Positions 1-64,000 of a stretch of 64,000 nt of DNA are shown here, piece by piece (positions within the stretch are counted from its first letter, which is position 1; each line of letters opens with the position of its first letter). The stretch comes from Craspedostauros australis. Lineage: Eukaryota; Bacillariophyta; Bacillariophyceae; Mastogloiales; Achnanthaceae. Location: contig JAMXDE010000005.1 of assembly GCA_026770025.1 (NCBI GenBank), positions 3,224,001-3,288,000 on the forward strand. The letters run 5' to 3'. Below the pieces are notes generated by a model that saw only the letters and a list, made by a program, of their open reading frames with translations, did no database searches and was not told the origin of the DNA. Position numbers and translations under genes: made by a program.

Positions 1-1548
1 TGTTCGACGGCGCTCGTGAGATGCGCAGATGCCATGGCAGATCGATACGATGATCCCAACGCGGGATCGGCCGCATCCTGCACGCTTCTCCTCTCACCTT
101 TGTGGCAGACTGTACCCCTTCAGCGACGACCATTCCTCCGTTCATACTCGTATTATACCATACTATCCGCGTATTCCTAGCTTGTACATGCCATCAGCGG
201 ACAGGCGACCATTGTGTTGCGGAGTCCGTGTGAGTGGGTCGTCGTTCACGACGGAGGCACAGCTCTTGTGACGCGCAGACACAACGTCTGTTTGTCAATG
301 CGGCGTTGACTGTTTCCATTTCCGTCAGTCTTGTGCAGTGCGTCTGTCTGTTGAAACTCCCTCCAAGATTACACAGACTGTCACCTTGGAAATTCTCAAT
401 CGTGGAAACTGTTGTTTCATTGTGGAGCGGAAGTGGCGACGGAACGAAAGGTGCTACGCTTTCGGTACAACAGAAGATCAAAGTCAGTCCACGACCGGGA
501 AAGATACTTTGCGCAAAGACAGCGGTTTTCCGCCTTGGTCATAATTGATTGGAGGCTGTGTGGTTGGATTTGGCCAAGATTCCATGACAACCTTCCATCT
601 GTCAAGATAGCAGTCCGCATTTCCTCTTCCCAACAACCACTGATCATCGAAGAGAAAAGCCGCACCAACGAGCCCTTCCGTTCGGGAACCAGCACCTTTG
701 CCGCCCCTGGGCAACGGAGGGGTGTAATACGCTCGTGCTTTCCCCACCAAGCACGTCCACCACTCGTTCTTGCGTTGGCATCGTTGCCCCTGGTCATGAA
801 CGGTGCGGCATGGGCACGTTCATCATCTGTGGGCGAATGGATGGTGCCTTCGCGAAATGGCACAAGGTTCGCATCCGAGGGATCCTGCGAAGCAACCGTG
901 CCGAACGAGTGCTTCGCAGCTGATTGATATCTCTGGCAGACGGCCAGCAAGGCGAAACCGCACTTCGGTGAGCACCCCTGTCACACGCCGGTCATGGACA
1001 TCTGTCCCTGCTAATTTCTCGAATCCAAACGCATCCCGTTTTGAGCTGTTACCGACAATGTGCGAGTTGTCTTGCACCGTCGAGCGAAACTGGTGGAATC
1101 CTCGTGTGAGAAACTGGGAGCCGCAATCTCTGAGAGGCGAATGCAGGCAGTTCAGAGCGCGGTGTGGTGTGGCGTGGTGTGGCACGGCATGAATACGAGC
1201 TGCGGCACCCTTGTTCACCGCACATACGAGTTGGACAAACCAAGCAGCAGTCGTTCTCTCAAGGGGAGACGCTCCTATCGACCAGCGAATAGCACGAAGC
1301 GATCCTCCCGTAATGGAAAGAAACACGCGATGGTCCCCACAGCGACCATCGCGCAAGCGAGCAGAAACCTCTGCCTCGCGCGATTGCAATCATGCAGAGG
1401 ACACGAACAGCCCACAAATTGCATCCGCACCTCCTCCTCAAACATCACAAGTGCACCGCACAACACCTATTATATGCACCAATATTTGAGACAATAGTCC
1501 TCACCGCACCGCGCCACACCTCAGTACGTACGTCAAGCCAAACCAATC
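1..1548. other. Upstream region of STAND gene 1, no supported gene
   Basis: GC-rich sequence before the first STAND gene. Several open frames of 100-190 codons overlap each other on both strands between about 410 and 1390, but none resembles a known family and several would start at GTG. I treat it as intergenic plus promoter. It does not share the 1-kb upstream block found before STAND genes 2-4. Confidence 0.4.
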
Positions 1549-4500
1549 ATGGAGATCCAACATGCCCAAATCTGTTTTGACGACCTCCCAGCGTCTATCG
1601 GTGAGTTCCAAAAGGACGGATGCTCCTCCACAGGAGCAGCGGAGGAAGGAGAACAGAACGCCAGCACCTCCTTCTCTTCCATCGACGATGGATCTGGCAT
1701 AGCCAAAGACGACGCCAACCCTAACACCAACACCATGAACGACGGTGGGACTGGTGCCGCTGGCCCCTCAAGCGGCGTCGCTCCATGGAAGGACACATCG
1801 CAATTCCTCGGTCGCGAGGCGGAGCTCGAACAGCTCAAAGCTCTGAAGGACAAGGTCATCGGGGAGCACCAGAGCAATGCCACTCTCCCTGCACCGGAAT
1901 CATCTGCTGATGAGGCCAAGGACAAGGCCAAGGCACCACCACTACCCAAATCAATGCCAAGCAAGAGACTCGAAGTGTATCCAGCAGCACTAGTCTGGGG
2001 TGTCAGTGGTACAGGAAAGTCCGCTCTCGTCGACCACTTCCTCGACACGTGCTGCATCTGCAACACTGGCGTCGACCAGAAGCAGCAGAAGCAGCAGCTG
2101 AACAACAATCAAGCAGCGACAGCGCCATCTTGCTCCTGCTGCTACGTCCTTCGCGGAAAGTATGACGAGTACACAGGAAAGAGTGACCCATTCTCGGCCA
2201 TCGTGCAGGCCATTCAAGACTTCACGACCCAGCTCAAGAACGGACCCAAGGAAGAACTCGATCGCATGCGTGAATGCGTGCGGAAGGCCTTCCCCACTGG
2301 TGGACTGCGTCCAATGGTGAAAGTGGTGCCATCTCTGTCCATCCTGACGTCGAAGTCCACACGAGGCGACGCCTCCGTCATGAGCCAGTCCGTCAGCCAC
2401 CGCGATGACTGCAGCATGAGCATGCATGGCAGCCAACTCAACGGCGACTCGTCCTCACCGGCGGCAGATGGAGTCATGACAGAAAAGGCGTGGAACCAAC
2501 TTCAGTACATATTTGGCCAGTTCATCAGGGCAGTCTCGACGAAGGAACGACCCATCTACATGTTCCTCGACGATCTGCAGTGGTCCGCCGAGGTTGGCCT
2601 CAACCTGATCGCCCAAGTGGTGGCTGACCCAGGGCTCAAGAACTTCCTCTTGCTGGGCGCCATCCGCCAGGACACCAACCCGCACACTGACGAACCGCTG
2701 GATCTCACCCCCGACCATCCTCTGGCACGGTGCCTCGTCGCGCCGCTGTCGCCAGATGCTGCCATCGATAGCAACCAAAAGGCAGCTGCTGGCCCTGATG
2801 ATGGATCAACTATGTCCGCGGCCACATCGTTGTCTCAAGCCAGCAAGCGCCGTCATACGCGAAGCCTCCAGCAGATCACCATCACGAACCTCACTCTGGA
2901 TGACATGACGGCATGGCTCTCGAGCATGCTGGACTGCAACGACATCGAAGATCTGTCCGAGAAGCTCCACGCCAAGACAGAGGGTAACGTCTACTTCACC
3001 TTGCAGGCTCTCGAAGAACTCGAAAGGAAGGGCATCCTCGCCTTCAACCCCATTTCCCAGCAATGGGAATGGAGTCTTTCCAACCCAGAGGACGACGATG
3101 ATAGCAACGCCGGCAGCGCCCAGCTGCCCATCAGCAATAGCATCATCGGCATCATCGAGTCCAAGCTGCGTGGCCTCCCGCTGCAGCTGCAGCAGATTCT
3201 ATCGGTTGCCGCCTACATCCGATCGATGTTCGACGTCTCCGTGCTGCTTCGCGTCCTCGAGAACGAGTGCAAGCATGTGGATGGTGAGATCGACTCCATG
3301 GCCCGTATCTCCTCCAAGCAAGAACTCTCCGACGTGCTGGAAACTGCAGTTCTGGAGCGTCTGATCTCCAACCCCATCGGAGGTACCAAGTATCACTTTG
3401 CGCACGATCGCATCCAGCAGGCCGCACAGGGCATGATCCCAGCCGGCGAGGCCCGTGACAAGCTGCGCGTGCGCATCGGTCACTGCTTGCTGAAGATGTA
3501 CCGACGCCTGCAGCTCCATCTCCAAAGTGAGCAAGAGGATGACAGCGATGAGAATCGTGGAGCGAAGCATGGGCTCAAGGAGGGGAGCGGAACCGCGGTG
3601 CAAGACAGCACCAACATGTCGTCTCAATCTACGCATTCGACAACGTCGGCCGAAACCTTCACTTCAACCTTCACCACTTCCGAGGTAGATGACGGTCTCC
3701 TGTTCGTGGCCGCGGACCACTTGAACAGCGTACAGGCCAAGAATCACATGTTCACCGTCACCATGAACCTGGAGGTCGGCGAGAAGGCCTTGGAGATGGC
3801 GGCCCTGGAGTCGGCTGTCGGGTACCTGCAGAAGGCACACACCGCATTGCGTCGTGTGCGAAGCAGCGCATCTTCCAGCACATCCCACAAGACTGGCGGT
3901 TCTGCCAGCACCCGAGTCGCTGCCAGCCCATCGATCTGGGACAGCGACGAGCACTACGACATCTGCTTGCAGGTCTGCAGCAAGCGTGCTGACGTCGAAC
4001 TGTCGCTAGGCAACTACGAAGTGGGTTACAGTCTCAGCAACGAAGTCCTGGAAAGAGCGCGGTCGTTGGAGGACAAGACGTCGACGTACTTCTCCATGGC
4101 AAGAGCCTTGGGCAGACAGGACCGTCACGGAGAAACTCTGGACGTAGAGCTGCGTCTCCTCCAGTCGTTGAAATCGTTCCCCAAGCGATGGTACTCGCTA
4201 CACATCGCGAGGTACATGATGAAGATCAAATCCTTCATGAAGAAGCACACTAATGAAGAGATTCTCGCGCGCCCATGGATGACAGATTCAAAGAAGCTAT
4301 TCGCCATGAAGATCGCCGCGGACTTCGCATCGTGCGCCAAGGCAGTGAACAAGATGCTCATGGTGATCCTCAATCTCTGCAAGATGATGGCCATGACCAT
4401 CAAGTATGGCATCTGCGGAGACTCCGCGGGTGCCATTGTCTCGTACGGATTCGTGATGGGCAGCCTGGGAGACCAAGCCATGGCCGAACGTTGCATGGCC

Positions 4501-5739
4501 CTTGGTGAGCATATCCTCGATCATGTACAAGGGCGGCAATTCGAGGGCAACTTCCGCTTCATTTCGGCTTATTACATCATCCCATACAGCCATACCTTCA
4601 ACGATATGCTGGCGCAGTTCAGACGGGGCTACTTGAATTCGATGGAATTGGGCGAATTCGGCATCGGCCTCATGAACTATCAATGCTGCATCCTAATGGG
4701 GTTTTCGTTTGGGTTGGAATTGAGCTCGCTGAGCAAGGGCTACGACGAAGTCCTCGAACAGCTGCAAACCTACAAAATCACAGCACACAGTGGCCAAGCA
4801 GAACACATGAAAGTGTTGTTCGATTGGTTCATGGAAAAGGCCCCCATCGACTGGAACGAGATCGATCAGCTGGCTCTTCGTGATGCCCGAACGGAGCCGC
4901 TCGACCCATCCGAAGTTATCCAGAAAGCCATGGTGAATTACACCCGAGGTTACGCGGCATTCTACCATCGGCGGTATGCCCAGGCGGAACGACTACTCGG
5001 CAACTTTTTGTTCATTTGCACAGGAGAAGTGTCGACGATGGTCAAGGTCGGGGAGACGTTCCTGATTGGGATCATCACCGCGGCAAAATACAGGCAGACA
5101 GGAAACAACCGCGACCTGGCCACCGTGCGCAAGCTAATCAAGCAGCTGAGGACGATCATCAAGACCAGAGGTCGGACCTGGGCTCACGAAGCTCTCCTGT
5201 TGGAAGCCGAAGAGGTCGCGATCAGCACGAAGAACAAAGTCCACTCCAAGATCCAGCATGCCTACAACCTTGCGATCATCGCATCAACCAAGGCCGGTTG
5301 CATCCATGACGTTGCTCTCGCCAACGAGCTGGCCGGAGAGCACTTCGCAGAGCACGGCTCCAAGGAGATGGTTGGTAACTACTTCGTTCACGCCGTCGAC
5401 TACTACAAGGCGTGGGGCTGTAAGAGCAAGGTCACCGAGATCAAGAAGCGGCGCAAGCAGTACTTGAAGACCCTCAACGATCCGGAACGTCAGCGTCCGG
5501 AGGGTCTCACCGACGATGGCAACGGCAACTATCTCTTCGGGATCACCCGGGACACTTTCACTGGGGCCATCACCACCAGATGTTCTGAACTCGATGTCTT
5601 TTCTGATCGCAGCAAGGGCGGCGCTGGCTCCGGGTCTGGTGGCAATGTGCTGGTGCTCGGATCGGAGCTTGGGGATGGTCTGGATGGTTCCGTGGGCGTC
5701 GATGAAGATGACTTCTCTGTGCTGACAGACATAGATTAA
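1549..5739 (+). CDS. STAND-type predicted ATPase with TPR-like repeats (copy 1)
   Basis: Single-exon gene of 1396 residues starting at an ATG. The phosphate-binding loop GVSGTGKS is at residues 151-158 and the Walker B string MFLDDLQW at 338-345, an arrangement typical of AAA_16/COG3899 'predicted ATPase' STAND proteins. A helical or winged-helix region lies at about 525-580, followed by the COG3899-like block around YHFAHDRIQQAAQ (about 614-650). From about 700 to 1310 the protein is helical and TPR-like, ending in a WGCKSKV segment. The last 90 residues are Gly/Asp-rich and finish with SVLTDID. Unlike bacterial relatives, no kinase, cyclase or DNA-binding output domain is present. The N-terminal 85 residues are low-complexity, with no targeting signal recognised. 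It lacks the DKTK repeats of copies 2-4. It converges on a P450 gene 271 bp downstream. The family assignment is firm; the role (signal-sensing NTPase) is inferred. Confidence 0.9.
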   Translation: MEIQHAQICFDDLPASIGEFQKDGCSSTGAAEEGEQNASTSFSSIDDGSGIAKDDANPNTNTMNDGGTGAAGPSSGVAPWKDTSQFLGREAELEQLKALKDKVIGEHQSNATLPAPESSADEAKDKAKAPPLPKSMPSKRLEVYPAALVWGVSGTGKSALVDHFLDTCCICNTGVDQKQQKQQLNNNQAATAPSCSCCYVLRGKYDEYTGKSDPFSAIVQAIQDFTTQLKNGPKEELDRMRECVRKAFPTGGLRPMVKVVPSLSILTSKSTRGDASVMSQSVSHRDDCSMSMHGSQLNGDSSSPAADGVMTEKAWNQLQYIFGQFIRAVSTKERPIYMFLDDLQWSAEVGLNLIAQVVADPGLKNFLLLGAIRQDTNPHTDEPLDLTPDHPLARCLVAPLSPDAAIDSNQKAAAGPDDGSTMSAATSLSQASKRRHTRSLQQITITNLTLDDMTAWLSSMLDCNDIEDLSEKLHAKTEGNVYFTLQALEELERKGILAFNPISQQWEWSLSNPEDDDDSNAGSAQLPISNSIIGIIESKLRGLPLQLQQILSVAAYIRSMFDVSVLLRVLENECKHVDGEIDSMARISSKQELSDVLETAVLERLISNPIGGTKYHFAHDRIQQAAQGMIPAGEARDKLRVRIGHCLLKMYRRLQLHLQSEQEDDSDENRGAKHGLKEGSGTAVQDSTNMSSQSTHSTTSAETFTSTFTTSEVDDGLLFVAADHLNSVQAKNHMFTVTMNLEVGEKALEMAALESAVGYLQKAHTALRRVRSSASSSTSHKTGGSASTRVAASPSIWDSDEHYDICLQVCSKRADVELSLGNYEVGYSLSNEVLERARSLEDKTSTYFSMARALGRQDRHGETLDVELRLLQSLKSFPKRWYSLHIARYMMKIKSFMKKHTNEEILARPWMTDSKKLFAMKIAADFASCAKAVNKMLMVILNLCKMMAMTIKYGICGDSAGAIVSYGFVMGSLGDQAMAERCMALGEHILDHVQGRQFEGNFRFISAYYIIPYSHTFNDMLAQFRRGYLNSMELGEFGIGLMNYQCCILMGFSFGLELSSLSKGYDEVLEQLQTYKITAHSGQAEHMKVLFDWFMEKAPIDWNEIDQLALRDARTEPLDPSEVIQKAMVNYTRGYAAFYHRRYAQAERLLGNFLFICTGEVSTMVKVGETFLIGIITAAKYRQTGNNRDLATVRKLIKQLRTIIKTRGRTWAHEALLLEAEEVAISTKNKVHSKIQHAYNLAIIASTKAGCIHDVALANELAGEHFAEHGSKEMVGNYFVHAVDYYKAWGCKSKVTEIKKRRKQYLKTLNDPERQRPEGLTDDGNGNYLFGITRDTFTGAITTRCSELDVFSDRSKGGAGSGSGGNVLVLGSELGDGLDGSVGVDEDDFSVLTDID

Positions 5740-6010
5740 GACACGCATATGTGGGCAAACGCACCATACTATGCAATACACGTACGTGCGAGGACCATGT
5801 CTTTGCACGTTTGATGCACAAGCAGTAGTAAAGAATGAGTAGTATATGCATTTATTATTTGCAACAGCGAGCCCGAGCTGATCCCATGTTCTGCTTCGGT
5901 GGACAACCATGCTGGAGGCAAACTGTTCGTTTGGACTGTGGCAATCAGTTCAGTTGCGCGGACGTGATGTAAAAACGAATTGTAGTCGCGACACTTGTAG
6001 CAGCGCCGCT

Positions 6011-7871
6011 TCATCGTTGCCTTGGCTTGATGGTCAGACCGACGTCGTTCGTTGGTTCTAGCACCCCGCACGCATCTCGGCCCTGATCAAGCCCAGTTTC
6101 CCCCTCCACCTTGACGTCGAATTGATAGATCAAGCCGGCCACGAAGTTCTTGGCCGCAGTCGCCACAAATTTGCGGCCTGGACAGTAGTGCGCACCGCCT
6201 CCAAAGCCTCGGAACGGGTCCTGAATGACTTCGCCTTCCTTGGTGCGGTATACCTTCTTCTTTCCCGTGCTTGGATCTGGTAAGAAACGGTCCCGTTGGA
6301 ATTCGGATGGGTTTTCGAAAACGTGCTCGTCATGGTGCAACATCGGAAGGTACATGATGATCGCTTCACCTTCCTTCATTTCGTATTTGCTTTGACGTCC
6401 GCTCTTCAGCTTCAAGTCCAACACGAAGTCCTTCATCGCACGACGCGACACTATGGTGTACTGCGACATCCGGATGGATTCCTTGAGCACAGCCTCTGCG
6501 CGCTCCATTTCATTCACTTCATCCATGGTGAATGTGCCGTCGAAGGGAGCGTCATCGGCAGACCGCTTGGATAGAATAGCGTCGGCCTCTTCTCGGAGGT
6601 GCTTCATGGTGTCCTGGCTGCTGCATACGAAGTACAGCATCCAGAATATCGACGGAATGAAGTTGGTGACTGATGACCATAACTGCAGGGACATGGAGGA
6701 ATGTGCGAGAAAAACAGATTAGTGTAGAGCAGAACAGAGCAGCGTTGCATGGTCGGTAGGATGCAAAAAAGAGAAGAGGGACGAGGAGGGCGACTTCCCA
6801 TCATTGTGTGAGCTGCTGTAATAAGCGTGCCGTATTGGTCGAACAGTCACATCATCATGGTGGAAATAGAACGATTCCATCCTAGCGTGTTGCAGGCCGC
6901 TGCGCTCGGACGCAAAAAAGTGTTGCACGTACCAATAGAAGCAGGCAGTCCGTGATGTCATCGTTGGTTCCGTTGTGCTTGCTGCAGAGGCGGTTTCGTT
7001 CCAGTACGAAGTCCGACGGCTGAAACGAGTCCGACCTCAAGAAGGCCTTGATCCTTTCGCGGGCCTCGTATGCCGGCTTGTTGGCCTTCTTGACGTCTTG
7101 GCCTTTCGCCACATTGAGGATCGCAGCGTCGAACTTCCAATACGACTCGCAAAACTCATCGTCAAACGCAGAATTCGATATGATTGTTTGGAGGACGGCA
7201 TTGAAGATCACCTTGCGGGTGAAGTCCCGCAGCTGGAATTGAGCTCTGCCATCACCGGATTGCTCCATGCAGATCTTGACTCGGTCCATCAGCAACGATT
7301 GCAATCGCTTGTTGGTCACCGCCAATCCGTCCTTGGTCGCCAACAGCTTGTGCGTCACGTTGTTAATGGGCTTGCGCACGGGGCCGTAGATGAATTCGCC
7401 TGTTTGCGCGTTGCCGCCGAACATGTTTTCGCACAAGGGCTCAAACATTGGGCGCATGGATAGCGTATCCATCCCAAAACGAAACACAGCCTGGAAGATG
7501 ACTGGATCTGTGACGATGTGCATCGTTTCGCCGGCCACGAGAATTGAGACCATCGGTGCTCCCTCCACCTCCTCGCGATACTTCTGGGCAAGACCGCCAA
7601 ACCCAAGCTTCACAAGCTGCAAGGTGTTTCCAAGCCATGGGATCCAATGCGGGATCCTTGGTGGCCGTCCAGGCTTCTCATCTTGGGCTCGAGCCGATTT
7701 GGCTATTGATCCGCCCAACTGGAGACCAGAGAGCCGGCGGATGCCCAAGGTGGCCACCGCAAATACCAAAAAGGCAGTGGCGACCAACGATGCGGTATCG
7801 TGGCCAGAATCAAGCCTGCCAAAGGCAGATGCAGTTACGTTGACTGGAGCAGAGACGACGGATCCGAACAT
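6011..7871 (-). CDS. Cytochrome P450 (two exons, CYP7/8-like I-helix)
   Basis: Two exons joined in phase 0: 7871-6933 and 6682-6011, giving about 536 residues. The 250-nt intron has a GTACGT donor and a CTGCAG acceptor. An N-terminal hydrophobic stretch (about residues 28-47) would anchor it in the ER membrane. Visible P450 hallmarks are a K-helix ExxR (ESIR), an RFLPD segment, and the heme loop FGGGAHYCPGRK, whose Cys codon is at 6182-6184. The exon junction falls in the I-helix, where LWSSVTNFIPSIFW resembles the CYP7/CYP8 clan rather than the usual AGxxT. The reaction would be a heme monooxygenation; the substrate cannot be read from sequence. It is convergent with STAND copy 1, and the same pair recurs at 27487-33857. 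Confidence 0.88.
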
Positions 7872-8667
7872 GGTCGACCTTGATGATTGACTCGGTGGTG
7901 ATGGGATGGAGGCCGAGAATTATGATCGTTCTGCTGGTCACATGTGATGAAAGCGCATGGGTTGAGCTGGTTGCGTTGTGTCTCCGCTTCGTTGTTTATC
8001 GTGCCATCACACTCCATGGCGCGAGTTGTTGATTGTCACCATCGTGCCGATGTCGCTTTTGCTCCTCCTCTTGTCGATCTCGGGCCGTTTCCTACCTTCC
8101 TATCGCTCATGGGTGCAAGACGGAGTGGTGGAGCAGAGAGTAGCAGGTTCTCGTGCAGGAGGCCCTATTCAGCTCCTTTTCCCATGTCTGGAGTTCCTGC
8201 CGTGGGTGACGAAGAGAGCGATGCTCCTGTCGAAGGATCTGCAACACGAGGACTGTACGCACCCAATGCCTCGTACACGTAGCCATGTGCGAATACGTGG
8301 GCGACTCTCTCTCCCTTGGCTCCTGCTGTTGGGAGGCATTTTCGTAGTTCCTATCCAACCAAAGGCGACGGAGAGGAAGAGAAATAGCAACAGATGGCGC
8401 TTGGATAATTTCGAAGTCTCCCACGATCGTGGCTGCCATCACTCCTTGCACGTGAGAAACTCCATCCTGGCCTCTCTCCAGAGAGGATGTGGACCAGCGG
8501 GACAACGTGGGTTTCGATGGTGTCCAGAGTGGTGTGTTGGGTGGCGCGAACGACCACAATTCTGACAACTTCGCGCGAATCCAACTTCTGGTGGGTACAG
8601 ATGTGCGCGTGTTGGACAGCGCTCGTTGTTGGTGGTGGTATCAACGGTAAAATATATAATAGTGTTT
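7872..8667. other. P450 upstream region, no supported gene
   Basis: This stretch separates the P450 start from the duplicated upstream block of STAND gene 2. A 195-codon plus-strand frame at 7978-8565 would have to begin at GTG and resembles nothing known to me. It probably contains the P450 promoter on the minus strand. Confidence 0.4.
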
Positions 8668-9658
8668 ATCCAGTTCACTTAGATCGATCGAGTCAAACGT
8701 TCGTGTTTGAGTAAATAAAATCAATGGATATAATACCACAACCTCCGTACAAATGCTGTATTGAGTGCAATTATGCAATTCACCGGAGCTCCTTCGAAAC
8801 CAGGATTCAAGAAGCACAATCATCTTTGATCGTTCCCTCTGTCATGAATGACATAATTCCAGTCATATATGGTCATGGATATGTCACCCCAAGAGGCTTC
8901 AATTGTACGTGGCAACCACGAACAGGACTGGTTTTCACGCCAACAAAAACGAACGCTTGTTTCTCCAGCACGTCCAATTCATCCTCAGGTATTCGCGCGG
9001 CAACAAAGCCTGCGTCATTTGGTCATCTTTCCGTCGCCGTCGTCGTCAATCTGGTCCATCACGAGGGGGCCAATCAGTCGGAAGAGATTCAAGTAGGAAA
9101 CGGTCGCACCATCGATAAATCAAGTTTCGCAAAGAAACACACGATTGGCGCTCGTCTGGTCTTGATATTTGTATCAACCATCCACGGTTTCATTCGCATT
9201 CATGAAAAAACGTGACGAAGAAGGAAGTGGCTCGTCACATCTTCGCCGACGATGCGCCTTGGGCCTTCTGGCACGATCATTGCCTCTTCGCGATGAAATT
9301 CCGCACATTTTTTGGGTGGAGGCATCAACAACGCGACCAGTGCCCGCCGCTGTGAACACACAACACCACAACAGTTTTCTTCGCGAAGTTGTTGCTGGCA
9401 TGTGCGAGAGAGTCAACACAAGACCAACAACAACAACACGGATCACGCTTTCCCTTGTGTTTGTGTCAGAATCACTCGTTGGGATCCCGCAACAGAAAAC
9501 GAGGAAGACGACCCCTCCTGCGCGCGCGTGTAGACTGTCTCAGCATCTCAAAAAGCTGTCAACCAAAAGACCATCATAAAATTGACATGCTGCAGAAGTC
9601 GATCATCTCTGCATCTCTTTGCGCGCACAAGTTACTCTAATCTCACCCACACCGCGCC
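8668..9658. repeat. Duplicated upstream block A (before STAND gene 2)
   Basis: About 1 kb of sequence shared with blocks at 15150-16284 and 26495-27486, each immediately before a near-identical STAND gene. The similarity includes a stretch around 8770-9110 that stays open in all three plus frames in all copies. That suggests conserved or recently copied DNA rather than protein. The final 100 bp up to the ATG is nearly invariant between copies and should hold the core promoter and 5' UTR. Confidence 0.75.
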
Positions 9659-12600
9659 ATGCAAGTCGAACAGTACCATCTCCGCGCGAGCAAGGCGCCG
9701 ATTGTTGGAGATTTTCAAGAAGATGAGTATTCTCCCTTCGAGGAAGAACATCACTCCAATACCAAAACCAACCCCGGTACCGAAACCACTCCTAATGCTA
9801 TCGGAACCTCCAACGCACCTGATGCCGCTGGCCCCTCAAGCGGCGTCGCTCCATGGAAGGACACATCGCAATTCCTCGGTAGAGAGGCAGAGCTCGAACA
9901 GCTCAAAGCTCTGAAGGACAAGATCATCGGGGAGCACCAGAGCAATGCCACTCCCCCTGCACCGGAATCATCTGCTGATGAGGACAAGGACAAGACCAAG
10001 GACAAGACCAAGGACAAGACCAAGGACAAGACCAAGGCAACAACGCCAGCACCCAAACCAAAGCCAAGCAAGAGACTCGATGTGCATCCAGCCGTTCTGG
10101 TCTGGGGTGTCAGCGGTACAGGAAAGTCTGCTCTCGTCGATCACTTCCTCGACACGTGCTGTATCTGCAACACTGGCGTCGACCAGAAGCAAACGAAGAC
10201 CGAACAAGCGGATGCAGGCGATGCAGCACCATCTTGCTCCTGCTGCTACGTTCTTCGTGGAAAGTATGACGAGTACACGGGTCAGAGTGACCCGTTCTCG
10301 GCCATCGTCCAAGCCCTCCAAGACTTCACGACCCAACTCAAGAACGGACCCAAGGAAGAACTCGATCGCATGCGTGAATGCGTGCGGAAGGCCTTCCCCA
10401 CTGGCGGACTTCGTCCAATGGTGAAAGTGGTGCCATCTCTCTCCATCCTGACGCCCAAGTCCACACGAGGCGACGCCTCCGTCATGAGCCAGTCCGTCAG
10501 CCGCCGCGATGACTACAGCCTGAGCATGCACGGCAGCCAGATGAACGGCGACGCACCGTCATCAGGGTCGGGTGGAGCAATCACCGAAAAGGCATGGAAC
10601 CAGCTCAAGTACATCTTCGTACAGTTCATCAAGGCAATCTCGACGAAGGAACGACCCATCTACATGTTCCTCGACGATCTGCAGTGGTCCGCTAACATCG
10701 GACTGGATCTGATCGCGCATATGGTGGGCGATCCAGCGATCAGACATTTCATGTTACTGGGCGCCATCCGCCAGGACACCAACCCACACACCGACGAACC
10801 ACTGGATCTCACTCCCGACCATCCTCTGGCACGATGCCTCGTCGCGCCGCTGTCGCCAGATGCTGCCATCGATAGCGACCCAAATGCAGCTGCTGGGCCT
10901 GACGATGCATCAGTCATGACCGCAACCACGGCAATGTCCCAAGTGGGCAAGCGTCGTTATCCAAGAAGTCTGCGCCAGATCACGATCACCAACCTCACGC
11001 TGGACGACATGACCGCATGGCTCTCGAGCATGCTGGACTGCAACGACATCGAAGATCTGTCCGAGAAGCTCTACGCCAAGACAGAGGGTAACGTCTACTT
11101 CACCTTGCAGGCTCTCGAAGAGCTCGAAAGGAAGGATATCCTCGCCTTCAACCTCCTTTCTCAACGATGGGAATGGAGCCTTTCCAACCCAGAGGATGAC
11201 GATGATAGCAACGCCGGCAGCGCCCAGCTGCCCATCAGCGACAACATCCTCGGTATCATCGAGTCCAAGCTGCGAGACCTTCCCATGCAGCTGCAACAGA
11301 TCCTGTCAGTTGCTGCCTACATCCGATCGACGTTCGAGATCTCTGTGCTGCTCAGGGTGCTCCAGAACGAGTGCAAGCATGTGGATGGTGAGATCGACTC
11401 CATGGAACGCATATCGACCGCCCAAGACCTCTCCGACATGCTGGAGACTGCAGTTCTGGAGCGTCTGATCTCCAACCCCATCGGTGGTACCAAGTATCAC
11501 TTCGCACATGATCGCATCCAGCAGGCGGCACAGGGCATGATCCCAGCCGGCGAAGCTCGCGACAAGCTGCGTGTGCGCATCGGGCACTGCTTGCTGAAGA
11601 TGCATCGACGCATGCAGGTTCGCCGTCAGCATGAGCAAGAGGAGGAGTTTGAAGAGACTCTGGAGGTCAACCATGGACACAAGAAGGCAAGCGGGATGGA
11701 AGCTCAAGACAAGTTCAACATGTCTTCTCAATCTACGCATTCGACAACGTCGGCCGAAACGTTCACTTCGACCTTGACCACTTCAGAAGTCGACGACGGT
11801 CTCCTGTTCGTGGCCGCGGACCACTTGAACAGCGTACCAACCAAGGACCATATTTTCTCTGCCACCATGAACATGGAGGTGGGTGACAAGGCCCTGGAGA
11901 TGGCAGCCCTCGAATCTGCCGTCGGATACCTGCAAAAGGCACATGCTGCGTTGCAGCGCGTGAGAAGTAGCGCACCGACGAAGACCTCCAGCAAGACCAA
12001 GGGATCTGCCAAAACCCAAGCCGCTCCCAGCCCATCCATCTGGGACAGCGATGAGCACTACGATCTCTGCCTGCACATATACTGCGCGCGTGCTGACGTT
12101 GAGCTGTCGCTGGGTAACTTTGAAGTCGGCTACAAGCTGTGCGACGAAGTGCTGGAGAGAGCCCGCTCGTTGGAGGACAAGATGGCGACTTACCTCTCCA
12201 TGGGAAGAGCCTTGGCCAGACAGGACCGCCATGCGGAAACCATGGCTGTGGAGCTGCGCTTGCTCCGGTCATTGAAGAGCTTCCCCAAGCGATGGTACGC
12301 GTTCCACATCATGAGATGCATGATGAAGATCAAGTCTTTCCTGAAGAAGAACACTAACGAGGAGATCCTCTCAAGACCACTCATGACGAACCCAAAGAAG
12401 CTCTTCGCCATGAAGGTTGGCGCCGACTTCGCCATTTGCACAAAGTCGACCGGCAACATGCTCATGGTGATCCTCAACCTCGGCAAGATGTTGTCCACCA
12501 CCATCAAGTACGGCATCTGCAAGGAATCAGCCAGCGCCTTCGTCACCTACGGCCTCGTCATTTGCAACATGGGAGACCAAGCTACAGCAGAACGCTGCAC

Positions 12601-13834
12601 AGAGATCTCGCATGCAATCCTCGATTTGGTTGACGGGAAAACGATCCAAGGCAACGTCCGATTTTTGACATCCTGGTACATCATCCCCTTCAGCCGTCCT
12701 TTCCCAGATGTCCTGCGGCAGTTCAGGAGAGGCTATCTGGATTCTCTGGAAGTCGGGGAGTTCGACATCGGCGTCATGTGTTATCAAGGCGCCATCTGCA
12801 TGGGATTGTACTACGGAATGGAGCTGGGACCGCTGCTCAAGGCGGCTGATGCAGCCCTTGACCAATTTGCAGCATACAACATCACGGCCTTCAGCGGCAT
12901 CGCTGTGCACCTTCGGGGCATATTTGCGAACTTCATGGAAGAAGAACCGATCAACTGGCCTGAGCTGGAAGAACTATCCAAGCGCGATGTCCTGACGGAG
13001 ACTCAGAATCAATCTGACCTCATCTCGGATTCGATGCTCTTCTACACGCGAGCCTTGCTGACCTTGTTCCATCGGCAGTACGAAATGGCGGAACGACTGA
13101 TCCGCAACTTCGTCCTCCTCAACATTGGCGAGATGTCATGCATGGTCATCATCGCCGAGTGCTACGTAGCAGGACTGATTTCCGCTGCGAGGTTCCGAGA
13201 GACAGGAAAACGCAGCTATCTCACGGCCCTGCCCAAGCTGACCAAGAAGCTGAGAGACACCGCCAAGGCCAGAGGCAAATACTGGGTGCACCAAGTGCTC
13301 CTGCTCGAAGCAGAAGAGCTCGCGATCACCCTCAAGAACAAGCAGAGCCCCAGGATCCAGCATGCCTACAACCTTGCGATCATCGCAGCAACGAAGGCTG
13401 GTTGCATTCACGACGTTGCCCTCGCCAACGAGCTGGCTGGAGAACACTTCGTCGAGCACGGCTCCAAGGAGATGGTTGGTGACTACTTCGTTCACGCCGT
13501 GGACTACTACAAGGCGTGGGGCGGCAAGAGCAAGGTCAACGACATCAAGAAGCGGCGCAAGCAGTACTTGAAGACCCTCAACGATCCCGATCGCCAGCGT
13601 CCGGAGGGCCTCACTGACGACGGCAACGGCAACTTCCTCTTCGGAATCACCCGGGATTCTTTCACTGGGGCGATCACTTCAAGATGCGCAGAGCTTGACG
13701 CATTCGCCGACCGTGGCAAGGGCGGTGATGGCCCTGGCAGTGCACTCGTGTTCGGGTCGGAGCTCGGAGATGGTATGGATGGTTCCGTGGGCCTCGATGA
13801 GGATGATCTGTCTGTGTTGACTGACATCGATTAA
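9659..13834 (+). CDS. STAND-type predicted ATPase with TPR-like repeats (copy 2)
   Basis: Single-exon, 1391 residues, with an ATG start conserved in copies 3 and 4. Domain order is as in copy 1: variable N-terminus, FLGREAELEQL, Walker A GVSGTGKS, Walker B MFLDDLQW, the YHFAHDRIQQAAQ block, long TPR-like helices, acidic tail ending SVLTDID. Four DKTK repeats lie before the ATPase domain. Compared with copy 3, the first roughly 850 residues show about 14 substitutions plus an indel. Residues of about 880-1205 show about 30 substitutions, and the last 180 residues are identical. In the stretches I compared base by base, almost every change in the variable segment alters the amino acid. The 3' flank carries a truncated P450 remnant, so the gene belonged to a duplicated ATPase-P450 unit. 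Confidence 0.9.
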   Translation: MQVEQYHLRASKAPIVGDFQEDEYSPFEEEHHSNTKTNPGTETTPNAIGTSNAPDAAGPSSGVAPWKDTSQFLGREAELEQLKALKDKIIGEHQSNATPPAPESSADEDKDKTKDKTKDKTKDKTKATTPAPKPKPSKRLDVHPAVLVWGVSGTGKSALVDHFLDTCCICNTGVDQKQTKTEQADAGDAAPSCSCCYVLRGKYDEYTGQSDPFSAIVQALQDFTTQLKNGPKEELDRMRECVRKAFPTGGLRPMVKVVPSLSILTPKSTRGDASVMSQSVSRRDDYSLSMHGSQMNGDAPSSGSGGAITEKAWNQLKYIFVQFIKAISTKERPIYMFLDDLQWSANIGLDLIAHMVGDPAIRHFMLLGAIRQDTNPHTDEPLDLTPDHPLARCLVAPLSPDAAIDSDPNAAAGPDDASVMTATTAMSQVGKRRYPRSLRQITITNLTLDDMTAWLSSMLDCNDIEDLSEKLYAKTEGNVYFTLQALEELERKDILAFNLLSQRWEWSLSNPEDDDDSNAGSAQLPISDNILGIIESKLRDLPMQLQQILSVAAYIRSTFEISVLLRVLQNECKHVDGEIDSMERISTAQDLSDMLETAVLERLISNPIGGTKYHFAHDRIQQAAQGMIPAGEARDKLRVRIGHCLLKMHRRMQVRRQHEQEEEFEETLEVNHGHKKASGMEAQDKFNMSSQSTHSTTSAETFTSTLTTSEVDDGLLFVAADHLNSVPTKDHIFSATMNMEVGDKALEMAALESAVGYLQKAHAALQRVRSSAPTKTSSKTKGSAKTQAAPSPSIWDSDEHYDLCLHIYCARADVELSLGNFEVGYKLCDEVLERARSLEDKMATYLSMGRALARQDRHAETMAVELRLLRSLKSFPKRWYAFHIMRCMMKIKSFLKKNTNEEILSRPLMTNPKKLFAMKVGADFAICTKSTGNMLMVILNLGKMLSTTIKYGICKESASAFVTYGLVICNMGDQATAERCTEISHAILDLVDGKTIQGNVRFLTSWYIIPFSRPFPDVLRQFRRGYLDSLEVGEFDIGVMCYQGAICMGLYYGMELGPLLKAADAALDQFAAYNITAFSGIAVHLRGIFANFMEEEPINWPELEELSKRDVLTETQNQSDLISDSMLFYTRALLTLFHRQYEMAERLIRNFVLLNIGEMSCMVIIAECYVAGLISAARFRETGKRSYLTALPKLTKKLRDTAKARGKYWVHQVLLLEAEELAITLKNKQSPRIQHAYNLAIIAATKAGCIHDVALANELAGEHFVEHGSKEMVGDYFVHAVDYYKAWGGKSKVNDIKKRRKQYLKTLNDPDRQRPEGLTDDGNGNFLFGITRDSFTGAITSRCAELDAFADRGKGGDGPGSALVFGSELGDGMDGSVGLDEDDLSVLTDID
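9989..10036 (+). repeat. 12-bp coding tandem repeat GACAAGACCAAG x4
   Basis: Four exact units encode DKTK repeats between the N-terminal FLGRE region and the Walker A motif. Copy 3 has three units (16615-16650), copy 4 has four (27817-27864), and copies 1 and 5 have none. The length change stays in frame, consistent with slippage in a flexible charged linker. Confidence 0.9.
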
Positions 13835-14123
13835 GCATGAGGAGCCTAGACCGTTACTCCATGGAGCACATAATCGTAGTATCGAACATGGACTAGAATA
13901 GTATATATCACGCTGCTGACTTCGTCTCTCCTTCGCTCATAGAAAGCGACTTTATGTGGAGTACCAAATGCGAGTTGTGGTGGTGATATGCAACGAGTAA
14001 ACCCAAACCATTCGATCCCCACATCCCCTCGCAAAAGGAATGGATCCGATCAGGCTGCCGCAAACGAATCGAGTTGTTGGCATGCGGCACCGCGATATGC
14101 CGCGTTGAAATTACAACCCCTCT

Positions 14124-14301
14124 TCAGTGTTGTCTTGGTCGGATCGTGAGGCCTACATCATCCGACGGGTCCAGTATCCCGAACTCGTCAAGGGTCATGT
14201 CGAACTCTGTTGTCCCCTCCACCTCGACATCAAATTGGTGGATCAAGCTAGCCACGAAGTTCTTGGCGGCGGCTGTCACGAACTTGCGAGCTGGGCAGTT
14301 G
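14124..14301 (-). pseudogene. Truncated cytochrome P450, 3' end only
   Basis: The minus strand encodes the last roughly 59 codons of a P450, from the heme-loop NCPARKF to a stop at 14124. It is nearly identical to the 3' end of the intact P450 at 31952-33857. Homology stops abruptly at 14301, just upstream of the heme Cys codon, and unrelated sequence follows. The 289-bp spacer between the STAND stop and the P450 stop is also shared with the 31.7-kb copy, so this is the broken end of a duplicated STAND-P450 unit. Confidence 0.88.
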
Positions 14302-15149
14302 CGGAACCCCCAACAATTTGTCGACATTTCTGATCAAAATACAACAATAAAATTGCGGGACACGAACAATCACAAAACATGAGCTTCACTCCAATTCGTC
14401 GAATTTTGTTGGAAGAGTTAGGAATCGGGCGTAGACGGCGCGAATCGGTGGAGGATACCTCGTGAATCTGCTGGCTTCGGGATAGCCGTGTGATGCAGTT
14501 CAAGAGAAGTGTACTGATTGAAGAGTTGTTACTGTAACGATGAGTAGAAGAGTGCTTTGTAGCTAATCCTTGTCTGTTTATTATGAGTTAGCTTGTAGTG
14601 TTAGTAGGGTGAAGAAACGATGCCACACAACTTGGCGAGACCCTGCACTGATGTACTTGGTTCAGCGCTTGAGGGTAGATGATCATAACAGTGCCTTGCT
14701 CTCCATACATGTAGATACACTGCAGTGTAGATCATGACGCATGTTAGTGATGGTCATGAAGCAGTGGCTGTGGCTGGAGCTGACCCTCGGATTCCATTGC
14801 TTGAGTTGAAGCAAGTTGGATACACACGTCAGGGCCACGGCGGTAGTGTAGTGGTTATCAGCATGGAGGGAATCGAGGTATGTTGTAGTAAGAGGATCTG
14901 AGGAGCATATAGTTCCCAAGGTGGGGTGTGAGTCAGGTCGGTCATGCTTGAGTCATGATGGATTCGTGAATGGAGGAGAGAAAGGAGGAGAAAAGATTTG
15001 GTGGTCAATCAAGTCGGAGGATTTCGCGCCAAAACAAGAATTTCTCCAATTGGGTTGATACCGTGTTCGGTAATAGTCTGTCCCTCATTGAATCTCAACT
15101 CCACCTTTATTTTGAGTTTCATGCGTGTAATGACTAGGCAAGAATGGAT
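14302..15149. repeat. Non-coding repeat-like sequence related to 25740-26494
   Basis: No gene is visible. Short segments match 25.7-26.5 kb in the same order: a GAAGAAAC..CTGCACTGA tract, CATAGTTCCCAAGGTG (near 14907 and 26097), and TTTCGCGCCAAAA (near 15026 and 26216). Each copy lies just before an upstream block of a STAND gene. It may be a decayed LTR or simply part of the ancestral duplicated flank; I cannot tell which. Confidence 0.45.
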
Positions 15150-16284
15150 TTCTTGTAATTACGCAATTCACCGTAGATCCGTTGGAACAAGAATTGGAGA
15201 AGCACAATTATCTTTGATCGTTCCCTCTGTCATGAATGATATAATTCCAGTCATACATGGTCATCGGCTTGTCAGCCCAAGAGGTTCCAATTGTACGTGG
15301 CAACCACAAATGGGACTGGTTCTCGCGCCAACAGAAACGAACGTTTGTTTCTCCAACACGTCCAATTCATCCACAGATATTCGCGCTGCAAGAAAGCTCG
15401 CCTCAGTTGGTTATCTTTCCGTCGTCGCCGGGGTCAATCTGGCCCATCACGAGGGGGCCATTCAGTCGTAATGGATTCAAGTAGGAAACGGTCGCACAAT
15501 CAATACATCAAGTTTCGCCTGAAGACACAAATTTGTCGCTCGTCTGGTCTTGATACTGTTGTCGCTCGCCTGCGGTTTCATTCGCGTTCATGAAAGCACA
15601 TGACAAAGAAGGAAGTGGCTCGTCACTTGTTCGCCGACGATGCGCCTTGGGCCTCTTGGTGCGATCGTCGCCTCTTTCCGCTGAAACTCAGGAAGTGTTC
15701 TTCGAGGAACGAATCAGCAACGCGACTATCGTCCACCGTTGTGAACACACAACAACACAAGATCGGCGACCACACCACGAATCACGCTTTCTCTTGGTGC
15801 AACAGTCCTGCGTCGGTTCCCTACCCAGCTACGAGCGCAAGTGTGGAACCAGGGCTGGTGCTATGTAACGTCAATGTTGTTGGTTCGATCATTAGGGATA
15901 TTGTTGATTTATGAGTCTGTTTTGTTGTTTTGCGCTGTTGCTTTGCGCCTGTGCTATTTGCATGTGTGTGGCTGTTTTCATCTTCGTTGCGTTTCTTCGC
16001 CTTGGTGCGGTCATGTGGACCCTTGTGAGCATGCTGTGTTCCTGCAGTGGCGAAGGCCACCCGTGTACCAACACTTTCCCTTGTGTTTGTGTTAGAATCG
16101 CTCGTTGGGATCCCGCAACAGAAAACGAGGAAGACGACCCCTCCTGCGCGCGCGTGTAGACTGTCTCAGCATCTCAAAAAGCTGTCAACCACAAGGTCAT
16201 CATAAAATTGACATGCTGCAGAAGTCGATCAGCTCTGCATCTCTTTGCGCGCACAAGTTGCTCTAATCCCATCCACACCGCGCC
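15150..16284. repeat. Duplicated upstream block B (before STAND gene 3)
   Basis: Homologous to blocks A and C, but with an extra segment of about 270 bp (about 15797-16075) absent from both and lacking about 40 bp present in them. From 16076 to the ATG it is almost identical to block C. No gene is supported inside the block. Confidence 0.7.
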
Positions 16285-19200
16285 ATGCAAGTCGAACAGT
16301 ACCATCTCCGCGCGAGCAAGGTGTCTATTGTTGGAGATTTTCAAGAAGATGAGTATTCTCCCTTCGAGGAAGAACATCACTCCAATACCAAAACCAACCC
16401 CGGTACCGAAACCACTCCTAATGCTATCGGAACCTCCAACGCACCTGATGCCGCTGGCCCCTCAAGCGGCGTCGCTCCGTGGAAGGACACATCGCAATTC
16501 CTCGGTAGAGAGGCAGAGCTCGAACAGCTCAAAGCTCTGAAGGACAAGGTCATCGGGGAGCACCAGAGCAATGCCACTCCCCCTGCACCGGAATCATCTG
16601 CTGATGAGGACAAGGACAAGACCAAGGACAAGACCAAGGACAAGACCAAGGCAACAACGCCAGCACCCAAACCAAAGCCAAGCAAGAGACTCGATGTACA
16701 TCCAGCCGTTCTGGTCTGGGGTGTCAGCGGTACAGGAAAGTCCGCTCTCGTTGATCACTTCCTCGACACGTGCTGTATCTGCAACACTGGCGTCGACCAG
16801 AAGCAGCAGCAGAGCAACGACCAGGCAGCGACAGCACCATCTTGCTCCTGCTGCTACGTTCTTCGTGGAAAGTATGACGAGTACACGGGTCAGAGTGACC
16901 CGTTCTCGGCCATCGTCCAAGCCCTCCAAGACTTCACGACCCAGCTCAAGAACGGACCCAAGGAAGAACTCGATCGCATGCGTGAATGCGTGCGGAAGGC
17001 CTTCCCCACTGGTGGACTTCGTCCAATGGTGAAAGTGGTACCGTCTCTCTCCATCCTGACGCCCAAGTCAGCCCGAGGCAATGCCTCCGTCATGAGCCAG
17101 TCCGTCAGCCGCCGCGATGACTACAGCATGAGCATGCACGGCAGCCAGATGAACGGCGACGCACCATCATCAGGGTCGGGTGGAGCCATCACCGAAAAGG
17201 CATGGGGCCAGCTCAAGTACATCTTCGTACAGTTCATCAAGGCAATTTCGACGAAGGAACGACCCATCTACATGTTCCTCGACGATCTGCAGTGGTCCGC
17301 TAACATCGGACTGGACCTGATCGCGCACATGGTGGGCGATCCAACGATCAGGCATTTCATGTTACTGGGAGCCATCCGCCAGGACACCAACCCACACACC
17401 GACGAACCACTGGATCTCACTCCCGACCATCCTCTGGCACGGCGCCTCGTCGCGCCGCTGTCGCCAGATGCTGCCATCGATAGCGACCCAAATGCAGCTG
17501 CTGGGCCTGACGATGCATCAGTCATGACTGCATCTACGGTAATGTCCCAAGTGGGCAAGCGTCGTTATCCAAGAAGTCTGCGCCAGATCACGATCACCAA
17601 CCTCACGCTAGACGACATGACCGCATGGCTCTCGAGCATGCTGGACTGCAACGACATCGAAGATCTGTCCGAGAAGCTCTACGCCAAGACAGAGGGTAAC
17701 GTCTACTTCACCTTGCAGGCTCTCGAAGAGCTCGAAAGGAAGGATATCCTCGCCTTCAACCTCCTTTCTCAACGATGGGAATGGAGCCTTTCCAACCCAG
17801 AGGACGACGACGATAGCAACGCCGGCAGCGCCCAGCTGCCCATCAGCGACAACATCCTCGGTATCATCGGGTCCAAGCTGCGAGACCTTCCCATGCAGCT
17901 GCAACAGATCTTGTCAGTTGCTGCCTACATCCGATCGACGTTCGAGATCTCTGTGCTGCTCAGGGTGCTCCAGAACGAGTGCAAGCATGTGGATGGTGAG
18001 ATCGACTCCATGGACCGCATATCGACCGCCCAAGACCTCTCCGACATGCTGGAGACTGCAGTTCTGGAGCGTCTGATCTCCAACCCCATCGGTGGTACCA
18101 AGTATCACTTCGCACATGATCGCATCCAGCAGGCGGCACAGGGCATGATCCCAGCCGGCGAAGCTCGCGACAAGCTGCGTGTGCGCATCGGGCACTGCTT
18201 GCTGAAGATGCATCGACGCATGCAGGTTCGCCGTCAGCATGAGCAAGAGGAGGAGTTTGAAGAGACTCTGGAGGTCAACCATGGACACAAGAAGGCAAGC
18301 GGGATGGAAGCTCAAGACAAGTTCAACATGTCTTCTCAATCTACGCATTCGACAACATCGGCCGAAACGTTCACTTCGACCTTGACCACTTCAGAAGTCG
18401 ACGACGGTCTCCTGTTCGTGGCCGCGGACCACTTGAACAGCGTGCCAACCAAGGACCATATTTTCTCTGCCACCATGAACATGGAGGTGGGTGACAAGGC
18501 CCTGGAGATGGCAGCCCTCGAATCTGCCGTCGGATACCTGCAAAAGGCACATGCTGCGTTGCAGCGCGTGAGAAGTAGCGCACCGACGAAGGCCTCCAGC
18601 AAGACCAAGGGATCTGCCAAAACCCAAGCCGCTCCCAGCCCATCCATCTGGGACAGCGATGAGCACTACGATCTCTGCCTGCACATATACTGCGCGCGTG
18701 CTGACGTTGAGCTGTCGCTGGGTAACTTTGAAGTCGGCTACAAGCTGTGCGACGAAGTGCTGGAGAGAGCCCGCTCGTTGGAGGACAAGATGGCGACTTA
18801 CCTCTCCATGGGAAGAGCCTTGGCCAGACAGGACCGCCATGCGGAAACCATGGCTGTGGAGCTGCGCTTGCTCCGGTCATTGAAGAGCTTCCCCAAGCGA
18901 TGGTACACGTTCCACACCAAGAGATGCATGAGGAAGATCAAGTCTTTCCTGAAGAAGAACACTAACGAGGAGATCCTCTCAAGACCACTCATGACGAACC
19001 CAAAGAAGCTCTTCGCCATGAAGGTTGGCGCCGACTTCGCCATTTGCACAAAGTCGACCGGCAACATGCATCTGGTGACCCTCAACCTCGGCAAGATGTT
19101 GTCCACCACCATCAAGTACGGCATCTGCAAGGAATCGGCCGCCGCCTTCGTCACCTACGGCCTCGTCATTTGCAACATGGGAGACCAAGCTACAGCAGAA

Positions 19201-20442
19201 CGCTGCACAGAGATCTCGCATGCAATCCTCGATTTGTTTGACGGGAAATCGATCCAAGGCAACGTCCGATTTTTGACATCCTGGTACATCATCCCCTTCA
19301 AGTGTTCTTTCCCAGACTCCCTGCGGCAGTTCAGGAGAGGCTATCTGGATTCTCTGGAGGTCGGGGAGTTCGACATCGGCGTCATGTGTTATCAAGGCGC
19401 CATCTGCATGGGACTGTACTACGGAATGGAGCTGGGATCGCTGCTCAAGGCGGCTGATGCAGCCCTTGACCAATTTGCAGCATACAACATCACTGCCTTC
19501 ATCGGCCTCTCCGTGAACCTTCGGGTCATATTCGCAAACTTCATGGAAGAAGAGCCGATCAACTGGCCTGAGCTGGAAGAATTATCCAAGCGCGATGTCC
19601 TGACGGAGACTCAGGATCAATCTGACCTCATCTTCGATTCGATGCTCTTCTACACGCGAGCCTTCCTGACCTTGTTTCATCGGCAGTACGAAATGGCGGA
19701 ACGCCTGATCCGCAACTTCGTCCTCCTCAATCTTGGCGAGATGTCATGTATGGTCATCATCGCCGAGTGCTACGTAGCAGGACTGGCTGCCGCTGCGAGG
19801 TTCCGAGTGACAGGAAAACACAGCTATCTCACGGCCCTGCGCAAGCTGACCAAGAAGCTGAGAGACACCGCCAAGGTCAGAGGCAAATACTGGGTGCACC
19901 AAGTGCTCCTGCTCGAAGCAGAAGAGCTCGCGATCACCCTCAAGAACAAGCAGAGCCCCAGGATCCAGCATGCCTACAACCTTGCGATCATCGCAGCAAC
20001 GAAGGCTGGTTGCATTCACGACGTTGCCCTCGCCAACGAGCTGGCTGGAGAACACTTCGTCGAGCACGGCTCCAAGGAGATGGTTGGTGACTACTTCGTT
20101 CACGCCGTGGACTACTACAAGGCGTGGGGCGGCAAGAGCAAGGTCAACGACATCAAGAAGCGGCGCAAGCAGTACTTGAAGACCCTCAACGATCCCGATC
20201 GCCAGCGTCCGGAGGGCCTCACTGACGACGGCAACGGCAACTTCCTCTTCGGAATCACCCGGGATTCTTTCACTGGGGCGATCACTTCAAGATGCGCAGA
20301 GCTTGACGCATTCGCCGACCGTGGCAAGGGCGGTGATGGCCCTGGCAGTGCACTCGTGTTCGGGTCGGAGCTCGGAGATGGTATGGATGGTTCCGTGGGC
20401 CTCGATGAGGATGATCTGTCTGTGCTGACTGACATCGATTAA
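16285..20442 (+). CDS. STAND-type predicted ATPase with TPR-like repeats (copy 3)
   Basis: Single-exon, 1385 residues, intact. Same architecture as copies 2 and 4, with Walker A GVSGTGKS, Walker B MFLDDLQW, TPR-like C-terminal half and SVLTDID tail. It differs from copy 2 by one fewer DKTK unit, a short indel after DQKQ, and a cluster of replacements in the TPR-like region. Examples are FHIMRCMMK to FHTKRCMRK, NMLMVI to NMHLVT, and PFSRPFPDV to PFKCSFPDS. Homology to the other units ends about 55 bp after the stop, so no P450 remains at this copy. Confidence 0.9.
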   Translation: MQVEQYHLRASKVSIVGDFQEDEYSPFEEEHHSNTKTNPGTETTPNAIGTSNAPDAAGPSSGVAPWKDTSQFLGREAELEQLKALKDKVIGEHQSNATPPAPESSADEDKDKTKDKTKDKTKATTPAPKPKPSKRLDVHPAVLVWGVSGTGKSALVDHFLDTCCICNTGVDQKQQQSNDQAATAPSCSCCYVLRGKYDEYTGQSDPFSAIVQALQDFTTQLKNGPKEELDRMRECVRKAFPTGGLRPMVKVVPSLSILTPKSARGNASVMSQSVSRRDDYSMSMHGSQMNGDAPSSGSGGAITEKAWGQLKYIFVQFIKAISTKERPIYMFLDDLQWSANIGLDLIAHMVGDPTIRHFMLLGAIRQDTNPHTDEPLDLTPDHPLARRLVAPLSPDAAIDSDPNAAAGPDDASVMTASTVMSQVGKRRYPRSLRQITITNLTLDDMTAWLSSMLDCNDIEDLSEKLYAKTEGNVYFTLQALEELERKDILAFNLLSQRWEWSLSNPEDDDDSNAGSAQLPISDNILGIIGSKLRDLPMQLQQILSVAAYIRSTFEISVLLRVLQNECKHVDGEIDSMDRISTAQDLSDMLETAVLERLISNPIGGTKYHFAHDRIQQAAQGMIPAGEARDKLRVRIGHCLLKMHRRMQVRRQHEQEEEFEETLEVNHGHKKASGMEAQDKFNMSSQSTHSTTSAETFTSTLTTSEVDDGLLFVAADHLNSVPTKDHIFSATMNMEVGDKALEMAALESAVGYLQKAHAALQRVRSSAPTKASSKTKGSAKTQAAPSPSIWDSDEHYDLCLHIYCARADVELSLGNFEVGYKLCDEVLERARSLEDKMATYLSMGRALARQDRHAETMAVELRLLRSLKSFPKRWYTFHTKRCMRKIKSFLKKNTNEEILSRPLMTNPKKLFAMKVGADFAICTKSTGNMHLVTLNLGKMLSTTIKYGICKESAAAFVTYGLVICNMGDQATAERCTEISHAILDLFDGKSIQGNVRFLTSWYIIPFKCSFPDSLRQFRRGYLDSLEVGEFDIGVMCYQGAICMGLYYGMELGSLLKAADAALDQFAAYNITAFIGLSVNLRVIFANFMEEEPINWPELEELSKRDVLTETQDQSDLIFDSMLFYTRAFLTLFHRQYEMAERLIRNFVLLNLGEMSCMVIIAECYVAGLAAAARFRVTGKHSYLTALRKLTKKLRDTAKVRGKYWVHQVLLLEAEELAITLKNKQSPRIQHAYNLAIIAATKAGCIHDVALANELAGEHFVEHGSKEMVGDYFVHAVDYYKAWGGKSKVNDIKKRRKQYLKTLNDPDRQRPEGLTDDGNGNFLFGITRDSFTGAITSRCAELDAFADRGKGGDGPGSALVFGSELGDGMDGSVGLDEDDLSVLTDID

Positions 20443-22951
20443 GCATGAGGAGCCTAAACCGTTGCTCCGTGGAATGCATACTCGTAGTATCGAGCATGTG
20501 ATTGTATGAGCCCCCTTAGCGAGTCGACCTGCATGTTTTTTTTTTTGGACTCCAGAAATTGTCTCTCCTACATACTACTGCGCTCAGCAATAATTTACAC
20601 CACAGTAACGCTGGTTGTTGCCCTCCAACACGAGAATTGTCGTGTTTCGTAGCCAGTCTAGAGCAAAAATGAAAAAATGCTTATGATGCTATATCGCAAC
20701 ACCATATCATTTTTAATAAAAATAAGTGTACCACATGAACAACTCACTTGCGAAGTAGAGGAATATTGAACTTAAATTTGAATTAACTTTAAATTTAACA
20801 TCATTTTTGTTGATCACGTGCGATTGTGTGTTCCGCAAAACTCTGGATGGCGCCATGCTGCCATCACTTTGGCATGCAAGATGATGCCCATAACCGTCTC
20901 GTTTCGTCCACCTGCGCACCTCATTGTCTCCATACACTCCATATGTATCCATCCCTGACAAGAATGCTCAGATCGATGCCCCTTCAATGCGCCTTGGTGG
21001 CCTATTGCTGAAAACCAACATTTTTGATAGAACGATAATGAAAACGAGGTGAACTTACTGAACGCCAAAGGGTGATCAATCCGTGGTAGTGCAGTAGGTT
21101 GGTGAGTTTGTGTGTGAGTGTGTGTCTTAGTCTTTAATAGCTGATACGAATCCAAATGAGACTTTCAAAAGGATTGTGAGCATGTGATGTGCAGCATCCA
21201 TTATAGTTGGATCTGCAACATCTCTATTAGTAGTAACATAGTGGAGCGTTGAGTCTCTGTACGTGCAATCATCACGGTGTCGATGTTGCCATTTCCGAGA
21301 GGAGACATCAATTTCGTGACGGTCGGAGAGAGAGTTTGTTGTTCACTCTCTTACAATCAATTTGGGGGAACAGGTTCATCCAACGGTTTGACCCGATTGT
21401 CCGTTCAGGACAGGTCATGTCACGCCCATAAGTGGCGTGGGATGGCACGATCGCCCAAACCCAAATTCAGCGGACACGCGACATCGCCTTAAGTAGAGCA
21501 CGATTCGAGGGTGGGACCCCATCCCACCGACATCGAGTCACGCTTCAATCCCGCTCAAACTCTGAGCAGTCGGACATTTGACTAACTCGACTAAATCCTA
21601 ACACGACTAATAGGAATACTAGTTTGAGCTAATAATTTTTGACAATGAAGAACTGTCCAGAAGCGGCTGCTTCATCCCATCATATCTCCTGTTAACAATC
21701 ATCTCTGTTCCCCCCACGCAGCACACCTCGATCCCTGATTCGTTGGGGACACGTTGATGCATCCCACAATGCCTCAAGATGGATCTCCACATTTTAATCC
21801 ATCCCGATGCTGACGCCACAGCCAGTTTTCCTTCAGGTCGAAAAAATGCGACTGCCACATGTGCTTCATTTCAACCTCTTCCACTCAATCAGATTGAGAC
21901 ACACTTCTCCACCCCATTCCTGACTTGATGATGAAGATATCTTGTATGGGTGGGATGGCGATGTGATGGATGTTCACATGTGCCACCACACCAGCAAAGC
22001 CACGCGATGGGCACTTCGGCGCCCATCCCCCCCCCCCCCCCCCCCCCCCCCCCAAACTCTTGCCCTCCACTTGTTCCCCTCCATTGACACCTTCCAGGCC
22101 ATCCACGAGCCTCAAACTTCGTGGGTACCTTCATCTTGATCTCCTCGATGCGTCTTGCCATCCATGGTTGTCGGAATGGCTTGCATCGTCCACGCGCAAC
22201 CTGTACCCAACGTGCAAATTTGCCACCTTTTTGCGCCTTTCGCTCTTTCCGCTATCGCTCCCTCAATTGGACCACTCTGACAGCGCCCTCGTAGCCCATC
22301 CACCAAGATTTCCAATGCGGTTCCGTCGATGTGCTTGGATTTGGAATTGGGCTGATGGTTGTTGCGATGCCGTTCATGGCATTTGAGGGTCCTTGCTGAG
22401 TCTTGTTTTGTTTCCCCATTGTCGTGTTGTTGTGGGGGTTTCTTGGTGACGGTCTTTTGTTGCTGCTGGGGTATGGGGGATTACAACAGAATTCCAACAA
22501 ATTCCTCCAAACCTCCAGCACAAACCAGATGTCCATCAGCACCCGATGCTGGTGCCGTGAGTTAATCTTGCTTCTTGAGCGCGTCCACTGCATTCTGAGG
22601 CCTGCCAACACCCAGAACTTCAAAACAAAGCCATCAACACCTTTATGTGTAATATTACATCTAAAAGTCTCCAATTTCAACAACTAATTAGCACACTCTA
22701 CAAACAGACTCCAGCTCGTATTGACCTTCTATTCAGATTCTAAATTGGATTACTCTTTCTTTCATGTTTATCGGTCCATTTGTTACCAAATGTATTAACT
22801 TGTTGAGTTACCTTCCTGCTGCACCAGTTTTGTCCCTCATGTTGGTGTGCATACTGGCCAGCGTTGGTCCAACCAAGTATCTTATGCTCATCCCCTGTCC
22901 TCCTGAAGCTCATGTATAAAGTTTCTCTCTGAATAAGTCATTGACTATCCC
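20443..22951. other. AT-rich intergenic, no supported gene
   Basis: After about 55 bp of shared 3' flank the sequence becomes AT-rich with scattered short open frames, none convincing. A 27-base poly-C run sits at 22027-22053 and creates artificial proline-rich frames. A small inverted repeat (GGTGGGA / TCCCACC) lies near 21512-21530. The composition suggests decayed mobile DNA. Confidence 0.5.
22027..22053. repeat. Poly-C run, 27 bases
   Basis: Twenty-seven consecutive C residues on the plus strand, an exceptional homopolymer here. The exact length may be uncertain because of sequencing error. Confidence 0.95.
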
Positions 22952-23370
22952 ATGATTGATCAGATTGGAGCCTCCCCACGGCTGGTGCAGGGCATGAGAG
23001 TTGGATTGGTGAGTTGGAGGAGGAATGTGCGCTCCAACAACTCGCAAAGTGCCATCGGGTGGTACCCTCTCCTGTTGGGATTTATTCCTGAGGATTGGAT
23101 CCACCAGCAAGCTCAGTGGATGGTGACGCACGAGTGTCGATGCCCTGACACAGGTGCTTGGGCTAGGGAGATAGTGCGTTGGATCTGGAAATACCCTGGG
23201 AGGTGTGGCTGGCCAGGAATGCCAAAGTTCATGATGAGGAAGGGCATCCCATAGTGCAGGACTTGTGCAGACAGGTCCGTCAACTGACACAGGTGTTGGC
23301 AAGTTCCATGATTGGAAGTCTACGATCGTGGAAGATGGTGTTGGTTGATAGTCGTTTGTTTGCTATTTCA
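22952..23370 (+). pseudogene. Fragment of retroelement polyprotein (C-terminal tail after reverse transcriptase)
   Basis: Two frames joined by one frameshift near 23190 resemble the tail found after the reverse transcriptase in diatom retroelements. The first reads SAIGWYPLLLGFIPEDWIHQQ then EIVRWIW; the second reads EIPWEVWLARNAKVHDE. The W-x-x-RN-x-x-x-H pattern and the preceding IGW..GFI..W segment are the basis. No catalytic RT motif or intact frame is present, so this is a relic. The assignment is from memory of the family and is moderate. Confidence 0.45.
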
Positions 23371-24168
23371 TTACGTTGGCACTCCGATACTCTCGGTGTC
23401 CGTTCGTTCTCTTGCCCGATGCTCTTGGCGCATTTGTCTGTTTCGTAGATTCAGTCTCCGACTATGAGTCGGTATGCGAGATCCTCTCTCGCTACTCTTC
23501 GTATTCTCTCTCTCTCTCAATATCGTATGCTCCTGCTACACGATACTTCGCATTCGATGCATACTCTGCATCCGATACTCTGTTCGTTCACTACTGGTTC
23601 CTACTCCATGAATACTTACCATTTGAACTTCACCTCTCATATCCATGATCTTGATGCCCTTTGGTCATCGGATCTTCGCCTCCTGCTCTGACCTGGAGAC
23701 AGATGTCGACGTGGTGACACGATGACATCCTGTCAATGTCAGTAGGCATCCTTCTGATCTCCAGATGTCACGTTCCATTGGTGATGCAGTAGTCTGTCAG
23801 ATGATATCGTCATCTGAGGTTTAGTTGGGAAGTACCTCGAGATTCTCTTGGTACCATTGATGGATGGACGGACGATCTTCCAATTCTCTCAGAAATCGTT
23901 GTTTGCAAATTTCCTCCAGAAATTCTGCTCATTTTCGTGTGTTCCATTTCCACTGTAATTCTGATGAATCACAGCATACTATTGACACGAATGTAGTTAT
24001 ACCGTACAAGTGCGTATGAGAGAATAACGGGTGAACGATGCACATATACACGTACATCTCGACATATACTCACATGTACATCTCGACAGAAACCACAAAA
24101 ACTCCCAAATTGCCGTTGGAGGAGCGATTCGAGATGAAGACACAAGACGAGACCCGGACGAAAAGTGA
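23371..24168. other. Intergenic, simple-sequence-like
   Basis: TC-rich stretches (around 23505-23520) and repeated ATACTC..GAT words (23450-23600) give weak low-complexity frames. No gene is supported. Confidence 0.5.
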
Positions 24169-24214
24169 GAGTTGAGTTATGAACGCTCTTGTTGGGGCGT
24201 TCATAACTCAACTC
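24169..24214. repeat. Perfect 18-bp inverted repeat with 10-nt loop
   Basis: The arm GAGTTGAGTTATGAACGC (24169-24186) is exactly complementary to 24197-24214, separated by ten bases. It lies in an AT-rich non-coding region. It would form a strong hairpin in RNA from either strand. It could be a small-RNA precursor, a transposon end or a cruciform; no function is claimed. Confidence 0.9.
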
Positions 24215-26494
24215 CAGGATTTCATAATTTTTCCGATTGACGTTATATGCTCGTTTCGGTCCTGGTCACCCCCTGTTCGGAAGGTATCTTGTGTTCATAA
24301 TGGAGTGATCTGATTGGCTTAGAAGCCGATATTATGAAAATATGAGTCACACAACCACGTCCAGTATTCTGTGTTGTGTGCTTGGTTCGTGTTTCGCATT
24401 CACAAGGATTTTGACTGCTGTGTCCGGAATCGGGTGTTCTTAAACACCGAATTGCTGCACCCCCCAAGAGTGTGGAGTCGAGCGTCAGGAAAAGATATAT
24501 TATCACACCTCCCGCTTTGGATCTTTGTCACACCAAAATTGTGAGCTGCACGTGTTTTTGCGGTGGAGAACGCCACGTGCCGAATGCGAACCGGGCTGTG
24601 ACGTTCGTGACCTCAATGCAGGAATGGAAGTCACACCTGTATGTCACAGGGGGCAACGATGTTGGATTGTGACCAGCATCACAATACACTCAACTACAGC
24701 CCCTGTGCCGCAACGAACAAGAATAGAGTATACAAGACAGGCCGGCGTCGCGAAGTGTGAGATGGCTCGTGAAAGAGTCCCTGATGACAATCCGGTGAAT
24801 GATCGGAGAAGGATCGGAGATTGTCCCAGAATGAGAAGTCAGAGGAGGAAACATCCAAGCTGTTCTTGTGAAACATGGAGACCATGATCTGATCAAATGG
24901 AACGAGTCAGGTGTATTAGGAATTGAGGGTACGCTTTTACCAAGGTATCCATGATTGCCTCACCTTCCAATTATAGTGTCACGACTCGATGGAATCAACT
25001 TTTTTGATCACACTCGGACCACCTTGTAGCTTGTCCCTCCTCACTCCTCCATCAGTGACTGACATCAAACACAGTCATGTCCTGCCATAGAGTCTATCCA
25101 TGCACCATCGCTGAAATGAGGGCAAACCTATGATTCAACCACTAGCGATGTATTCGCACATGAGCCAAGCCTATGTGTGATACTGTCAATAAGTCCCAAG
25201 CATGTTGACACGCATCGACAGACAAGGAGTCACCCCAATGGGAGAAATGGTGAGAAGGAGAAACGGAGGTGATCCCTTATTCACCCAAGAGCACAAATGA
25301 CGACACAACATCAATCAAACATGACCACTGAGCAAGTCATGATGGCATAGGAAGAATACTGAGGAATCAAAGATGAAGTGGGATCGATCAGTGTGAGACC
25401 CATGCTGAGGTACCTGTGTGGCTACGAGAAATAGTGCTCGAATGTAGAAGAGGCATGACACTATGGATATGCACGATGAATCTGCAGGAGAGAGCATGAG
25501 AGCAAGATGATCAAGCAGAGGAAAGCAACCATGAACATGTATATGACAATAGTTGGATTTTTGTGTACTGTTGTGACACGATCCGGAAGGGATGGCCTAG
25601 TTGACTGCCAGATTCTAGGAATCTGATGGTGAAGTCAACGTGGGGCGACCGTCTGGAGATTAGTAGTGTGTGTGTGTGTGACAATGAAGTAGATTAGTGT
25701 TGTTGTGCTGATCTTGAGTTGTGCTATTTGTTATTTGAATAGTCTGCATTGTGAGTTGATCAGTTTGAGACGTAGGATGAAGAAACAATTGTTAGTTGAG
25801 TAGTGCGGCTCTGCACTGACCTTTGGAGGTTCAGTGCTGAAGGCGGATGGGTCCTCTCTTTCTCTCTTTCTCCAGTATCTCATCGTAGTTGTTCTACGTT
25901 CGAGTACAAAGCCTTGACACCTTGATTGAGGTTGAGATCGAGAACACAGGTTGTCAGGGCAAGGGAATTGATGTAGGATTCCCTGCATGTGTTGAAGCTG
26001 GGAAGATCTCTTTGGCTATTGTCATGCGGGGCTATCAGGTTGCATAGCTGACAATGGAATTCAGGTTGGCAGCATTGCAATAGCTCAGGAGAGCACATAG
26101 TTCCCAAGGTGTCTTGATCCATTGACTCGAATAGTATTCGAGTCAGTGGTGATTCATGAGTGAAAGTGGGAGAAGGAGGGAAAATAGTGATTGTTCCGTA
26201 TTTGTTGGTGGGAGGTTTCGCGCCAAAATTTCGCGCCAAAATAATTTCATGGTGCGACAAGGAACACACTGAGTGAAAAAGTAGTCCGTTCTTTAGATGA
26301 ACTTCAACTACAATGGTGAATTGTTACCAATCATGCTTACTGTGGAATTGGAATTGAAGAGAGTCAAGTTGTTTGTTCTCACAGTTCTAAAATGGTACGA
26401 TCTAAAAACAGATTAGTTCATACTAGAACTCCGGATTTCCAACACTTGCGGATATCCATTTCAAACGGTTGGTTGACTCGCTGATCGAGGTCTG
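24215..26494. other. Repeat-rich intergenic, no supported gene
   Basis: There is a (TG)n run near 25662-25680. A region at 25740-26494 is related in order and words to 14302-15149. A 129-codon minus-strand frame (25880-26269) shows weak similarity to a shorter minus frame at 14683-14919, which again points to a shared repeat rather than a gene. I see no transposase or RT motif. Confidence 0.45.
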
Positions 26495-27486
26495 TTCCGA
26501 TTCACTTAGATCGTTCAAGTCGAATGATTGTGTTTGAGTAAATAAACTAAATGTGTATAATACCGTAACTACCAGTGAAATGCTGTATTGATCGTAATCA
26601 CAAAATTCACCGGAGCTCCTTACGAACCAGGATTGGAGAAGCACAATTATCTTTGATCGTTCCCTCAGCCACGAATGATATAATTTTAGTCATATCCGGT
26701 CATCGACTTGTCAGCCCAAGAGGGTTCAATTGTACGTGGCATCCACAAATGGGACTGGTTCTCGCGCCAACAGAAACGAACGCTTGTTTCTCTAGCACAT
26801 CCAATTCAGTCTCAGTTATTCGCGCTGCAAGAAAGCTCGCGTCATTTGGTCATCTTTCCGTCGCCGCCAGGGTCAATCTGGCCCATCACGAGGGGGCCAT
26901 TCAGTCGCAAGAGATTCAAGTAGGAAACGGTCGCACAATCAATACATCAAGTTTCGCCTGAAGACACAAATTTGTCGCTCGTCTGGTCTTGATACTGTTG
27001 TCGCTCGCCTGCGGTTTCATTCGCGTTCACGAAAGCACGTGACAAAGAAGGAAGTAGCTCGTCACATCTTCGCCGACGATGCGCCTTGGGCCTTCTGGCA
27101 CGATCATTGCCTCTTTGCGATGAAACTCCGCACATTTTTTGGGTGGAGGCATCAACAACGCGACCAGTGCCCGCCGCTGTGAACACACAACACCACAACA
27201 GTTTTCTTCGCGAAGTTGTTGCTGGCATGTGCGAGAGAGTCAACACAAGATCAACAACAACACCACGGATCACGCTTTCCCTTGTGTTTGTGTCAGAATC
27301 ACTCGTTGGGATCCCGCAACAGAAAACGAGGAAGACGACCCCCTCCTGCGCGCGCGTGTAGACTGTCTCAGCATCTCAAAAAGCTGTCAACCACAAGGTC
27401 ATCATAAAATTGACATGCTGCAGAAGTCGATCAGCTCTGCATCTCTTTGCGCGCACAAGTTGCTCTAATCCCATCCACACCGCGCC
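26495..27486. repeat. Duplicated upstream block C (before STAND gene 4)
   Basis: Homologous to blocks A and B, and a mosaic of them. 26930-27045 follows block B, 27046-27385 follows block A (including the ATTTTTTGGGTGGAGGC segment), and 27386-27486 again follows block B. It contains the promoter-proximal sequence of STAND gene 4. Confidence 0.75.
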
Positions 27487-30400
27487 ATGCAAGTCGAACA
27501 GTACCATCTCCGCGCGAGCAAGGCGCCGATTGTTGGAGATTTTCAAGAAGATGAGTATTCTCCCTTCGAGGAAGAACATCACTCCAATACCAAAACCAAC
27601 CCCGGTACCGAAACCACTCCTAATGCTATCGGAACCTCCAACGCACCTGATGCCGCTGGCCCCTCAAGCGGCGTCGCTCCATGGAAGGACACATCGCAAT
27701 TCCTCGGTAGAGAGGCAGAGCTCGAACAGCTCAAAGCTCTGAAGGACAAGATCATCGGGGAGCACCAGAGCAATGCCACTCCCCCTGCACCGGAATCATC
27801 TGCTGATGAGGACAAGGACAAGACCAAGGACAAGACCAAGGACAAGACCAAGGACAAGACCAAGGCAACAACGCCAGCACCCAAACCAAAGCCAAGCAAG
27901 AGACTCGATGTGCATCCAGCCGTTCTGGTCTGGGGTGTCAGCGGTACAGGAAAGTCTGCTCTCGTCGATCACTTCCTCGACACGTGCTGTATCTGCAACA
28001 CTGGCGTCGACCAGAAGCAAACGAAGACCGAACAAGCGGATGCAGGCGATGCAGCACCATCTTGCTCCTGCTGCTACGTTCTTCGTGGAAAGTATGACGA
28101 GTACACGGGTCAGAGTGACCCGTTCTCGGCCATCGTCCAAGCCCTCCAAGACTTCACGACCCAGCTCAAGAACGGACCCAAGGAAGAACTCGATCGCATG
28201 CGTGAATGCGTGCGGAAGGCCTTCCCCACTGGTGGACTTCGTCCAATGGTGAAAGTGGTACCGTCTCTCTCCATCCTGGCGCCCAAGTCAGCTCGAGGCA
28301 ATGCCTCTGTCATGAGCCAGTCCGTCAGCCGCCGCGATGACCACAGCATGAGCATGCACGGCAGCCAGATGAACGGCGACGCACCGTCATCAGGGTCGGG
28401 TGGAGCCATCACCGAAAAGGCATGGAACCAGCTCAAGTACATCTTCGTACAGTTCATCAAGGCAATCTCGACGAAGGAACGACCCATCTACATGTTCCTC
28501 GACGATCTGCAGTGGTCCGCTAACATCGGACTGGACCTGATCGCGCACATGGTGGGCGATCCAGCGATCAGACATTTCATGTTACTGGGCGCCATCCGCC
28601 AGGACACTAACCCGCACACCGACGAACCACTGGATCTCACCCCCGACCATCCTCTGGCACGGTGCCTCGTCGCGCCGCTGTCGCCAGATGCTGCCGTCGA
28701 TAGCGACCCAAATGCAGCTGCTGGGTCTGATGATGCATCAGTCATGACTGCATCCACGGCAATGTCCCAAGTGGGCACGCGTCATTATCCAAGAAGTCTG
28801 CGCCAGATCACGATCACCAACCTCACGCTGGACGACATGACCGCATGGCTCTCGAGCATGCTGGACTGCAACGACATCGAAGATCTGTCTGAGAAGCTCT
28901 ACGCCAAGACAGAGGGTAACGTCTACTTCACCTTGCAGGCTCTCGAAGAGCTCGAAAGGAAGGATATCCTCGCCTTCAACCTCCTTTCCCAGCAATGGGA
29001 ATGGAGCCTTTCCAACCCAGAGGATGACGATGATAGCAACGCCGGCAGCGCCCAGCTGCCCATCAGCGACAACATCCTCGGTATCATCGAGTCCAAGCTG
29101 CGAGACCTTCCCATGCAGCTGCAACAGATCCTGTCAGTTGCTGCCTACATCCGATCGACGTTCGAGATCTCGGTGATGCTCAGGGTGCTCCAGAACGAGT
29201 GCAAGCATGTGGATGGTGAGATCGACTCCATGGACCGCATATCGACCGCCCAAGACCTCTCCGACATGCTGGAGACTGCAGTTCTGGAGCGTCTGATCTC
29301 CAACCCCATCGGTGGTACCAAGTATCACTTCGCACATGATCGCATCCAGCAGGCGGCACAGGGCATGATCCCAGCTGGCGAAGCTCGCGACAAGCTGCGC
29401 GTGCGCATCGGGCACTGCTTGCTGAAGATGCATCGACGCATGCAGGTTCGCCGTCAGCATGAGCAAGAGGAGGAGTTTGAAGAGACTCTTGAGGTCAACC
29501 ATGGGCACAAGAAGGCAAGCGGGATGGAAGCTCAAGACAAGTTCAACATGTCTTCTCAATCTACGCATTCGACAACATCGGCCGAAACCTTCACTTCGAC
29601 CTTGACCACTTCAGAAGTCGATGACGGTCTCCTGTTCGTGGCTGCGGACCACTTGAACAGCGTGCCAACCAAGGATCATATTTTCTCTGCCACCATGAAC
29701 ATGGAGGTGGGTGACAAGGCCCTGGAGATGGCAGCCCTCGAATCTGCCGTCGGATACCTGCAAAAGGCACATGCTGCGTTGCAGCGCGTGAGAAGCAGCG
29801 CACCGACGAAGGCCTCCACCAAGACCAAGGGATCTGCCAAAACCCAAGCCGCTCCCGGCTCATCCATCTGGGACAGCGACGAGCACTACGATCTCTGCCT
29901 GCACATCCACTGCGCGCGTGCTGACGTTGAGCTGTCGCTGGGCAACTACGAAGTCGGCTACAAGCTGTGCGACGACGTGCTGGAGAGAGCCCGCTCGTTG
30001 GAGGACAAGATGGCGACATACCTCTCCATGGGAAGAGCCTTGGCCAGACAGGACCGCCATGCGGAAACCATGGCTGTGGAGCTGCGCTTGCTCCGGTCAT
30101 TGAAGAGCTTCCCCAAGCGATGGTACACGTTCCACATCATGAGATGCATGATGAAGATCAAGTCCTTCCTGAAGAAGAACACCAACGAGGAGATCCTCTC
30201 AAGACCACTGATGACGAACCCAAAGAAGCTCTTCGCCATGAAGGTTGCCCTCGACTTCAGCATTTGCACGAAGACGACCGGCAACATGCTCATGGTGATC
30301 CTCAACCTCGGCAAGATGATGTCCACCACCATCAAGTACGGCATCTGCAAGGAATCGGCCGCCGCCTTCGTCACCTACGGCCTCGTCATTTCCAACATGG

Positions 30401-31662
30401 GAGACCAAGCTACAGCAGAACGCTGCACAGAGATCTCGCATGCAATCCTCGATTTGGTTGACGGAAAAACGAGCCAAGGCCAAGTCCGATTTTTGACATC
30501 CTGGTACATCATCCCCTTCAAGTGTCCTTTCCCAGACGTCCTGCGGCAGTTCAGGAGAGGCTATCTGGATTCTCTGGAGGTCGGAGAGTTTGACATGGGC
30601 CTCATGAATTACCAAGGCGCCATTTGCATGGGAATGTACTACGGAATGGAGCTGGGACCGCTGCTCAAGGCGGCTGATGCGGCCCTTGATCAATATGCAG
30701 CATACAAGGTCACAGGCTTCAGCGGCGTCGCCGTGAACCTTCGGGTCATATTCGCAAACTTCCTGGAAGAAGAGCCGATCAACTGGCCTGAGTTGGAACA
30801 ATTATCCAAGCGGGATGTCCTGACGGAGACTCTAGATCAATCTGACCTCGTCTTCGATTCGATGCTCTTCTACACGCGAGCCTTCCTGACCTTGTTCCAT
30901 CGGAAGTACGAAATGGCGGAACGACTGATCCGCAACTTCGTCCTCCTCAACATTGGCGAGATGTCATGCATGGTCATCATCGCCGAGTGCTACGTAGCAG
31001 GACTGGCTGCCGCCGAGAGGTTCCGAGTGACAAGAAAACGCAGTTATCTCACAACCCTGCGCAAGCTGACCAAGAAGCTGAGAGACACCGCCGAGGTCAG
31101 AGGCAAATTCTGGATGTACCAAGTGCTCTTGATGGAGGCAGAAGAGCTCGCAATCACCCTCAAGAACAAGCAGGACCCCAAGATCCAGCATGCCTACAAC
31201 CTTGCGATCGCCGCAGCAACCAAGGCTGGCTGCATCCATGAAATTGCCCTCGCCAACGAGATGGCTGGAGAACACTTCGTCGAGCACGGCTCCAAGGAGA
31301 TGGTTGGTGACTACTTCGTTCACGCTGTGGACTACTACGCGGCGTGGGGCTGCAAGAGCAAGGTCAACGACATCAAGAAGCGGCGCAAGCAGTACTTGAA
31401 GACCCTCAACGATCCCGATCGCCAGCGTCCGGAGGGCCTCACTGACGACGGCAATGGCAACTTCCTCTTCGGAATCACCCGGGATTCTTTCACTGGGGCG
31501 ATCACTTCAAGGTGCGCAGACCTTGATACATTCGCCGACCGTGGCAAGGGTGGCGATGGTCCTGGCAGTGCGCTCGTGTTCGGGTCGGAGCTCGGAGATG
31601 GTATGGATGGTTCCGTGGGCCTCGATGAGGATGATCTGTCTGTGTTGACCGACATCGATTAA
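27487..31662 (+). CDS. STAND-type predicted ATPase with TPR-like repeats (copy 4)
   Basis: Single-exon, 1391 residues, intact, with Walker A GVSGTGKS, Walker B MFLDDLQW and the SVLTDID tail. The first 225 codons match copy 2, including the four DKTK units and the KTEQADAG insert. From about 28163 it switches to copy-3-like bases (for example GGTACCGTC and the SARGNAS segment). The TPR-like half then carries many private replacements, such as VALDFSICTKTTGN, GLMNYQG and KVTGFSGVAVN. This mosaic points to gene conversion. It converges on an intact P450 289 bp downstream. Confidence 0.9.
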   Translation: MQVEQYHLRASKAPIVGDFQEDEYSPFEEEHHSNTKTNPGTETTPNAIGTSNAPDAAGPSSGVAPWKDTSQFLGREAELEQLKALKDKIIGEHQSNATPPAPESSADEDKDKTKDKTKDKTKDKTKATTPAPKPKPSKRLDVHPAVLVWGVSGTGKSALVDHFLDTCCICNTGVDQKQTKTEQADAGDAAPSCSCCYVLRGKYDEYTGQSDPFSAIVQALQDFTTQLKNGPKEELDRMRECVRKAFPTGGLRPMVKVVPSLSILAPKSARGNASVMSQSVSRRDDHSMSMHGSQMNGDAPSSGSGGAITEKAWNQLKYIFVQFIKAISTKERPIYMFLDDLQWSANIGLDLIAHMVGDPAIRHFMLLGAIRQDTNPHTDEPLDLTPDHPLARCLVAPLSPDAAVDSDPNAAAGSDDASVMTASTAMSQVGTRHYPRSLRQITITNLTLDDMTAWLSSMLDCNDIEDLSEKLYAKTEGNVYFTLQALEELERKDILAFNLLSQQWEWSLSNPEDDDDSNAGSAQLPISDNILGIIESKLRDLPMQLQQILSVAAYIRSTFEISVMLRVLQNECKHVDGEIDSMDRISTAQDLSDMLETAVLERLISNPIGGTKYHFAHDRIQQAAQGMIPAGEARDKLRVRIGHCLLKMHRRMQVRRQHEQEEEFEETLEVNHGHKKASGMEAQDKFNMSSQSTHSTTSAETFTSTLTTSEVDDGLLFVAADHLNSVPTKDHIFSATMNMEVGDKALEMAALESAVGYLQKAHAALQRVRSSAPTKASTKTKGSAKTQAAPGSSIWDSDEHYDLCLHIHCARADVELSLGNYEVGYKLCDDVLERARSLEDKMATYLSMGRALARQDRHAETMAVELRLLRSLKSFPKRWYTFHIMRCMMKIKSFLKKNTNEEILSRPLMTNPKKLFAMKVALDFSICTKTTGNMLMVILNLGKMMSTTIKYGICKESAAAFVTYGLVISNMGDQATAERCTEISHAILDLVDGKTSQGQVRFLTSWYIIPFKCPFPDVLRQFRRGYLDSLEVGEFDMGLMNYQGAICMGMYYGMELGPLLKAADAALDQYAAYKVTGFSGVAVNLRVIFANFLEEEPINWPELEQLSKRDVLTETLDQSDLVFDSMLFYTRAFLTLFHRKYEMAERLIRNFVLLNIGEMSCMVIIAECYVAGLAAAERFRVTRKRSYLTTLRKLTKKLRDTAEVRGKFWMYQVLLMEAEELAITLKNKQDPKIQHAYNLAIAAATKAGCIHEIALANEMAGEHFVEHGSKEMVGDYFVHAVDYYAAWGCKSKVNDIKKRRKQYLKTLNDPDRQRPEGLTDDGNGNFLFGITRDSFTGAITSRCADLDTFADRGKGGDGPGSALVFGSELGDGMDGSVGLDEDDLSVLTDID

Positions 31663-31951
31663 GCATGAGGAGCCTAAACCGTTGCTCCGTGGAGTACATA
31701 CTCGTAGTATCGAACTTGGAATAGAATAGTATATATCACACTGCTGATTTCGTCTCTCCTTCACTCGTAGAAAGCGACTATATGTGGAGTATCAAATGCG
31801 AGTTGTGGTGGTGATATGCAACGAGTAAACCCAAACCATTCGATCCCCACATCCCCTCGCAAAAGGAATGGATCCGATCAGGCTGCCGCAAACGAATCTA
31901 GTTGTTGGCATGCGGCACCGCAGTATGCCGCGTTGAAATTACAACCCCTCT

Positions 31952-33857
31952 TCAGTGTTGTCTTGGTCGGATCGTGAGGCCTACATCGTCCGACGGGTCC
32001 AGTATTCCGAACTCGTCAAGGGTCATATCGAACTCTGTTGTCCCCTCCACCTCGACATCAAATTGGTGGATCAAGCTAGCCACGAAGTTCTTAGCGGCGG
32101 CTGTCACGAACTTGCGAGCTGGGCAGTTGTGTGCCCCGCCTCCAAACCCTCGGAACGGATCCAGGATAACATCGCCGTTCTTAGTTCGGAATACTTTTCG
32201 CTTTCCTGTGCTTTCATCCGGCAAGAATCGATCCCATTGGAATTCGGATGGGTCTTGGAAGACGTGCTCGTCATGGTGCAGTATTGGGTGGTACATGACG
32301 AGCAGATCGCCTTTCTTCATTTCGTACTTGCTGCAACGTTCGCTCTTCAATTTCAGGTCCATGGTGAAGTCCTTCATCACCTCACGTGCTATGGCTGTAT
32401 GCTCGGACATACGAATCGCCTCCTTAAACGCAGATCCCATGCCGTGCATTTTATCGACCTCGTCCATGGTGAATGTATCATCGAACGCACTGGCGTCAGC
32501 GGAACGCTCGGAACGGATGTTTTCAATCTCTCGTCGAAGGTGCTTCACTGTATCCTTGCTACTACACACGTAGTACAGCATCCAGAACATGGACGGGATG
32601 AAGTTGGTAGCTGATGACCATATCTGTGGAAGCGTGGTGAGGCGTTTGAGATGTTTGAGGATGCGGCGAATAGTGGTAGGTGCACAAACAAAAACAGTTC
32701 CGAAGGCAAGTAGAGAACGTGGAAGGGATGAAATAAAGCGAATCGAGTTAGATGCGGCGTGCTGGTGCGATTGTGCGCAGTTGATTCACGGGGGTAGATA
32801 CGATCAACCACGCCTTGTACCAAACTCGTACTCATACTCGTACTCGTCCATGTACTGGCATGGTGCATTCAACACGCTGGAAATCCATGGAGTAGCCACT
32901 GATACGTACAGCAATGAGAATGTCTCGAACCATCTCCTCCTCCCCGAATCCGTTTTCCGCGAAGACTGCTCTGCGTTTCAACATGTAGTCAGAGGGTTGA
33001 AAGGAGGCTGACTTCAGAAACGCCATAATACGTTCACGGGCCTCGTATGCCGGCTTGTTGGCATTCTTGATATCCGAGCCCTTGGCTGCGGTGATGATTG
33101 ACGTCGCGAATTCCCAGTACGATTCGCACGTCTCGTCATCGAACACAGACTTCGATACAATTGTCTGAAGCACAGCGTTGAATATCACCTTGTGGGTGAA
33201 GTCTCGGAGCCGAAATCGAGCGACACCGTCTGCCGATTGGTCCATGCAGAGCTTGACGCGGCCCATCGTCGACGATTGGAATCGTCTGTTGCTCCGCACC
33301 AGACCATCGTCGCTGGTCAAGAGGTGTTGCATCATGAAATGGAAAGGCTTGCGAGCAGGACCATCGATGAACTTGGTCGTCTTCAGTTCCCTTCCGAACA
33401 TTCTTCCCCACAACGGCTCGAACAATGGCAGTGCGGACAGCGTATCCACCCCATGTCGAAATATGGCCGGAAAGACGATGGGGTCCACGACAATATGCAT
33501 CGTCTTCCCCGCCACGAGAACGGAAACGAATGGTGCTCCATCCACGGTGTCGCGGTACTTCCTGGCAAGGCCGCCAAACCCGAGCCTCACCAGCTCCAAG
33601 GCATTGCCAAGCCAGGGGATCCAATGCGGGATCATCAGCGGCCGCACGGGCTGTTCATCTTGAGCTGTCGTCGCTCTGGATTTAGATGCAGTCGATTCGC
33701 CCCGCTGGAGACCAGAGAGCCAGCGGATGCCCAGGGTGGCCACTCCAAACGCCAAGACGGCGGCAGCGACCAACAATGTAGTGTCACACTCAGATCCAAG
33801 CCTGCCAAAGGCAGACACAGTTGCGTTGACTGGAGCAGAGACGACGTCTTCAAACAT
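31952..33857 (-). CDS. Cytochrome P450 (two exons), paralog of 6011-7871
   Basis: Exons 33857-32910 and 32623-31952 join in phase 0 to give about 539 residues. The 286-nt intron has a GTACGT donor and a TTCCACAG acceptor, at the same position as in the 6-kb P450. An N-terminal hydrophobic anchor is followed by a proline-rich hinge. It carries the K-helix EAIR, the I-helix segment IWSSATNFIPSMFW, and a heme loop FGGGAHNCPARK. Here the residue two after the heme Cys is Ala, where the 6-kb copy has the more usual Gly. It is convergent with STAND copy 4. Substrate is unknown. Confidence 0.88.
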
Positions 33858-35767
33858 CGTTGATCTTCGTGGATGAAATGGCGGAGCAGATGTGTTGATG
33901 CTTGTTGGGAGCAATGTAAATGACAGACCGCAAATGGTGGTCGTTTCTTTTTGTGTGCAGTCGTATTCGTTCTTCCAGCAGAGCGATCTTGTTTTGTGTC
34001 TGGGTTGCGATGGATGTGCATGTCTGAAAACAGCAGCAGCCCCTTCTCCTCTTTTAGCCTTTTGTGCATTGGTGTGGCACGCACACGAGATGTAAAGGTG
34101 AACACGGAGATGCGCTGCACTCCAATTCCTGAGCCAACTCCTCTTCAACCAAGATCGATGATCTTGTTCTTGTTGTCCCTGTCCCACTCGCATGAATTAT
34201 GTTTGGCCCCTTGCCGACAGCACCAAGTTCCTCGCAGAGTGTCCACGGACACGTCGCAAACTCTTCCCACGAACTTCGGAAATGAAAATGTGAGAATGGC
34301 TGTGCACTTGTCATTCCATTCTTCGCCTTCTTGGTTCAAGGAACAACACGCGATTGGTGATGTCGAACATTCGCATCGATGTCTTGTTGGCACGGGATTG
34401 GATTCTTCATTGATACTTTCTTGTTTGGTCCAGTGAGTCGACATCATCCACTGATTTGAAAATACATGCAAAATATATTTCACCGTTGGCCCCATTGTTG
34501 GATGCTCACTTTGGTATCCATTCATGAGTGAGAACATTCGAGAATGATCCCGTGATTATGTGGATATCAATGGTCGCGCTTGTTGCCCACAGACGTGACT
34601 GCTATCGGTGGCCATTTATTCGATTGCGAATTGACAAGACGACAATTGGAACACAAGTCTTATTTCGAGGTCACGAGTTGTCATTATTGTTGGCACAATT
34701 GGGAAGCTCGCGCGATGCTGTGGTGCTTCGGTACGATCTACACGGATGGCACATCGCTGGCAAGATGGTCGTGGGTGGCCAAGACGGCAAGACATCGAAT
34801 AAGGAATGCAGGTCCGGCGCATGAACTTCCTATGGGAAGTATTTATCTGGTTGTGCCAAGCTTGGGCTTCGGATGTTGACCGTGGTTGGAAGCAGCTCTT
34901 GATGCAAGCGAGCGCTCGTGAGTGCCGGAAGAGGAGAGTGTGGTAGATGGTACCGTGGAGTCTTCTACTCTCTCTTGGTATGGAGTTGAGTACATCTCAG
35001 CCTCGTCAGACACATCGTACTAGTATACATGCGAAGCATCATGCTCCAGACGTTGTCGTTGACTTCGGTCGCGCTCGGACGGAGGCTCAACAGAGTAACC
35101 GTAGCTTACGTACGTATGCTTGCAATATCGCCGGAGAAGTGCCGATGTCACTGTCGTTGCCTCATCGATGATCTTGCATCCGACGAAGTCCGAACGTGAC
35201 GCTGTCGCCCATTGACTGTGCCGGCGTGGCAGTGCACGATGCACATTGCTCCAATCTCTGTTTCTGGCATGTCGGAGATGATGCGGATGATGTGGGAGGT
35301 GTCAGAAGCGTGCGCCAAGCTGCCTGCGTGTGCCAAGTCGTCAGTGTGTAGCCGTATAAAAAAAATGAATGTGAAGAGTCTTCGTTCTTCGGTGGTCGTG
35401 GCTGTTCTTGCTCACCCTTTTGGTGTGGTTGCGCAGCCGTAACACCAACACCGATTTTGCGGGGAATGGCAATGTTTCAGTCCAGTTAATCCAATGGCGG
35501 TTGCTATTCATTGTTGGGGCGGCAGTTTGGGGACTGGCTTCACGAGCCGTCGCTTTGGTCCTATGGAAGCCCGATGGACTTCTTGGCAATTCTGCATTTG
35601 TCGCTGTGGAGCATCTCCGCCATCCGCCACTGTTTTTGCAGCTTCTTGCTGCCGCGAATAGACAGATGTTTGTGCCTGCAGTTCCTGTGTTTTGGAAAGG
35701 CAAGTTAGCAAACAGAAGAGTGCACTGCTTGGTCGTGAAATCTGCTCATGTGCTTCTGCCAGAATAA

Positions 35768-35810
35768 GACCCGCCTGAGCCAAAATAGTACACCAAAGTC
35801 GGCGTCGCAT
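35768..35810 (+). repeat. 43-bp dispersed element, plus copy
   Basis: These 43 bp match the reverse complement of 48752-48794 with a single mismatch, although the sites are 13 kb apart. Weaker similarity may continue for about 60 bp (an ACCATATA..CTTCCT block). This suggests the conserved end of a small transposon or MITE family. Confidence 0.75.
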
Positions 35811-38800
35811 CTGCGATCCTGATATAAACTTTAAGAGGCCTTACCATATACTTCCTTTAGATATATGTAGAAGAACTACATTCTTAAAACGTATATTGGA
35901 TGGGTTAGGAGGTCATGAAGGTACCTATTCTTTCGTGTTGTATCGTGCATTAGATTCAGTTTTTGGGATGCGACATGGATGCGACTCATCACTGACTCCA
36001 ATTTTGATGTTGGCGAGCGGCGAAAATGTTCTTTTTTCCTCTCGCAGACGAACTTCAGCAAGACACTCGAAGCTGAACTCAGACGTGTCTACAGTCGTGT
36101 GAACGGGCACACATTCCGGCTGTTTTTGGCCCCAATTGATTGCACGCAGTTTCTCGCGGTGGACTTGGAACAATAGGTGAGGAGGAGCAAAACTGCATCA
36201 GAATGCGATGGTACGTGCGTGCACTGCGCCGTACCATACGACATTAGGATGGGATGAAGGTGCAGAGCTATCAGCATATTCCACCAGGTATAGTGGGATG
36301 CTACTTTTGCCTTTGCTGATGCTGGTAGTACTTCGTGAGCGCGGGAACTGTGATCACTGGCGGGTTCGTCAGACCATGATCTCGCGCGTTCCACGTGTGG
36401 CCTCTCATTTCATACAAGGGGCACAAGACTCTGTGACAAGATAGGTGCAGGAGGATAAGGTTCTTGTTCTGCGAAATAAAGTCAGCTGGCGACTACGGCA
36501 CATTCCTGATGTACGCTGCTGTGCTCTGCTGTGCTCTTCTCGAGTTGCTGAGTTGCCGAGTCGCCGTTCGTTGCGCCTCTCAGACAGGATTTCGGTGTCT
36601 TGTTGTTGTTGTTGTGGAAGTTTGTGAGTTCATTTTGCTCTTTTCTTGATCACGTTTCATTCCTTTTCCTGGTTCTTTTCCATGTCGCACCCAAAGAATT
36701 GCTGTGTACTTTTTCAGATGTCGGTGGACAGACAGACGTGAGATGTGGTGTTTTGGTGGAAACATGCATGGAACAAAACCAAATCAGATACTGCGCTCGC
36801 GAATTCTGGACTGCTTTGTGCCTGTTGATACACATTCCCAGGAGAATCGGTTCTGGTGTGCCACAAAACTGCGGAGTGGCTCTGCGAGAACAGAATGATG
36901 TACCGCACTGAACACAAGAAGGGGAGTACAGCAGGAGATCATATAATAGATCTGTGTTTTTATTGTACATGCCCACATTTGTATTATTCGCCCATCGGAG
37001 GCTGATGAGGTTCGATCTTGTGATGGATCGGTTGACTTCCGCAGAATCAACATTCCACCGTCAATTCCAACCGTCAACGATGGTGTTGCATCCACAAGGT
37101 GCGCTTGGTGGTCAGCGGCGCAGGCAGACTTGGAGTGCGAGGATTGTCAGCATTGTTACCCTCATAAGATAGGTATGACGATCAGTTCCATGGTGCGTTA
37201 TCGTCTCCAGAGTTGTTGTGGATCAAAGACGAAGAACAACGATGTGCTGACCATCTGGACGCCATTTTGTGGATTGGGTTTAGGGTAATTGTATTGATTT
37301 GACAGCAGCGACGCATAGAACAACAATTCTTCTTGGCGCTGCGGCAATACGATGACAATTTTGCTCCAGGCGAAGACATCGATACCATCGTGTGTCTTTT
37401 TTTTTTTTTGCGCCATGAATTTGGTAACATCACTCGCTCTCGCTGATCGTCGTCATTCTCCGTTGTCTGCTGGGGCCGTTCGTGGCAGTCTGGATAGTCA
37501 CAGAGCAAGCAACAGCCGGCGCCAACCATGAATGGCACCGGCGGTTGATGATTGGTGAACGCTGTTCCACAGGCGGATGCGATTTGTTGTCTCCCCCAGC
37601 GGTTGTTGGATTAGCGATAGACGAGAAGCTGGTGGTGATCATCTGTACGGAAAGCGTCGGGGCAGATGGATGGGATGTTCTGAGCAATGAAACAATAGTG
37701 CCATACTAACGGACGAGGTAGTGTGGATGAGGCTGAGAGCTTGTTCCGATTTCCTCGCAAGCACAAACATTTCCTAATTGATGGCGTGTGCTCGTCGTCT
37801 CTCCGCGATTGACTTGTGTTCGCGTGAGAGCAAAATGTGAGCCACTGCTCTGCGCTGAGAACTGGTGTCCATTTGCAAGAGAACTGCGCATCCCGATTCA
37901 CAAGTCGAGCGACAAATCGCGCACACTCCAGAATACATTCGTGACTTTCCGATACGATACGACACGACATGACACGCTACTAATACTAGTACCATACGTA
38001 TTGGATAGATTGACGAATGGATGGATGGAGCGAGCTGTGATCATCCCAAGGATACCGTATCTACACACTTGGCGACGAACCATAGTCCAAGCATTGGTAC
38101 CATCGCAGGACATGGTGCAGATGGGTGGAGCAAACGCTGGTACGTGCAGCCACAAATTGCTACACGCAACTGTGAAAGGGAATGGCGCAAGTCACTGATT
38201 AGCTCATGGGCAGAAGGCAGCACTTTTGCCTTGGAGTCAGTCCATTTGTACCAGACAATGTTACCAGCATCGTGGAGATTGCGTTGTACTTGGAGCAGAG
38301 CATTTGGGATCGATCATTCAAGAATCTTATTCCATTCGGCATGCCGCTTGGTGTCGGCGGCGATGGTGTCCATGTAGCATTCTGTGGCAATGCTGCAGGT
38401 GCCCACCTTGTGCCTACTCTAGCAATCCACTGATTAGATTCTTATCATTGAACGATAGGTATGTTCATACACTAGACAGCGTACGACAGCACCATCATAC
38501 CCACTCTGGCTTGCGCAGGAGTGTGAGAGCCACAACCTGGAGTTGTGCCGTGCCAACTCCTTGTTTGCCTTGGGTCCTCCGTATCCAATTTCTGGTTCCC
38601 CGATTTTCTCCCAAATCATTCTTGTGGATTTTTCAATAGTGGTATACGATGTTGTTGCGTGGGTAGCGCATTTGCAAACATTACTGCATTCATCCTTTGC
38701 ACGATCCTCTCCGTTGGATGAACTCCATACCTTGATTTCAACGCTGCGGACATACCCACCCACCAATACGATGCATGCGATTCACCCTGTGCTATTTTTA

Positions 38801-38838
38801 GTTCGGCGCGTTGTGTTGCCGGATTCTCGTTTTCTCTC

Positions 38839-39230
38839 GTGTTATTTCTCACGATAAAGTTGCAATATCTTCCCCTTTCCGCTGCGTTCACGGACTCCAT
38901 CAGTTTCGACAGCCACATGCCCGGACTGCCATCGTCTTCTTCGCCTTGTCGTCTACTTTGTAGTCGTCCAATTTCATTTCGCAATTCCGCCTGGTGCTAT
39001 TCCTATGCCAACAAAAGCATACCTATGTAGGGACCCCGTGTTATTCTTCGCACTAACATTTTTGTACCCTCACCTGAACGTTTCCATCACGCATTCTATC
39101 AGTTTCGACGTCTGGAGGGACGAACCACTCTCGTCCCCTCCGCCTCATTGTTTACTTTGTAGTCGTCCAATTGTTATTTCGCAATTCCGTCTGGTGCTAT
39201 TTCTATCCCACCAAATCCATACCCATGCAA
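38839..39230. repeat. Diverged tandem duplication, unit about 180-190 bp
   Basis: Two units are recognisable by shared blocks in the same order: ATCAGTTTCGAC, then TACTTTGTAGTCGTCCAATT, then ATTTCGCAATTCCG followed by TGGTGCTATT and a CCAACAAA/CCACCAAA tract. Unit 1 is about 38839-39030 and unit 2 about 39042-39230. No coding function is seen. Confidence 0.7.
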
Positions 39231-40131
39231 ATTCCGCTCCGTCGACATGCACCTTCTGGAGGGCATCGTCAGTGTCATGCACGATTGCCGCGATTGAGAT
39301 GAGTCTATGCCATTCCAGTTGCATCAACCATTCATATTCCTCAATACTGTATGGTGTCCGGCTGATGGGAAAGGGGAGGTTGTGCCTGAGCGATCTACAC
39401 GCTCCGAATTGATGTTGCTCGCAATCCTCTTGCGAGGGCTCCGGGCTCCTGCAGACTGTGTGTTGACTTTCAATTACTCGCGGATCCGTGTGGTGTTGGC
39501 CTTTTCGAATTCCACCAATGGAAGGAGATGAACATGGCATTGATACAGATGGTTACGCAGGTTTGCGGATGACCCGGATGCTGGAGATGGTGCGGGGCAT
39601 GATTTCCTACCGCTTGGCATCACGAGGCCAACGACTCAACCAACAGAATTGACGATCAGCGACGGCAGTGGACTAATGGCAGCGGCTTCCGAAATATGTG
39701 AAACTACGGACGCGCTTCTGCACCATTGTAATCGCTGCGCTTTTGCGGTTCCATCATGGTTCGAAGATCGACTTGGCGTCTTCTACTTGTCTCATACTCG
39801 ACAATACACTGCATGCCATGGTCGATGCCCGATCCAGTTTTGGTGTCTTGATCGAAAATGTGGGTGTGGTGTGGGAGTTGTTGTTGTGATTTTGGCGCAC
39901 CTCGGTCGAATCTGATTGGATGGGAATCATCAATGGTTCAGTGTAAATGTCGTTTGTTGCTCACGAGGATGAACGACATTTAACAAACGAACAACGAAGA
40001 ACCAAAGTATGTCCGAAAATCAAGAAAACAACACGACGAGATCACAAATGACAGATTCATGGACCAACCACCAATCTCCGACGCACCAATCAAAAGCAAC
40101 AGGCAGAACAGAATGTCCGCCCCCAGCGAAC

Positions 40132-40350
40132 TCACATCACACATCACACATCACACATCCCGCATCCCACACCACACACCACACACCACACACCACACAC
40201 CACACACCACACACCACACACCACACATCCCACATCCCACATCACACATCACACACCACACACCACACACCACACACCACACACCACACACCACACACCA
40301 CACACCACACACCACACACCACACACCACACACCACACACCACACACCCA
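40132..40350. repeat. Heptamer minisatellite (CCACACA)n with ATCACAC/ATCCCAC variants
   Basis: About 220 bp of near-perfect 7-bp repeats, with variant units at the start and near 40225-40250. It lies about 650 bp upstream of the 1216-residue gene. Because the unit is 7 bp, all six frames remain open. Confidence 0.92.
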
Positions 40351-41003
40351 ACGACTGTACTCTTGCCCATTCACTGCGGATACTTCAATCGTCGCATCTG
40401 AGACGATCGGTGCCGACAGCCAACACAACTCCAAATGGCAGCCAACGAAGAACAGATCGATTGTATTCAACCGTGTTGCGTTCGGCCACCAGGGAAGTAA
40501 TCATTACACACTCGATCGCCTCTCACGATGCCAACGCAAATGATGAGAAATTGAGGCTACAATCGATGAGAATAAAAGTATTATGAAATTCAATAGAGAA
40601 TGAATGGATAGACGGATTGATGTAGCGCTCGTCGCTCTCTCTCTCTCTCTTGCACTTGCTCTCTCGTTGTGTTGGCGCCGCGTCACACTCACTCTTTCGC
40701 CAGAATAAAAATCGCAGATGGTTCCACATACATTCTCCAATCACAACCACGTATGCACCCATGAGCGACCGTTGAACTGTTGCTGCCGATCTCGACACAA
40801 ACACATCCCTCATGCTGTTGTGAACAAATAGGCATGTGCTGCTTTGGCTTGTTGAGTGTTGTTGTCGCTGTCTGCTGCATTCTCCTATCTACAATGTTAG
40901 CACAACACTCAGTGCTCCCCAACATCGAGATCATTCAGAATCATCCGTGCCTTCCCCCACCTGCATCATCCATCAGCCACCAAGCCACCACCGCTATCGC
41001 ATC

Positions 41004-44000
41004 ATGACCCATCCACGTGAGGATTCAAGCATCGATCCCAATCCATCCCAATCAAAGGTGCAACGTCGAACAGCAAATGCTGGCACATCCATCCATCACC
41101 AACCACCTCATGGGCACTACGCATCGTACCAATACTCTGCACCTGTCGGGCCGAACAACCATGGCAGCATCCACAGCCCTCCTCTCCCCATGGTTGCGAA
41201 TCATCATGTCCCTCCCAATGCACAACCTCCTTCCTTTTGCATCCCCAGCTACATCAGTACAGGCATGGGTGGTCTACCATACTCGACATTCCACCCCAAC
41301 AACAGCATAGCAACTCCCACTTCCAACTACATGGGGCCCAACTGTTTTGGCATTATGCCTTGCAAGCAATGTCTGACCCTGTTCTGCAGTCACTGCAGTA
41401 GGCCACCATTTTGCCCAAACTGTGCGTCATCCATCGGCGGAGGTGCACGTCACGCAGGTGTGAATGCCTTTGTGCCACAGGCAAATTCGTTCTCCATTGG
41501 GACTCGTAGTGATGCTGCTGCGCCCACACGCCCCAAGCGCAAATCATCAGCAACCAGACGCAGGACGCCAAATCAACACGCAGGAGATGATGTGCTCGCG
41601 CGACGAGATGTCGCTGTGTCTATGGAAGAGTGCGAGTCGGATTGTGCGAGTACGAACAGTGCCGATGACACCGATGTCGAGTATGTTCCAGAAGCAGAGG
41701 ATGCTGTAAACAGAAAAGGACTACTTATATCTATCTTCAGATCAGCAGGCATTGGCATTCGAGCAATTTCGAAATTCCCTGTGCGTGGATTTGGAGGCAT
41801 CCCACCAAGGGGAGCCAAGCGCCACTGGAGTCTCATCAAACGAATCTGGAAAGAGCTGTGTAGCGGAACATCCGAACATGCAGTCTTCCCTGGCGCGAAA
41901 CCATCACCTCAACTTTGGGAAGCCATGACCTTCGTGCGACATCGCAAACAACTCCCTCCTGTGTTGCTGGAGCAGACTCTCTGTCATTTAGCCTTCTGGG
42001 GGAATCGAGACCTGTCACTGACTGCTCGTGCGGTTTTGGCAATGACCTGCAACTCTGGACGCTGCACCCGAATCCTGGCCATGCACTACGGTGGCTTGTC
42101 GAAAGAGGACAAGGCGAAGGTCATGCCAGGATGTCGAACCATGTCTCGTACAGCACACAGGCGACTGTCGCGCGCTGGAGGTGCGATCCTTGCTGGAGGC
42201 CAGTTCCCACACGCAGACTACAAGTACCGTGTCAAGGAATCTAGTCTCCAGGGCGTAGTCTCGTTTCTCACCTCCATGTTCCAGTACCGGCCAGGCATCA
42301 CAAGGAGCGTCAAGTTGGCTGGTGTTCTGTTCCCAGACCTGCCTATCTTCATTCGCGGATCAATACCAGAAGAGCAGCTCTTTGCCAAGTACAAGAACAC
42401 AACAGATGACCCAGTTGGTATGCCTGCCTTCAAGAGTATCCTGACATTGCTCACGCGACGTGGCAAGTGTCAAACCGGCCTGTCCTCCTTCTACACAGAC
42501 ACTCTGACTGTATTCATGCACTTTCAAAGCATGATCAAGAGAGTCATGGAACTGCTTCAGACTCAGAACAAGGAACATCAAGACAAAGAGCTCGTGTCTG
42601 AACTTCTGGATGATGCACAGGCCATCATCACGGACAGTGATTCTGTTCTTTCATTTGCGAAATGGGAATACGCGAACAAGCACATCCAGGTGAAGACAAC
42701 AACGGATAATCTACATTCCGCAGAGTTCGCACTGACAAATGGCTCCCTCCCGTTTGTGAACCAAGCATGCAAGCAATGTGCAGATGTCATGACGTTTTTC
42801 CCGATTCGTGTTCGCAACTTCATGAAAACTGCCACCAACAGCATCACTGGCAACACGTTCGAATTGGATCGCATGGCTGCAGCAATTAACCTGTGTGATG
42901 ACGCTCTGCGCCAGTACATGGCCCACCAAGTGAGACGAAAGGTACAAGCGCAGAAGATCAAAGAGGAAAAGGAGCGCCTCAAGGACCATCCAGATCGCAT
43001 CATTGCCGTGCTTGATCACAAGCAACGCATCCTCCCAACGGAGAATCAGGAAGCTCAGAAAGCGTTCTTTGGCAAGAACGGAATGTCTCTCCTTGGTGTC
43101 ATGACAATCCAATACAAGAATGGCAAGTTCGAGTACCGATTCATTGACATGGTGATGAAGGGGCGGAACAAGCAGGATCATGTCCAAGTTGCTGGTGCCA
43201 TCAAGATTCTACATTCTACTGTGCTTCCAAAGCTTCACAAGGGGGTCAAAGAGGTCGTATTCCAAAGTGATAATGCCAGTTGTTTTGCGAGTCCGGCACT
43301 GATGAGGTACATGCATGGACTAAACCAGGGAGAGGTTGAAGTTGAATACACGATGCCAGAGAAGAAGAAGAAGAAGCGGAAGGCGACAGGCAAGAACAAA
43401 GGCAAGCACAAGGACAAGGCTAAGTATCCACCTCCCCCCAAAATCAACACCGAACAGTCATCTTATCATGATGCGAAGGCTGCATCATCCGTGAAGGCAA
43501 AAGCACATCAAGACGCTGGAACCCGCCCTCCCAAACCACGACTCCAAATCATCCAATGGCTGTACACTGAGGCACAAGCTGGCAAGAGTGCTTTGGACGG
43601 ACACTTCGGTTTTGTCTCACGTCAACTCAGGTTGTATGTGGACAGTGCCAGGGACGCAAAGATTGCCACCGAAGGCGATGTTTTCAAAGTGCTGAAAGCT
43701 GCCAACATCAAGGGGACAACAACGCTTCTGTTGGATCTGAGCAGATTGGGACATGCCATCATGTGTGGTGTGGACGGAAAGGAAAAAGCATTCGCGACCA
43801 ACCGAGTTTCCGTTCGCGCCACCCATCAAATTGATCTGATTGATGACAAAATCCAGGTCACAGCATCATCGGGCTTGACGCATCCAGAGACTATCACGCA
43901 GGGCAAGATCGACAAGTTCGACATTCTCCATCTCGATGTCACTTGCAATGATGAGGACATCACCGAGGTCTCACCAGCATTCGTGATGGATCCACAGAAT

Positions 44001-44654
44001 ATCCGCGGCTCACAACCGACTGAGCGACGACACGCAACAGCAACAAACAAGAGCACCACCAAGACGGAAGTGCTCAAACGCGTCCTCACTTCGCGTGTTC
44101 TGGAACCAGCAGCGGCAGCAGCAGAAACGGCAAATTGTGAAGGAAATGCCAAAGTGGACTTCCCTCGATCCATCAGGCAGGGATGGGCGATCTGCCACCC
44201 AGACAAAGCCACCTCACGAAAGAAGGATCCATCAGCACCTCCGACAACCAAGGTACCGTCCATGTCGAAACAAGTGGCGCAGATTGTGTGCGATGCTGCG
44301 ATTGCTTGCAGGAACCCAGACACGAGGAGGAGCGCCCATGTGCTTCACGAAGAGCTGATGGCCGGGCCTTTCATGCTTGATTGGGAGCAGAGGATCAAGG
44401 TGGACATAACGTACCTGAAATGCTTCCTGGCAGCTCCTGACGGTCGAGCGGAGAGATACCTTGAGAACAATGGCTACTTGGACGACGAGGAGTGCGAAGA
44501 GTGCCTGAACGAGATGCATGAACTGCGGATCATGGCATCCAAGGAGAACACTCAAAGCGAAGAAGCGCACGAAGAGCAGGTTCTGGATGATCGCCCATAC
44601 GATGGGCAGGACGTTGATGTGATTGATGGCAACCTGCTACCTTCCGATGATTGA
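41004..44654 (+). CDS. Large protein with Cys-rich N-terminus and DDE/RNase H-like core (transposase-like)
   Basis: Single-exon, 1216 residues. I chose the ATG at 41004; the frame extends upstream to 40836 but only with a GTG. Residues of about 118-141 hold a CxxC-rich cluster (CKQC, CSHC, CPNC) that probably binds zinc. The C-terminal half contains three spaced acidic segments: AVLDHKQ (D671), VVFQSDNASCF (D756) and GKSALDGHFGF (D865). These suggest a DDE/D catalytic core. A lysine-rich run (about 786-808) could be a nuclear signal. The pattern recalls an unnamed family of large eukaryotic RNase H-fold proteins with an SDNA motif, from memory and not verified. I found no terminal inverted repeats, so it may be a solitary transposase or a domesticated host gene. 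Confidence 0.65.
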   Translation: MTHPREDSSIDPNPSQSKVQRRTANAGTSIHHQPPHGHYASYQYSAPVGPNNHGSIHSPPLPMVANHHVPPNAQPPSFCIPSYISTGMGGLPYSTFHPNNSIATPTSNYMGPNCFGIMPCKQCLTLFCSHCSRPPFCPNCASSIGGGARHAGVNAFVPQANSFSIGTRSDAAAPTRPKRKSSATRRRTPNQHAGDDVLARRDVAVSMEECESDCASTNSADDTDVEYVPEAEDAVNRKGLLISIFRSAGIGIRAISKFPVRGFGGIPPRGAKRHWSLIKRIWKELCSGTSEHAVFPGAKPSPQLWEAMTFVRHRKQLPPVLLEQTLCHLAFWGNRDLSLTARAVLAMTCNSGRCTRILAMHYGGLSKEDKAKVMPGCRTMSRTAHRRLSRAGGAILAGGQFPHADYKYRVKESSLQGVVSFLTSMFQYRPGITRSVKLAGVLFPDLPIFIRGSIPEEQLFAKYKNTTDDPVGMPAFKSILTLLTRRGKCQTGLSSFYTDTLTVFMHFQSMIKRVMELLQTQNKEHQDKELVSELLDDAQAIITDSDSVLSFAKWEYANKHIQVKTTTDNLHSAEFALTNGSLPFVNQACKQCADVMTFFPIRVRNFMKTATNSITGNTFELDRMAAAINLCDDALRQYMAHQVRRKVQAQKIKEEKERLKDHPDRIIAVLDHKQRILPTENQEAQKAFFGKNGMSLLGVMTIQYKNGKFEYRFIDMVMKGRNKQDHVQVAGAIKILHSTVLPKLHKGVKEVVFQSDNASCFASPALMRYMHGLNQGEVEVEYTMPEKKKKKRKATGKNKGKHKDKAKYPPPPKINTEQSSYHDAKAASSVKAKAHQDAGTRPPKPRLQIIQWLYTEAQAGKSALDGHFGFVSRQLRLYVDSARDAKIATEGDVFKVLKAANIKGTTTLLLDLSRLGHAIMCGVDGKEKAFATNRVSVRATHQIDLIDDKIQVTASSGLTHPETITQGKIDKFDILHLDVTCNDEDITEVSPAFVMDPQNIRGSQPTERRHATATNKSTTKTEVLKRVLTSRVLEPAAAAAETANCEGNAKVDFPRSIRQGWAICHPDKATSRKKDPSAPPTTKVPSMSKQVAQIVCDAAIACRNPDTRRSAHVLHEELMAGPFMLDWEQRIKVDITYLKCFLAAPDGRAERYLENNGYLDDEECEECLNEMHELRIMASKENTQSEEAHEEQVLDDRPYDGQDVDVIDGNLLPSDD

Positions 44655-45458
44655 TCCTGACGACCGCCGCGAGTATGCCAACATTATTATATTGCATTCT
44701 ATTCTACGATACTATACTCCGTGTCACATTGATACTATCAACTTGCAGCATGGCGATATCAACTGCAGTAACTGTGTGTCCACAGGGATTACGAGAGGAA
44801 GCTGTTGTTGGTATGTATAGAGTGGCTCTGATGTTATCGGTTGCTATGATCTTGACATGCACAATGGAACCACCATCGCCGTGCATCTACTCAATTCGCA
44901 CATGTGCTTGCTATGTATGGTATGATACACGATTAGAACACTGCGTGCATAAATCCAAATCCAGTCCATTACTCGTCAGCTGACTTCTCGGCATTCTTCG
45001 ACAACGTCATGAACATGAAATCGTACGCCAGCGCAGTCATGAAGGCGTCCTGCTTCGGCGTTGCATGAAGATCGTTCCCGCCCTCCACATTCTCATCGTA
45101 TTATGACAGCCATCGTTTTCCCTGAACCAGGCTCCACAGCTTCTTCACCATCTTGCGTGCATGCGCTGGGTTATCCGATCATCGTTCGTGCGGCAGTGAA
45201 TAGGATTGGTAGAAAATTTGGATCCTATTTGATGTTGTGGTACAGCGAGGTCTACCCCGTGAACATCTCCAATCGGACGCGTCCGGATCCAAATTCGTCG
45301 CGCATATCGGTGCATCGTCCGAATGCAGATCTTTGACCGCTTGATGACATGGGTTGACTGCCCAACGCACCGCGCTGAACAGTTCAGGAGCATCGCGAAA
45401 GCATCCGCACCACCAATCCTCCGCCTGATCCGCCGCGGATGGCCAATGTTTTGGCTTT
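44655..45458. other. Intergenic with a minus-strand coding-like fragment
   Basis: The minus strand at about 45068-44969 reads ATPKQDAFMTALAYDFMFMT and on to a stop at 44969. It looks like a real protein C-terminus, but an in-frame stop lies upstream. It could be the last exon of the gene at 45459-47151 after an unresolved intron, or debris. Otherwise no gene is seen. Confidence 0.35.
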
Positions 45459-47151
45459 TCATTTTTTCGACCAAATCAAATCCTCAGCAACTGCGATGAA
45501 GTCTTCGGGTGGTTTGGTGCGCTTTTCGCGCACCGCGCCCTCCAGCGAGACGATATTGCAGCAATTCAGACACATGGTTGGAGTGGAGTCCATCATTCGG
45601 GATGAGAGTGTGTGCGAGCAGTACCACAGAATGGGCGCAGTTTGTATCATATCATGCCATGCCAACCAATCGGACATTGATTCAATTGTGAGTATGACTT
45701 GAAGTGAAGTGAGAATACAAATGGAAAAGAATGAAGGAGTGAATGGCAGGTGTTCCCACAAGCTCCGAAAGTCGTACTCCTCCAATGCGCCTATTGTGTG
45801 CACGCTTTCCATTCCTGATTTTTTGGTCTGCTCTGCGCCGCGCACATGTCATGCACAGCTGCGCGAGTGAACAACACAACCATACACAGCAGCAACAACA
45901 TCGACAATAATTGGCACTCACCTGATGCCAGCTGGGGCCAAATTCTTCATCACCACGCACGTTGGCTTCCGCGCACACGCCGCCACATTCCAACCATGCC
46001 AGACCTGTTGCGGGTTGTAATGCGGACCGCCACGACCTCAAAGGCACCGTAGGCGTAGAGCAAGGTGGGTCCGCTTGTTCGTGGGGACGCCTCTTCGACA
46101 TCATGAAGTGCAGAGCATCGGTGCTGTCTTTGCTTTCTGCGATGCATTGCATGACGTCCAAACCTTTTGAATCGAAATGACTCGGTAGCAATTGCAGCTT
46201 GCTGCCAAGGTGGACCTCTGGATCGACATGCTTCATGATCTCCATGTCTTCGCCATCAAACACGGACGCATCGCCGAGCCACAGCATGGTGGGCCTGTGT
46301 AGCTGGCAGTGTGGCCCAGAATCGATGGCCTTGTTGGGATCCGCAGATCGGACGCTGGCGCAGGCGATTGGGGCCTCTCTCGACTCCAGCAAACACAGCT
46401 GTTGGTCCCTTCCGATTGGTAGAATCCAACTTTGATCTGGCATGATCAATGTGCAGGAGGATGAGGTCGTTCTTCGTGACTGTGTGGTTTTCGCGGGGGA
46501 GGTTGTTGGAAGGTTCGAAGAGGGTGTGGTATATCCGATACTGATCCAATTGACAGATTTTTGACTTTGACGTAGATATGGATCTGGCCATGAATGTCTT
46601 GGCCCCCTCAGATGACCAGTCGGGTCGCAATGCGACCCTGAGAACGTGCCAACGAAATCGGTATCCGAATCTTCTGGCGCAAGCCAGGGTTTGAAATCCG
46701 GCGGATCTCCCGTCTCGATTCGGGTTTGATGTCTGGGCGGCAGCATGTGCTCGTACTTGACCTTCCATATCCAGAATTCGGTGGTCTGGTGGGTGATGGC
46801 TCTCGTGCGGATTTCGTAAATGCCCCTGCCGCGCACCCTCTGATCGTCAACGTAGGCGGAGACCGCGATGTCGGATTTTTCACCTTCGAAGACCACGAGC
46901 GCCGATGCCAGATCCGTGCCTCTGACCCACTCGCGGATCGTCCTGGAGTATCCTGCCTTTGTGAGAGACGAAGGATCAAAATCCGCTGCGGCCAGGAGGA
47001 TGTCCCTCATTTTGCAGCAGGATCTGATCTTGGGCTTGGTGGGACCGCCGAGCGTGTTGAGGCACATCTCGTTGGCCTTGGAGTCGAAGATCATGGAGGA
47101 TTTGCTATCCTCATCCTCCAACGAGATGGAGGGATCGTCTGCCATGTTCAT
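45459..47151 (-). CDS. Probable two-exon gene, unknown function
   Basis: Proposed exons are 47151-45922 and 45827-45459. A consensus donor CAG|GTGAGT sits at 45921, and a plausible acceptor (GAGCAG) at 45828 keeps the frame. The product would be about 532 residues starting MNMADD. The first 170 residues look well conserved in character (REWVRGTDLASALVVFEGE, then WIWKVKYEHMLPP), with a lipid-binding START-like feel that I cannot confirm. Residues of about 195-260 are Ser/Thr-rich and another frame reads equally well there, so a further intron or frameshift is possible. The second exon has paired cysteines (MCLNCC). I do not recognise the family. Confidence 0.4.
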
Positions 47152-47916
47152 TTCTCTTTGCGTTGTGGTGTGTTGTGGTGGGTGATGGTGTGTTGTGGCG
47201 TGGTGCATTGTGATGCGTTGGAATTGTCACGGTCGCACAAGCAGGAATGAGTGACCGTAACGGTACAACCCACCAACTGAACACGAGCGGCGATCGGTCA
47301 ATTGATCGAATCGATGAGAGATGCCAGTTGGGCGTGGGATGAAGCACTCCAGAAGATGAACGTGCTTGTGCATGATGCTCTTGATTGAAAAAAGATGATG
47401 GCGAGCGAGTATGGTACGTGCGGTTGCCAAGGCATGCCGATGGAAATGGAAATGGCAACGGCAATGATGCGAAGCCACGCGACGCGATGTTTCCCACCAG
47501 TCAACACAGGGCCCCTTTCGTCTCTTGTGTTGACTTGTTTCTTTTCTTTGTTTGTCCAAGTCTGTCTCTTTCACTGGCTCATGCGTTGAGATTCTCGACG
47601 AAGCCTTCAAGCCAACGTGCCAGGTTTTACTCAGCATATATGACGTCTGTCCGGATACCAGGGTCACAATCGACAATATTGATTACTTTTCATTGGCGCC
47701 AAAGAGTTCAAAGGACGTTCTGGAGGATACCTCCGACGAAACAAACTGTAAAAATCGTGAAATCGAATAAAAAACGCCGGAACGGCGGCCGTTGAAATGG
47801 ATCGAAACAGTGCAGAAAACAAAAAAGTGGGAGAAAAGCAAGAGTTCGCGACAAGGGCAACACCAGAGCGACGGAGGAGGTAACTGTGTGCAGATGACGT
47901 TGTTCAGGCATAGTCA
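47152..47916. other. Upstream/intergenic, no supported gene
   Basis: It starts with a GTGTTGTGGTGGGTGATGG-type repetitive stretch just upstream of the minus-strand gene, then has short frames on both strands without recognisable features. Confidence 0.45.
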
Positions 47917-48180
47917 TCAGGTTGCTCAGGGTTAGAGTTAGGGCTGGGGTTCTGGCTTGGGTTAGGGATCGAGGGAAGCAGTTGCTCAGGGCTAGAGTTA
48001 GGGTTGGGGTTGGGGTTAGGGTGCCGGCTGGGGTTTCGGCAACTTGGGAGAGACGAGGGAGGCAACTGCGTGCGGCTGACAATACTCACACAGAGCCAGG
48101 AAGTTACTCGATGTCAGGGTTAGGGATGGGATTAGGGGGCCAGAGGGTCAAGACCTGGATTAGATGTGTGGGTTGGGGTT
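47917..48180 (+). repeat. Degenerate telomere-like (TTAGGG-type) interstitial repeats
   Basis: Repeated words GGGTTAG, GAGTTAGGG, GGGTTGGGG and GGGATTAGGGGG occur in clusters at about 47927-47967, 47985-48040 and 48114-48180, all G-rich on the plus strand. The pattern is variant TTAGGG repeats interrupted by about 20-70 bp. It is not a functional telomere in this position. Subtelomeric-type satellite or an ancient fusion or repair scar are the options. Confidence 0.7.
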
Positions 48181-48751
48181 GCCACTGCGTACATGACTGT
48201 GGCAAGGGCGCTGTCCATTTCCATCTTGGGACCAGCAATTCACATCGTCCAATTCAGCGCTGCGCAACTTGCATCGTATGCGTCTTGTGCATTGCAGCCA
48301 GTGCACCCACCTTGCTACCATGCTGACATAACAGACAGGAGGAAGAGTACCAAGGGCCGTGCCTACCATCCTGGTTGACGGCCCATTGCACATCGCACCG
48401 CATCACAATATGATACATCATATCACTCTCCATGCAACAACAGTTTTGTGTTCACACCAACGATTCTGTGCGAGCACAAGATAGAGTCACGCTCCGGAAA
48501 TTCAAGAATCGCGAACAAGTCCCAAACGACGGAAGAAAAAAGAACGTTTTGGGATGAATGACCACTGCGACTCAGTTGAAGCGCCAACGAGCACCGTGGC
48601 GTCTGTGCGTTATTCACCTAATAGGTAGATTTACCATGAGTTTTAGCCCTCCATAACTCTTAAAATATAACGCCTTCAAGAGGTAGAAGGTGTTCAATAG
48701 AAACCTAACATTGATAGGAAGAGTATTATATGGTTGGATACCCGATCCGTG

Positions 48752-48794
48752 ATGCGACGCCGACTTTAGTGTACTATTTTGGCTCAGGCGGGTC
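48752..48794 (-). repeat. 43-bp dispersed element, minus copy
   Basis: Reverse complement of 35768-35810 with one mismatch. It ends 58 bp before the left terminus of the transposon at 48853, so the transposon may have landed beside or in an older element. Confidence 0.75.
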
Positions 48795-48852
48795 ATAAGT
48801 GATGTCAAGATTCGCCCTGATGTGCTATTCCCGGACAAACATGCTTCTTCTG

Positions 48853-49230
48853 GAACACCCAACATTTTGTCCGATTTTCACTTTTCTAGCTCGTGACTTA
48901 CCTTAACGGGACTTAATACACGGCGTTGAGACAAAAAAGTGAATCAGCCGAAATCCCAAAAAGCATATTTAGGGTTACGCTATTTTACTTCGATTGTGGT
49001 TCGTTCACGCCCATCAAGAGAGACCGGACAAAACCGGAGAAACTAGGTCAGACCGGACAGACCGGACAAAATGACCGGACAAAACGGACAGACCGGACAA
49101 AACGACCGGACAGACCGGACAGTCCGGACAAAACGACCGGACAAAACGACCGGACAAACCGGACAAAATGACCGGACAGACCGGACAAAACGGCCGGACA
49201 GAATGGATAGACCGGACAAAATTAACGAAC
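48853..49230 (+). repeat. Left terminal inverted repeat with subterminal GACCGGACA array
   Basis: Outer unique part 48853-49015, then about 200 bp of GACCGGACA / AACCGGACA / AAACGACCGGACA units (49020-49225). The array differs slightly in unit order from the right end, consistent with independent expansion. Confidence 0.85.
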
Positions 49231-51136
49231 TTAACGGACACCGCTAACGGACAGTGACCCAAACCAGCACTGAAGGCCGGCGCGGTGACGTGCGATGGAT
49301 CAAATGGGAGAAACATTGCGAGTGTCTGGGTTGAGTGTGGAGGACTACCTCCGGCAAGTATTTTTGGTTGATGCGATTAGTATGTGGAAAGTAGACAGCA
49401 AAAGCTGTGAAGAGTGATGCTGGTTCTTACTGTTTCATACTCCATTCTGAGACACTCTGCTCAAGTTCAATACGCTCTGCTCAATTAAGGGTTGCTGTGC
49501 TTGGTTTCAAGATAGAAAATAAGCTTGATTTGTCACACTTCCTGGTAGATGTGTTCTTTGAATTTGCGTTTTCCAAATTGCACATATATACTGGTCAGGT
49601 TTGCTGCAACTCTGATGGTGTCACCTCCATTTGTTCAGCTTCTTGGGTGTCTTGTTGGAGGAGCATACTTGCAGTGGACATGTTGAGCACCAAGCCTCCA
49701 CAAGAATTCATTGCTTCTCTTGGGTGTATGCATCTATCATGTTCCAATGAGGCCAATTCCACCATGGGGTGCAACTCTTTCTTGCCCAACTGTTTCCAAT
49801 GATCGCAAAGGTGAGCTTCAAACTGGCTGAGCACAACTTCAACAAATTCAGCCATGTGGAAGCAGCATGTGTCCCACACTTCTGCAGCAGATAACTCTTC
49901 TTCAGTCATTGGCACAACACCATCTAGCAAGTCCTGTAGAATGATGAATTTTTCTTTGCTAGCCTTTCACTTGATACAACCCTCTCTTCTTGACATGGTG
50001 GGGATGTTTGGAGTATGCTGTGGTGTTTGTGCTATGTCTTGACCACTCCTTTCTTGTTGATTCTGTGGAACAATGATGATTTCACTCAGGATTTGGCTTC
50101 TGTGCGATTCTTCGAGCTTGGCATGATGCCTGGCTGTCTGAGTTTCTGAGAGATAAAATGAGAGAGCTTGCCCCAAACATTCGAGAAGAACGAACTGTTG
50201 CGAAAATGCAAGCTTGTCCATCCACGGATGCAGGAGCAGCAAGAAGCATTCTCTGATTGGACTGCTTGATGTGTTGTGCCAAGAATAGACAAAGAACAGA
50301 CCAAGTTGCCAAGTACCTGCAGCAAACATAGAACATAATGACAAGACAGTGATACAACCAAAGTGAGGACAACAGAATGCAGAGAGAGAAAGCTCACAAA
50401 TCAAACTTCATTCGTTCTTGCCCTTTCTTGTCATGATGACAGTGCCTGCCTCAAGGTAAGCAGCCACAGGAACAGCATCATCAATGTCTTGGACTTCTCT
50501 CACTATGGTGATCCACAACTATGATCCATCTATCCCACTTGTGCTGCAAAATTCCACAGCACTTTGGCTATGACAGGACTTGCACTCCACATACTCTGAT
50601 GTCTTCCTTGCATTGGATGACAATGATTGGAGTCCCGTGGAAAATGCCCTCAAGAATGAATATTTCTGACACAGACTTTCTATGTTGAAACTTCTTTTCT
50701 CTTGACTCAATGCTTGCACATTGCAACAGCATCAATCTCACAACCAAGAACACAGCAATGATGTTGACAAATCCTCAAGTAGGGAAGATCAACCATAATG
50801 CACCAAACATATTGGCAATTTCACACCTAATGGAGAGAATACCAATGACAACAAAGCCAGCAGCATTGCCACCACATCACATCAACAGAAGCCATACATA
50901 CCCTCTGTACAAATGCTCATCGCTTAACCATTGGGTGTCCTGGAACAAGGTTTTATTGCTGAACTGGTTGTTGCCCTTTGTTTCTTGACATGACAATGGA
51001 TCAAAGAAATACCATGTTCTGATCTCACTATGCATCTTGGCTGGAAACTATTTCAGGTATTTGGGATGACGTGCACACAACCACTACTTCCACAGCAAAA
51101 ATATCACAATATGACAACACTGGAAGAGGCTTCTGA

Positions 51137-51880
51137 ATGTTCCTTGCAGTTCTATGCTTTCTATGGACCTATCCAAAGAATGCCAACATCCTTGCTGCAG
51201 CATATGGGATATGTTGATAGTATGCAATATGGAATCATCTATGGTGCTGGATCAAAATGATTGCAGCAATGAAAGCTGGCATGATTGTTTGGCCAAGCTC
51301 ATTGAATGATCCAGAGGGAACAGCTTTCATTGCCACAGTTGACAGCACAGATTTTCATGCATGGGAGCAGAAACACTCAACACTCAACACAGATCTGGCA
51401 TGGGGCTTGAAGAAGTTCAACCATGGTGCTCTCAAATACCAGATTGCAATCACTGTGTACCACTTAAAGTGTGTTTGGATCCACAGGCTCCATCAAGGAG
51501 GTAAACATGACTTGATTATTTGTTGTGAAGGATTGTTGCATCAGATCGCAGGCGGAAAAGTCATCATTGCTGATCGTGGGCACAGGACGAGTCGTATGAA
51601 AAAGAATATGATGTGAACACCAAATGAGATCGATGGGCCAGAACTTGAAAACTTCAAGAGCAGAGCACGGTTGCATCATGAGACCTTCAATGAGAGACTG
51701 GAGTTCTTCAGCATGCTGGAGATCACTTTTTGCATGGCACAGAAAAGCAGAAGCATGTGTTTGAAGCCAGTTGTGCCATTGTGCAATACCATCAGGATGA
51801 TGGAGCAGAACTCTTCAAGATTTGATGTCATACCACAAAACATTAATAAGAACAACACACATAATGCAATAGAGCCGGAC
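51137..51880 (+). pseudogene. DDE transposase remnant (DDE_Tnp_4 / Harbinger-like)
   Basis: One frame is readable with in-frame stops at 51215-51220 (two) and 51614. Recognisable in order are LCFLWTYPKNANILAAAYGI, then IVWPSSLNDPEGTAFIATVD with the first Asp, then KFNHGALKYQIAI, GGKHDLII and GKVIIADRGH with the second Asp region. A tail RARLHHETFNERLEFF follows. This order is the one I know from the abundant diatom transposases. The stops make it non-functional. The upstream part of the gene is not recognisable. Confidence 0.8.
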
Positions 51881-52049
51881 ATTTGCATTGGCATGATGCC
51901 ATACTTCAGTGCGAAGCTGGCTTGTTGTCTTGTTTCGCTGATCTGTTCTTGTGGTTTGGGTTGGCTTGCGTCACTCAGTGCGAAGTAGTTTTGTCTGTTT
52001 CTTCACGATCCAAATGTCCGTTATATTCGACCAAACGTCCGTTAAATAG

Positions 52050-52428
52050 TTCGATAAACTCTTGAGTTTTGTCCGGTCTGTCCGGTTGATTCGATTGTTT
52101 TGTCCGGTCTGTCCGGTCATTTTGTCCGGTTTGTCCGGTCTGTCCGGTCGTTTTGTCCGGTTTGTCCGGTCTGTCCGGTCGTTTTGTCCGGTCTGTCCGG
52201 TTTGTCCGGTCATTTTGTCCGGTCTGTCCGGTCTGACCTAGTTTCTCCGGTTTTGTCCGGTCTCTGTCGTGCCTGGACCAACGACAATTGAAGAGCAATA
52301 GCGTAACCCTATCTACGATTTTCAGGATTTCAGGCGATTCACTTTTCTGTCTCAACGCAGTGTATTAAGTCCCGTTAAATTAGGTCACGATCTAGAAAAG
52401 TGAAAATCGGACAAAATGTTGGGTGTTC
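52050..52428 (-). repeat. Right terminal inverted repeat with subterminal TCCGGTCTG array
   Basis: Reverse complement of the left end. The array of TCCGGTCTG / TCCGGTTTG units occupies about 52068-52265, followed by the unique outer part to 52428. Such arrays often serve as transposase-binding sites in DNA transposons; that role is inferred here. Confidence 0.85.
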
Positions 52429-52666
52429 CTGGTGACTGTTGATATTTCTTGCTTCATATTATGGTTCTCCTTCATAGTTGTGGAAAGGGATGACATGACC
52501 AACTAATCCAAGCCCGTGCACAATGCGCGTCGCTGTGACATTATTGGCACAAATCGCCACCTTGGCTCATGTCTGGCCGTCTTTTCTGCGCAGTGTTTTG
52601 TGTTGTCGAAACGAGGACTCTGAAATGAAATCGCTCGGCTGCGTTCTCGGTCGCCAATACGATCTC

Positions 52667-53026
52667 CTATTCCACAAACGAATACAGTTCTGGCGTGAGA
52701 ACAACGCACACGAAGCCACAAAAGGTGAACGATGCGTACGGAAGGCACCTACGCGCGAGTGCAGCGAATAACCGAAGGGACACGTCGACAAACAAGAACA
52801 ATCCAAGGGCAACAAAGCATCGTCCATACTGCACCTGCATGGGCAGGCCGGCGATGAACGGAAGTGCCTCCTCGGCAGGCAGAAAAAGGCCAGGCGATGC
52901 CATACCAATCATGTTGCCTCCCAAGCAGCGATCCCGTCTTCGGACGAGGCAGGTGCACCCGTGCGGAGGTGCGATGGGTGGTGATAACACATGTGTACGA
53001 GCTATACCAGCAGAAACAGGCGCCAT
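52667..53026 (-). CDS. Possible small membrane protein or exon, unknown
   Basis: ATG-initiated frame of 119 residues, divergent from STAND gene 5. It contains two hydrophobic segments (around CFVALGLFLFVDVSLRLF and FTFCGFVCVVL) and a coherent middle stretch (LFLPAEEALPFIAGLP). I do not recognise it. A competing plus-strand frame exists. It could be one exon of a longer gene. Confidence 0.25.
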   Translation of the reverse strand: MAPVSAGIARTHVLSPPIAPPHGCTCLVRRRDRCLGGNMIGMASPGLFLPAEEALPFIAGLPMQVQYGRCFVALGLFLFVDVSLRLFAALARRCLPYASFTFCGFVCVVLTPELYSFVE

Positions 53027-53063
53027 GCCGCACCATGCATCTCACGAAGAGGTGCCACAATCA

Positions 53064-53090
53064 CAATCACAATCACAATCCTAGTCAGCA
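53064..53090. repeat. Short (ACAATC)n microsatellite
   Basis: About four CAATCA units upstream of STAND gene 5. Confidence 0.85.
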
Positions 53091-53241
53091 TCAGCATCTC
53101 CCATAGAGTCGGCATCATCTTGACCTTCATCATCACCATCGTCGTTGTCGTCGTCGACTGCAAACATACATACGAATTCGACCGTCGTGCCCATTGTACG
53201 TACTCATAGAGTAGAGTATTCTGCCCTGCTCTACCTCCACC

Positions 53242-56200
53242 ATGGACCTGCAAATCCAACAAAGCTCAGCCGAGCGACCGAGGCATGTCAATGCGAACAA
53301 CTTCTCATCTGGAAGGGAGTTCTATGATGATGGATACACTGAGGAGGAGCAGAACTTCAACGACCTTCCGTCGACCTTCCTCGCTGCAACTTCCATTTCC
53401 GCCTCCGCTTCTGGCCAGCACAGCTACACCGGTACTGATGTTGGCGAAACAGTCGTCGCATTGCAAGATCCATCCACTTCGAACGGTGGTGTTGCTCCGT
53501 GGAGGCAGTCGTCCTGCTTCCTCGGCAGAGAGGCCGAGCTGCGGCAGCTCAAAGACTTGAAGGAACAAGTCATCGGGCAAGACACAACCTCGTGTGGGTC
53601 CGTCAGCAAGGAATCTGCCGAACGACCTGCAAGCAAAAGGGTGGATACGTATCCAGCCGTGCTGGTCTGGGGTGTTAGCGGCACGGGCAAGTCCACACTC
53701 ATCGATCACTTCTTGCGGACATGCTGCATTTGCAACACTCGGCCAGGCCAGCCCAAGGAAAAGGACGGAACCCAACAGCGTTCACCACCAGCGACAACGA
53801 AGCCGACTTCCGAATCGTCGCCGTCCTGCTCGTGCTGTTACATCTTGCGCGGGAAGTACGATGAATACACTGGCCAGAGCGACCCATTCTCTGCCATCGT
53901 GCACGCCATCCAGGATTTCGTATCCCAGCTCAAGCGCGGTCCCAAAGAAGAGCTCCATCGAATCCGCGAGTGTGTGCGAGTGGCCTTTCCCACCGGCGGA
54001 TTCCGTCCGTTGGTGAAAGTGGTACCTTCTCTTTCCATCCTGTCACCAACGCGGACGGTCCGAAGGGAGACGTCCATGACTCTTCGTTCAGGCAGCCGCG
54101 GCGATAATCGCTTTGGCGACAGCATCGCTGAAAGCAAAGAGGACACCATCGGTGAATCCTCTCTGCCGATATCAGGCGGGGTCCTCACCGAAAAGACCTG
54201 GAATCAGCTGCGGTATGTCTTTGTGCAGTTCATCAAGGCAATCTCGACCAAGAAGCGACCCATCTACATGTTCTTGGACGATCTGCAGTGGTCCGCCAGC
54301 ATCGGCTTGAGTTTGCTTGCGAAGCTCGTCGATGACACGGGGTTGAAGAACTTCTTGCTGCTGGGCGCCATCCGTCAGGAGGCCAACCCACACTGCGACG
54401 AACCAGTGGATCTCTCTCCCGACCACCCGTTAGCGCAATGTTTCGTCACACCATTGTCACCAGGCGAGGATGAAGGTGAAGATGGCAACCGAAACGAGGC
54501 TGATGGCGCATCAGCCACAACTGCAACCACGCCAATGTCCCAAGCTGGCGCACACCGTCATCCACGAAGCCTCCGCCAGATCAAGATCACCAACCTCTCA
54601 CAACATGACATGACCGCGTGGCTTTCGACCATGCTGCAGTGCGACGACGTCGAGATTCTTGCCAGGAAGCTCCATGCCAAGACGCACGGCAACATCTTCT
54701 TCACCTTGCAAGCACTCGAAGACCTTGAACGGAAAAACTTCCTCGTCTTCAGTCGCATATCCTTCCAATGGGAGTGGAACCTTCAAAAACGCAGGCGCAA
54801 GACCAAGCACGTGGATCAGCGCGATGACAAGAGCATCGCCAGCAGCACCCAGCTGCCCATCAGCAACAACCTCACTGGCATCATCGAATCCAAGCTGTGC
54901 GAGCTTCCGAAGCAGCTGCAGCAAGTGCTGTCCATCGCGGCGTACATCCGATCGATGTTCGACATCTCAGTTTTGCTTCGGGTGCTCAAGAACGAGTGCA
55001 AGCATGTGGATGGAGAGGTCGCTGAGATGGGCGGCATATCCACCACACAGGAGCTCTCCGACATGCTGGAGGCTGCCGTTCTGGAACGTCTGATCTCCAA
55101 CACCATCGGAGGCACCAGGTACCATTTTGTGCACGACAGCATCCAGCAGGCTGCTTACGGATTGATCCCGTTCGGTGAGGCGCGCGAAAAGCTGCGCGTG
55201 CGAATCGGCCGCTGCTTGTTGAAGATGTGCCGTTCCATGCGGCTCCGCTTCCAACACCAGCACGAGAACGGCCGTGCGCATGGATCCAACGCGAGCGATG
55301 GAATCCCACACCAAGGCAAGGACGAAGACAAGAACGCAATATGCTCCCAATCCACGCATTCCACAACATCCACCGAGACTTCCGTTTCCGCCTTCTCCGA
55401 CTTCGACGTGGATGATGGCCTCCTCTTCGTGGCGGCGGACCATTTGAACAGCGTGCAGACGAAGGACCACGTCTTTTCTGCCACGATGAATCTGGAGGTC
55501 GGTCAAAGGGCATCCGAAATCGCGGCCCTCGAATCTGCCGCCGTGTACTTGCAGAAGGCCCATGCCGCGCTGCGACGTGTGAGGATTGCGCGCAAGGCAT
55601 CCCCAAGCAATTCCTCCAAGAGCCTTGGCGGCGCAAATGGCCAGGGCGCCAGCTCGTCAATTTGGGACAGCGATGAGCACTACGTCATGTGCTTGCAGGT
55701 CCATCGTGCACGAGCTGACATTGAGCTATCCCTGAGTCGGTACCAGGTTGGCTACGAACTGTGCAACCAAATTCTGGAGAGAGCGAGGTCGCTCGATGAC
55801 AAGATCCCGACGTACTATTCCATGGCGAGGGCGCTGGGCCGTGACGATCGGCAGACGGAGGCACTTGACCTTGATGTCACAGTGTTGAGAACGTTGGATG
55901 AGTTCCCAAAGGGATGGTACTCGCTCCATATAGCCAAATCTATGCTCAAGATCAAGTCCTTCCTGCGCACGAATACCAACGAGGACATTCTCGCGATGCC
56001 GCTTCTTTCGGACCCAAGAAAGATGTTTGCGATGAAGATCGCGGCTGACCTCAACACCCGTCTGCAGGTGACCAACAACAGGATCATGCTGATCCTGAAC
56101 CTCTGCAGGATGCTGCGTGCAACCATCAAGTATGGCATAAGCGGAGAATCGGCGCTGGCGTTCACAACATACGGGCTCGCGGTTGCTGCCATGGGAGATC

Positions 56201-57465
56201 AACCTATGGCCGAGCGCTGTCGGCATCTCGCGGATGCCATCCTGGTGAAAACGGGCGCGAAGCAGTTTGAAGGCCATGTTCATCTTCTCAAGGGGATGTA
56301 CATCATGCCATTCAGCGCCTCTTTCCCAGAGCTGCTTCAGATGTTCCGCAAGGGATATCTGGAGTCGATGGAGGCCGGGGAATTTGATATTGGCTTGATG
56401 AACTACCAAGCCTGCATCGCACTGGGCTTTTTGCACGGGTTGGAGCTGGAGTCGTTGCTCAAGTCGGCCGACGCAGTGCTCGATCAACTGTCCAGCTACA
56501 AGATCCAATCATTCATTGAATTCATCAAGGGATTTCGGGATATGTTCAGACTATTTCTTCGCGAGGATCCGGTCGATTGGGCCGAACTGGAAACGGCGTT
56601 GAAGCGCAAGGCCGAGAACAAAAATCCGGATGGCTCCCAACTCCTTGAGAACTCTCTCTTCTGCTTCGGCGGAGCCCTCGTCGCGTTGTACCATCGGCAG
56701 TATGACATCGCGGAAGGGATGGCTCGAAACTACCTCCTGATGACGAAGACCGACGCGTCTTACTTCGTTATCTTTATGGACAACGTCATTGCCGGGCTCA
56801 TCGCAGCAGCCAAGTACCATCAAACGAGAAGCCGCCGCCACCTGGCGACTCTGCGCAAGTCAATCAAGAAAGCGCGGCACGCCAACAAGACGAGAGGCAG
56901 GGTATGGATCCATCAAGTCCACCTGCTGGAAGCCGAGGAGCTTTCGGCCACAGTCAAGAACAAGCGGAGCCCCAAGATCCAGCACGCCTACAACATCGCC
57001 ATCATCGCGGCGACTAATGCTGGTTGCCTTCACGAGGCTGCACTTGCCAACGAGCTGGCGGGCGAGCACTATGTTCGTAATGGAGAACGTGACATGGTCG
57101 GTGACTACTTCCTCCATGCCGTCGACTACTACAAGGCCTGGGGCTGCAAGACGAAGGTCGCTGACATCACGCAGCGGCACAAGAAGCACCTGAAGGCTCT
57201 CAACCGTCCAAATCGCATTCGACCGCCGCGACTCACCAATGATGGCAATGGCAACTACCTCTTCGGGATCACACGAGATGCCTTGACTGGAGGTATCATC
57301 ACGAGATGTGCGGGGCTGGATAGATTTGCCGAACGATCGGAGAGCAACTCTAGCGTCACGGCTTCGACCGAAGTGCCGATGGCTGGATCGAAGTTTGGCG
57401 ATGACATCACACCTGATGGCAATTTCGAAGATGACGAGATATCTGTGCTGACCGACATCGACTGA
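53242..57465 (+). CDS. STAND-type predicted ATPase with TPR-like repeats (copy 5, diverged)
   Basis: Single-exon, 1407 residues, ATG start. It has the same order of parts as the other four: FLGREAELRQL, Walker A GVSGTGKS, CCYILRGKYDEYTGQSDPFS, Walker B MFLDDLQW, YHFVHDSIQQAAYG, TPR-like helices, and a tail ending SVLTDID. It is clearly more distant than copies 2-4 and has no DKTK repeats. Its upstream sequence is unrelated to blocks A-C, and no P450 lies downstream. It lies 21.6 kb from copy 4 with a transposon between them. Conservation of the tail across such divergence suggests that the last residues matter. Confidence 0.9.
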   Translation: MDLQIQQSSAERPRHVNANNFSSGREFYDDGYTEEEQNFNDLPSTFLAATSISASASGQHSYTGTDVGETVVALQDPSTSNGGVAPWRQSSCFLGREAELRQLKDLKEQVIGQDTTSCGSVSKESAERPASKRVDTYPAVLVWGVSGTGKSTLIDHFLRTCCICNTRPGQPKEKDGTQQRSPPATTKPTSESSPSCSCCYILRGKYDEYTGQSDPFSAIVHAIQDFVSQLKRGPKEELHRIRECVRVAFPTGGFRPLVKVVPSLSILSPTRTVRRETSMTLRSGSRGDNRFGDSIAESKEDTIGESSLPISGGVLTEKTWNQLRYVFVQFIKAISTKKRPIYMFLDDLQWSASIGLSLLAKLVDDTGLKNFLLLGAIRQEANPHCDEPVDLSPDHPLAQCFVTPLSPGEDEGEDGNRNEADGASATTATTPMSQAGAHRHPRSLRQIKITNLSQHDMTAWLSTMLQCDDVEILARKLHAKTHGNIFFTLQALEDLERKNFLVFSRISFQWEWNLQKRRRKTKHVDQRDDKSIASSTQLPISNNLTGIIESKLCELPKQLQQVLSIAAYIRSMFDISVLLRVLKNECKHVDGEVAEMGGISTTQELSDMLEAAVLERLISNTIGGTRYHFVHDSIQQAAYGLIPFGEAREKLRVRIGRCLLKMCRSMRLRFQHQHENGRAHGSNASDGIPHQGKDEDKNAICSQSTHSTTSTETSVSAFSDFDVDDGLLFVAADHLNSVQTKDHVFSATMNLEVGQRASEIAALESAAVYLQKAHAALRRVRIARKASPSNSSKSLGGANGQGASSSIWDSDEHYVMCLQVHRARADIELSLSRYQVGYELCNQILERARSLDDKIPTYYSMARALGRDDRQTEALDLDVTVLRTLDEFPKGWYSLHIAKSMLKIKSFLRTNTNEDILAMPLLSDPRKMFAMKIAADLNTRLQVTNNRIMLILNLCRMLRATIKYGISGESALAFTTYGLAVAAMGDQPMAERCRHLADAILVKTGAKQFEGHVHLLKGMYIMPFSASFPELLQMFRKGYLESMEAGEFDIGLMNYQACIALGFLHGLELESLLKSADAVLDQLSSYKIQSFIEFIKGFRDMFRLFLREDPVDWAELETALKRKAENKNPDGSQLLENSLFCFGGALVALYHRQYDIAEGMARNYLLMTKTDASYFVIFMDNVIAGLIAAAKYHQTRSRRHLATLRKSIKKARHANKTRGRVWIHQVHLLEAEELSATVKNKRSPKIQHAYNIAIIAATNAGCLHEAALANELAGEHYVRNGERDMVGDYFLHAVDYYKAWGCKTKVADITQRHKKHLKALNRPNRIRPPRLTNDGNGNYLFGITRDALTGGIITRCAGLDRFAERSESNSSVTASTEVPMAGSKFGDDITPDGNFEDDEISVLTDID

Positions 57466-57855
57466 GTAGAGTACTTTGAGTACGGATACGCTCGACGAGT
57501 AGAGTACTCGTACTATATGCATGTGCGCACGAGTATGACGAAGATAATGAGTATCATGTGGATGGTTCTCCGTGGGAGGAGCGTGGATGGGTTCCGATCG
57601 TGGAAGAGATATGTAAAAAAATGTGGGGAACATATAATAGGGACAAGTGTGACAGTTGAGATCATGATGAGATGAAATCTATGCACGCGCGTATTCTATG
57701 AGTAAAGATCGAATGTTGCAGAGTAATGGTGCGTGTTACAAACTCAGCCCTCTTTCCTTTTACTGTTACGTTTGCGTTTTGCGCGAGGATGGCCGTTGTG
57801 TTCATGTTCACAAGCAAATCATGTCGTTGTTGTTTTTTCGTTGTCCATCGATGCT
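57466..57855. other. Convergent intergenic spacer
   Basis: It contains repeated GAGTAGAGTACT words (57463-57515) and serves as the 3' flank of two converging genes. No gene is seen. Confidence 0.6.
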
Positions 57856-59082
57856 CTATCTCTGCCCCAACGTCTTCTTCATTTGCCGCATCGTCTTTGT
57901 TTCCTTGAATTCTGGCCTTGAATTCAGAAGGTCCGACATGAGCGATGACGTTGGCTCCGTCTCGCAGGAGCCTAACCGGATGACGGTCTCGGGACCGCCG
58001 TAGTCCAGATCCTCCAGGTAGGCGAACAGCTGCCAATCGTACGGGTACACCTTCAGTGCAAGGCACTTTTCGTCGCGCGCGCGGAAACTCAACGCGACGT
58101 AGGTTTCATTGAAACCCCGATCGAAGATAGCCTTCTGGGCTTTGTCCTTGGCACCAGGCGCCAAAATGTTGAAACCCCACGACTCGACGTTCCTCCAGAA
58201 TGGATTGACGAGGAGGAACAACCGCGATTGCATGGCATCCGATATCGTGTTGATGTCGTTGATGTACTTGACGTCCGTGTTGGGAAAGACGAGTGCCTGC
58301 ACGTCGCCGCTGGCGCCGGACGCCGCCTCGGCTGTGTGCAGAGCGGAACCATCAAAGTCCCACAGATCCTGCTGCTTGACCGTGGGTGGAATTCGGGGGT
58401 CGTACCCCTCCACTTCCTTGGTCGGCGCGCGGATTTCCCGCAGCAACGCTGTCGTCAGGGGCTTTCCCGATTCGCGGTACATCTGCATGGCACCGCCGGG
58501 CCATTCGTTCTCGTCGCCCACGAGCTGGTCTTCGGAAATGAGGTCGAATCGCACCGTCTGCCTCGTGATGCCATCCTGGAAGGCACGTTCCGTGGCCCTG
58601 GCCGCCTGGCGTACCATGTCATCTTGCGTGTTGGGGACCTGGACGAAGCGTCCGTCTTTCTTGGCCTGTTCGGACCGGCTGAGGCCGTCGTTGCTGTCGT
58701 TGCTGTCAGCAGATGCTTCTTGTGCACGCTTGCGTTCTTCTTGTTCGGCGATTCTGGATTTCTCCTGATCCTTCTTGGTCTTGGCCTCCTCCTCGACCTC
58801 TTCCAAAGTCTTGCCCTCCAGCTTGGCAATCTCTGCCCGCAGTTTGGCTGCCTTGCTCAGCAACTCCTGCGCGGCGGCATCTTCGTCATCTTCACTGGCG
58901 TTGTCCTTGCCGTTGGTGAATGCGAACAACGGGAGGGAGCGATGAACGTTGATGCTTGGGAAGCTGGCGGTTGCTGCATGCGGGGCATCGAGCAGCACGA
59001 ACGCGCAAGATGGTTGGACCATTGCCGCAGCCAGCAGCAATGCTGTGAATGTTGTCATCGTTGACGGTTTGCTTGGCTTCAT
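57856..59082 (-). CDS. Plastid-targeted DUF1995-like protein
   Basis: 408 residues from the ATG at 59082. A second in-frame ATG at 59058 begins MTTFTALLLAAAMVQPSCAF, a clean signal peptide with the Phe-bearing cleavage motif of diatom plastid preproteins, so that start may be used instead. A charged, probably coiled-coil region spans about 62-128. The C-terminal half, with LVFPNTDVKYIND, LFLLVNPFW and LALKVYPYDWQLF, matches the DUF1995 pattern. Plant members include LPA3, a photosystem II assembly factor, but this protein's function is unknown. It is convergent with STAND copy 5. Confidence 0.8.
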   Translation of the reverse strand: MKPSKPSTMTTFTALLLAAAMVQPSCAFVLLDAPHAATASFPSINVHRSLPLFAFTNGKDNASEDDEDAAAQELLSKAAKLRAEIAKLEGKTLEEVEEEAKTKKDQEKSRIAEQEERKRAQEASADSNDSNDGLSRSEQAKKDGRFVQVPNTQDDMVRQAARATERAFQDGITRQTVRFDLISEDQLVGDENEWPGGAMQMYRESGKPLTTALLREIRAPTKEVEGYDPRIPPTVKQQDLWDFDGSALHTAEAASGASGDVQALVFPNTDVKYINDINTISDAMQSRLFLLVNPFWRNVESWGFNILAPGAKDKAQKAIFDRGFNETYVALSFRARDEKCLALKVYPYDWQLFAYLEDLDYGGPETVIRLGSCETEPTSSLMSDLLNSRPEFKETKTMRQMKKTLGQR

Positions 59083-59104
59083 CTTTTGTTTGTCGTCTTG
59101 TTAA

Positions 59105-59168
59105 GTTGTTCGGTTGGTCGGTTGGTCAGATGGTCGGTTGGTCAGATGGTCAGATGGTCGGTTGGTCG
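59105..59168. repeat. Tandem 8-bp repeats GGTCGGTT / GGTCAGAT
   Basis: About eight alternating octamer units directly upstream of the DUF1995-like gene, in its probable promoter or 5' UTR. Confidence 0.9.
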
Positions 59169-60131
59169 TGAACAACAGCTCGTTGCCTTTCTCGTTTGCT
59201 TTCTGCTTGTTTTGTTTCGTTTTGTGATGTGTTATGTTGCAATTATGATGCGATAGAATCCAGGCGCAGTATTAGTAGCCTTGCTCCTCCTCGTACGACT
59301 ATTCGTGAAGATGGCGGTGGGCGATTTGCTTTGTGCTGTGATTTGTGTTGGATTGGATTGATGACTTGGTTTGTGACTCTGCTCTTCCCATGTTCTGACA
59401 CGCCCAATCACAGTGGTCGCGAAAGGGGCAGAAACAGAAGCGAAACTGAAGCAAACACATCACCAATCGGAATCATCATCACCCACACACCTCTCGCACA
59501 TACTCATTCATTCGCAATCGCCACTCGATCCGTCCATCCATCCATCATCCATCATCCATCATCTCCCATCCATCACCATCAACGACAAAAGATGACGGGC
59601 AATTCCGAATTTCGATGAGCAAGCACAAATGATGTGTGCGTGTTCGTCCACGTTGATGATTCTGTGTCGTGATGTCTGTTCTCTTTTTTCTTCTCGCTGA
59701 CGTGGTTTGGACAAGAATATCAACATCCGACTGGATCGACTTGAATAGATTTGGTCGGAAAAGTCGCAAGGATCGTCCGTCGGATTCAACGTCATGATGG
59801 TACGATTGGTCCAATCAGAACGCTTCAACGACACAACGAAAGAAAAGGAGATTGCGCGATCCGTGTTGGTGACACCAACTTGCGTGCCGATCCTTTGCGA
59901 TCCTGGATTGTCGTGCTTTTCCGTTGTCTGTGGCGGTTTGGCCAAAAGAGGAAACGAGAGAAGAAACACATCAGCACATCATCGAAAGCCAAAGGGCCAA
60001 ACCGAAACGCCCTCTGCAAGTCTGTACCGCCCAACACATCACCAGTTCGGAGTCTTCTTGACAAGCATTGCCGACACTACCACATCACTTCGAGTCACAC
60101 CTATTCAAGGCACATCCCACCAACAGCCAAC
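59169..60131. other. Divergent promoter region
   Basis: Intergenic sequence between two divergent plastid-protein genes. It includes a CCATCCATCATCCATCAT microsatellite near 59538-59580. An open frame runs in from 59751 upstream of the next gene's ATG, but the signal peptide fixes the real start at 60132. Confidence 0.5.
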
Positions 60132-60506
60132 ATGAAGACCGTCTTCGCTATCCTCCTCACAGCCCTGCTCGCCACCGCGCACCATGTCGCGGCATTCGCG
60201 CCCATGATGCCGGCCACCCAGCTGCCTCCCGTCGAGATCGCGGCATCTGCCATCACTCAGCAGCAGCACCAGCAGCAGCCTGCGTCGATCGCGATGCAGC
60301 AGGGAATTCAGAACTACGTCACCATGGGGTCCGTGCTGGATTCCAGCACGCTGTCGCTGTCGTTGAAGGAACGTCCGCCGCCGCCAACCAAGGAAGAGCT
60401 CGAGGCCAAGAAGCGCAACTTCAACTTTTGGTTCTGGGGAGGAGGCTTCGTGGCCCCGTTCATCGCCACCATCTACTACTTCGGCCCAAAGTTCTGGAAG
60501 TACTAG
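60132..60506 (+). CDS. Small plastid-targeted membrane protein, unknown
   Basis: 124 residues. The start is set by a textbook diatom plastid presequence: signal peptide MKTVFAILLTALLATAHHVA, then AFAP with cleavage expected before Phe22. A Gln-rich stretch and a short acidic/proline segment (PPPPTKEELEAKKR) precede one C-terminal hydrophobic span (about 98-120, FWFWGGGFVAPFIATIYYFG). The protein ends four residues later in FWKY. The form, with one C-terminal membrane helix and a tiny tail, resembles small thylakoid complex subunits, but I cannot assign a family. It is divergent from the DUF1995-like gene. Confidence 0.8.
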   Translation: MKTVFAILLTALLATAHHVAAFAPMMPATQLPPVEIAASAITQQQHQQQPASIAMQQGIQNYVTMGSVLDSSTLSLSLKERPPPPTKEELEAKKRNFNFWFWGGGFVAPFIATIYYFGPKFWKY

Positions 60507-61755
60507 AGGGTGGGAGCTGCTGCGGCCGCGTTGGATCGGCGTTTGATGGTCAATGGATGCTGTCGCGGGTTGCTCCCATGTGGTTTGGATACATGCGGAG
60601 CCACGTGTACTTGTAGAGTACTCTACTTCCGTCCTCTCAATGCTCCATTCTTCATATGCAAACAGGACAACCACGGGATGCTGCACATATACGAGCAGGA
60701 CATGCTCTACCGCAGTGTACACAAGCTCTGCATCCTCGCATCATCCGATCGCCTGCTTTCGCTCGATATTACGATTCCGCATTCGACCACAATTGACGAA
60801 ACCATCATCTACCATAACACAACCAAATCACACAGTACGACAGAACCTTCCGGAGGAGCACATGGCCATCGCACAGTCCCAACATCCGTGGGGCGTCCCA
60901 CAACTTAGCGCGTTTCTAACAGGCCATGGCGTCACTTCCAGCACGTTCTGGAGCATGAATTGATTCGGTTTACGAGCGCACACATACAGCACTCGACGAG
61001 CGCAACGCAACGCACCACCAACTCTAACTGAACGACACGACCAACACTTTGATGCTTGGAATGAATGGAAGTTGGCATGACACAAACTACCTTTACGACG
61101 ACAAACATCATCCCCTACGCTTCATCGACATCCATATCCTCCGATCTTTGACATCAACAATACTATTACACCAATCAATCTACTTTATGACAATACACAT
61201 AACACACTACTGCACACGAAGACACGAAAACCACACAAATCATCAACAACAACAACATTACCAACAACCATACGGCACCAGACGATGATTTCCATCCACG
61301 GTGCTTTGCTAGCAACAACAACTACGCGGTGGGTTGCAATGACTCAGCCGTTGGAACGATTCAGACCAATCCATTCTGGAGCAGCTCTAAGTAAACCGTT
61401 ACTTTGCTCCACTCTGCATGTGATTTCATTCTGCTCTTGCATTCAAAATGTGTGCTCACTGGTACCATACCCAGCAGTTCCACATTGTCCTTTTGCCTGC
61501 GGTTCGATGCTATTGCCTCCGCCGTCACAAGTTGTTGCGCACATACTGTGTGCAGCATTAGTGATAGTCAACGATGTGATGCCCACCGCCGATGGAGAGA
61601 CTGCGCCATGCGCTTGTGAACGACGTTGATGTGGAATCTAGTACTGCACACTTCATGTTACATCTACTCCCAAGCGTCGTGAACGTGACAGCATTATCAG
61701 TACAAGGACAACCAGGTGGTATAGCTACTTATCTACGGAGGAATAGCAAAGCACA
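60507..61755. other. Intergenic, no supported gene
   Basis: Overlapping short frames on both strands without motifs. It contains a GAGTACTCTAC word near 60616, like those flanking STAND gene 5. Confidence 0.5.
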
Positions 61756-63738
61756 TCAAAAAATGGCAACAAGGTATGCCATCCCGGAAAAAGCAGCACC
61801 CAGCAACGATGCGACCGCAGAGGCTCCCGGCATCGCAGACGAGGTCGGAGCGGCAGTCGGAGTGGAGGTCGCCGTAACTATTGGTGCCATGGAGGGGGTC
61901 GCCGTAAGTGTTGGTGCCATGGAAGGGGTCGCCGATGCCAACGCCGTCGGCGAGTTGGATGGCAACGGCAATTCACTAGGCACGATGATGCCACCGTACG
62001 AATGGACGACACCGTTCGTAGCGAGGACATCCGGCACAAGGACAGCGTATCCATTCACGGTCACGTTCTCTCCATCATACCCGACAGTCAGATTGTTGCC
62101 GGCCATGGCAGTCAACGTGGTCTCGCCAACACCTCCAGCCACGATCATCGCAGACGTCCACATGCCCTCCACGATGTGAGACTTGATGATGACATCCAAC
62201 ACCTCCGGGGTTTGGAGGTCAGTGTTGCTGAGAACCTCATAGTTCTGTTTGGCTGCAGTGATCACATCATTGGGTGGAGCGAAGAAGGTGAATGTTCCGT
62301 CGGAGTCGTAGAGTGAGGCAGATGCGCTGGCCATGACGAGGCTGTGCAAGGTGTTGTGGTTGCCGGTGGTGAGGAGGACGCTGCTGATGGTTTCGTTCAT
62401 CCAGGGGAGGGCCAGGACTGCGTTGATCCCATGGGCGTATGCGTTGGATCCTTTGATATCGGCTTCGATGATCTCGCTCATGTTGTCGATGATAACTGAA
62501 CCATTGATGGCTGTGAACGTGAGGGTTTTGCCAGCGTCTGTTACAATCGTGGTGCCTGTTTGGATATCAGAGGACAGGATTTCTTGGGAAGAGATGATGT
62601 GATTGTCGATGATCGATTTGAGATGGATCTCGTACTCTGGAGTCTCCAGCTTCCTGAAGAGCGCAAGACCGAGTTGACCCAGAGCATAATTGGTGGGTGG
62701 AAAGAGCGTGAAATTGAGGGTGGTCTCAAGCTCCGTCTTCCTTTCCACCATGTCGACGAGAGTGACGAAAATTTCGTATTTGGGAATCCTTGCATTGAGC
62801 GCATCGATGACTGTGGGTGGCGACAGCACCTTGTTTGGAATGTGCAGGACCCCATTTTTGGCATATGCTGTGGTAAACAACCGCGCGTTGTCGCCAATGG
62901 TGATGTCGACGCCGTCAGGTTGGATACTGGGGCTCACCGTTGTGACTGAGATCGGAACTTCTACACCATCGAGAGTCTCGAAGCTGGCTTCATTTCGGAG
63001 GAAGCGTCTGCTGCGCACGCCCATGGTGGCATGGTGAGCGAGGAGAGCGGCAGCGCCACGCGGGGTTTGGAAGTAGTCCTTGAAAGGAGGATCCGTGGCG
63101 AAGAATGCATCGAACACTGCGTTGGTCGGCGGAAAGATGGTGACCTCTTCATTGTCGAGGATGTCGGTGAAACCTGACAGCTCTGCCAGCTCTTTGTACT
63201 TGGAAAGTGGATCAAACGAGCCGATCAAGCCACGGAGGCTGAATCTAGTCCAGATTGGAGTTAAGAAGCCATCCATGAAGTGCATGACTCCGTTGTCGGC
63301 GCCGAAGTCGATGATGGAGATCGGAGCGTCGCCGCTGCGCACAGTGATGGTGCCAACTACCGGAGAATCAATGAGGAAGCTGATTGGCTGGCGGTTTTTG
63401 GCTATGTATAGGACTATCTCGGACATGCCGGAGCTTTGGATCGTAAGGCCAGTTAAGACGTGGTAATGCACGAACTCAACGAGGTGGTCGTACCAATCGC
63501 TGTTGTTGAGAAGATCGTTGAGAATGTTGCTGTCGAAGTTCTGCATGGCGGCATCTGTCGGAACGAAGACGGTGGCTTCGAGATTGGACAGAGTCTTCAC
63601 AAGATCTTGACCCACTGCATCGACAAGATTCTTGAAGATGGTGGTGTCATTCCGTTGGCTGAGATGCCCGTAGATGCTCTGAGCAGCAGAGGGCAGGACG
63701 AAGGTGCCCAGCACGAGGCTTGCGAGAGTGAGGTGCAT
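61756..63738 (-). CDS. GPI-anchored fasciclin (FAS1) repeat protein
   Basis: 660 residues, no intron. The signal peptide is MHLTLASLVLGTFVLPSAAQ. Four FAS1 domains can be followed by their paired motifs. Domain 1 has ATVFVPTDAAMQNF and NGVMHFMDGFL, domain 2 VTIFPPTNAVFDAF and NGVLHIPNKVL. Domain 3 has FTLFPPTNYALGQL and YAHGINAVLALPW, domain 4 FTFFAPPNDVITAA and NGVVHSYGGIIVP. A Ser/Thr/Pro stalk with ATPSMAP repeats (about 600-640) and a final hydrophobic segment (about 643-660) predict a GPI anchor. It is likely a secreted or cell-surface adhesion protein. Regulation is not visible. Confidence 0.88.
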   Translation of the reverse strand: MHLTLASLVLGTFVLPSAAQSIYGHLSQRNDTTIFKNLVDAVGQDLVKTLSNLEATVFVPTDAAMQNFDSNILNDLLNNSDWYDHLVEFVHYHVLTGLTIQSSGMSEIVLYIAKNRQPISFLIDSPVVGTITVRSGDAPISIIDFGADNGVMHFMDGFLTPIWTRFSLRGLIGSFDPLSKYKELAELSGFTDILDNEEVTIFPPTNAVFDAFFATDPPFKDYFQTPRGAAALLAHHATMGVRSRRFLRNEASFETLDGVEVPISVTTVSPSIQPDGVDITIGDNARLFTTAYAKNGVLHIPNKVLSPPTVIDALNARIPKYEIFVTLVDMVERKTELETTLNFTLFPPTNYALGQLGLALFRKLETPEYEIHLKSIIDNHIISSQEILSSDIQTGTTIVTDAGKTLTFTAINGSVIIDNMSEIIEADIKGSNAYAHGINAVLALPWMNETISSVLLTTGNHNTLHSLVMASASASLYDSDGTFTFFAPPNDVITAAKQNYEVLSNTDLQTPEVLDVIIKSHIVEGMWTSAMIVAGGVGETTLTAMAGNNLTVGYDGENVTVNGYAVLVPDVLATNGVVHSYGGIIVPSELPLPSNSPTALASATPSMAPTLTATPSMAPIVTATSTPTAAPTSSAMPGASAVASLLGAAFSGMAYLVAIF

Positions 63739-64000
63739 GATGGATGTTCTGGTTCGATTGGCTTTGATTTGGCTTTGATTTAGCTTCGATTTGGTTTCGA
63801 TTTGGCGCGAACTCTCTCCGGTTGGATGTTCGTATGGTGGTATGTGACGCTGGCTGCGATGGTGTTGCGGTTGTGCTTTGCAAGTATGACGGTGTGACCG
63901 CTCGACTTGCTCAAAACACGATGGATGGAGGGGACGCAGACGATCCTCGTTGAAGAATGGCCGCGTCGTGCATCCACCACATTCGGCGCAGCGGTGGATG
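63739..64000. other. Upstream of fasciclin gene, short T-rich repeats
   Basis: Repeats of the type GATTTGGCTTT / GCTTCGATTTGG occupy about 63757-63808, directly before the fasciclin start codon. The rest, to the window end, shows no gene. Confidence 0.5.

Follow-up and report, generated by a model that had tools for sequence, protein, structure and literature searches.

The 64,000-nt stretch of Craspedostauros australis DNA analysed here (the window) carries five paralogous uninterrupted ORFs of 1385–1407 aa, all on the + strand, whose family is best read as NLR-like in its mode, not as an NLR family by membership. Established here are the domain architecture, the number of copies, an omega in the putative sensor half that is relaxed or elevated, the mosaicism, and the conserved switch motifs and tail. 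An evenly balanced judgement applies to the explanation we propose, in which the proteins would be a diversifying switch/sensor family of cytosolic STAND-type ATPases with a sensor half varied by recombination and selection.

The five copies lie at 1549–5739 (c1, 1396 aa), 9659–13834 (c2, 1391 aa), 16285–20442 (c3, 1385 aa), 27487–31662 (c4, 1391 aa), and 53242–57465 (c5, 1407 aa), the last being 56–57% identical to the other window copies. Each consists of an AAA_16 ATPase half followed by a TPR-like helical half; AAA_16 scores above the Pfam cut-off in 5/5 copies, and a TPR_12 match falls below it in all five (E 7.8e-4 to 0.024). The AAA_16 domain of c2 spans residues 144–365 (10088–10753, + strand; Pfam E 1.6e-15) and contains a Walker A motif, GVSGTGKS (10106–10129, +), and a Walker B motif, YMFLDDLQW (10661–10687, +), followed downstream by FAHDRIQQAA (11501–11530, +). 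The P-loop with its core SGTGKS, the hhhhDD pattern of Walker B with DDLQW, and the downstream HD are present in 33/33 intact members, the set of features expected of a STAND / AAA_16 switch ATPase. The HD position presumably resembles that of the MHD motif in NLR winged helices.

The variable helical segment occupies residues 851–1250 of c2 (12209–13408, +). Alignment offsets place it at 4105–5304 in c1, 18817–20016 in c3, 30037–31236 in c4, and approximately 55831–57030 in c5, all on the + strand. Beyond it, c2 ends in the tail motif DEDDLSVLTDID (13796–13831, +); S[VIA][LI]T near the C-terminal end is found in all 33 intact members, and 26 of the 33 have the strict form ending in TD. A short N-terminal motif, FSSGREFYDDGYTEEEQN in c5 (53302–53355, +), is strictly conserved in 5/33 intact members and recognizable in a looser form in 14/33. 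Searched genome-wide, its pattern gave 14 matches, and a reversed control gave 0. Apart from this motif, no N-terminal effector or other further domain exceeds the Pfam cut-off in c1–c5. The same scan shows kinase, GAF, and output domains to be absent, and neither NB-ARC nor NACHT appears at E values up to 0.1. Membership in a known anti-phage or defence family was rejected for the three proteins scanned with PADLOC, where the only match was mad8 at E 0.019 in one protein, as was membership in an NCBIfam equivalog, for which three scanned proteins yielded a single weak match, well under the cut-off. Searching the PDB by sequence returned 0 hits in one case and five weak P-loop hits (best E 0.11) in another.

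In this genome, which is rich in silicon transporters as expected of a diatom, the family comprises about 79 or more loci, 17 of them within one 330-kb cluster at about 2.95–3.28 Mb. This tally, obtained by clustering positions from several searches whose source lists are lower bounds, draws on 51 loci from full-length protein searches, 8 found by the AAA_16 profile only and counted by that domain match alone, and 19 found by terminal motifs only, of which 9/9 checked proved to be family. Eleven DDTMSVFTD matches to the C-terminal pattern were excluded beforehand; the one fetched (L045) was not family. Reading frames are uninterrupted in 33/35 full-length loci examined; the two broken copies (L029 and L032) are included in the tally and excluded from the member counts, and L001–L008 were set aside because they share positions with later-fetched loci or window copies. 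NB-ARC and NACHT searches of the genome found only two loci and one locus, respectively. A search of a viral sequence collection gave four distant relatives.

Duplication is visible within the window itself. A unit holding c2 (8674–14301, +) is 94.8% identical to a unit holding c4 (26501–32129, +), and a cytochrome P450-like gene adjoins both c1 (6006–7881, – strand) and, as a second copy, c4 (31947–33867). An alternative would make the copies haplotype or assembly duplicates; c1–c5 are arranged in tandem on a single contig. The picture of a conserved NTPase half and a fast helical half in a tandem family, drawn in a preliminary description of this DNA, is upheld.

Change is unevenly distributed between c2 and c3. 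The replacement counts given earlier are right: 14 in residues 1–850, 30 in 881–1204, and 0 after 1204, with 8 further replacements inside an indel-affected stretch (179–189). Thirty of the 44 replacements thus fall within 326 of 1391 residues (binomial chance ~4e-10). The accompanying statement that the differences in the segment are almost all replacements does not hold, as residues 881–1204 contain 13 synonymous codons. Across residues 851–1250 there are about 16 synonymous and 34 replacement differences (dS 0.059, dN 0.038, omega 0.65), compared with an omega of 0.22 in residues 141–850. The replacement excess of the segment over the rest of the gene is significant (Fisher p = 0.019) at a segment omega still below 1. 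Such an excess was significant in five of seven close pairs tested.

The preliminary description had itself named a segment-wide dN/dS below 1 as evidence against positive selection, and this is what the aligned family copies give. Segment omega is 0.41 in subclade A and 0.51 in subclade B, roughly double the 0.21–0.23 of the ATPase half, and the C end stands at 0.18–0.25; positive selection across the whole segment is rejected for both subclades as fitted. The pair nearest to 1 is L021/L022 (1.04). In the subclade C pair L026/L027, omega is 0.44 in the ATPase half and 0.30 in the segment, a weak contrast between the halves. The segment omegas of A and B, still purifying, are what would be expected of an ordinary expanded family of signalling or stress regulators that descends from bacterial sensors and has sub-functionalized under relaxed constraint on its helical half. 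We regard this alternative as a serious one, somewhat short of an even chance. The bacterial relatives, which are two-component or cyclase sensors, are in keeping with it, and the high copy number and clustering of the family speak against it.

Among four subclades, site models found an omega-3 class in B only; the window's c2–c4 sit in A. The statistic for this class (2dl) is 28.1 in the segment of subclade B, 0.00 in the N half, and 0.34 in the C end, and the segment value was reached by 0/36 and 0/34 null simulations (70/70 beaten). It is weaker with the synonymous rate left free (2dl 6.61, a value reached by 2/120 nulls). No significant class was found in subclade A (2dl 0.99) or D (2dl 0.85), and the value for C (7.28) rests on one site and is uncalibrated. 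The signal drops as taxa are added (2dl 5.78 with 14 taxa and 8.31 with 19, both uncalibrated). Sites picked in one subclade have omegas of 0.44–0.99 in the others, above the 0.33–0.51 of the rest of the segment, and none exceeds 1. Relaxed constraint would account for these held-out values and for the missing class in A and D, but not readily for a class in B that withstands two calibrated nulls. The earlier claim of positive selection on the segment survives in part, as a site class in subclade B, and the sequences provide evidence of selection favouring change for that one branch of the family only.

The placement of the fast sites bears on the same question. In subclade B these are residues 925, 937, 941, 1010, 1018, 1121, 1152, and 1163. 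Subclade B has nine i+4 pairs among its fast sites against 3.4 expected, a number reached by 0/4000 jittered sets, and this spacing, as for sites that would lie along one helix face, also argues against relaxed constraint. Subclade A shows no such excess, and the values for C and D are borderline. The position of the fast sites relative to the hydrophobic face, a second sequence proxy for a single surface, gives a mixed picture: they sit on the opposite side in subclades C and D, which is not the case in A or B (p 0.66, 0.24, 0.000, and 0.039 for A–D). In A, B, and D, any difference in hydrophobicity is slight and makes the fast sites the more hydrophobic ones.

The copies also look like recombination mosaics in sequence comparisons, with long runs shared between copies and dS incongruent along the gene within pairs. 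For L023/L024, dS rises several-fold, from 0.08 in residues 141–850 to 0.59 in 851–1250 and 1.06 in 1251–1391. Between c2 and c3, all 43 differing codons in residues 851–1250 have at least one state present in another member. Both observations would also fit an artefact in which gene conversion homogenizes the ATPase half and C end, the segment keeps its older divergence, and errors in the trees make the omega class too large. We consider this improbable: conversion alone shifts dS and dN together and leaves omega unraised, the site-model trees were refitted per 100 codons, and the 34 subclade B nulls that never reached the observed value had trees mixed every 25 codons.

In the proposed diversifying switch/sensor family, the proteins would act as cytosolic STAND-type switch ATPases with no attached effector domain. 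The conserved half, from the AAA_16 ATPase to the HD motif, would form a nucleotide-controlled switch, and the C-terminal TPR-like helical half is a putative sensor. The likely places where a common downstream partner docks are the S-x-[LI]-T tail and the N-terminal EFYDDGYTEEEQN motif, the latter present in part of the family only; such tails could stand in for the kinase, GAF, histidine-kinase, or cyclase domains fused to the bacterial relatives. The family would have grown by tandem duplication and dispersal, with ectopic recombination homogenizing parts of copies and moving segments between them. Selection would tolerate amino-acid change on sensor helix faces and favour it in at least one subclade. 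Candidate ligands are non-self or variable environmental molecules.

Diversifying recognition families behave in this way. An immune or allorecognition role, raised in the preliminary description, is a possible one. A bolder version, which we find doubtful, makes the family the diatom's main intracellular non-self recognition repertoire: some 79 or more effector-less STAND ATPases of bacterial kinase–ATPase–TPR sensor ancestry, with a TPR face diversified by paralogue recombination and selection, that signal by way of docking tails which they have in common at the N and C termini; NB-ARC and NACHT are almost missing from the genome. No description of such diatom intracellular recognition receptors was found in the open-access PMC papers searched, and one may be in print elsewhere. 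If the family does consist of receptors, the STAND repertoire of diatoms would be large, organized in clusters, subject to recombination, and distinct in type from NB-ARC and NACHT, and recognition of viruses, bacteria, or mates would become testable in them. Even if it is merely a relaxed signalling family, the conserved terminal tails point to a likely common partner.

Among the closest known systems are bacterial sensor proteins from cyanobacteria and others (loci L049–L128), homologous across query residues ~146–1306 at 21–28% identity. Four such relatives were scanned: all contain AAA_16 and GAF, three a protein kinase, two HATPase, and two a cyclase. The diatom proteins share the homologous ATPase and helical half of these Pkinase–AAA_16–(TPR)–GAF–HisKA/HATPase or –guanylate cyclase sensors, but are the bare middle module, lacking kinase, GAF, HisKA, and cyclase.

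Fungal NLRs with WD, ANK, or TPR repeats, as described in PMC4986451, form large variable repertoires under positive selection. They resemble the diatom family in joining a nucleotide switch to a repeat sensor and in site-level positive selection, which in the diatom concerns subclade B only. The fungal proteins combine NACHT or NB-ARC with effector domains at the N terminus, whereas the diatom proteins have no Pfam effector domain and their repeats are degenerate.

Brown-algal NB-ARC–TPR genes have one repeat per exon and diversify by exon shuffling, according to PMC11378527, which cites Zambounis 2012 and Teng 2023. The diatom genes are single uninterrupted ORFs of ~1400 codons, so exon shuffling does not apply; their diversity would instead come from paralogue recombination and substitution. 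They also differ from the brown-algal genes, as portrayed there, in having AAA_16 rather than NB-ARC and a sub-threshold TPR match. Both are stramenopile families that combine a STAND-type NTPase with a TPR-like half, tandem expansion, and variable repeats, and both are candidate receptors.

Each of the five genes in the window occupies a single uninterrupted reading frame on the forward strand and encodes a protein of 1385-1407 amino acids: copy 1 at 1549-5739, copy 2 at 9659-13834, copy 3 at 16285-20442, copy 4 at 27487-31662 and copy 5 at 53242-57465. A Pfam scan detects AAA_16 in all five (E 1.6e-15 to 1e-16), along with a TPR_12 match, under the Pfam cut-off, at about residues 800-880 of every copy. 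Copies 2, 3 and 4 are 94-96% identical to one another, copy 1 is 72-73% identical to these three, and copy 5 shares 56-57% identity with the other window copies. A stretch of about 5.6 kb is duplicated (94.8%), with copy 2 inside one unit (8674-14301) and copy 4 inside the other (26501-32129). The 5' flanks of copies 2-4 (8669-9658, 15057-16284 and 26496-27486) were copied along with the genes, that of copy 3 having diverged and containing added sequence; no convincing upstream gene is found in them. A duplicated cytochrome P450-like gene on the reverse strand adjoins copy 1 (6006-7881) and copy 4 (31947-33867), and a 181-base piece of this duplication is also present at 14119-14299. The window further contains a GTG-start ORF on the forward strand (40836-44654, 1272 amino acids), which has no Pfam match at E 0.01 and whose translation gives the impression of a transposase, and an inverted repeat of about 390 bases with 86% identity (48852-49239 and 52049-52429).

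Copy 2 as a query returns 44 matches in the genome assembly (74.8 Mb, 90 contigs). Pooling and clustering all searches, which also used two divergent members, the AAA_16 profile and two terminal peptide motifs, gives at least 79 distinct family loci, 17 of them inside 2.95-3.28 Mb of the contig that carries the window. Full-length protein searches account for 51 loci, the AAA_16 profile alone for 8 and the motifs alone for 19; nine of these last were checked, and all nine belong to the family. Searches of the same genome give two NB-ARC loci and one NACHT locus. Silic_transp matches number 88 on many contigs, with 28 near full length and without a stop by our own count, and silicon-transporter fragments at 3130208-3195663 of the same contig lie within the ATPase cluster. 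A silicon-transporter family this large makes a diatom the most likely source of the genome.

Thirty-five full-length loci were examined, comprising the five window copies and 30 fetched loci (L-numbers). Two of them, L029 and L032, have broken reading frames and were left out of the motif counts. Every one of the 33 remaining members retains the SGTGKS core of the P-loop, the Walker B aspartates with LQW after them, the HD motif and a C-terminal S[VIA][LI]T; this last takes its strict form with a TD ending in 26. Five of the 33 carry the N-terminal motif EFYDDGYTEEEQN in its strict form, and it is recognisable in 14. As a DNA pattern, the C-terminal motif has 38 genome matches, versus none in a reversed control; 11 of these are a distinct repeated sequence, DDTMSVFTD, and of the other 27, all seven that were fetched are family C-termini. 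The N-terminal pattern has 14 matches, versus none in the control, and both of those fetched belong to the family. DDTMSVFTD occurs on 11 contigs; the sole match fetched (L045) is an unrelated ORF, possibly transposon-borne, and does not belong to the family.

A profile built from nine family members was searched against bacterial contigs, and among the matches listed 498 of 571 candidate stretches encode relatives; 80 were kept, mostly from cyanobacteria. These proteins align over about query residues 146-1306, so the variable helical segment (residues 851-1250 in copy 2 numbering) has its homologous counterpart within the bacterial proteins and is not an insertion. A domain scan of four of the 80 finds AAA_16 and GAF in all four, a protein kinase in three, and HATPase_c and guanylate cyclase in two each. 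The window proteins consist of the middle module of these relatives and nothing else. Four viral-collection contigs (L129-L132) encode distant relatives of the ATPase-TPR module at 22-23% identity.

In the segment, omega (dN/dS) is 0.41 in subclade A (copies 2, 3 and 4, L019, L013 and L010) and 0.51 in subclade B (L012, L014, L016, L017, L018, L021 and L022), with pairwise counting and maximum likelihood in agreement. In the same two subclades it is 0.21-0.23 in two stretches of the ATPase half and 0.18-0.25 in residues 1251-1391. Segment values span 0.27-0.45 in subclade C (L023-L027), where the contrast with the ATPase half is weak and runs in the opposite direction for L026/L027, and 0.34-0.50 in subclade D (L034, L035, L037 and L038). 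The highest pairwise segment value, 1.04, is reached by L021/L022 alone. Replacement excess in the segment is significant in five of seven pairs (c2/c3, c2/c4, L021/L022, L016/L018 and L034/L037; p 0.019 to 0.0007) and not significant for L024/L027 (p 0.40) or L035/L038 (p 0.21); because the pairs were picked for closeness and have members in common, these tests are not independent. A relaxed signalling family would account for such region-wide values, and we consider this reading possible but somewhat less likely than the diversifying recognition family discussed below.

Within one gene pair, dS shifts several-fold along the gene. For copy 2/L010 it is 1.78 (residues 1-140), 0.47 (141-850), 0.15 (851-1250) and 0.51 (1251-1391); for L019/L013 it is 0.72, 0.40, 0.19 and 0.09 over the same intervals; and for L023/L024 it is 0.08 (141-850), 0.59 (851-1250) and 1.06 (1251-1391). 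Shared variable-site runs exceed permutation (Bonferroni p <0.05) in 10 of 15 A pairs, 14 of 21 B pairs and 5 of 10 C pairs; since runs can also grow longer where the rate varies along the gene, mosaic copies are better supported by the dS contrast. Copies 2 and 3 differ at 43 codons in 851-1250: for 25 of these, other family members carry both states, for 13 only the copy 2 state and for 5 only the copy 3 state. Much of the variation is therefore common to copies, and it may have been reassorted as well as newly mutated.

Purpose-written site models, with one tree per 100-codon block, place about 10% of subclade B segment sites in a class with omega of about 3.1 (likelihood-ratio statistic 2dl 28.1). 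Outside the segment, the same models give B a 2dl of 0.00 in the N half and 0.34 at the C end. That the signal is a recombination artefact seems improbable to us: under the B-fitted null, none of 36 simulations with block trees reaches 28.1 (maximum 17.5), and neither does any of 34 in which the tree was switched every 25 codons (maximum 18.8). With the synonymous rate free per site, the B statistic is 6.61, which 2 of 120 nulls reach. The A segment has no supported omega class (2dl 0.99); larger sets give 5.78 with 14 taxa and 8.31 with 19, and C and D give 7.28 and 0.85, both uncalibrated values. Sites picked in one subclade and scored in another have omega of 0.44-0.99, versus 0.33-0.51 at other sites; hot positions are common to subclades, yet omega does not exceed 1 outside the subclade of choice. 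The site ranks of A and B are correlated (rho 0.26); the correlation is weak for A-D, B-C and C-D and absent for A-C and B-D.

The 25 fastest-changing segment sites of B form nine i+4 pairs, versus 3.4 expected, a number reached by none of 4000 jittered sets; the top 40 form 13, versus 5.8 expected (p 0.001), and i+8 spacing is in excess too. The i+4 spacing is borderline in C and D, and no excess is seen in A. When the fast sites are tested for phase against the hydrophobic face, C and D give a significant result and A and B do not. The fast sites of A, B and D have a slightly higher hydrophobicity than average. The spacing suggests that the B fast sites may lie on one exposed face.

In STAND switches, the ATPase part holds the resting and active states. 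By analogy, the ATPase half of the diatom proteins would carry these states, the helical half would act as the sensor, and the terminal tails would dock partners, a role proposed because the proteins have no fused effector domain. The data show conserved switch motifs and a conserved tail, a helical half that varies, mosaic copies and a high copy number; sensing, docking and what is sensed are aspects that we infer. We consider the chances evenly balanced that this is a diversifying recognition family.

Open-access literature searches, judged by their listings, returned no prior description of such a diatom family. Tandem families reported for the Seminavis genome include LRR proteins, cyclases and others, and a text search of that paper's main text does not find 'AAA' (PMC7335047). 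In Pleurosigma, four contracted genes are reported with an NLRC3 annotation (PMC12803021). The nearest kinds are the brown-algal NB-ARC-TPR receptors (as cited in PMC11378527) and the fungal NLRs, for which positively selected positions are reported in TPR and ANK repeats (PMC4986451). What sets the diatom family apart is its AAA_16 ATPase, the lack of a fused effector, an intron-free frame and its bacterial sensor-kinase relatives.
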